Program-made: the position numbers and the translations under genes
Part shown: piece after piece, positions 1 through 28,816 of the stretch
Position numbering within the stretch: the first letter of the stretch is position 1
How the letters are laid out: each line of letters opens with the position of its first letter
DNA from: a virus
DNA: 28,816 bases
Reading direction: 5' to 3' (one strand)
Virus record (IMG/VR): IMGVR_UViG_3300030389_000512
Coordinates: 1-28,816 of that record
Notes under the pieces: model-generated
Database searches by the model: none
What the model was told of the DNA's origin: nothing
Seen by the model: the letters and a program-made list of their open reading frames with translations, nothing else

Positions 1-100
1 TATTCTGAAGGTGTTTGAATACCTTGTTCGTCTTCACTCGTGCTATCTATAATCTCTATGGTCAGAGGCTCTAGATTCTCGTGTTGTATCTCTTGCCTCT
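1..100. repeat. Left copy of 100-bp terminal direct repeat
   Basis: Positions 1-100 match 28717-28816. The first 98 bases are identical, position 99 (c) differs from 28815 (a), and position 100 matches. Because the terS frame continues through the joint, this is most simply the overlap of a circular or circularly permuted assembly, not a biological terminal repeat. The mismatch sits one base from the contig end, as expected of an assembly error. Confidence 0.95.
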
Positions 101-374
101 CAATGTATCCTCGTTTCTTTCCCTTAGTTTTTAGATAGAAGATTGTAGCTGGTGTACTTCCATTCTTTATTTGATTGTGTAGTTGGCTCTCTGCAAAGTC
201 GAGAGCGATGTTTGATAAGTCTTCCACTTGATACTTATAGTCTACATCCTCTCTCAACCATTTGTAATGTGTCTCTCTAGATATGCCTACCGCCTTACAA
301 GCAGAGGTCACTACACCAAGAGATTGTTGTAGTGCCGCTATCATTGCCTTTTTTTTAGTGTCAGTTTGTGTCAT
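1..374 (-). CDS. terS: Terminase small subunit (TerS), cut by the window edge
   Basis: Translated by hand from ATG at 374 (MTQTDTKKKAMIAAL...). It runs off the left edge after 124 codons; on the circular genome the stop TAG falls at 28718-28716, giving a complete 124-aa protein. Residues about 10-45 have the pattern of a small helix-turn-helix (SLGVVTSACKAVGISRETHY followed by a Trp), as in phage small terminase subunits that bind DNA and recruit TerL. An acidic C-terminal tail follows. The 3' end overlaps the start of terL by 38 nt, the usual terS-terL order. The fold is inferred from the HTH-like pattern and from position; the reading frame itself is seen directly. Confidence 0.82.
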   Translation of the reverse strand, partial: MTQTDTKKKAMIAALQQSLGVVTSACKAVGISRETHYKWLREDVDYKYQVEDLSNIALDFAESQLHNQIKNGSTPATIFYLKTKGKKRGYIERQEIQHENLEPLTIEIIDSTSEDEQGIQTPSE

Positions 375-401
375 ATTATAATAACGTAAAAGCTATGCAA
401 T

Positions 402-1250
402 TTACAAGCCACAATACCCAGAGTCACATTCATTGAAGTCCTCATCAAAGAGTTCAGACTGACTGTTCCAAGCCTTGACCTCATCGTAGGTAATGTCGCT
501 TCTCCAAGTCGCTCCGTTTATACTTTCTCTCTCTCGCTTGGAAAACCATTCAAGTTTGTTTGGGTGTTTCTCCCACATCTTCTTCAAGAGCATTGGGTTC
601 TTATGGAAACATCCTACACAGTTATTCATCCAAGCAAAGCGTACAGGTTTGTCTTTCCAATACTCTTCAATCGTGTCTTTGAATAACCCATCTTCAATAA
701 GAGGGAATGCGGGTTTTTGATACGGAACATTCTCCCATTTATTTCTTCCATCTGGGTGTTTCTCAAATGTAGCTTTAAACTCACTCAATCCATCCCCATT
801 ACATCGGTCAAGCATATTCTTTGCTCTACGCATTTCATTTGCTCTAAAACCAATGCGAGTCTCTACAGGCTCTCCGATATTCTCTGCCCACCAATAGAAC
901 ATAGGCTCTATCTTCATCTCTACCGTGCAGAATCGTTGCACCTTGTTTGGGAGATATACCTTGTCTTTTCTTGTGGTTATTTCATCAAAGGTTCTTCCTG
1001 TAACCCAAGTGATAGGTCTACCTATGAACTGCTCAAGGTCAAGCATAGTATATATGATAGTATCATCTTCTGCAGTTCCAATAAAAGGCTTTTGTATTCT
1101 ATCCTCTACTTCTTTGCGTATCTTCTCATCAGGAAACTTGCAGTTAGTATCCTCTATACGCACTAATGCAAATACATCGTAGTCTGCTGGATAGTTTGCT
1201 GCTATGTAGCTTGATGTTTTACCTCCTGATAAACTATTTATAGATATCAT
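402..1250 (-). CDS. PP-loop ATPase, PAPS-reductase-like phage protein
   Basis: 282 aa. The N-terminus has the PP-loop motif SGGKTSS (residues 8-14) of the adenine nucleotide alpha-hydrolase superfamily, which includes PAPS reductases and DndC-type enzymes. Other landmarks are RFCTVEMKI around Cys108, NNCVGC (Cys211 and Cys214) and a C-terminal Cys pair (CDSGYC), so bound Fe-S or a cysteine-based sulfur transfer is possible. Phage members of this group are common but their substrate is mostly unknown; a true sulfate-assimilation role is unlikely without partner genes. The start overlaps the stop of the RecE-like gene (ATGA), implying co-translation. A role in nucleic acid modification is inference only. 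Confidence 0.8.
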   Translation of the reverse strand: MISINSLSGGKTSSYIAANYPADYDVFALVRIEDTNCKFPDEKIRKEVEDRIQKPFIGTAEDDTIIYTMLDLEQFIGRPITWVTGRTFDEITTRKDKVYLPNKVQRFCTVEMKIEPMFYWWAENIGEPVETRIGFRANEMRRAKNMLDRCNGDGLSEFKATFEKHPDGRNKWENVPYQKPAFPLIEDGLFKDTIEEYWKDKPVRFAWMNNCVGCFHKNPMLLKKMWEKHPNKLEWFSKRERESINGATWRSDITYDEVKAWNSQSELFDEDFNECDSGYCGL

Positions 1251-2032
1251 AGAATATCCTCTATATAGTAACTATCTAAGTCTATTCCTTCTTGGAAAAA
1301 CTTCTTATATATTTCGATTCCTTTGCGAGTTCGTTTCTTACCACTCTCGTAAAACTCCTCACTAACGTGATATACTCCTATGTCTAGACTCCCTTTGTCT
1401 ATAGCGACAAAGTGGAAGTTCTCAGGAGGTATGTCAAATAGATTGCAATAGATGTATGCTTGTATATCATATCCGTACTTATAGCTACTATATTTAAATG
1501 CATCTAAGTCTTGCGTAGTCTTGAGATCAATAATATGATTGCCTTGTAGTATGTCGGCTTTTGCTCTAAACGGCATACCATCTAATTCATCTACTCTAGG
1601 TATCTCAAAGTATGACTCCTTGAGGTAAGATAGTACCTTCTCATTTCGGAGCATTGCATCTTGCAATCTCCGTATATCTCCTTCCTCTTTTCTAGTGATA
1701 ACCTCTACACCTTCTTCTAAGGCTTCTTTGAATGTCTTAGAGTTTCTGCTTTGTACATCTACTACCTTGACCTCATCCATCTTATGAGGTTCAAGGACTG
1801 CTAAGTGAAACAACTTACCAATAAGCAGAGCTTTGCTATTAGTATTTTGACCATAGGTAGTAACGTAGTTATAGGTCTTAGGAGATTGTAGTAGCATCTT
1901 AATAGATGAGGATGACAATGCTGCCTTACCTAGATATCCGTAGTATTGCTCATCGTCTAGTGCTATCTGCTCAAGGTGTCCTACCTCTTGGTAGACACCA
2001 TCAAGCATCAATATCTTTTTATCGTTGTGCAT
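1247..2032 (-). CDS. RecE-like PD-(D/E)XK exonuclease
   Basis: 261 aa. Motifs fit the RecE / exodeoxyribonuclease VIII C-terminal nuclease family: SSSIKMLLQSP near residue 41, GKLFHLAVLEP (72-82, with His76), FRAKADIL (Asp160), IIDLKTT (Asp169, Lys171) and YDIQAYIY (Gln191). Such enzymes resect double-stranded DNA for recombination or processing of replication intermediates. No RecT-like annealing protein was recognised next to it, although an SSB-like protein is encoded further upstream. The gene starts just after a 47-aa membrane protein and overlaps the PP-loop gene by 4 nt. Confidence 0.85.
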   Translation of the reverse strand: MHNDKKILMLDGVYQEVGHLEQIALDDEQYYGYLGKAALSSSSIKMLLQSPKTYNYVTTYGQNTNSKALLIGKLFHLAVLEPHKMDEVKVVDVQSRNSKTFKEALEEGVEVITRKEEGDIRRLQDAMLRNEKVLSYLKESYFEIPRVDELDGMPFRAKADILQGNHIIDLKTTQDLDAFKYSSYKYGYDIQAYIYCNLFDIPPENFHFVAIDKGSLDIGVYHVSEEFYESGKKRTRKGIEIYKKFFQEGIDLDSYYIEDIL

Positions 2033-2033
2033 A

Positions 2034-2177
2034 CTATCGGTATTGTATTGGTAGGTTAGTGGTGCTTTGTTCTATCCAGTTCAAGAGAACGGATAGCACA
2101 AGTAGTCCAGCAATAAATAATAGAGTCAGTATTACTGGAGGGTAATACTTCTTAATAAAGGTTTTGATAGTTCCCAT
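2034..2177 (-). CDS. Small single-pass membrane protein
   Basis: 47 aa, read by hand from ATG at 2177 to TAG at 2036-2034. Residues 1-11 are basic (MGTIKTFIKKY). One hydrophobic segment follows (about 15-33, VILTLLFIAGLLVLSVLL), then a short polar tail. The stop lies 1 nt before the start of the RecE-like gene, which supports translation. The function is not recognised; possible roles are membrane anchoring of replication or a host-takeover peptide. Confidence 0.6.
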   Translation of the reverse strand: MGTIKTFIKKYYPPVILTLLFIAGLLVLSVLLNWIEQSTTNLPIQYR

Positions 2178-2236
2178 AATAAATTATTTAGTTAGTGTTG
2201 TAATATACTGATTTGGATATATTGTTTCTTAGTTGC

Positions 2237-2261
2237 TAAGATAAGTTATTCACTTATCTTA
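2237..2261 (-). other. Perfect 10-bp inverted repeat at a gene end
   Basis: TAAGATAAGT (2237-2246), loop of 5, ACTTATCTTA (2252-2261). It overlaps the stop codon of the 130-aa nuclease gene. The stem is AT-rich and only a poor U-tract follows on the minus strand, so it is at best a weak terminator or an mRNA 3'-end structure. Confidence 0.4.
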
Positions 2262-2638
2262 TTAGCCAAATGTATAGATAAGAATCCTACGGTCTTAGTG
2301 ATTCTACTCCTGTCGGTAAAGTGTGATGTTTTAGGCAGTCCTTTCATATCCTCCCATATAGGTTCATCTATCTTACTTAGGTTGAAGACATAGATACCTT
2401 GAGGTGTGCTATTGATGTAGAAGGGAGTTGTTTCGTACTGCTTTGCTCTACGGATCAAAGCATCATATTTATCCTTCTCTATAATCAGGTCATCGTAGTG
2501 CTTATTCCTACACTTCAATTCTATGTCCATCTTGTATTGTTTGGAGTAGCAGTCAAAGCGAGAATACTGGTTCTCGCTTTTCTCCAAGTCTCTGCAATGA
2601 GTTATCTTGAGTATGTTGAACAAATCAACTTCCCTCAT
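2246..2638 (-). CDS. Putative PD-(D/E)XK nuclease
   Basis: 130 aa. The segment YSRFDCYS...MDIELKCRNKHYDD (about 25-50) has the spacing of a restriction-like nuclease core, with Asp38-x-Glu40-x-Lys42 and a conserved Tyr/Asp-rich stretch after it. C-terminal residues are hydrophobic and basic. The start overlaps the preceding 143-aa gene by 14 nt. Many phages carry such small nucleases for DNA processing or Holliday junctions, but the substrate cannot be read from sequence. The family call is by motif only. Confidence 0.55.
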   Translation of the reverse strand: MREVDLFNILKITHCRDLEKSENQYSRFDCYSKQYKMDIELKCRNKHYDDLIIEKDKYDALIRRAKQYETTPFYINSTPQGIYVFNLSKIDEPIWEDMKGLPKTSHFTDRSRITKTVGFLSIHLANKISE

Positions 2639-3056
2639 AAGTAGCGTATACTCCTTTGAGGTCTCCTATAAGTCGCTTCCATTCCTTAGGGGAACAAGAA
2701 CACGGAATAGAGAATGTATGACCAAAGACTCTGGAGTGTATCCTTGCTAGTGGTTCGGTGTACTTCTCCTCTATAACATTGCCTTTGAAATTATTGAAGA
2801 ACTCGGTAAGAGTTGTATACTCTCCCTCGTTCAAACATTCTATTACATTTCGTGTAGGGAACTTTCTATTAAGTGCCTCTTGTCTAGCATCACATCCACA
2901 ATCTAAACCAGTTGCCTCTGCAAAGAAGTCTACGACTTTCTTTATACCAGTAGCCTTAGTCACTTTTGCTATCTCGTCTCCTAGTCCTCTACTCTTGGGA
3001 GCCTTTGTACTCTTGGTACTTTTCTTTGTGCTTTTCTTTGATTTTTGTTCTGACAT
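2625..3056 (-). CDS. Conserved phage hypothetical, basic N-tail and Cys pairs
   Basis: 143 aa. The first 25 residues are a Lys/Ser/Thr-rich tail (KKSTKKSTKSTKAPKS) that could contact nucleic acid. The body has GLGDEIAKVTKATGIKKVVDF followed by a CGC motif near residue 54 and a CSC motif near residue 120. I recognise this general type from Bacteroidota phages but know no function. The start ATG (3056-3054) lies 68 nt inside the end of the sigma-like gene; there is no later in-frame Met before the conserved part, so the long overlap seems real. Confidence 0.65.
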   Translation of the reverse strand: MSEQKSKKSTKKSTKSTKAPKSRGLGDEIAKVTKATGIKKVVDFFAEATGLDCGCDARQEALNRKFPTRNVIECLNEGEYTTLTEFFNNFKGNVIEEKYTEPLARIHSRVFGHTFSIPCSCSPKEWKRLIGDLKGVYATYEGS

Positions 3057-3504
3057 TCTTCAGCGTATTAAATATTGAACTTGAACTTATTTTTGAGCCT
3101 TCGCTTAGTTGCCTTATGGTCTCATTGTTTCCATAGTATATCTCGAATATCTTTCGGTCATACCAATGTAGATTCTCAATAGTTTCAGATATATCTTCAA
3201 GCATCTCTTCAAGGAGATGCTTACAATCATTACTAGACTCCTCATATTCAAAGTCTTCTTTCAGTTCCACCAATGAAACCTTAGACCTCTTTCTATCATA
3301 GAATAAGTTCCTTAAAGTAACGTAAACATAGAACGTGTTTACATCATCATCTCCGTACTTGATTTTGTCGTACGTTGTTTTGTCGTACAACTTGAGATAC
3401 ATCTCCTGAACTAAGTCTCTAGAGGTTTCCTTGTCGAGACCAAAGCTCTGAGCCATACGCATCCAGTCTTTGTCTCTTTTGGAAAGTTTCTCTAGTAGTT
3501 TCAT
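2989..3504 (-). CDS. Sigma-70-like RNA polymerase sigma factor
   Basis: 171 aa. The N-terminal half resembles sigma region 2 (SRDLVQEMYLKLYD near residue 28, then a conserved YVTLRNLFYDRKR stretch). The C-terminal part resembles region 4, a helix-turn-helix (WYDRKIFEIYY, then TIRQLSEGSKISSSSIF and a basic recognition helix, about 115-160). An acidic linker lies between, as in ECF-type factors. Length and layout fit small phage or ECF sigma factors. Its place near the end of the early block and upstream of terS suggests control of late genes. That role is inference; no matching late promoter set was identified. Confidence 0.72.
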   Translation of the reverse strand: MKLLEKLSKRDKDWMRMAQSFGLDKETSRDLVQEMYLKLYDKTTYDKIKYGDDDVNTFYVYVTLRNLFYDRKRSKVSLVELKEDFEYEESSNDCKHLLEEMLEDISETIENLHWYDRKIFEIYYGNNETIRQLSEGSKISSSSIFNTLKNVRTKIKEKHKEKYQEYKGSQE

Positions 3505-3530
3505 AGGATTCTAGGTTGCGATAATATAAC

Positions 3531-3806
3531 CTATAATTCTATACGCTCTAGTAAATCCTCTACTTTTTTATTAAGAGCCTTTATCTCTCTCTTGAGGTCA
3601 CTATTCTCTTTCTCTAGTTTAGCATTTACTATCTGAGCATCTAGGATATTACTCTCTATCTTTTCTACGGAGGTCATACAAAAACTGATGGAAGAGTATA
3701 GAGCCTCCAGTTGAAGAACTGCAATACGATTGTCTGAATTGTCCTTTATCATCTCTCCTAAGATGATGAGCTGCTCTCGTAGAGCATACATAGCAAAACC
3801 ATCCAT
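3531..3806 (-). CDS. Coiled-coil protein of unknown function
   Basis: 91 aa. The C-terminal half (about 45-91) has a clear heptad pattern rich in Lys, Glu and Leu (AKLEKENSDLKREIKALN), predicting a coiled coil. The N-terminal half is mixed helical with two Met and one Cys. It lies 7 nt after the 76-aa gene and 27 nt before the sigma-like gene, in the same direction. The function is not recognised; oligomerisation is the only property supported. Confidence 0.6.
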   Translation of the reverse strand: MDGFAMYALREQLIILGEMIKDNSDNRIAVLQLEALYSSISFCMTSVEKIESNILDAQIVNAKLEKENSDLKREIKALNKKVEDLLERIEL

Positions 3807-3812
3807 CCTTCA

Positions 3813-4043
3813 TTATAGTATAGATTCTACTTCGTCAGCTATCGCATTCCATATATCGCCATAGTAGACCTTCTGCATTTCGCTATTGTATATCTTCAAG
3901 ACTTCATAATAGTCATCCATTGGAGGGTTATAGTAATCGCCTCTTTGTCCTTCGTGGAAGGCTAATTCTACATACCAATCGCATCCTGATATGACGAAGT
4001 GTCTGAGTTTCTCCCTTTGTTCTTTTGGTAATTTTACTTTCAT
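3813..4043 (-). CDS. Small hypothetical protein
   Basis: 76 aa, acidic and aromatic-rich in the middle (GDYYNPPMDDYYEVLKIY). No motif that I can name. The ATG at 4043 lies 16 nt after a TAATTTTG sequence that could be a -7 promoter element. It is likely part of the early operon. Confidence 0.6.
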   Translation of the reverse strand: MKVKLPKEQREKLRHFVISGCDWYVELAFHEGQRGDYYNPPMDDYYEVLKIYNSEMQKVYYGDIWNAIADEVESIL

Positions 4044-4058
4044 AGTTGGTTGTTTTTA

Positions 4059-4066
4059 CAAAATTA
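4059..4066 (-). promoter_or_regulatory. Candidate Bacteroidota -7 element (TAATTTTG)
   Basis: TAATTTTG on the minus strand matches the TAnnTTTG consensus fully and sits 16 nt upstream of the 76-aa gene, over the stop codon of the preceding gene. The nearest upstream TTTG (on the minus strand) is only about 14 nt away, shorter than the usual spacing, so the -33 element is poor. It may be an internal promoter. Confidence 0.3.
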
Positions 4067-4315
4067 TAAAATATCATCTACAAATATCGGAGTATGTTCT
4101 CCGATATCCGTATTAAAAGTATTATAGCATAGAAAATCTAGAGCATCTTCATATGAATAATCCTCTTGCATTATAATATATATACAAGTTTCTCTTGAGT
4201 ATACCACTCTCCAAGAGTGAGGATCAAAACCAATAATAGCTTCGTCAAAGCCATATGCAAAAGTAACCTCTTGCTCATCTGAGTATCTTTCAATGATAGT
4301 ATCTTTAATGCTCAT
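4064..4315 (-). CDS. Conserved phage hypothetical, acidic
   Basis: 83 aa, strongly acidic. It has the pattern ...FDEAIIGF..., VVYSRETCIYIIM, a YSYEDALDF stretch and GEHTPIF near the end, which I recognise as a small protein found across many phage genomes with no established function. It overlaps the methyltransferase stop by 11 nt, so it is translated with it. Confidence 0.65.
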   Translation of the reverse strand: MSIKDTIIERYSDEQEVTFAYGFDEAIIGFDPHSWRVVYSRETCIYIIMQEDYSYEDALDFLCYNTFNTDIGEHTPIFVDDIL

Positions 4316-5348
4316 ATATATACTTCATTTTTTGTGCTACTGCTTGTACCACAACAACCGTTACTGCGTTACCGCATTGCTTATATCTTTGAGTATTGCT
4401 CATCTTTTTTATCACACCATCGTAGTTACCATACTCGGTGTGATTATCAGGAAAGCCTTGTAACCTTTCGCACTCAATAGGAGTTAGTCTGCGGATTCGA
4501 TTGACTGCTTCATAAGTATATTTAGTATCTAATTGTATTACACCTTGATTTGAGGTAGGTTGGATTGTTTGTGCTTTTTTCTTACCTACTCTTCCTCTCC
4601 TGGTAGATGACTCTTGCACAAGACTTATACTATCTCCTTCAGTAGCTATCTCATAACCACATTTAGTACCACTTTTTACTTTTACTTTTTGTGGAGGGAG
4701 TTCACATTCACTAATGTACGAGCCGTTTGCTGTTGCTGCTTCATATCGTTGGAGGATGGTATGTGTTTTAAGGTTGTGTTTCGGTAACTTAGTATTCTCT
4801 CTTGACTCTTCTCCGATAGGAAAAACTCCTCTCCAATCTCCTTTGGGGGTTGTAGAATATCCGACAAGGTATATGCGCTCTCGGTTTTGGGGTAGAAACC
4901 ACGATGTATTAAGCAGTTCCCATTCAAGTCTATAACCCCCAATGTTGGTAAAGGCTTGGAGGATTGCCGCAAAGTCTGCGCCATCATTTGAGGAGAAAGT
5001 TCCTTTAACATTCTCCCAGACAAAAGCTCTAGGTCTGCATTCTTTGATAAGCCGTATTGCTTCAAGGATAAGAACTGACCGTTCTCCTTCCATACCTTTA
5101 CGCCTTCCAGCGAGACTAAAGTCTTGACAAGGACTTCCAAAAGTGATAAGGTCAATATTTGGGAGGTCTGCTCCTCGAACATCTCTAACTGCTCCGACAT
5201 ATTTTGAATCTTTAAATTGATGTTTATATACTGCTATTGCGTGTTGGTCTATCTCAGAGAAATAACTTTGCACTTCATATCCAGCACGTTCAAAACCTAG
5301 ATGAAATCCACCTATTCCACTAAATAAATCCAGTTGGTTAATCTTCAT
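4305..5348 (-). CDS. C5 cytosine DNA methyltransferase (Dcm/HhaI class)
   Basis: 347 aa from ATG at 5348. All main motifs are present: motif I DLFSGIGGF (7-15), motif IV GSPCQDFS with catalytic Cys74, ENV (112-114), QNRERIYLVG (154-163), a variable target-recognition region, then RLTPIECERLQGFP and QCGNAV near the C-terminus. It should methylate cytosine C5 in a short DNA motif that cannot be read from sequence. An in-frame TTG at 5387 would add 13 residues, but the ATG directly precedes conserved motif I and gives only an 11-nt overlap with the gene before it. No cognate restriction enzyme was recognised, so it is an orphan, probably protecting phage DNA. Confidence 0.93.
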   Translation of the reverse strand: MKINQLDLFSGIGGFHLGFERAGYEVQSYFSEIDQHAIAVYKHQFKDSKYVGAVRDVRGADLPNIDLITFGSPCQDFSLAGRRKGMEGERSVLILEAIRLIKECRPRAFVWENVKGTFSSNDGADFAAILQAFTNIGGYRLEWELLNTSWFLPQNRERIYLVGYSTTPKGDWRGVFPIGEESRENTKLPKHNLKTHTILQRYEAATANGSYISECELPPQKVKVKSGTKCGYEIATEGDSISLVQESSTRRGRVGKKKAQTIQPTSNQGVIQLDTKYTYEAVNRIRRLTPIECERLQGFPDNHTEYGNYDGVIKKMSNTQRYKQCGNAVTVVVVQAVAQKMKYIYEH

Positions 5349-5583
5349 CTCTTTTACGTTTTGCCTCTTCTCTGAATATCTTCTCAATGGTCTTTCTATT
5401 TGCTCTACGAGCTTTCCTATTTGGTATACTTGGTGCTTCAGGTAACTCTACAAAGTTTCTGATAAATGCTTGTTCATCCCTTGAGAGTTGACCTCTCAAG
5501 TGGACTTGAATCAATAGATCAAATATCGCTGCTAAGTTGTTCCTATTTATAAGTACGTTTGCACTCTTTCCTTCCTCACTCAT
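5338..5583 (-). CDS. Small basic hypothetical protein
   Basis: 81 aa. The N-terminal half is mixed (NVLINRNNLAAIFDLLIQ) and the C-terminal half is highly basic (NRKARRANRKTIEKIF, then Lys/Arg/Asp). The ATG overlaps the stop of the preceding 43-aa gene (ATGA) and the end overlaps the methyltransferase by 11 nt. The basic tail suggests nucleic acid binding; no family is recognised. Confidence 0.6.
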   Translation of the reverse strand: MSEEGKSANVLINRNNLAAIFDLLIQVHLRGQLSRDEQAFIRNFVELPEAPSIPNRKARRANRKTIEKIFREEAKRKRDED

Positions 5584-5711
5584 CTCTTCTTACTTGATGG
5601 ATTCCACTTATCTCTACTCTTTAACTTCTTTGCTTTTCTCTTCTTTCTCTGGAATCTTAAATTAGCAAAGTATTCCGCTTCTAAGTTATCCTTATATGGT
5701 ATGTACTTCAT
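5580..5711 (-). CDS. Very small basic protein (43 aa)
   Basis: Read by hand from ATG at 5711 to TGA at 5582-5580. Sequence type: MKYIPYKDNLEAEYF then a strongly basic tail rich in Lys/Arg. The stop overlaps the start of the 81-aa gene as ATGA, which supports real translation. The function is unknown; it may bind nucleic acid. Confidence 0.5.
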   Translation of the reverse strand: MKYIPYKDNLEAEYFANLRFQRKKRKAKKLKSRDKWNPSSKKR

Positions 5712-5714
5712 ATT

Positions 5715-5795
5715 TCAATCTGCCTCTATACCAAACTTATCTATATCACTTTTCATAAGTTTGATTAGAGTGCTTTGTTTTTTTTTTACGTTCAT
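5715..5795 (-). CDS. Possible 26-aa peptide overlapping the 48-aa gene
   Basis: ATG at 5795 (MNVKKKQSTLIKLMKSDIDK...) to TGA at 5717-5715, ending 3 nt before the 43-aa gene. It overlaps the 48-aa ORF in another frame through a run of ten A. Either it is a separate short gene or its 3' part is the real C-terminus of the 48-aa ORF reached by slippage on the A-run. Weak evidence, based on tight packing only. Confidence 0.3.
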   Translation of the reverse strand: MNVKKKQSTLIKLMKSDIDKFGIEAD

Positions 5796-5892
5796 AAACT
5801 ACATAACCGTTACTCTTTAGAAGAGTAACTGCTTTGTCTAATTCTTTCTTATGCTTTCTATAATGCTCGAAAATTGTGTTACTGATTCCCAT
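5746..5892 (-). CDS. Small basic hypothetical protein (48 aa)
   Basis: Read by hand from ATG at 5892 to TGA at 5748-5746. It starts MGISNTIFEHYRKHKKEL and continues with a short amphipathic and basic region (LLKSNGYVVYERKKK). It starts 11 nt after the DnaA-like gene. The KKK codons lie on the A10 run at 5787-5778, so its C-terminus depends on an exact homopolymer length. It looks like a small phage protein with one helix and a beta turn (NGYVVY); the function is unknown. Confidence 0.5.
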   Translation of the reverse strand: MGISNTIFEHYRKHKKELDKAVTLLKSNGYVVYERKKKTKHSNQTYEK

Positions 5893-5902
5893 AGTTTTTT
5901 GT

Positions 5903-6433
5903 TTATAATAAATTCTTTAATCTTTTAGCCTCTGCCTCTACTTCATCAAGTCTTATTTGCAGTTTGGTATTGTGTCTTTTAAGCACTTTCATTTCGTGTT
6001 GGAATTGCTGGTACTTTCTCTCGTAGCTTTCTTCAACACGTTTCAGATGCATCCTATTTTTTTTCTTCATAATACTTACTATCTCTTCAGAAGTAGTACC
6101 ACTATATTGAAGTATATCCATCATCGCTTGACTTTCATTCTTATCATATTTGCAAACTAACTCCTCTACCATTTTACAAAACTCTATAAATAGTTGTGGA
6201 TATCCTAGAGTATAATTCATATTATCTAAGTGTTGCTTTTTTGCATATACGATTGTTGCGTGGTCACGCTTCATTATTTTACCAATAGATTTAAGAGTTA
6301 ATTTTGTATGCTCAAGACAAGCCATCATATAGGCTTGTCTATATATTACATTGTTCAATACCCTTGAATCTCCTATACGATTCTTTTTGCGTATTTCATT
6401 CCATTGCTTTTCTAGCAGATTGTATAAAGTCAT
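5903..6433 (-). CDS. DnaA domain IV-like DNA-binding protein with coiled coil
   Basis: 176 aa. Residues about 20-75 resemble the C-terminal DNA-binding domain of DnaA, with the signature-like RDHATIVYAKKQH (56-68) after a helix-turn-helix (TLKSIGKIMK). There is no AAA+ ATPase domain. Residues about 125-176 form a long charged coiled coil. It lies directly downstream of the helicase and HNH genes (ATGA overlap with HNH), so it may recognise the phage origin or help load the helicase. Those roles are inference; the DnaA-like pattern is seen. Confidence 0.7.
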   Translation of the reverse strand: MTLYNLLEKQWNEIRKKNRIGDSRVLNNVIYRQAYMMACLEHTKLTLKSIGKIMKRDHATIVYAKKQHLDNMNYTLGYPQLFIEFCKMVEELVCKYDKNESQAMMDILQYSGTTSEEIVSIMKKKNRMHLKRVEESYERKYQQFQHEMKVLKRHNTKLQIRLDEVEAEAKRLKNLL

Positions 6434-6681
6434 TTGTTCATTATTTTGTTATGTAATTCTTTTAGCCAGTTCTTCTTATCAGGTACATCTCCATACTTAA
6501 TATGACAAGGTCTACATAAAGCCATAAGGTTCTCTATCTTGTCCGAATACTTAGAACCACCCATTCCTCTAGATTCTATGTGGTGAATGTCTACCGCTTT
6601 AGAGCCGCAGACCTCACAAGGTATAAAGTCTTCGAGTCCATAATTAAAGTAGTCAAGGTATATCTTAGTATGCTTTCTCAT
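6430..6681 (-). CDS. HNH endonuclease
   Basis: 83 aa. Zinc-finger HNH pattern: CEVC (Cys22, Cys25), HH at 33-34, Asn51 and CRPC (Cys56, Cys59) followed by His60. These are the metal ligands and catalytic residues of small HNH nucleases. It overlaps the helicase stop (4 nt) and the DnaA-like start (4 nt), so it is a true member of the replication operon and not an inserted homing gene in an intron. It probably nicks or cuts DNA in replication or packaging; the target is unknown. Confidence 0.85.
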   Translation of the reverse strand: MRKHTKIYLDYFNYGLEDFIPCEVCGSKAVDIHHIESRGMGGSKYSDKIENLMALCRPCHIKYGDVPDKKNWLKELHNKIMNK

Positions 6682-7598
6682 ATTTGAGTCTGAGTGTATT
6701 GTTTGTTTCTAAGTCTTTGAACAAGGTCAATACCTCCTATCTCAAATCCTACGTTACCTATCTTACTCCTTAAAAGAATAGGGTTATCCATTCCAGTAGG
6801 TCTCCCTCCTGTCTCCATCTCTTTAACTTTGCGTATATGCAAGTGCGAGTACATCCAATCTTCAGATGATGTATACCTATGACATACTAGCATATCCGTT
6901 GCACGATTCACCCATTTACCTCCTCCTTCAGCATCTGCCGCCATCGGAGGACAAGGGAATCCTTCATAGTCGTGACCTTTCTTATGCACTCTTCTAAGTG
7001 CATCAGTTACTGCGTGAGTGTTTAGCCATATAGATACATCCATCTCCGAGCAGAACAACCTCATCATACTAGCAGCGAGGTAGTCGTAATCGTGACCAGT
7101 CAAACCAGCTAGAGCATTTTTATCTTTTGTCAGAGAGTTGTACGGATCAATAAGAAATCCATCGTACTCCCATTCTGAGTGAATGTCTCTTGCTACCTTG
7201 AGTAATGTTTTAAAAGTCATTAGTTCTGATGTATCTATAATATTGAAGAACTGACCTAAGAACATTAAGCTCGTCTCGAACTCGTGCATAGATAACTGCT
7301 CTAAGGTTTTGCCGTTGTAGTATTCTATGAGTTTCTTCATAAGAGAATAAGGCTCATTCTCGCTGGAGTATATAAGCCACTTGATGTCGTGCTTTAGAGA
7401 AAGCACCAACATCAGATACATAGTCAAGCTAGTCTTTCCTACGTTAGCGTGTCCTAGTATTATATTAAATGCTTTTGGCTTGAACCTGAAGTATTCGTCT
7501 ATACCATCGTGTCCAAATTTATAACCTTCTTTTATCCTCCCTTCTTTGACTGCTAGTAGTTGTTCGTGCAGTTGGCTATAGTCAATCGTTTTCTCCAT
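6678..7598 (-). CDS. DnaB-type replicative helicase, ATPase core only
   Basis: 306 aa. RecA-fold ATPase: Walker A GHANVGKTS (49-57), Walker B DGFLIDPYNS with Asp151, then WLNTHAVTD and PPMAADAEGGG, a pattern of phage DnaB/KaiC-like helicases. Family DnaB is about 450 aa with an N-terminal primase-interaction domain, which is missing here. No primase was recognised in the window, so host primase is probably used. It overlaps the 59-aa gene before it by 17 nt and the HNH gene after it by 4 nt. Confidence 0.82.
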   Translation of the reverse strand: MEKTIDYSQLHEQLLAVKEGRIKEGYKFGHDGIDEYFRFKPKAFNIILGHANVGKTSLTMYLMLVLSLKHDIKWLIYSSENEPYSLMKKLIEYYNGKTLEQLSMHEFETSLMFLGQFFNIIDTSELMTFKTLLKVARDIHSEWEYDGFLIDPYNSLTKDKNALAGLTGHDYDYLAASMMRLFCSEMDVSIWLNTHAVTDALRRVHKKGHDYEGFPCPPMAADAEGGGKWVNRATDMLVCHRYTSSEDWMYSHLHIRKVKEMETGGRPTGMDNPILLRSKIGNVGFEIGGIDLVQRLRNKQYTQTQI

Positions 7599-7761
7599 TG
7601 TTTAGGTCTTCCCATTCTTTTAGTCGTTCAAAAAGTATCTCGAACTGAGCCTCTAAGATTTCATATTCTAGTTGCAATCTATAATAGTCCAAAGCCAATT
7701 CTTTATAGGATTGGTCTTTTCGCCATAACAATTCGTTGATAAATTTATCACTTTGTTCCAT
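7582..7761 (-). CDS. Small helical protein (59 aa)
   Basis: Read by hand from ATG at 7761 to TGA at 7584-7582. Acidic and helical (MEQSDKFINELLWRKDQ..., then LEYEILEAQFEILFERL), probably one coiled coil. It overlaps the helicase start by 17 nt and begins 14 nt downstream of a terminator, so readthrough or a promoter in the short gap is needed. The position suggests a helicase partner or loader, but that is only inference. Confidence 0.6.
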   Translation of the reverse strand: MEQSDKFINELLWRKDQSYKELALDYYRLQLEYEILEAQFEILFERLKEWEDLNNGEND

Positions 7762-7774
7762 TCAGTTATAGTAC

Positions 7775-7816
7775 AAAAAAAGAGGGTAGCTTTTAGGCTA
7801 CCCTCTTTTTTTTTTT
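7775..7816 (-). terminator. Rho-independent terminator, able to work both ways
   Basis: Stem AGAGGGTAGC (7781-7790) and GCTACCCTCT (7797-7806), loop of 6, with a run of 7 A on one side and 11 T on the other. On the minus strand it lies directly after the stop of the SSB-like gene; on the plus strand it could stop antisense transcripts. It separates the SSB-like unit from the helicase unit. Confidence 0.9.
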
Positions 7817-8276
7817 AGAAGGGTAAGTCTTCGGCTTGTTCCAATACCTTTTCCCTTGCTGCTGATGGAGATGGTGCTTTTACTTCAGGAGTCTTGGTGT
7901 CCTTTTGGTTTACCCAATTGTTAAAGATTTCAGCAACCTCTAGAACTTGTTCGCACTTAAACTTACGACCTTGACTAAATTCTACTGCTGATTTCAAAGC
8001 CACTTGGCGCACGATCAAATCTTGCTTAGAACCTCCTCCATCGTATCCTCTTTGTGATATGCTACTTTTTGCTATTCCATTAGAATACTCAGGATTCACT
8101 CTACGGAATCTTGACTTCTCCACATCGTATGTGTAAGTCAAGTCTTCTCCTACTTTTGGCTCATAACTCTTAGCGAGTATTGAGCCACTTTGACCGTTAG
8201 CTAACTTTAACTTATAAATGTTAAAGTCGTTCCATTTTGTTTCGAACATTACGTCCGTAATCTTAGATGATTTCAT
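7815..8276 (-). CDS. Single-stranded DNA-binding-like protein
   Basis: 153 aa. The N-terminal part (about 1-65) is beta-rich with alternating hydrophobics (FNIYKLKLANGQSGSILAK), as in an OB fold. The C-terminus ends in an acidic tip EDLPF, like the partner-binding tail of SSB proteins. A Gly-rich, basic middle follows the fold. A terminator comes straight after the stop, as if it is made in larger amounts than the helicase genes downstream. The call rests on the acidic tip, the strand pattern and the replication context. Confidence 0.62.
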   Translation of the reverse strand: MKSSKITDVMFETKWNDFNIYKLKLANGQSGSILAKSYEPKVGEDLTYTYDVEKSRFRRVNPEYSNGIAKSSISQRGYDGGGSKQDLIVRQVALKSAVEFSQGRKFKCEQVLEVAEIFNNWVNQKDTKTPEVKAPSPSAAREKVLEQAEDLPF

Positions 8277-8288
8277 ATATATATTAAA

Positions 8289-8480
8289 TTAAGATTCTTG
8301 ATAATATGCGCCATCAGATTTATGGCGTTTGATGTACTCGTTGATAAGTGATTGAGTCATCTCTGAAGTGATACCCTTTGAGAGTTTGTACTCTCTATAG
8401 ATATACTTTCTTGTGAGTTCTAGTTCTTCTCTTAGTGCTTGTACTTGACAATCTAAGTAATAAATCATTTGGTCTTCCAT
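8289..8480 (-). CDS. Small hypothetical protein, first gene of the early unit
   Basis: 63 aa, helical (QVQALREELELTRKYIYREY) with a basic middle. No known motif. It is the first gene after the terminator at 8562-8590, with an AT-rich leader of about 80 nt and a promoter candidate. It lies 12 nt before the SSB-like gene. The function is unknown. Confidence 0.6.
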   Translation of the reverse strand: MEDQMIYYLDCQVQALREELELTRKYIYREYKLSKGITSEMTQSLINEYIKRHKSDGAYYQES

Positions 8481-8536
8481 AAGATATTTAAGTTGGTTAT
8501 TGATGACAAGATAAAAACTATTAACTAAATAACTAA

Positions 8537-8564
8537 CAAATAAATTTTATAAGTTATTAACAAA
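8537..8564 (-). promoter_or_regulatory. Candidate promoter for the early unit
   Basis: Minus strand: TTTG (8564-8561) formed by the end of a terminator T-run, 16 nt, then TTTATTTG (8544-8537), which matches TAnnTTTG in all but one fixed base. ATG of the 63-aa gene is 57 nt downstream. The spacing is a little short for the Bacteroidota consensus. Confidence 0.38.
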
Positions 8565-8590
8565 AAAAAAAGCACCTCGAAAGGTGCTTT
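8562..8590 (-). terminator. Strong rho-independent terminator with UUCG loop
   Basis: On the minus strand: stem AAAGCACCT (8590-8582), loop TTCG, stem AGGTGCTTT (8577-8569), then a run of ten T. It ends the transcript of the 58-aa gene and insulates it from the early unit. Confidence 0.93.
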
Positions 8591-8624
8591 GTATAATGAC
8601 CGTGCATTAGATTTAATTATTATT

Positions 8625-8801
8625 TTACTGGGACATTATAGCTATTAAAATTTCGTTTCTTTCTTGGATTGTAAGAACGTCATTTATATTAGGACCGTTA
8701 TAACCATATCCAAAACCAGAGATTACAATTCCTGTTGCGTTTGCTTCGTATAAAACCTCTGTTCTTTTTCCTCTGAATTCTAAAATAATTACTCCTTTCA
8801 T
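8625..8801 (-). CDS. Isolated 58-aa gene of unknown function
   Basis: Read by hand from ATG at 8801 to TAA at 8627-8625. The sequence begins MKGVIILEFRGKR, has a Gly/Tyr/Asn turn region in the middle (GFGYGYNGPN) and ends with a helix and Met-Ser-Gln. The leader contains AAAAAGGGAAAAA just before ATG. It has its own promoter candidate and is bounded by terminators at 8904-8936 and 8562-8590, unlike any other gene here. Codon use is richer in A than in the neighbours. I do not recognise the family; an early host-takeover or control protein would fit, as inference. Confidence 0.65.
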   Translation of the reverse strand: MKGVIILEFRGKRTEVLYEANATGIVISGFGYGYNGPNINDVLTIQERNEILIAIMSQ

Positions 8802-8837
8802 TTTTTCCCTTTTTAGTTAGTATCGTTTCCGATGGTG

Positions 8838-8866
8838 TAAATATAAACAAAATTGTTAACATACAA
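8838..8866 (-). promoter_or_regulatory. Candidate promoter for the 58-aa gene
   Basis: Minus strand: TTG (8866-8864), 18 nt, TATATTTA (8845-8838), close to the Bacteroidota TAnnTTTG -7 box, with the last base A instead of G. It lies between a terminator and the 58-aa gene, where a promoter is required. The 5' leader would be about 30 nt. Confidence 0.5.
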
Positions 8867-8903
8867 CACTAGCAACAAAAAAAATTAAAAAATTATATAA
8901 TAC

Positions 8904-8936
8904 AAAAAGAAACCCCTCGCCATAGCGAAGGGTTTC
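8904..8936 (-). terminator. Rho-independent terminator after RusA
   Basis: Stem GAAACCC...CGC paired with GCG...GGGTTTC (8909-8936) with one internal mismatch, loop of 4, followed on the minus strand by a run of 5 T (8908-8904). It sits 30 nt after the RusA stop and marks the end of the long late transcript. Confidence 0.85.
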
Positions 8937-8965
8937 ACACCAACTAAAATATCAACGAAAGGGAA

Positions 8966-9322
8966 CTAACGAAGATATGCTTTAACTATTGCAGTATTCT
9001 TTGTAAGTGTCTCATCAACCACGAGCTTAACCTCTCTAATAACCTTCTTGGAATCATCAGGAATGAATCCCATATCCACGAGAGAATCGCAAAAGAACTT
9101 AGACACCATAATACAATTATCAATATCATACCTATAATTACAACGGATATGTATTTTAGCACAAGTATAGTGCTTGATATCATAGCTATCCAGTTCTGCT
9201 TTAATCTCTTGTTTACATCTATCCTTTTGTTGCTTTCTGAAAGTCCAATGTCTTGAAGAGTAGAACGCATTAAGGCTAGGTACTTTACCGATTTCAATTT
9301 CAATCTCATCAGTATAAGTCAT
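8966..9322 (-). CDS. rusA: RusA-like Holliday junction resolvase
   Basis: 118 aa, the normal RusA length. It has the family core RYDIDNCIM...FCDSLVDMGFIPDDS, with Asp66, Asp68 and Asp90 in the place of the three catalytic aspartates. RusA dimers cut four-way DNA junctions; in phages they can clear branched DNA before packaging. It is the last gene of the late unit, 23 nt after the spanin candidate and just before a terminator. Placing a DNA-processing gene next to the lysis cassette agrees with a packaging-stage role. Confidence 0.87.
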   Translation of the reverse strand: MTYTDEIEIEIGKVPSLNAFYSSRHWTFRKQQKDRCKQEIKAELDSYDIKHYTCAKIHIRCNYRYDIDNCIMVSKFFCDSLVDMGFIPDDSKKVIREVKLVVDETLTKNTAIVKAYLR

Positions 9323-9345
9323 ATAGACTATTAGTAAATTAAAGT

Positions 9346-9765
9346 TTATTTTCGTAATAATCTCGTTAGAGAGATTATTACTATTAGTATGATTAGTATA
9401 AGTAATAAGAACTTAACTTGGTCAAAGGTACTGACTTTTTCTTTATAAATCAACTTATCTACCTCAACTTCTTTAAATATCTTAATAGTATCAGGAGGAC
9501 ATATTGTCTCTAAGATGATAGTATCGTGTCTTACTTCTATCTCAGTCCTTACTCCTCCTTGCTCTACGATCAAAACCGTGTCAGTCTTGAACTCTACTTT
9601 AGCCTCTAAAGTTTTTGTTTCAGTAACTACTATAGTATCTACCTTTACTTTCTCCACTTGAGAGATGGTTGGGTCTTTAGCTATCGCTCTTTTCAGATGA
9701 TAGTTAGCACCACAACTTGATAGTATCAAGGCTACTATAATTATATTACATCTTAACTTCCACAC
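9346..9765 (-). CDS. Candidate unimolecular spanin (lipoprotein with C-terminal TM)
   Basis: 139 aa from GTG at 9765; no in-frame ATG precedes the signal. The N-terminus is a lipoprotein signal with lipobox LSSC (Cys18). Residues about 30-100 are beta-rich with repeated V-D-T-I-V type strands, and residues about 117-136 form one hydrophobic helix (FLLLILIILIVIISL) followed by a basic end. An outer-membrane lipid anchor plus an inner-membrane helix in one chain is the plan of u-spanins such as T1 gp11, which fuse the two membranes in the last step of lysis. Position in the lysis cassette supports this. Confidence 0.75.
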   Translation of the reverse strand: MWKLRCNIIIVALILSSCGANYHLKRAIAKDPTISQVEKVKVDTIVVTETKTLEAKVEFKTDTVLIVEQGGVRTEIEVRHDTIILETICPPDTIKIFKEVEVDKLIYKEKVSTFDQVKFLLLILIILIVIISLTRLLRK

Positions 9766-9854
9766 TCTTCGCAGTCTTCAGGGTTATCTATGTTGCATTG
9801 TGGTTGTTCGCAGTTCGTAAGCTCGTCTACGAAGTCTTCAAAATTATCCTCCAT
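9753..9854 (-). CDS. Very small acidic Cys-containing protein (33 aa)
   Basis: Read by hand from ATG at 9854 to TAA at 9755-9753. Very acidic, with four Cys (one at 15, one at 20, then CEEC at 28-31), which could bind a metal. It overlaps the holin candidate before it by 11 nt and the spanin candidate after it by 13 nt. I recall similar short Cys-rich proteins in this position in Bacteroidota phages, with no known function. Confidence 0.5.
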   Translation of the reverse strand: MEDNFEDFVDELTNCEQPQCNIDNPEDCEECGS

Positions 9855-10014
9855 TCTTTGGGTCTTTCGTAAAGAATAAAACAAATGCAACTCCAAAAAA
9901 AGCACCAGCCTCCGTGAGACTTGCTTTATCCATTGCTACCATACCCAATCCTGATACTAACAATATCCCACCTATTAAAGTGGTCTTCCAGTTTTTAAAT
10001 ATTCTATCTATCAT
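9844..10014 (-). CDS. Holin candidate (56 aa, two membrane segments)
   Basis: Read by hand from ATG at 10014 to TAA at 9846-9844. Short basic start (MIDRIFKNWKTT), TM1 about 13-28 (LIGGILLVSGLGMVAM), a charged turn (DKASLTE), TM2 about 36-48 (AGAFFGVAFVLFF), then TKDPKNGG. Small size, two segments and position between endolysin and spanin are the features of a class II holin, which opens the inner membrane at lysis time. Similar proteins are often labelled holin in Bacteroidota phages. A competing candidate is the 90-aa protein at 11566-11838. Confidence 0.68.
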   Translation of the reverse strand: MIDRIFKNWKTTLIGGILLVSGLGMVAMDKASLTEAGAFFGVAFVLFFTKDPKNGG

Positions 10015-10025
10015 AACTTATCTAT

Positions 10026-10151
10026 TTATCTTCCTTGACCTTTATATCTCTTCTTGTAGTTCTTACTCGCTTTATTGTCGCTTTGTTTTTTGCTATGCTT
10101 TCTACGTTTCCTTGAATTGGAAACGTACATACTTTGTATTCTCTTAGCCAT
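10026..10151 (-). CDS. Small highly basic protein (41 aa)
   Basis: Read by hand from ATG at 10151 to TAA at 10028-10026. It starts directly after the stop of the outer-membrane protein gene. About 40% Lys/Arg (SRKRRKHSKK and a NYKKRYKGQGR end). I recall short proteins with this kind of basic, KGQGR-like end near the lysis genes of Bacteroidota phages; the function is unknown. It may bind nucleic acid or anionic envelope. Confidence 0.6.
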   Translation of the reverse strand: MAKRIQSMYVSNSRKRRKHSKKQSDNKASKNYKKRYKGQGR

Positions 10152-11228
10152 TTACCTGAATTGATAATTTATACCAGCCCTCATATTAAAGAGCCTCCTA
10201 TCCCAATACTTACGATATTCGCCTTCTGCAAATACTCCCCATCGTTTACCTATCTTCCATCCTAAGACTACACCTCCAGTATAGTCTAGCCATTGGTTAC
10301 CATCTATATAATTATTATATGAGAACTGTTCATCTCCAACCATATGCTGATGCGAGAACAATAGACTTGCCCAAGTATGTAACCAAAACTTGTCAGTATA
10401 ATGGTAGTAGTCTATACCGGCAACTGCGCTTAGAGAACCGAGATATCCTATACTATCTAAGACCTCTCTATTATATCTTCTCATAAGGTCGGGAAAGACG
10501 TGCCTCCTAAAGTCTTCATCACTATCTGCAATCTCATTACCTTCTAAGTCTTCCCATCGCCAGTCATAGTCATCTATACTATCATTGAGGTTGTTATCTA
10601 TTCCGTACAAGAAGTCATTGAATCCCTGACCGTATGCAAACGCAAACCAAGGAATTGAATCAAGCAACTCTTCAACTGGATTGTATCCGTAAGGTTTGTT
10701 CTGCCTTGTTGCAAGTCCAATGCTAAAGTCAACTTCTCCAATGTGGGTTCTAAGTCTAAGGTCGGTTTGTCCATACTTTAAATTAACCAACCCTTGAGAG
10801 AAGTATTCGCCTTTGACAAGCCAATACTTCGCAAGGTATCTAAGAAAGTATCTTTGGTTCTCATACGCTCTACCTTGTTGCCTACCCATATCGTACTGCG
10901 CTAGGTATTCAAAACCTCTTACACTTCCAACCGTTGCATTAAGAGATATGGTAGATTCTGTTTGTCCATCATAGAATCTATTACGTCTATTCTCGTAATC
11001 GTATCTTGCTACCCTTCGTATGCCGAAGGTAGCTTGATAGTCATATGGATTCTCAATAGTGATATCTTTTATCTCCCCCATCTGATTGATGTAATACTCA
11101 GTTCTTACCTTCATAGGTGTACTAGCAAAAGCACTTGTATAGAAGGTAGCATACTTGAATATACCATCTATCTTTTGAGCGATCAAAAGAGATGGAAGTA
11201 ATAGTAGTATCAATAGATATCTCTTCAT
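10152..11228 (-). CDS. Predicted outer-membrane beta-barrel protein
   Basis: 358 aa. Signal peptide MKRYLLILLLLPSLLIA with cleavage before Gln18, the typical Bacteroidota form. The mature chain is rich in Tyr, Phe and Trp, with alternating strand patterns and short Asp/Asn-rich turns, ending with a final strand MRAGINYQFR, as in outer-membrane barrels. No enzyme motif is seen. It lies in the lysis cassette, sharing one base with the thioredoxin-like gene before it. Possible roles: changing the host surface to block superinfection, weakening the outer membrane at lysis, or nutrient uptake. Fold inferred from pattern; role open. Confidence 0.65.
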   Translation of the reverse strand: MKRYLLILLLLPSLLIAQKIDGIFKYATFYTSAFASTPMKVRTEYYINQMGEIKDITIENPYDYQATFGIRRVARYDYENRRNRFYDGQTESTISLNATVGSVRGFEYLAQYDMGRQQGRAYENQRYFLRYLAKYWLVKGEYFSQGLVNLKYGQTDLRLRTHIGEVDFSIGLATRQNKPYGYNPVEELLDSIPWFAFAYGQGFNDFLYGIDNNLNDSIDDYDWRWEDLEGNEIADSDEDFRRHVFPDLMRRYNREVLDSIGYLGSLSAVAGIDYYHYTDKFWLHTWASLLFSHQHMVGDEQFSYNNYIDGNQWLDYTGGVVLGWKIGKRWGVFAEGEYRKYWDRRLFNMRAGINYQFR

Positions 11229-11569
11229 TAGAACTTATTTATACCAGTTAGTTTGTCTATCTCCTTTTGTATATCCTCACTCTTTACCTTGAGAGTCATA
11301 GATAAGTCTGCCTCCCATCTTGCTACCTCTTCTCTATCATTATAAAGCACTATCGTAGGTACACTTTTTACATTACCAAAAACCATATACTCTGCATCCT
11401 CATCTATCCACGCATCAATAATCTTAGCATCAGATATATCACTTAAATTGACGTTGTTAGATTTGTTGAACTCTGCATTATATTGAACAAGCACAACTCC
11501 CTTTTTGAAGAAGAGAGTTGACTCAGGTACTATGTACAAGGATATAAGAATAAATAAGAAGGCTTTCAT
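11228..11569 (-). CDS. Exported thioredoxin-fold protein lacking CxxC
   Basis: 113 aa. A hydrophobic N-terminal segment (AFLFILISLYIV) is a likely signal peptide or anchor. Then VVLVQYNAEFNKSNNV takes the place of the thioredoxin strand and active site, with Asn/Lys/Ser where WCxxC normally lies. SVPTIVLYND (69-78) has the conserved cis-Pro (Pro71), and EEVARW matches the next strand. There is no Cys, so it cannot do disulfide exchange. It is coupled by ATGA to the 90-aa gene and shares one base with the barrel gene, hinting at a binding or chaperone role for periplasmic partners. Confidence 0.65.
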   Translation of the reverse strand: MKAFLFILISLYIVPESTLFFKKGVVLVQYNAEFNKSNNVNLSDISDAKIIDAWIDEDAEYMVFGNVKSVPTIVLYNDREEVARWEADLSMTLKVKSEDIQKEIDKLTGINKF

Positions 11570-11838
11570 CGTATCTCAAACAATCTCTCTTCTATCTTGT
11601 CTAATTGAGTTTTGATTTCCTCTACATCAGACTTAGTATTCATTATGGTCTCTCTTACCAGTTGGTCTTTCAAATCGTATTCAGTACGACCTACCTCTGG
11701 AGGAGGTAGTTCTTTAGCTAGTTCTATATCTGCTTTAAGGTCAAAGTATCCTAAAGTTATAACTGCTACTCCTCCTACTATTGCGCCTATGGTCTTTAGT
11801 GATAGACCAACTATCGTATCTTCTGAGACCTCTTTCAT
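11566..11838 (-). CDS. Membrane-anchored coiled-coil protein, lysis module
   Basis: 90 aa. One TM segment about 15-32 (TIGAIVGGVAVITLGYF), then a Pro-containing linker (KELPPPEVGR) and a C-terminal coiled coil about 60-90 (VEEIKTQLDKIEERL). It follows the M15 endolysin with a shared base and precedes the thioredoxin-like gene with an ATGA overlap. It could be an antiholin, a signal-anchored holin or a membrane scaffold for endolysin release. Topology is seen; the role is inferred from context. Confidence 0.6.
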   Translation of the reverse strand: MKEVSEDTIVGLSLKTIGAIVGGVAVITLGYFDLKADIELAKELPPPEVGRTEYDLKDQLVRETIMNTKSDVEEIKTQLDKIEERLFEIR

Positions 11839-12338
11839 TACTTTATGTATCTATATATCGTTGAGTATCCTTCTTTCTTAGATGCAGTAAGTTTCTTCAT
11901 CCTATTGTTTACCTCACTATAACTAACGTGAACCCAGTTAGGATTTCCATTTGGATACTCAGTACCAAATTCCCATATCAACTGGTCGTATTCTAAGTTC
12001 TCTGCTATGTAGTCAAAGATTTGTTTGTTAGTTATTTTACCATATGTATCTGCATCTAAATCAAGAGCTTCTCCTTTGCAATGCTGACTTGTAGGTATAT
12101 ATACACCATTAACCATCTTATGTGCGCCACCTATAGCTTTGTTAAGTTCTTTACTGCGATATCCTGAACTTACACATATAGGTACTCCGAAATGTTCTCT
12201 TAATGGTTGGAATATCTTCTCTGCTATTAGTTTCAGATTCTCAATATGCTCATCAGTAGGTGTATTGTCTATACCCTTACGAATTGCAGTTTGGCTATAC
12301 ATAGCCTCTTTTAGTGTAAAGTTCTTGCTTAATTTCAT
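11838..12338 (-). CDS. Peptidase M15 endolysin (D-Ala-D-Ala carboxypeptidase type)
   Basis: 166 aa, single-domain. Zn site of the M15_3 family: SSGYRS (57-62), SQHCKGEALDLD with His86 and Asp93, and WVHVSY with His137. Such enzymes cut peptidoglycan stem or cross-link peptides. There is no signal peptide, so export needs a holin, which fits the neighbouring membrane genes. It starts 2 nt after a small Cys-rich gene and shares a base with the 90-aa membrane gene. Length and single domain are normal for Gram-negative phage endolysins. Confidence 0.92.
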   Translation of the reverse strand: MKLSKNFTLKEAMYSQTAIRKGIDNTPTDEHIENLKLIAEKIFQPLREHFGVPICVSSGYRSKELNKAIGGAHKMVNGVYIPTSQHCKGEALDLDADTYGKITNKQIFDYIAENLEYDQLIWEFGTEYPNGNPNWVHVSYSEVNNRMKKLTASKKEGYSTIYRYIK

Positions 12339-12340
12339 AC

Positions 12341-12499
12341 TTAACTTAGATATACGCTTCCTATTCCTTGAGCGTGAATTGAACCATCACAACACTCTAT
12401 CTTATATGTCTCAGTCTCCCAACATAGACACGCCCTTCTACTCCCCTTTGGAGAGGAGTAGGAAGGGATATAGTTTTTATCTTCATTCTGATTGTGCAT
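12341..12499 (-). CDS. Small Cys-rich conserved protein (52 aa)
   Basis: Read by hand from ATG at 12499 to TAA at 12343-12341. It contains RRACLCWETETYKIECCDG and then HAQGIGS: a C-L-C pair, a C-C pair and a CDGS...QGIG tail. I recognise this as a recurring small protein of Bacteroidota phages and prophages, with no known function; four Cys suggest a metal knuckle. It overlaps the 65-aa gene by 17 nt and ends 2 nt before the endolysin gene. The start is the only in-frame ATG. Confidence 0.68.
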   Translation of the reverse strand: MHNQNEDKNYIPSYSSPKGSRRACLCWETETYKIECCDGSIHAQGIGSVYLS

Positions 12500-12680
12500 A
12501 CTCTATAACTTCTAGTTCTTGTAGTTGACTTTGTATCTCACTAAAATCAGTATCCTTCAATACCGAAGTACCTACTACCCAATTATCATTAGCATCTTTA
12601 CAAAACTCTAAGCGAGAGTCTTTGTATTGATATTTGTTAAGAGCATCGTACTGCTCTTGTGTTGCTATTAGTACCTCCAT
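12483..12680 (-). CDS. Small hypothetical protein following the fibre candidate
   Basis: 65 aa. It begins MEVLIATQEQYDALNKYQY, with DANDNWVVGTSVL in the middle and an acidic helical end. It shares one base with the fibre candidate stop, so it is co-translated. Small proteins with this kind of start, often next to fibre genes, occur in Bacteroidota phages; I suspect a tail-fibre accessory or chaperone, but that is a guess from context. Confidence 0.6.
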   Translation of the reverse strand: MEVLIATQEQYDALNKYQYKDSRLEFCKDANDNWVVGTSVLKDTDFSEIQSQLQELEVIEYAQSE

Positions 12681-13570
12681 TATAATTTAGTATAGTAGTT
12701 AGTATACCACGCAGTTTCTATTGCTGACATCTTTGCATCAGTAAGGCTACCTCCAAATCCGAACATACCCATAGTATTACCAGCAAACATCTGGTCAGAA
12801 CTTCTTGCACCTAGTAGGATCAAATCTTCTGCTGGTAGTGCATTGGAATCTACTCCGCTTGAGTCTACCGCAGACTTAGTATTCGATGCTGCAAGGTCGG
12901 TGCTTCTAAAGTTTATGGTATCAGATGCAGTTCTATTTTGAAAGAAGATGGTATCGTTATCTTTATGAATATCCATCTCTTGGTATTGGTTATCGTTTAT
13001 CCAGTTTCGGTTACCACTATTTGAACCATCTACTTGCAAACGAGGACTTAGGTAGTTGCTACTACCATCATTACCATATATTCTATTGTTTGTTTGATTG
13101 CTACTATCCATTATTGGGAAGGCTGCAAAGGCACCAGCATCATCTCGAGTATAGTTAGTAGCATCTGATGAGTTCAAAGTAAATCCAGTAGCAAGTCTTG
13201 AAGTACCTCCGTTTGACCAACCTTTGTTAGATGTAAAGCTCGGACTATTAACCTTTGTAAGTTTGAATTGTGTCGGACTCTTGAAGTTCAAAAGAGTAAA
13301 GTCACTACCGCCATCAAGCGTAGTGACTGCAAAGATATATAGCAAGTCTAACTCATCCCACACCGCAGCATCTTTCAAGGCTTTTACAAAAGTGTTTTGT
13401 AGCACTTGATGTGCAGCAGTTGGAGGTGCAAATCCATTAGTAGTACCAGCATTCAATACTGCCGCATAGTCATCATCATATCCTAGACCTTCGTATACAT
13501 CCCCCCAATCGTTGAGGTTGACTCTACCATCACCCCAATCAGTTGTCTCGTATATCTTTCCGTATCCCAT
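12680..13570 (-). CDS. Putative tail fibre / receptor-binding protein
   Basis: 296 aa. Rich in Asn, Ser, Asp, Gly and aromatic residues with many short strand-turn patterns. The second half (about 135-290) has the feel of a lectin-like jelly roll: AFAAFPIMDSSN, DNDTIFFQNRT, ILLGARSS, then FGGSLTDAKMSAIETAWYT at the C-terminus, a helix seen in host-recognition proteins of marine Bacteroidota phages. There are no catalytic motifs. It lies between the connector genes and the endolysin, and is likely to bind the cell surface. Medium confidence, from composition and position. Confidence 0.55.
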   Translation of the reverse strand: MGYGKIYETTDWGDGRVNLNDWGDVYEGLGYDDDYAAVLNAGTTNGFAPPTAAHQVLQNTFVKALKDAAVWDELDLLYIFAVTTLDGGSDFTLLNFKSPTQFKLTKVNSPSFTSNKGWSNGGTSRLATGFTLNSSDATNYTRDDAGAFAAFPIMDSSNQTNNRIYGNDGSSNYLSPRLQVDGSNSGNRNWINDNQYQEMDIHKDNDTIFFQNRTASDTINFRSTDLAASNTKSAVDSSGVDSNALPAEDLILLGARSSDQMFAGNTMGMFGFGGSLTDAKMSAIETAWYTNYYTKL

Positions 13571-13649
13571 TGTTCTTTGTCTTCTTTAAGAAGGTGATTA
13601 GCTTCTTTACATTCACCTCTTTTGGTTTGTAAGTTTTTATAGTACCCAT
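13539..13649 (-). CDS. Possible 36-aa basic peptide overlapping two genes
   Basis: Read by hand from ATG at 13649 to TGA at 13541-13539. Basic helix type: MGTIKTYKPKEVNVKKLI, then TFLKKTKNNGIRKD. It overlaps the connector stop by 13 nt and the fibre start by 32 nt. It fills the only gap between these genes. Basic short proteins at this location are plausible, but evidence is limited to an open frame and gene packing. Confidence 0.4.
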   Translation of the reverse strand: MGTIKTYKPKEVNVKKLITFLKKTKNNGIRKDIRDN

Positions 13650-14137
13650 CCTTGAAATACGCTATCTTTTAGTGGATGTATATCATCATTGGTATTCGAT
13701 GTATATTCAGGATAAGAACTCTGATTAAAAGACATAAAGTCTATGAACCTTCTAGTATAGTATTCTGCTAGATTACGCTCCTTGTCAATCAGCATAGCCA
13801 ACTCACTTCTCTCTAATGTCTCTCCATTTTCTACGGTCTTTTTGAATACTCCACCATTGGATGCAGTAAATGCTGCAAACGGAAGATACTCTACCATAGC
13901 AAAGTGGATAAGCATTTGTTGTATATAATCGTTTACAAGAGTTTGATATGTACCACTCAAAGTACCAGCAATGATGTCTGCGGATATCTTGTCATATAGT
14001 TTAGTACCTAAGTATTGCTCTATATGAACCTCTTGTGCAATCTTGATGAATTGTATAAACTTGTCCGTATCTACATTCCCTGATAGGAATGTATTACGGA
14101 CTAAGTCATCTCTTGTTATAAATAATGCAGTAGCCAT
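13637..14137 (-). CDS. Head-tail connector / adaptor-like protein
   Basis: 166 aa, mainly helical: FITRDDLVRNTFL, then KIAQEVHIEQYLGTKLYDKI, a helical core and a C-terminal tail with YTSNTNDD. This is the pattern of the DUF6712-type proteins that often follow the portal in Bacteroidota phages and that resemble adaptor proteins. It shares one base with the portal stop. Role inferred from family resemblance and position after the portal. Confidence 0.6.
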   Translation of the reverse strand: MATALFITRDDLVRNTFLSGNVDTDKFIQFIKIAQEVHIEQYLGTKLYDKISADIIAGTLSGTYQTLVNDYIQQMLIHFAMVEYLPFAAFTASNGGVFKKTVENGETLERSELAMLIDKERNLAEYYTRRFIDFMSFNQSSYPEYTSNTNDDIHPLKDSVFQGWVL

Positions 14138-15939
14138 TAGATTCCAGTTTGTATATCTTTTTCACTTGGAGGATTAACAAATCCTTTATTCTTCATATCC
14201 TTCGGTGCAACACTTACCTTATTAGGATTTGTCGGAGGTCTAAATCCTCTCGCTCTTGCTTGTGTTGTACTTATCGTTTCAGCGTTTGGGTTATTGACAT
14301 CAGGAGTGACGCCATCTTTAAATCTATAAGTTTTTCTAAACCATTTATGCTGACATCTAGCACCACCTTTATATAACCATATAGAGTATGTATCTGCACC
14401 CTCTTTACCGAATCCAGCATTTACTGGCTTCTTACCCATTGCTATAATATCTTCCTTACGATATATCTTGTTCGCCTTGACCATCTTTTTACAAAACTCT
14501 CTGCTATTTGGAGAGGTCTTTTTTGGAGAGTATTGGTATCTTACTCTGAATCTTTCAAGGTCTATGTTAGCACCATCTTGCTCACTAGATGCGTTAGGTC
14601 TTGCAGTACCAGTTGAGGCTAGTCCAATCATAGTATCAAATGCTTCCTCTTGGTCATAGTCTACCTCTCTCTCATCTACTAACTCCCACTCTTCTAAGTT
14701 CTCATCTTCGCCCATAGCGATCAAATCATCTACCAACTCATCATACTCTTGAGGTAATTCTTGTGAGCATTCTACGGAGTGGTTGCAAGTTTCTTTGGAG
14801 AAGAAACTTTCACCAGTTCTCTTCTCAGTTTCTTCTTTACTTACTGAGGCACTTCTATCTATAAACTCAAGAGGTTGAAGAGTCTTAAAGTATAAATCTA
14901 GTGCGATACCATTTACTGCTAGTATCTTATTCAAGGCATCTATCAAAAGGTTTTGAAAAGGTCTTACCACCGTGTTATCGAATAGCAAGGATGCAGTCTC
15001 TATCTCGTCTGCATTGTTTCCTAATCCAGTTTGGTCTTTGATACCTAAGAGCATAGGAGAAGTTACCCTATGCGCTACCATTAGCTTCTGCATAGACTCT
15101 CCTGATAAGAACTCATACTGCTGGGCAGCATCACTTATAGGTACTGCTTCAATGTTTGCTGCTAAGTCTGCATTTTCATTGAAGGCAAGTATGAAGTTAC
15201 CAGCATTAGATGTACCACCAAACTTGTCTTTTATCTTGTGTTCAATAAGCATTCTCTCTTCCTCATCAGGCACTCCGTTATTGAAGTTGATAAGCATAGA
15301 AGGACTCAATCCATTCTTGATATTATTGATATGAAAGTTTGCTACCTCCTCTTCAAGCTCGGCATAGGGTATGCCTCCTTGATAATCTACTGGAGAATAG
15401 TAATAGTACCCAGCACGATAAGGTCTTACTACAAGAATCTCTATCGCATCATTTGACATACCGAAAGCAGATATCCTTTCAGGTATGTCTCCCATCTTCA
15501 TCTTATCCCATTGTGCAGAATAGTAGTAAGCCTCTACATCTCCATCCGCATTCATCTTGCCTGAACGCAAAGTTTGTATAGGCATATGCTCTATCTGCGC
15601 TACCTCTCTACTTGCTTTTGAGTATATGATTTGGAAAGCACATTGCCCCATAAGTTTGAGGTCGCTCACTACCTTTCTCATACAATCAGGATTTATAAGA
15701 GACTTCATCATAGCATACTCTTGTGGCTTTCTGCTACTATCCGTTGCATCTATACCCTTGCCGTAGATCAAATCACTTATACCATTTATGATAGCATTAT
15801 TTGTTGGAGAGCCATTGTATCGGTCAATAAGATATTGGTAGTAGTTATTATCTTCTCCGTACTGAACCCAATCCTTATTCTTTTTCTCAATTACTTCAGG
15901 CTTTGTGTAACTCGCCAAGTTTATTGTGTGTAGTTTCAT
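14137..15939 (-). CDS. Portal protein with C-terminal extension
   Basis: 600 aa. Residues about 1-360 fit an HK97/SPP1-type portal: WVQYGEDNNYYQYLI near the start, then ISDLIYGKG, AFQIIYSK, IEHMPIQTLR, VAHRVTSPMLLGI and a DNTVVRPFQNLLIDALN helix. Portals form the ring through which DNA enters and leaves the capsid. Residues about 380-600 are an extra part: an acidic linker, then a domain with FCKKMVKAN, GFGKEGADTYSIWLY and GGARCQHKWFRK, and a disordered basic tail. The start overlaps the 113-aa gene (ATGA). The portal lies after the capsid gene, not before it. Confidence 0.85.
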   Translation of the reverse strand: MKLHTINLASYTKPEVIEKKNKDWVQYGEDNNYYQYLIDRYNGSPTNNAIINGISDLIYGKGIDATDSSRKPQEYAMMKSLINPDCMRKVVSDLKLMGQCAFQIIYSKASREVAQIEHMPIQTLRSGKMNADGDVEAYYYSAQWDKMKMGDIPERISAFGMSNDAIEILVVRPYRAGYYYYSPVDYQGGIPYAELEEEVANFHINNIKNGLSPSMLINFNNGVPDEEERMLIEHKIKDKFGGTSNAGNFILAFNENADLAANIEAVPISDAAQQYEFLSGESMQKLMVAHRVTSPMLLGIKDQTGLGNNADEIETASLLFDNTVVRPFQNLLIDALNKILAVNGIALDLYFKTLQPLEFIDRSASVSKEETEKRTGESFFSKETCNHSVECSQELPQEYDELVDDLIAMGEDENLEEWELVDEREVDYDQEEAFDTMIGLASTGTARPNASSEQDGANIDLERFRVRYQYSPKKTSPNSREFCKKMVKANKIYRKEDIIAMGKKPVNAGFGKEGADTYSIWLYKGGARCQHKWFRKTYRFKDGVTPDVNNPNAETISTTQARARGFRPPTNPNKVSVAPKDMKNKGFVNPPSEKDIQTGI

Positions 15940-16277
15940 ATCACGATGTACTCGTTAGCATTTGTTTTGTCGTACTCGGTGTAGACATTATTGTTCGTTG
16001 TGAACTTCTCAAAGTCGGTCTGATTCGTGCAAAAGACTTTGCCTCTATATATCTCAGCATTGTCTGCTGAATTACCTATCGTTATGTAATAATATCTACC
16101 CTCTACAAAGGTAAAGTCCGCAGTAATAGATACAAAGTTTCCTACCTCCGTAGTGCTTAGAGTTTGCTTTGCTGCGGTAACATTTGTTTGCTCATCAGTA
16201 ATCCTTAGTACGTTGGTACTTTCTACTACTCTAGGAATGTACTTGATAGTCTTATTAGATGTTGTAACTATGTGCAT
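15936..16277 (-). CDS. Small beta-rich structural protein candidate (113 aa)
   Basis: From ATG at 16277: MHIVTTSNKTIKYIPRVV, then strands (VSITADFTFVEGRYYYIT) and an acidic end. An upstream TTG at 16310 would add 11 residues but lies inside the terminator at 16309-16338, so ATG is preferred. It stops with an ATGA overlap on the portal start. It looks like a small jelly-roll or Ig-like head decoration or tail protein; the family is not recognised. Confidence 0.6.
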   Translation of the reverse strand: MHIVTTSNKTIKYIPRVVESTNVLRITDEQTNVTAAKQTLSTTEVGNFVSITADFTFVEGRYYYITIGNSADNAEIYRGKVFCTNQTDFEKFTTNNNVYTEYDKTNANEYIVI

Positions 16278-16308
16278 ATTCAAGTAACGAGATAGCCAAC
16301 TTTTGTCC

Positions 16309-16338
16309 AAAAAAAAGAGAGGCTCTCTGCCTCTCTTT
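16309..16338 (-). terminator. Terminator after the tail-tube candidate
   Basis: Minus strand: AAAGAGAGGC (16338-16329), loop AGAGA, GCCTCTCTTT (16323-16314), continuing into a T-run to 16309. It lies 22 nt after the stop of the 183-aa gene and 32 nt before the next start. The portal and lysis genes need readthrough or a further promoter. Confidence 0.92.
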
Positions 16339-16359
16339 ATCGTTTGAACTAATCATCTT

Positions 16360-16911
16360 TTAGAAGTCTACACCACTAACGATTGTCTCAGTAGCACTAC
16401 TCAATCCAGCAAATGGATTAGCAGCAACTGGGTTTTGTATGAAGTTAGATAGCATTAACTCTTCAGCAGTAAACTCAATAGTATATCCAATCAAGTCTCC
16501 CATCGCTGCACCTGATACTAAAGTACCTCCAGTAACATCGCATCCGTGTTCACGACCTAAGAGTAAAGCATTTCCGTTATAGTCTACCACTACGATATGT
16601 GGTCTACCATAAGCAAGAAGTTTCAATTCTTTACTATCATCTGCACTTAGTTTAGGCAATGTTAAACTAAGAGCTTGAGAGAAAAAGACCGTACCATTCT
16701 CACGTGATGCGGTTATAGTTTGTGTCATTGAAGAGTTGCCTTTTAGTTGGTAACGATACGCACTAAATGTTCCAGCAGCATCGGTAATAACATCACTAGC
16801 ATCCAAAGTCAAAGCACCCAAAGCACCAAAGTCTACAAAGTAAACTTCGTGAATACCACCTACGACATCTCTACAAGGTGTTATTCTTCCTTTTGTTAAA
16901 TTACAAGCCAT
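16360..16911 (-). CDS. Major tail tube protein candidate
   Basis: 183 aa, compact and beta-rich, with a start of MACNLTKGRITPCRDVVGGI and FVDFGAL, and strand patterns to the end. Two Cys at the N-terminus. It follows the capsid gene and has terminators both before and after it, as expected for a highly made tail component. The N-terminal type is familiar from Bacteroidota phage structural genes. Tail tube is the best guess; a head decoration protein is the alternative. Confidence 0.55.
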   Translation of the reverse strand: MACNLTKGRITPCRDVVGGIHEVYFVDFGALGALTLDASDVITDAAGTFSAYRYQLKGNSSMTQTITASRENGTVFFSQALSLTLPKLSADDSKELKLLAYGRPHIVVVDYNGNALLLGREHGCDVTGGTLVSGAAMGDLIGYTIEFTAEELMLSNFIQNPVAANPFAGLSSATETIVSGVDF

Positions 16912-16923
16912 TGTATTTTATTT

Positions 16924-16958
16924 AAAAAAAAGGGTAGGTAGTTTGTCTACCTACCCTT
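16924..16958 (-). terminator. Strong terminator after the major capsid gene
   Basis: Minus strand: AAGGGTAGGTAG (16958-16947), loop of 5, CTACCTACCCTT (16941-16930), running into a tract of T down to 16924. Twelve perfect pairs. It is 22 nt after the capsid stop and so would limit transcription of everything downstream. Confidence 0.95.
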
Positions 16959-16980
16959 CCATATTGTTAATGGTCTAAGA

Positions 16981-17907
16981 TTATGCGTAAAGCACTACCT
17001 CTGAACCTACTCCGTGAATTACCCCAGCAGTCATTCTCATAACTACACGAACATTTTGGCTACCATCAATGTCAGCCATATCTATCAACTTAACCTCGTT
17101 GTGGTCTGATAACAAACCAGTACCGAAGAACAAGTTCGACTTCTGAGCAGCTACCATTGTGTTAGCAGCAAGACCTGGAGATACGAAAATCTTCACGCCA
17201 TCAAAAGCTAAGTCTCCACCATTGAACCAAGTAGTACCAGCGTTATTCACACCATTTGCACCTAGTCCGTTAGCACCGAATCCACCTAAAGCACGAACAT
17301 AAGAACGAGCGATAGCAGAGTTCATATAGATGTATAAGTCTTCCTTTCCGTAAAGAGCAGAAGGAATAGCATCTACAACCTTACCTAACTCATCAATAAC
17401 ATTAGATGCAGTTACGGTTGTACCAGTTACATCTACTACGTCAGAGTCAGCAGCAAGTTGTAATTTCAATCCGTTGAATTGTCCGTCATTTGATCCGTTA
17501 CCGTCCCAAATATTTTGCTCAGTTTTCTCTGCTACTTTCGCTGCAACGTGAGCGATAATAAAGTCAGCAAAGCTAGAAGGTAAAGTGTCAAATGCACTAA
17601 AGCCTTGTTCTGCACTTAGCCAGTCTGAGTGAAAGTCTTTCTTACAAAGTTGTAAGTTTACTTGGAACTCATCAGGAGCAAGTACACGCTCAGTCAATGT
17701 AACCGTAGAGGTAGCACTAAAGTCACAAGATGCATCCTTGAGGATTGCATCGGTGCTTAGTTTCTTAATTACCTCTTTGAATTTTACATTAGGTTTAATT
17801 GTAATACCACCACCCTCGATAGTATTAGCTGAAAGAAGTGCTGCTGCGATTATCTCACCAGCGTACTCTCCAGCATAAGTTGTTGTGATTGATGTAGTTG
17901 TAGCCAT
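16981..17907 (-). CDS. Major capsid protein (HK97-like)
   Basis: 308 aa. HK97-type features: a helical and charged N-terminal third (VKFKEVIKKLSTDAIL), LAPDEFQVNLQLCKKDF, an E-loop/P-domain segment, EQNIWDGNGSNDGQFNG, then the A-domain (VIDELGKVVDAIPSALYG, LYIYMNSAIARSYVRALG) and FDGVKIFVSPGL, VVMRMTAGVIHGVG at the end. The scaffold gene precedes it by 15 nt and a strong terminator follows, as expected for the most abundant protein. No clear protease site is seen at the N-terminus. Confidence 0.85.
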   Translation of the reverse strand: MATTTSITTTYAGEYAGEIIAAALLSANTIEGGGITIKPNVKFKEVIKKLSTDAILKDASCDFSATSTVTLTERVLAPDEFQVNLQLCKKDFHSDWLSAEQGFSAFDTLPSSFADFIIAHVAAKVAEKTEQNIWDGNGSNDGQFNGLKLQLAADSDVVDVTGTTVTASNVIDELGKVVDAIPSALYGKEDLYIYMNSAIARSYVRALGGFGANGLGANGVNNAGTTWFNGGDLAFDGVKIFVSPGLAANTMVAAQKSNLFFGTGLLSDHNEVKLIDMADIDGSQNVRVVMRMTAGVIHGVGSEVVLYA

Positions 17908-17922
17908 CTCTTTTTTTATTTA

Positions 17923-18591
17923 TTAATTTTTACGTTCAGCCATTTTAGACAATACTCTATCTAGAGTAGATGTCTTTCTTCCTTGTGAGAATTTGTAAGA
18001 CTTATCCTTAGTAACTTGTGCTTCAGGATTTGCCTTGATAGGTTTGGCGGCTGGTTCTTGTACCGATAGTTCTTGTTGTACTTCTTCAACAACTTCTTCA
18101 GATACTGACTCCTCCGCGCTCATATCTTCTTTCTTCTTCTTAGGGTCTACCATAGACTTCACTTCCTCAATCATTTGCTTGAGTTCATCCATAGCTTTAC
18201 CTAACTCTTCTTTCGTAGCGTAAGCCATCTTCTCTTCTTCTTCTTCAGCCATTTCGACCTCTTCAGAAACTTCCTCAGATACTTCTTCAGCAGATGCTTC
18301 TACTTCTTCCTCTTCCTCTTTTGGCTCTTCTTTCATCATATCTCCTATGACACCTTCTTCAGCCACTACGAGAATCATACCATTTTCAAGCTCGTACTTA
18401 CCAACTGGTAATGCAACCTTCTCTTCGTCTTCAGTCATAATAAAAACTGGCTCTCCTTTCTCAAACTTCTCAGCCTCGATAGTTGTGCCGTTCTCTAACT
18501 TCATTGTCTCTAGAGCAATTACTTGAGTCTCTTCAGCGAGGTCTACGTTGAGTAGACTCGCTATCTTATTTAAAGTATTTTTCGCACTCAT
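17923..18591 (-). CDS. Capsid scaffolding protein
   Basis: 222 aa. An N-terminal beta domain (LENGTTIEAEKFEKGEPVFI and VALPVGKYELENGMIL) is followed by a very acidic Glu-rich coiled coil (about 88-175) and a basic C-terminal end (RKTSTLDRVLSKMAERKN). Acidic helical middle plus basic C-terminus is the standard scaffold layout: the basic end binds the capsid and the helix sets shape. It lies between the protease and capsid genes, the usual place. Confidence 0.78.
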   Translation of the reverse strand: MSAKNTLNKIASLLNVDLAEETQVIALETMKLENGTTIEAEKFEKGEPVFIMTEDEEKVALPVGKYELENGMILVVAEEGVIGDMMKEEPKEEEEEVEASAEEVSEEVSEEVEMAEEEEEKMAYATKEELGKAMDELKQMIEEVKSMVDPKKKKEDMSAEESVSEEVVEEVQQELSVQEPAAKPIKANPEAQVTKDKSYKFSQGRKTSTLDRVLSKMAERKN

Positions 18592-18613
18592 TATTTATTA
18601 ATTTATTTTTTTC

Positions 18614-18952
18614 TTATAATAGTCTTGAGAGTTGTTTTATTAAAGAATCTACTTCTTGAATCTGACCTTTAACCATAGCCATCTCTTGCTCTACCTCACG
18701 AGGTAAGTCTACACCTAAATCTTTAGCTTGTTGTTCGATTTGGTTTTTCATCGGATTCAATCTTACCAATGCTTTACCCGCTACATTCAAGTCATTTATT
18801 CCTTCTTTAGCAAGTTGTTCAACTTTACTCAACGCTCTTCTATAAGCACCAAAAGATTCTCTAGCTTGTTTTTTAAAGTCATCCATTAAACCTAACTCTA
18901 CCTTCTCAGTAGAGAGTTTTGTCATTACGCTTTTTAGTGTGTCTTGTTTCAT
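18614..18952 (-). CDS. Helical protein of the head module
   Basis: 112 aa, nearly all helical with coiled-coil heptads (KVEQLAKEGIN; EVEQEMAMVKGQIQEVDSL). It is placed between the protease and the scaffold. It could be a second scaffold part or a capsid assembly chaperone. No family is recognised; coding is supported by length, direction and packing. Confidence 0.6.
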   Translation of the reverse strand: MKQDTLKSVMTKLSTEKVELGLMDDFKKQARESFGAYRRALSKVEQLAKEGINDLNVAGKALVRLNPMKNQIEQQAKDLGVDLPREVEQEMAMVKGQIQEVDSLIKQLSRLL

Positions 18953-18988
18953 ATCTAATTAACTTTTAATGATTTATTTGTTGCATTT

Positions 18989-20569
18989 TTACTTAGGTTT
19001 TTTTGGATGACCAGTAGGCAGTAGGTCATTGTCTCCAGTATACTTAGGATTTTGTGGTCTACCATTCTTCACGAGGTACAAAAACGCATTGACTCTTGCA
19101 AATGCCCATTGTGAGGGATTATTTACTCTTGGAGACCTTGATACATTAAATGCTCCAAGTCCTCTCTGGAAGACGGACTTGAGCATCCCTACATTGACTC
19201 CGTATCCTAACTTCTTCTTGTATCTCTCGTTGAAGTCATCACTCTTCTTCTTGAGAGATGCTTCGTCCTTCTTACTTACCTTTGCACCTCTTGAGGTACT
19301 AGCATCTCCTTTAGCAGTTCCTTTGCCTTTAGGATTAGGATTTGGTGTGTCTGACTTAGGTGCTTTAGGAGATTTGCGTATACCACCTCTTTCTCCTACC
19401 TCAGCCATCTTCACACATCTGCCCTCTTTGTTTTTCTTATATCCTTTAGGACACTTCTTAGTCTTGTACATATCGTCTTTGATATGGAACTCGCAAGGCA
19501 TATACCAAGTCTTACCCTCAAACTCGTGAGTATGGAATCCTTTGCACCCTATGTTTCTCGCCATCTCTTCAGCCTTCTCTTGAGTGCTATATGCAAGTCT
19601 ATCGTCTATAATAGCGAACTGGTCATCTACTACCATAGATGCTAGGTTCAACTGACCTAACTCTTTTAGCTTAGACTCCGACCATCTCTTAGCAGCCTTG
19701 CCTCCCCATAGCAAGTAGGAGATAGTACCACAAGCCTTAGTATCTGACTCATCATAATACTCCTCTGCTCTTGATAAGAACGAGTACATACGTTTGATCG
19801 TTTGTAAAGATATTGGTTGCCCTTGTGCAAGTTGTTGCGCTCTGACCTTACCTACTTGAGTAGCACATTTATTATTTACTTTTTCATTTAGGTCTATCCC
19901 TCTCTGAGCATTATTGCGTACTGCATTGGGATAATCAGAGTAGCTTTCTAATTCAGTACGCTTACCTTTTTTTGTTCTTAGGTCTTTCTTGATTATAGCA
20001 CGAATCGCATTGAGTTGCTCTTGTGCCTTCTCTTCCTCTGCTTGTATCTTAGACATATTGACTTTGTCAGCAAAGTATCCTTCAATAGAGAATCCTTTTA
20101 CCTTACCATTCTTGACATACTCATTCCAGACCTTGTCATTGTACACCTTCATAGATACCATCCAAGTACCAATAGGAACATCTAAGCCATACTCTCTACT
20201 CTTGTCTTTCTCTCCATCAACTATCCAAGACTCTACCACACTCAAACCCTCAAGCTCGAAGTTATGCTCTAGCGTACTCTTGTTTTGTTTGCCTTGAGTT
20301 AAGTACAACTCGCTGACCTTTCTGACCGTGTCCTTAGAGAAGTATATATAGTATTCCTCGTCTCCGTTCTTACGGAAGATTGTCTTGTTTGGTATCAAAG
20401 CAGCACCCATCAGGATACGCTTCTCTCCATCTACCTCTGCAAGTTTATACTCTTGCTCTTTCTTTAATGTGATGAAGTCCGACTCTATAGCTGGTTGCTC
20501 TACGATACTGATGGCTTGAACGCCACTCAGTATCTGCTCTTCATCTAGGATCAATTCTACTATCTTCAT
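18989..20569 (-). CDS. XkdF-like prohead protease fused to extra domains
   Basis: 526 aa. Residues 1-170 fit the XkdF-like phage serine protease: EQPAIESDF near the start, STLEHNF with His102, VESWIVDGEKD, GTWMVSMKV, and VKGFSIEGYF with Ser161. His102 and Ser161 are the likely catalytic pair. After a helical linker come a Cys-containing middle (RMYSFLSRAEEYYDESDTKA, GTISYLLWGG), GCKGFHTHEFEGKTWYMPC, and a C-terminal part resembling DUF5824 (VFQRGLGAF, PSQWAFARVNAFL). It should cut scaffold during capsid maturation; the added parts are unexplained. Confidence 0.75.
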   Translation of the reverse strand: MKIVELILDEEQILSGVQAISIVEQPAIESDFITLKKEQEYKLAEVDGEKRILMGAALIPNKTIFRKNGDEEYYIYFSKDTVRKVSELYLTQGKQNKSTLEHNFELEGLSVVESWIVDGEKDKSREYGLDVPIGTWMVSMKVYNDKVWNEYVKNGKVKGFSIEGYFADKVNMSKIQAEEEKAQEQLNAIRAIIKKDLRTKKGKRTELESYSDYPNAVRNNAQRGIDLNEKVNNKCATQVGKVRAQQLAQGQPISLQTIKRMYSFLSRAEEYYDESDTKACGTISYLLWGGKAAKRWSESKLKELGQLNLASMVVDDQFAIIDDRLAYSTQEKAEEMARNIGCKGFHTHEFEGKTWYMPCEFHIKDDMYKTKKCPKGYKKNKEGRCVKMAEVGERGGIRKSPKAPKSDTPNPNPKGKGTAKGDASTSRGAKVSKKDEASLKKKSDDFNERYKKKLGYGVNVGMLKSVFQRGLGAFNVSRSPRVNNPSQWAFARVNAFLYLVKNGRPQNPKYTGDNDLLPTGHPKKPK

Positions 20570-20571
20570 AT

Positions 20572-22419
20572 CTATCCGAATGTTGCGTTATCTATTCTAT
20601 TCCTATCTAGACTTTGTTGGGTTGTTACATCGCTTCCTACTACAAAGGCTCTTACTGGTTGGTTGTTTCTTTGTAGACTTTCTACTATTGCATTTGTACC
20701 AGTATCTCCTACGATATTAAACTGAGGAGAACCTCCTCCAGCAACACCTCCAAGAGTAGGAGTTGAAGAGCCACCAAACTTAGTTCGTGCTATCGTTGCT
20801 ACTTGAGCCAAACCATTTGCTAAGGCTATTGCAGCGTTTCCAAATCTAAAGGACTGCGTAAGTGTAGGGTCAGTAGTCTCTGCATATATCTTGGTAATAG
20901 CTTGTGCAGTATTTATGATTGCGTTTGCTATACCAGCCGTTTTGTTTACTAAGAATGCTTTCTTTTGAGCCTTCTCATTTTCTCCAGCAAAGGCTTGTAC
21001 AAGACCATTGATAGCACTTAGAGCATCCATAGACATCTTCACCTTTGCATCTTGTACTTGTCGTTCAATCTTTTCCTCTTGTAATTTAAGGTCTTTTAAA
21101 GAGTTTTGATACTCTTGCTCAACAAGTCTTCGTGCATCTAATATCTCAAAATAACGAGCAGAGTTTGCTTCCGTATTCTCTAACTCCTCACGAAGTGCAT
21201 CTTTTTTTAGAAAGGCTATTGTGCCTATATCCATTATCTCTTGCTTAACCCTTGCTTGTTCTGAGAAAATCGATGCTCTGCGATTTTCAGATTGCATCTG
21301 AAAAATCTCTAAATCGGTTTCGCCTCTCGCTCTCTCAATGTCTAACAACTCTCGCTGAAGAGACATCTCATTTGTCAACTGCTCACTACGGAATCCAGCT
21401 ACCTGTGCTTGTACTGCTGCAAGTTCATTCTCTGCTTGAATTTGTGCCTTTTTAAATTCTATGTTGTTTTTATCTTTCAAAAGATTTGCATTCGCAGAGT
21501 CTAGTATCCTTTGTGCTTGTTCTAGTTGCGCTTCTTGTTGCTCTTTAAGTATTTCGCCTAGTCTCTCATTCGCTGCTATTCTCTCATCTATAGAGAGTCT
21601 CTCATCGTCTCTTATCTGCCTTTGCTTCTCTGCTTGTAAATCAAACTTCTCAATAAGACCTTGCAACCTTGCTTCTGCAAGTTCTGCTTCGCCTTGTAAC
21701 CTTACGTTTGCTTTTGCTTGTTCCGCAGCTGCTTTGACATTAATATCTTTTACACCATCGACAACTTTCTTAGTAATATCTCCAGCCTCTTGAACTGCTT
21801 CTCCTATGTTATTCACTACGGACTTAGCGGCTTCAAGACCTTCGGTTCCAATTTCAACCATTGATTCTTTTACCTCATTAAGACCAGCAGTAAGCTCTGC
21901 TATCTTTTCAGGTCTACCTTTACCCAAGAAAGACTTCTCATAGGCTAAAGATAATTTCAATACACCAAATCTGATGGCTTGGAAAGTTAACTTGAGAGGT
22001 GTGAGTGCAACGGTCAAGAGACCTTGTCCAACTTTCTTTAGCGCATCAAAGTTCTCGGTAGACTTTCCTACTTGTTCTACAACATTGCTGATAACCTCAA
22101 CAACTTGACCTGCTATCAAGCTAACAAACTCAAAACCGACATTGAAAGCATCGACTACTTTTTGATTTTGCTTGAAAGCATCCGCAAGTAGAGTTACTGC
22201 TTTTTCTATCAAAGTAAATACAACACTTGCTTTGAGTAGTGTTTTAAAAGAAGTACCGAGTTTCTTAGTTCCTTTCGTTGCTCCTGAGAATCCTTTCTTA
22301 GAACTATTACCAAAATCCTTTACTGCTGCCGTAAGTTCCTTAACGGAATCAACAAACTCTTGGGAGGCTTCGGCAGCATTACTTTCTACTTCTATCTCTA
22401 CGGTCTCCTTTATCGCCAT
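20572..22419 (-). CDS. Tail tape measure protein
   Basis: 615 aa. Long helical chain: N-terminal charged helices, a hydrophobic segment (ASVVFTLIEKAVTLLADAF), a central coiled coil rich in Glu, Ala and Gln (about 225-460), and a C-terminal Ala-rich helix pair (AGIANAIINTAQAI; AIALANGLAQVATIART) ending in a Gly-rich tail. Such proteins fix tail length and enter the cell membrane at ejection. By the usual rule of about 0.15 nm per residue the tail would be near 90 nm, which is an estimate. It is short for the family. Confidence 0.82.
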   Translation of the reverse strand: MAIKETVEIEVESNAAEASQEFVDSVKELTAAVKDFGNSSKKGFSGATKGTKKLGTSFKTLLKASVVFTLIEKAVTLLADAFKQNQKVVDAFNVGFEFVSLIAGQVVEVISNVVEQVGKSTENFDALKKVGQGLLTVALTPLKLTFQAIRFGVLKLSLAYEKSFLGKGRPEKIAELTAGLNEVKESMVEIGTEGLEAAKSVVNNIGEAVQEAGDITKKVVDGVKDINVKAAAEQAKANVRLQGEAELAEARLQGLIEKFDLQAEKQRQIRDDERLSIDERIAANERLGEILKEQQEAQLEQAQRILDSANANLLKDKNNIEFKKAQIQAENELAAVQAQVAGFRSEQLTNEMSLQRELLDIERARGETDLEIFQMQSENRRASIFSEQARVKQEIMDIGTIAFLKKDALREELENTEANSARYFEILDARRLVEQEYQNSLKDLKLQEEKIERQVQDAKVKMSMDALSAINGLVQAFAGENEKAQKKAFLVNKTAGIANAIINTAQAITKIYAETTDPTLTQSFRFGNAAIALANGLAQVATIARTKFGGSSTPTLGGVAGGGSPQFNIVGDTGTNAIVESLQRNNQPVRAFVVGSDVTTQQSLDRNRIDNATFG

Positions 22420-22531
22420 TGGTTCTTAGTCTAAATGGTTTCTTTTCGTATTTGCCTTTTGCGATAGCGATGAGGTCGCTATCGCTATCAACGATTTGTA
22501 AGGCATCTATTAAGTAACGTAATTGAATCAT
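22379..22531 (-). CDS. Small protein between tail tip and tape measure (50 aa)
   Basis: Read by hand from ATG at 22531 to TAA at 22381-22379. It begins MIQLRYLIDALQIVDSDSD and becomes very basic (KKPFRLRTNGDKGDRR). It starts 3 nt after the previous stop and overlaps the tape measure start by 41 nt. It contains a perfect hairpin (22461-22485). This is where siphophages often have a chaperone, but the size is small; the function is unknown. Confidence 0.48.
   Translation of the reverse strand: MIQLRYLIDALQIVDSDSDLIAIAKGKYEKKPFRLRTNGDKGDRRDRSRK
22461..22485 (-). other. Perfect 10-bp hairpin ahead of the tape measure gene
   Basis: GCGATAGCGA (22461-22470), 5-nt loop, TCGCTATCGC (22476-22485). 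The stem is 60% GC with no T-run, so it is not a terminator. It lies 42 nt upstream of the tape measure start, inside the 50-aa ORF. It may slow ribosomes or stabilise the mRNA. Confidence 0.45.
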
Positions 22532-22534
22532 ATA

Positions 22535-24658
22535 TTACACATCGTTAAGTAATTCTAGGTTTGCCTCTCCAGTAGTAAGATTCATTTGTACTGAGTTGAT
22601 TATGTACGTTCTTTGAAGAATAATAATCTTATCATTATTCTTCAAACGTAGTAGGATGCTTATAGGCAACCTTGCTTTGAATTTAAATATCCTTCTTTGA
22701 GTATTGTATAGGTCGGTTATGTAGTCCTCCCAAAAGCCTCTGAACAATCCGCTTTGAAAAGCGATAAGATGGTATGAGTCAGTCTCTACTCCAAAGTTTA
22801 TTGTTTGAGTCACATCATCATCAGTAGTAGCATTCGTATTGCTTACCAACCAAAAAGCATCTTTGGTCTGCACTCCATTACTCATATCTATGAAGTAGTA
22901 TTGACTACCTGATGCAAGACCAGTAATCGCTGCTGGTATATTGAACAAAAGAGGTTTACCTATATAGGCTTCTAGTTCTCTATTGATACTTCTCCCTACG
23001 CTTAGTGCAGTTTGTGTATCGGTGTTTTGATCCGTCAACCTCTCATATATCTGATGGTCAAAAGGTACTTCTACTTTGAACTCTCCACCATCGTATGTAA
23101 AGTCTGCTTTTACATCTCCGTAGTTTCTATCATTGTCAAGTCTGAATTGCTCTTCTAGTATGCTATTTGCATCGTTGAACTTATACTCTATTCTCTTGTA
23201 AAGTTCAGGCTTTTTTATCTCCGTATTTTCGACATCTATATACTTTGTTATGTCGATGGTAGCACCCTCGCCATACCAATCATCTAAAGACTCTATGTCG
23301 AAGTTCTTTATTGTTGTAAAAACATCGCCTGAATCCGTTGAAGTCTTAGTAGTAGTTTGACCAGTTGGTACGATAACCAAGTTGAACATCTTTACAATAC
23401 CACCAAAGAACTCGCTTACCTTTTGTTCAGGTAATTGGTCAGCCATTCTGATAAACTTGGTAACGCTTTGAGTTCCGCTATTACTTGCTGCTATTATAGT
23501 ATCTACGTTTGTGATTACTCCGTTACTTGCTCTCTTTTGTAAAGTTATTTGGATAGTCAAACTAGAGACCGTTATACTTGCTGCCGCATCTCTCCTATCA
23601 GAGATGCGTATATCATATACTCCTTTCTCATCAAAAAAGAACTTACCACTTGCACTTGTTCCCTCCTTATGGGTATCTATAATCTCTCCATCTTTGAAGA
23701 GGTGTATCTTAGATTTGATAGAACCAGTATAACTATATTCGAGTCTAAGTCTATAGCTATCGGTAGGAGTAAATGCACTTGTTACATACAAGTCGCTTGT
23801 CAATTCATAAGATGAAGAGCCAAGAGTCCATACATCATTAGCCGTTTGAATGTTTGCACTCCTATCATCAGTAGAGGTAGTATTCAAAGTAAGCAATGTA
23901 GGAGTATCTCCTAAGTCATTGTCTTTGAATAGGAAGTTTGCTCTACGATGCGCCCACATATAAAGCATACCAAAGTTAGTTCCTCCAAAAAATTCACTAT
24001 CAAAGTTTACCGAGTACTTTGTTTCTATTGCCTCAATAATCCTCTTAACCTTTATCGCTGGTTTCAACTCATACCAAAAGCATCCGTGCTTTGTACTTGT
24101 AGCACCATTAGCTGCTAAGTTCTCTGCATCCATATTAGACGATGAGTCATACTTCCAATTCCTCTTAGGAGATATCAATGGATATACTACTGAGTCACTT
24201 GTGCTAGGCACAAACGCACTAAGACCAGTCTCTACATTTGTATTAGTGTATTCGTGGTCTTGTGCTGATAAGTCTAGGTCATTCAAAGTATCCTCTCCGA
24301 ATAAGTCCTTAAGGTTTGTATTGTTAGAGTAGAATGATACTTTATATGCGTAAGGCTCGTTGCCTTTCATTTGAACCGATTCTAATTCTATAGTACCAGC
24401 CCTGAATAAATTATTATTTATCTCTATCAAACTATCTACTCTCGTTTGAGCATCAAACGGAGTAGCTATATCTACATTGTAGTAGTGCTTGAAGATACCA
24501 TTATTATTAGGTGTTGCTGGTAATGTAAATGACTGAGTAAAATCGCCAAAGACTTTTGAGATGTCTTTGACGTTTTGAGTAGATAAGGTAATACTTATAT
24601 CCTCATCCTTGAACGTATCAACTCTTTGATCGCTGATATATATCTCTACCTTATACAT
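22535..24658 (-). CDS. Large tail-tip / baseplate protein
   Basis: 707 aa. The N-terminal part contains ISKVFGDFTQSFTLPATPNN followed by FKHYYN, a recurring pattern of Bacteroidota phage tail proteins, then long strand-rich regions and many Asp/Asn/Thr. Residues about 130-400 include SDVV-YPLISPKRNW and strand-turn repeats; the end has INREL and YIINSVQMNLTTGEANLELL. It is the largest gene in the window. Position between two tail genes and the tape measure suggests a distal tail or hub protein. No catalytic motif. Confidence 0.62.
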   Translation of the reverse strand: MYKVEIYISDQRVDTFKDEDISITLSTQNVKDISKVFGDFTQSFTLPATPNNNGIFKHYYNVDIATPFDAQTRVDSLIEINNNLFRAGTIELESVQMKGNEPYAYKVSFYSNNTNLKDLFGEDTLNDLDLSAQDHEYTNTNVETGLSAFVPSTSDSVVYPLISPKRNWKYDSSSNMDAENLAANGATSTKHGCFWYELKPAIKVKRIIEAIETKYSVNFDSEFFGGTNFGMLYMWAHRRANFLFKDNDLGDTPTLLTLNTTSTDDRSANIQTANDVWTLGSSSYELTSDLYVTSAFTPTDSYRLRLEYSYTGSIKSKIHLFKDGEIIDTHKEGTSASGKFFFDEKGVYDIRISDRRDAAASITVSSLTIQITLQKRASNGVITNVDTIIAASNSGTQSVTKFIRMADQLPEQKVSEFFGGIVKMFNLVIVPTGQTTTKTSTDSGDVFTTIKNFDIESLDDWYGEGATIDITKYIDVENTEIKKPELYKRIEYKFNDANSILEEQFRLDNDRNYGDVKADFTYDGGEFKVEVPFDHQIYERLTDQNTDTQTALSVGRSINRELEAYIGKPLLFNIPAAITGLASGSQYYFIDMSNGVQTKDAFWLVSNTNATTDDDVTQTINFGVETDSYHLIAFQSGLFRGFWEDYITDLYNTQRRIFKFKARLPISILLRLKNNDKIIILQRTYIINSVQMNLTTGEANLELLNDV

Positions 24659-25868
24659 ATCTTTCGGTAAATGCTTCTTGTACTTGTATTGTGTAGTTTA
24701 TCATTTTGTCATTGATACTCTTCTGAAGAGACTGAGTTGTATCTACAACTTTAACAGGCATATCCGTACCATCTACATCTATGTATACTGATTCGCTCAT
24801 AAGCAAATCTTTTATTACCTCTTTGTAGCTTTCATCTACAAAACCAGTATTGATTGTTGTGCTTGTAAGACCATTAACATTGTAGTCTTGTCTTACATCT
24901 TTGTCATAGGTAAACACGCCAGTATTAGCCACGCTACCAGTAGCCTTTTGGAAGGATTGTCTTGTGACCTGAAACTCACTACTTGATGCTTTGAAACCAT
25001 ACAAGTAATCCCAAGCACCAAATCTATTTATAAACCTCAACCTTCTTATATCGTATTTAGGTTCACATACTTTCTCCATAGTTAAAACATCATCTCCTAT
25101 TTGTAGGGTATAGGTTCTTGCACTATGTGCCGTTGAGCTTGGTAGTGTACCGCTATATCCAACTGACGTTAGATATGCGCTTAGATTTGTAACACCTATT
25201 GGTATTCTGAGTATTGAGCCTTCAGGTTCGGTAGGATTTCGAAACGCAGTCAAGTCTATCGTATGAGTTCCTCCAGCAATCGCAAAGGCTACAGTTGTAA
25301 AGTCTGCACTACCTACTGCACCCATATATATTCCTATCATTTCATTGTCTCCTGATTCCTTTACATAAACTCTACCAGCATTACTTTGCAAAGCACTTGT
25401 AAGGAATGATGAAGGATAGGTCTTGAAGGCAGCATCATCGAACAAATTATAACCCATAGATACTGGGAATATCGTACTGCTACCAGTTGCATTTTGTACA
25501 TTCTCATTACCTGATATGAAATAGTTTACGTTGAAGTCTACCCTACACCAAAGCACCGTTGAATCAGGAGAGATGGCTGGTGTATTCCCATCAGTAGGTG
25601 CAGTCTTCAAGTGATGCTCTGCTACGATAGGCGCAATGTCAAAAACGCAAAACTGCTTGAGACCATTTGTACCAGCTACAAATTGGTCTCTAGTTAATGT
25701 CTGAACATTACTCGTAGGTACTGAACTATATGTGGTACTCCATACCTTGATATTAAGAGTAATGTCTTTTAGGTTCTGAAAGTTTGTAACATCGTCTGTC
25801 TTCATCGAGACATATATTGGACTTCTTGCTCCACATAACTTTGTAGGTGTAACTATGGTAAATGACAT
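24651..25868 (-). CDS. Tail structural protein of unknown type
   Basis: 405 aa, strand-rich and Thr/Ser-rich: MSFTIVTPTKLCGARSPIYV at the start, IVAEHHLKT, SMGYNLFDDAAF, YDIRRLRFINRFGAWDYLYGF, and an acidic end. It overlaps the 707-aa gene by 8 nt and follows the gp10-like gene by 3 nt. The INRFGAWDYL type is familiar from Bacteroidota phage tail proteins. Likely a tail-tip or upper baseplate component; no function is known. Confidence 0.6.
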   Translation of the reverse strand: MSFTIVTPTKLCGARSPIYVSMKTDDVTNFQNLKDITLNIKVWSTTYSSVPTSNVQTLTRDQFVAGTNGLKQFCVFDIAPIVAEHHLKTAPTDGNTPAISPDSTVLWCRVDFNVNYFISGNENVQNATGSSTIFPVSMGYNLFDDAAFKTYPSSFLTSALQSNAGRVYVKESGDNEMIGIYMGAVGSADFTTVAFAIAGGTHTIDLTAFRNPTEPEGSILRIPIGVTNLSAYLTSVGYSGTLPSSTAHSARTYTLQIGDDVLTMEKVCEPKYDIRRLRFINRFGAWDYLYGFKASSSEFQVTRQSFQKATGSVANTGVFTYDKDVRQDYNVNGLTSTTINTGFVDESYKEVIKDLLMSESVYIDVDGTDMPVKVVDTTQSLQKSINDKMINYTIQVQEAFTERYV

Positions 25869-25871
25869 ATC

Positions 25872-26402
25872 CTATTCCTTAAAATTGTTTTTTAATGTGA
25901 ACTCTAAAAAGTCTTGTACATCTAATTGAAAAGCCTCCCTCACTTCTTGAGGTAGTCTTTTGAATCCTAAAGTAAAAGCTCGTGTAAAGAAGTAACTTGG
26001 TTTTATACCTTTGTTGTATACGCTATTGGCTATAATAAAAGCTAGGCTCTTACGAGGTATGAATCTTCCTTGCTCGTCTCTTATACCATCTAGTCCTCTA
26101 CGCACCATCCACTTATCAAATACTTTTGCTGGAGGTCTTTTGGTTGTGTACTTGTATGGTGTATTATACTTCTTCTTTACACCACTTACCCCTTTGTCCT
26201 GAAACTCTCCATACTCCTCCATCTTGAAATCAAGGGAGAAGGATACACCACTACCACTACTTCTCAAATCATATTGAATGCTATCATATAGTTCCTTAGA
26301 TACGTTCTTATTCTTTCTTGTCAAGTTTGCTCGTGCTTGTTGCACGACATACTTGCCGAAATCATTTAAGGCTTTCTCAAGGTTCTTAGGATTAACAAGC
26401 AC
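25872..26402 (-). CDS. HK97 gp10-like head-tail joining protein
   Basis: 176 aa. Pattern of HK97 gp10 family: LEKALNDFGKYVVQQARANL at the N-terminus, SKELYDSIQYDL, then YGEFQDKGVSG, and a C-terminal helix (PSYFFTRAFTLGF). Such proteins act at the tail completion or neck. It overlaps the 158-aa gene by 11 nt and precedes the tail-tip genes. Confidence 0.7.
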   Translation of the reverse strand: MLVNPKNLEKALNDFGKYVVQQARANLTRKNKNVSKELYDSIQYDLRSSGSGVSFSLDFKMEEYGEFQDKGVSGVKKKYNTPYKYTTKRPPAKVFDKWMVRRGLDGIRDEQGRFIPRKSLAFIIANSVYNKGIKPSYFFTRAFTLGFKRLPQEVREAFQLDVQDFLEFTLKNNFKE

Positions 26403-26868
26403 TCAAATCAGTATTAGGTATTGTAATCGCTATACTCATATCCCATCCAGCTAGACTATTCTCAAACCTATCTACAAAAGGCTCACAAGTTGGAGTACCT
26501 TCTATTTGGAACTTCTCATCGTATAGGCTACCTCTTGATAGTAGAGAGTATAATTTATTGGATGTTGCTAACATTGTGTTCAGCACATCTTGTTCGTTCG
26601 TGTTGCCTCTGAATGGTTGATCGGTTGCCGATATGCCTCTAGCATCTCGCTTATTGAAGTCTACCACATCCATAAATAGTATGTTCAGATTGAAGGTCAT
26701 ACTATGAGGTTGGAACGTAGTATTATTTACTATGATATGGCTTAGTGGAAAGATTGTCTGCTTGTTCAAATCAACCTCTGATAAGTCTCCCTCCGTGACC
26801 GTGTTTATGCTTGGCTCTGCCTCTAAAGTTGTGCGTAGCTTTTCTAGTATGTCGTAGTATCCTCTCAT
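26392..26868 (-). CDS. Tail terminator/completion candidate
   Basis: 158 aa. It begins MRGYYDILEKLRTTLEAEP, then TIFPLSHIIVNNTTF, SMTFNLNILFMDVV and a last strand WDMSIAITIPN. This helix-strand layout with the gp10-like gene beside it is that of small tail terminator (completion) proteins. The ATG overlaps the stop of the shifted frame of the upstream gene as ATGA (26868-26865), which supports that shifted reading. Assigned by fold pattern and place. Confidence 0.55.
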   Translation of the reverse strand: MRGYYDILEKLRTTLEAEPSINTVTEGDLSEVDLNKQTIFPLSHIIVNNTTFQPHSMTFNLNILFMDVVDFNKRDARGISATDQPFRGNTNEQDVLNTMLATSNKLYSLLSRGSLYDEKFQIEGTPTCEPFVDRFENSLAGWDMSIAITIPNTDLSAC

Positions 26869-27595
26869 ATCTTAAGTAACGATTTCTCTAATTCGTTTTT
26901 CTCCTTGTCATAGGTCATCATAGTAAGTGCGGCAAAAAGTCTGAGTTTGCTAATTTTTTCAAATCTTGTAACATCGCCCTGAGAGAGATGATAGAAAGTG
27001 GTGTACCATCCCCACTTTCTTCCGAAGTTTGCGGTTGAACTGAGGTCGTGTTCTCCTCCAGTTGCATTAAAGAGGGAGTCAAAGCTATCGACAACTCTAT
27101 CCCTAAATGATAAAAAAAAAACAAAGCACCGAGTACAACATCCATAGTTAAGCCTTTCATCCGATGTTCACTATCAGATGTGCCTTCATATTCTTCTATA
27201 TTGTACTTGTCCTTTCTTCTGCTCTTGATAGGTCTATACAATACCGCCATAGTGGTATGCATCTTCTCCCAATCGTTTATGCTCTCATCAATATCTACAT
27301 ACTCTCCTAGAGATATCTCTTCTAGGTTAGGTATGAATCCATACTCAACATCCCCCATAGTATGAATCTTTCTTAGTTGAGGTTTGTCTTCAAAGAAAGA
27401 CATAATCCTTGTTGCATAGTTCTTTACATCTTTGTATGACATCTTGCTCACTATTATCAAGGGTACATTACAGAATATCTCTACGCACTTTTGTGCTAGG
27501 AATAGTTCATCCTCACTATTCACTTGTAAGAACTTTTGATATTGTTCTAAGGTAATATCAAACAAACCTTCTGGTATTATTATATCTACTTTCAT
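26865..27595 (-). CDS. Conserved tail-module protein made by -1 frameshift (243 aa)
   Basis: The zero frame from ATG at 27595 gives 225 aa ending at 26918. At residue 159 it meets ten T (27121-27112). After a -1 shift there, the frame runs 82 more codons to TGA at 26867-26865, with a product of about 243 aa containing FNATGGEHDLSS, KWGWYTTFYHLSQGDV, RFEKISKLRLFAALTMM and KEKNELE. The WGWY part is a pattern I know from conserved Bacteroidota phage proteins; the zero-frame tail is low-complexity Ser/Gln/Glu. The shifted stop gives an ATGA overlap with the next gene. Either programmed slippage or a one-base homopolymer error explains it. A tail assembly chaperone role is plausible only. Confidence 0.75.
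27112..27121 (-). promoter_or_regulatory. Ten-T slippery run
   Basis: TTTTTTTTTT on the minus strand, coding FFF then Tyr in the zero frame. It is where the reading frame must change to reach the conserved C-terminus. A U-run can support ribosomal or polymerase slippage. A miscalled homopolymer length cannot be excluded. Confidence 0.6.
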
Positions 27596-27598
27596 ATC

Positions 27599-28753
27599 TT
27601 ATCTGACCGCATACCTACCATAGTTAGGTCTGCTCAGTCTATTATAGGTTGCATATCTTGCTGCATCAATAGCGTGATTATATTGGTCTACTGGTTTGTT
27701 CAGTATCCTTCCGTTGCTATCCTCTACAAATTTATAGTTTCTTAGTTCTTTTATTAGATTCTTGCTCGTGTTTGTGACATTGATTCTATATCTCTTGAGC
27801 ATATCAATACCAGCCATAACTGAGTCTTTACCCTTTGCCGTAGCCTTTATATTCCATCCGAATAGCTGAAGCTCACGGATGGACTTAGGTTCTGCACTAT
27901 CTGCAAATATCTCTACCCTTCTATCGAATCCTAGAGAGGTTAGCTTGTTGTGGATGTCTCTATTAGTTAGACCAGTTTGATACACCAACTCATCAAAGTA
28001 TAAGTCTATTTCTTTCCGATAGGCTAATACCAACGTGGTAGGGTCATTGGTGAATCCGAAGTCCATCCCTCCAGCGATCAAAGTAGAACCTTCAGGAATA
28101 TGAGTGACCTCTTGATGTGAGAATATGGTAGCCTTGCTTTGCCCTCTCTCTCCAAGACCGTAAACTCTCCAGTAGTTCTCATCAGTTAGTTTGAGTCTTT
28201 CTATCTCCTCCTTGATAGTCGCAGATAAGAAGGGATTGTCTTTGTAGGTAGTCTTGAAGAACTCGCAGTCAGGTCTTGTAATAACTTGGTCATATATCCA
28301 ATGGTACTCATCTGATGGGTTATAGTCAAGAATAATCTTACCAGTAGTACGCATTACCAACTGCCTCCAATCTTCTATGGTAAGTTCGTTAGCCTCATTG
28401 CAGAAGAGCATATCTCTCTTTCTACCTCGTATCTTCTGAGGTTGGTCTAAAGATATAAACTCTATGATATTGCCGTAGCAGATATACTCGCTATTGGATT
28501 TATTATGCTTTGTCCAGTCATACCTATTCATTGACTTCAGTATCTCAAAGAAGTCTCTCATCACGGATGCTCTGACCGAAGGAAAGGTCTTACGGCAGAT
28601 TGTGATTATCTGCCGTTTGTTTGGATTCTGCATACAATAGTAGATAAGCCATATAAGGATGTTATATGTCTTACCTGACCTTGTACCGCCTTGTTCTACT
28701 ATTATCCTCTTAGAACTATTCTGAAGGTGTTTGAATACCTTGTTCGTCTTCAC
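27599..28753 (-). CDS. terL: Terminase large subunit
   Basis: 384 aa. ATPase part: Walker A GGTRSGKT (22-29), Walker B MLFCNEAN (115-122), and LDYNP (142-146). RNase H-like nuclease part: GGMDFGFTNDPT with Asp231, EIFADSAEP with Asp285, and NHAIDAARYA with Asp363, the three acidic residues for two metals. It pumps DNA into proheads and cuts it. The start overlaps the terS stop by 38 nt on the circular genome; the next gene starts 3 nt after its stop. Family: PBSX-type terminases. Confidence 0.95.
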   Translation of the reverse strand: MKTNKVFKHLQNSSKRIIVEQGGTRSGKTYNILIWLIYYCMQNPNKRQIITICRKTFPSVRASVMRDFFEILKSMNRYDWTKHNKSNSEYICYGNIIEFISLDQPQKIRGRKRDMLFCNEANELTIEDWRQLVMRTTGKIILDYNPSDEYHWIYDQVITRPDCEFFKTTYKDNPFLSATIKEEIERLKLTDENYWRVYGLGERGQSKATIFSHQEVTHIPEGSTLIAGGMDFGFTNDPTTLVLAYRKEIDLYFDELVYQTGLTNRDIHNKLTSLGFDRRVEIFADSAEPKSIRELQLFGWNIKATAKGKDSVMAGIDMLKRYRINVTNTSKNLIKELRNYKFVEDSNGRILNKPVDQYNHAIDAARYATYNRLSRPNYGRYAVR

Positions 28754-28816
28754 TCGTGCTATCTATAATCTCTATGGTCAGAGGCTCTAGATTCTCGTGT
28801 TGTATCTCTTGCCTAT
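28716..28816 (-). CDS. terS: 3' end of terS (right-hand copy)
   Basis: Continues the gene that runs off the left edge: the same codons as positions 100-1 followed by the stop TAG at 28718-28716. The one mismatch (28815) would change Glu to Asp and is probably an end error. It overlaps the terL start. Confidence 0.8.
   Translation of the reverse strand, partial: RQEIQHENLEPLTIEIIDSTSEDEQGIQTPSE
28717..28816. repeat. Right copy of 100-bp terminal direct repeat
   Basis: Matches positions 1-100 with a single difference at 28815. Removing one copy leaves a circle of 28,716 bp. Confidence 0.95.

Follow-up and report, generated by a model that had tools for sequence, protein, structure and literature searches.

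Why does this phage genome keep GATC in only one sequence context, and how are the kept sites arranged? The stretch analysed (28,816 bases, hereafter the window) has a GC content of 37.9%, close to the ~38% estimated in an earlier note on this DNA. It contains 18 GATC sites, exactly at the positions given in that note, and no further GATC was found anywhere in its 28,816 bases. All 18 read GATCAA on one or the other strand, and none has AA on both sides (Table 1); GATCAC, GATCAG, GATCAT, GATCCA and GATCGA are absent from both strands of the window. The rule proposed in the earlier note, that GATC persists only as TTGATC/GATCAA, thus holds without exception.

Table 1. Positions of the GATCAA sites in the window and of the phage genes considered in the analysis
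Feature	Position	Strand	Remarks
GATCAA site 1	1525..1530	+	
GATCAA site 2	2453..2458	+	AATCAA in relative L161 (site absent)
GATCAA site 3	4222..4227	+	
GATCAA site 4	5517..5522	+	
GATCAA site 5	7145..7150	+	inside helicase gene
GATCAA site 6	8013..8018	+	
GATCAA site 7	9568..9573	+	
GATCAA site 8	11181..11186	+	
GATCAA site 9	12818..12823	+	
GATCAA site 10	14719..14724	+	inside portal gene
GATCAA site 11	15766..15771	+	inside portal gene
GATCAA site 12	17490..17495	- (TTGATC on +)	TTGCTC in relative L009 (lost)
GATCAA site 13	19794..19799	- (TTGATC on +)	
GATCAA site 14	20549..20554	+	GATTAA in L009
GATCAA site 15	23027..23032	- (TTGATC on +)	missing from L009
GATCAA site 16	24626..24631	- (TTGATC on +)	
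GATCAA site 17	26617..26622	- (TTGATC on +)	
GATCAA site 18	28076..28081	+	inside terminase gene
C5 cytosine DNA methyltransferase, 360 aa	4305..5387	-	possible modifier; Pfam PF00145 E 2.7e-70; NCBIfam TIGR00675 E 8.7e-76
PAPS-reductase-superfamily gene	402-1250		only PADLOC match SspD
Hjc-like nuclease	2246-2638		130-aa PD-(D/E)XK protein

The main null model consisted of 500 synonymous-codon shuffles, in which every protein is preserved. With proteins kept fixed in this way, 80.6±6.8 GATC are expected; base composition predicts 95 and a second-order Markov model 109 (about 100 in the earlier note). GATC is thus strongly under-represented against a protein-preserving null, as is characteristic of restriction-site avoidance. 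The AA-flanked class is present at its neutral count, 18 sites being observed against 20.4±3.9 in codon shuffles (~19 had been anticipated), whereas the remaining ~60 expected GATC are all missing.

The sites that remain are over-dispersed, which is new with respect to the earlier note. The 17 gaps have a mean of 1562 bp and a coefficient of variation (CV) of 0.297, with a minimum of 753 and a maximum of 2480. This CV was reached by none of 200,000 uniform random placements, and close pairs are missing (P 3e-5 for the minimum gap under random placement). AA-context GATC in 3000 codon shuffles gave a CV of 1.00±0.21, the lowest value being 0.47, and among 1355 words tested GATC is the most evenly spaced. 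Such order departs from simple avoidance, which implies no further arrangement among the remaining sites. Evenness is not a general trait of avoided words, as AGCT, CTAG, TCGA and ACGT are not significantly even in the window. Strict lattice order was likewise rejected, lag-1 gap correlations being inconsistent between phages.

Gap distributions of the window and of phages L221 and G015 are symmetric with an upper cut-off, unlike those produced by a minimum-distance rule (P 0.009, 0.0001 and 0.0014, respectively). Repulsion-only models supplied with AA-context sites alone never combined 18 sites with a CV of 0.30 (0/966 samples), and the count and evenness of L221 were reached by none of the repulsion-only models tried. 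When all GATC contexts served as supply, a hard-core model that excludes further sites within 750 bp reproduced count and evenness of the window in 3.6% of samples; models that bound the gaps from below and from above did so in 60-100%. Since repulsion alone fails under AA-only supply, a gap-filling component, such as a protective mark needed at intervals, may contribute.

We wondered if related phages follow the same rule. No close relatives at DNA level were found in the annotated phage collection. In the close relative L009, AA flanks 14 of 14 GATC, five of which are not common to the window, and in relative L081 the rule applies to 5 of 5. The earlier claim of strong selection with a flank exception is right, and the pattern recurs. 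The depletion is not fixed in the lineage: L001 (29/39) and L162 (50/54), both at ~76% DNA identity to the window, have ordinary GATC counts, which implies that the GATC state of the window is recent. From two relatives at ~76% identity, 0 of 27 and 1 of 31 GATC are kept. Within the group of the window, few words are less conserved than GATC at 95-99% identity (conservation 0.81, mean 0.89), and purifying selection on single GATC sites is thus unsupported there. Two other phage groups display higher GATC conservation at 95-99% identity, in pairs that are not independent.

Most relatives of the terminase in sequenced genomes come from Bacteroidota, the best being a Flavobacteriaceae metagenome-assembled genome (MAG; 60%) and another 60% match a Winogradskyella MAG. 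Two hundred genomes from the family of the latter were surveyed. A protein of 465-481 aa that carries two MutH domains, of which the second is degenerate, occurs in 7 of them and accounts for every MutH match in the 200 genomes of this family, from which the actual host of the phage may differ. Four of the loci were read, and in three of them its gene lies directly downstream of a C5-methyltransferase gene. Sau3AI is a type IIE enzyme that recognises GATC and has a duplicated MutH-like domain (PMC548270). These three loci have the layout of Sau3AI, and we regard the two-domain proteins as Sau3AI-like. DpnII/MboI-like systems, which the earlier note suggested seeking in candidate hosts, are represented by DpnII-type enzymes above cut-off in 4/200 family genomes; dndC is above cut-off also in 4/200.

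Besides GATC, the window avoids CATG (0/81), GGCC (0/14), CCGG (1/15), CGCG (1/13) and ACAG+CTGT (17/134), and avoidance of several restriction-type 4-mers argues for restriction. Depletion with the flank rule, over-dispersion and fast turnover count in favour of a two-site enzyme; symmetric gaps with an upper cut-off and the failure of repulsion under AA supply count against it. Our best explanation, plausible rather than probable, is that a two-site nuclease of Bacteroidota hosts, acting poorly at GATCAA, restricts DNA at GATC. The phage would move among Bacteroidota hosts with GATC-cutting restriction systems, and selection would strip GATC from its genome. The enzyme, most likely type IIE and Sau3AI-like, would engage two GATC at once with the intervening DNA looped, and would work poorly on AA-flanked sites. 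Sites in good context would then vanish entirely, while the poor GATCAA would be tolerated if the next site is not within several hundred bases. A new GATCAA arising by mutation might survive in a wide gap and be purged close to another site, so that positions turn over and even spacing persists. We infer that a Sau3AI-like enzyme, slow at GATCAA, would be the agent and that the phage infects these hosts. More broadly, the data suggest a host DNA-cutting or DNA-marking system that responds both to the bases flanking a site and to how far away the next site lies.

To our knowledge, none of the described enzymes that recognise GATC makes an exception of GATCAA, which also counts against this explanation. 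Distance-dependent restriction is familiar from phages with very few, far-apart sites; the window differs from such EcoRII cases in having many sites at regular intervals and in lacking long gaps as well. Distance dependence of two-site enzymes is described for EcoRII (Krueger et al. 1995, as cited in a passage of PMC6286503), and type IIE enzymes require more than one site, according to passages of PMC4081073; the proposed reading resembles these in that inter-site distance decides cutting. Sau3AI itself needs a second GATC (PMC548270), and homologous operons, candidate agents here, occur in the likely host family; unlike the enzyme proposed here, Sau3AI is not known to make an exception of GATCAA. 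In phage restriction-site avoidance, short words including GATC are depleted and depletion shifts fast between relatives (PMC6286503), as in the window. Avoidance as such has precedents; neither the flank rule nor the spacing is reported in any of the papers found.

The earlier note favoured an enzyme that spares GATCAA or is blocked there, with protection of that context by a modification as the alternative. A single-site enzyme of DpnII/MboI type, with AA-flanked GATC either unrecognised or protected by a phage or host methyltransferase, would fit the neutral AA-context count, the DpnII-type enzymes of the host family and the C5 methyltransferase of the phage. However, sites that are invisible to an enzyme should be neutral and placed at random, which the even spacing contradicts; selection and the flank exception stand, but simple sparing is incomplete. 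Moreover, the L081 homologue of the methyltransferase is close but differing (69% in the best segment) and the rule persists there, while other relatives with the same methyltransferase family have no AA rule. We thus regard this possibility as quite unlikely. Recognition domains of the methyltransferases vary continuously and form a single cluster, and were discarded as an explanation of GATC or CCAG patterns. Unlikely too, if somewhat closer to the data, is a host or phage modification at GATCAA that signals 'self' and guards a limited stretch of DNA, so that a markable GATCAA would be needed every ~1.5 kb and unmarkable GATC would be purged. It accounts for a count that is neutral yet evenly spaced, for the absence of long gaps and for the success of models with two gap limits. 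Phosphorothioation by Dnd or Ssp would be such a mark: in a gut community where most of the modified members belong to Bacteroidota, phosphorothioates occur at the motifs G*ATC, C*CA and C*AG (PMC11931770), which places GATC among known targets and parallels the evenly spaced GATC and CCAG, and only some sites are modified. The PAPS-reductase-superfamily gene of the window also points this way, but its SspD match is at superfamily level (39 bits), the SspD model also matches control genomes, and tblastn did not detect the gene in evenly spaced contigs G001, G010, G012, G015, L192 and L221, some of them partial. The window genes scanned include no complete set of dnd or ssp genes, dndC is rare in the host family, individual GATC sites are not conserved and, as passages of PMC8053081 state, phosphorothioate positions differ from molecule to molecule. 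Phosphorothioation was lowered as the main explanation after this last point and the matches in control genomes.

That the Hjc-like nuclease of the phage itself reads GATC and causes depletion and spacing is very improbable. In a first comparison its homologues occurred in phages with even GATC and were absent from four others, but the protein is predicted to fold like a Holliday junction resolvase, with Archaeoglobus Hjc as the best match among solved structures (E 2e-4), and close homologues at 70-75% accompany any GATC pattern, zero GATC (L164, L177) as well as undepleted, randomly placed GATC (L165, L166); the protein was rejected as a GATC nuclease. Equally improbable is methyl-directed mismatch repair, in which MutH-like nicking would make unmethylated GATC costly while some sites would be needed within 1-2 kb of a mismatch. 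GATC counterselection through this pathway is discussed for phiX174 in passages of PMC5014478, and 0.4-1.6 kb spacing would suit it. Against this, likely hosts are Bacteroidota whose MutH-domain proteins are of the two-domain Sau3AI-like type, encoded next to a C5 methyltransferase at three of the four loci, and both CCAG spacing and the AA rule would be left unexplained. Chance or codon usage, for which no support was found in these analyses, is practically negligible: codon shuffles refute it for depletion and flank rule, codon shuffles and random placements speak against it for the spacing in the window, and the pattern recurs in relatives.

Restriction-site avoidance has so far been gauged by word counts, to which the window adds a flank exception without a single violation and a regular spacing of the sites that are left. 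Should distance also govern where sites lie, phage genomes would record whether an enzyme uses one or two sites, its range and its flank preference, and enzyme behaviour could be deduced from the sequence itself, also where the host is uncultured. Spacing would then offer a direct test between looping enzymes that select phages in nature and a hidden modification that needs sites at intervals.

We wondered if other words and other phages behave similarly. In several other phage groups GATC is the most evenly spaced 4-mer, without the AA rule. It is possible, if rather doubtful, that some phages hold a short word (GATC, here only as GATCAA; CCAG elsewhere) at regular 0.4-1.6 kb intervals through selection that disfavours short gaps as well as long ones, imposed by a system of host or phage that marks or reads DNA over a limited range. 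In zero-GATC phages no substitute evenly spaced word stood out. A single phage gene as the cause of even spacing was rejected after family association over 107 loci gave weak, lineage-driven hits. CCAG behaves like GATC, these being the two evenly spaced words. In most of the 13 contigs tested, the spacing of one word does not depend on that of the other, which argues against a common ruler and is what separate enzymes for the two words would produce.

All 18 GATC positions listed in the earlier note proved correct on a check of the sequence, and so did its rule that GATC occurs only as TTGATC/GATCAA. Each of the 18 sites reads GATCAA on one strand, with AA on exactly one side. Expected counts for the 28,816 bases of this virus record were obtained from 500 synonymous-codon shuffles preserving every protein. 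These give 80.6±6.8 GATC versus the 18 present. AA-flanked sites, judged by the note to be near chance, are indeed so (18 versus 20.4±3.9 expected), and the other classes are empty versus about 60 expected. A second shuffle, which also kept codon-boundary dinucleotides, left the picture unchanged (80.7 GATC, 21.0 AA-flanked). The depletion is restriction avoidance of the ordinary kind. GATC within a 6-base palindrome is missing from the window and from many other depleted phages; summed over 52 depleted contigs, 97 such sites were counted versus 295 expected.

Orientation within the tolerated context is skewed too: the coding strand carries an excess of TTGATC (13 versus 6.7-8.5 in the shuffles) and too few GATCAA (5 versus 12.6-13.8). 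Left of 16 kb, GATCAA lies on the + strand at 11 of 11 sites; right of it, five of seven lie on the - strand.

Gaps between the 18 sites range from 753 to 2480 (mean 1562), with a CV, our measure of evenness (low when even), of 0.297. None of 200,000 uniform placements matched this evenness. Among 1355 words tested (4-6 letters, 10-60 occurrences), GATC and its extensions GATCA and GATCAA are the most even in the window. AA-context sites in 3000 codon shuffles had CV 1.00±0.21 and always at least 0.47. AGCT, CTAG, TCGA and ACGT, which are also partly depleted in the window, display no significant evenness. AAGCTC/GAGCTT (17 sites, CV 0.39) ranks among the window's most even words; it reaches three times its Markov expectation though AGCT is halved, and its count is close to that of codon shuffles.

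We examined close relatives for the same features. The nearest locus, L009, is 95-99% identical over most aligned stretches, with tail genes lower, and all of its 14 GATC are AA-flanked (CV 0.34). Five of these are absent from the window, every one GATCAA; two align to window sequence lacking GATC and three have no aligned counterpart. AA context was found at 5/5 GATC in L081 and 5/6 in L161. Two loci with about 76% DNA identity to the window, L001 and L162, have ordinary GATC (29/39 and 50/54); only 1 of their 58 aligned sites is also in the window, and 1 of 11 window sites compared has GATC there. Within the window's group at 95-99% identity, GATC conservation is 0.81 versus an average of 0.89. 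Positions thus turn over fast while the rule and the spacing persist. GATC is lacking entirely from many relatives; such sites are therefore dispensable for these phages in general.

The survey was extended to 107 contigs of related phages (at least 9 kb), which are partly akin and thus not 107 independent tests. The most evenly spaced 4-mer is GATC in 8 of them and CCAG in 10, with about 0.8 expected for each. Strong even-GATC cases are L221 (29 sites, mean 399, CV 0.34), G015 (51 sites, CV 0.49), L192 (15 sites, CV 0.27) and G001/L095; the AA rule is absent from all of these. L192 retains GATC almost solely as GGATC, and several phages retain CCAG almost solely as CCAGA. In G010, G006, L108, L103, L184 and G005, CCAG is depleted, evenly spaced independently of GATC and mostly CCAGA (62/66 in G006). 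Composition is odd in L221, where GA/TC is strongly avoided except inside GAT/ATC, and in L111 (G015), where TCA/TGA, ATG and ATC are avoided; AGC/GCT is over-represented in both.

Purging of close pairs from a neutral supply predicts a lower count and a long upper tail of gaps. With AA sites as supply, such repulsion models produced 18 sites with CV 0.30 in 0 of 966 cases, and with limited supply they likewise failed for L221. When all 109 GATC were supplied, the best model succeeded in 3.6%. Thinning from an earlier denser state also yields CV near 0.25, but from all contexts rather than the AA class alone. Models with a lower and an upper gap limit match the window easily, and gap distributions of the window, L221 and G015 are symmetric with an upper cut-off. 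Together, model results and gap shapes show that selection acts on spacing. Avoidance of short gaps is well supported; avoidance of long gaps is likely and depends on the neutral supply assumed. That supply was estimated by shuffling the codons of the genome as it stands today, and stationarity is assumed.

The flank rule combined with even spacing points to an enzyme or a mark that senses both flanks and distance. Inter-site distance is already known to matter in viral genomes (Krueger 1995, as cited in PMC6286503); even spacing of avoided sites is not described in the papers found. The best single candidate for the selecting agent would be a Sau3AI-like two-site GATC nuclease acting poorly at GATCAA; its main rival is a protective modification required at intervals along the genome. 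Most of the terminase relatives found among sequenced genomes belong to Bacteroidota, the best being a Flavobacteriaceae MAG (60%), with a Winogradskyella MAG also at 60%. In the latter's family, seven of 200 genomes encode a protein of 465-481 aa with two MutH domains, immediately preceded by a C5-methyltransferase gene in three of four loci read. This is the layout of Sau3AI; in that type IIE enzyme, the second MutH-like domain serves as effector site (PMC548270). DpnII-type enzymes and dndC each exceeded the cut-off in 4 of the 200.

Phage genes considered in the window
Coordinates	Feature
402-1250	PAPS-reductase superfamily gene
2246-2638	130-aa protein, predicted Hjc-like Holliday junction resolvase
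2989-3504	ORF, ECF-type sigma-factor match (TIGR02937, 43 bits)
4305-5387	C5 methyltransferase

In the C5 methyltransferase family of the window and its relatives, the recognition region between motifs VIII and IX varies from 76 to 212 residues, a range that suggests swapped or stacked target modules. The predicted resolvase was rejected as GATC reader, and the ORF with the sigma-factor match is possibly a phage transcription factor. The SspD match of the PAPS-reductase superfamily gene is weak, and the same model matches control genomes as well. The product of this gene is 87% identical to a protein of L087, an otherwise different phage, which suggests recent exchange.

Other words are avoided as well. 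CATG and GGCC do not occur in the window, and ACAG/CTGT is found 17 times versus 134 expected. ACAG is strongly avoided also in L009, L081, L086, L100 and L125, and is normal in L001.
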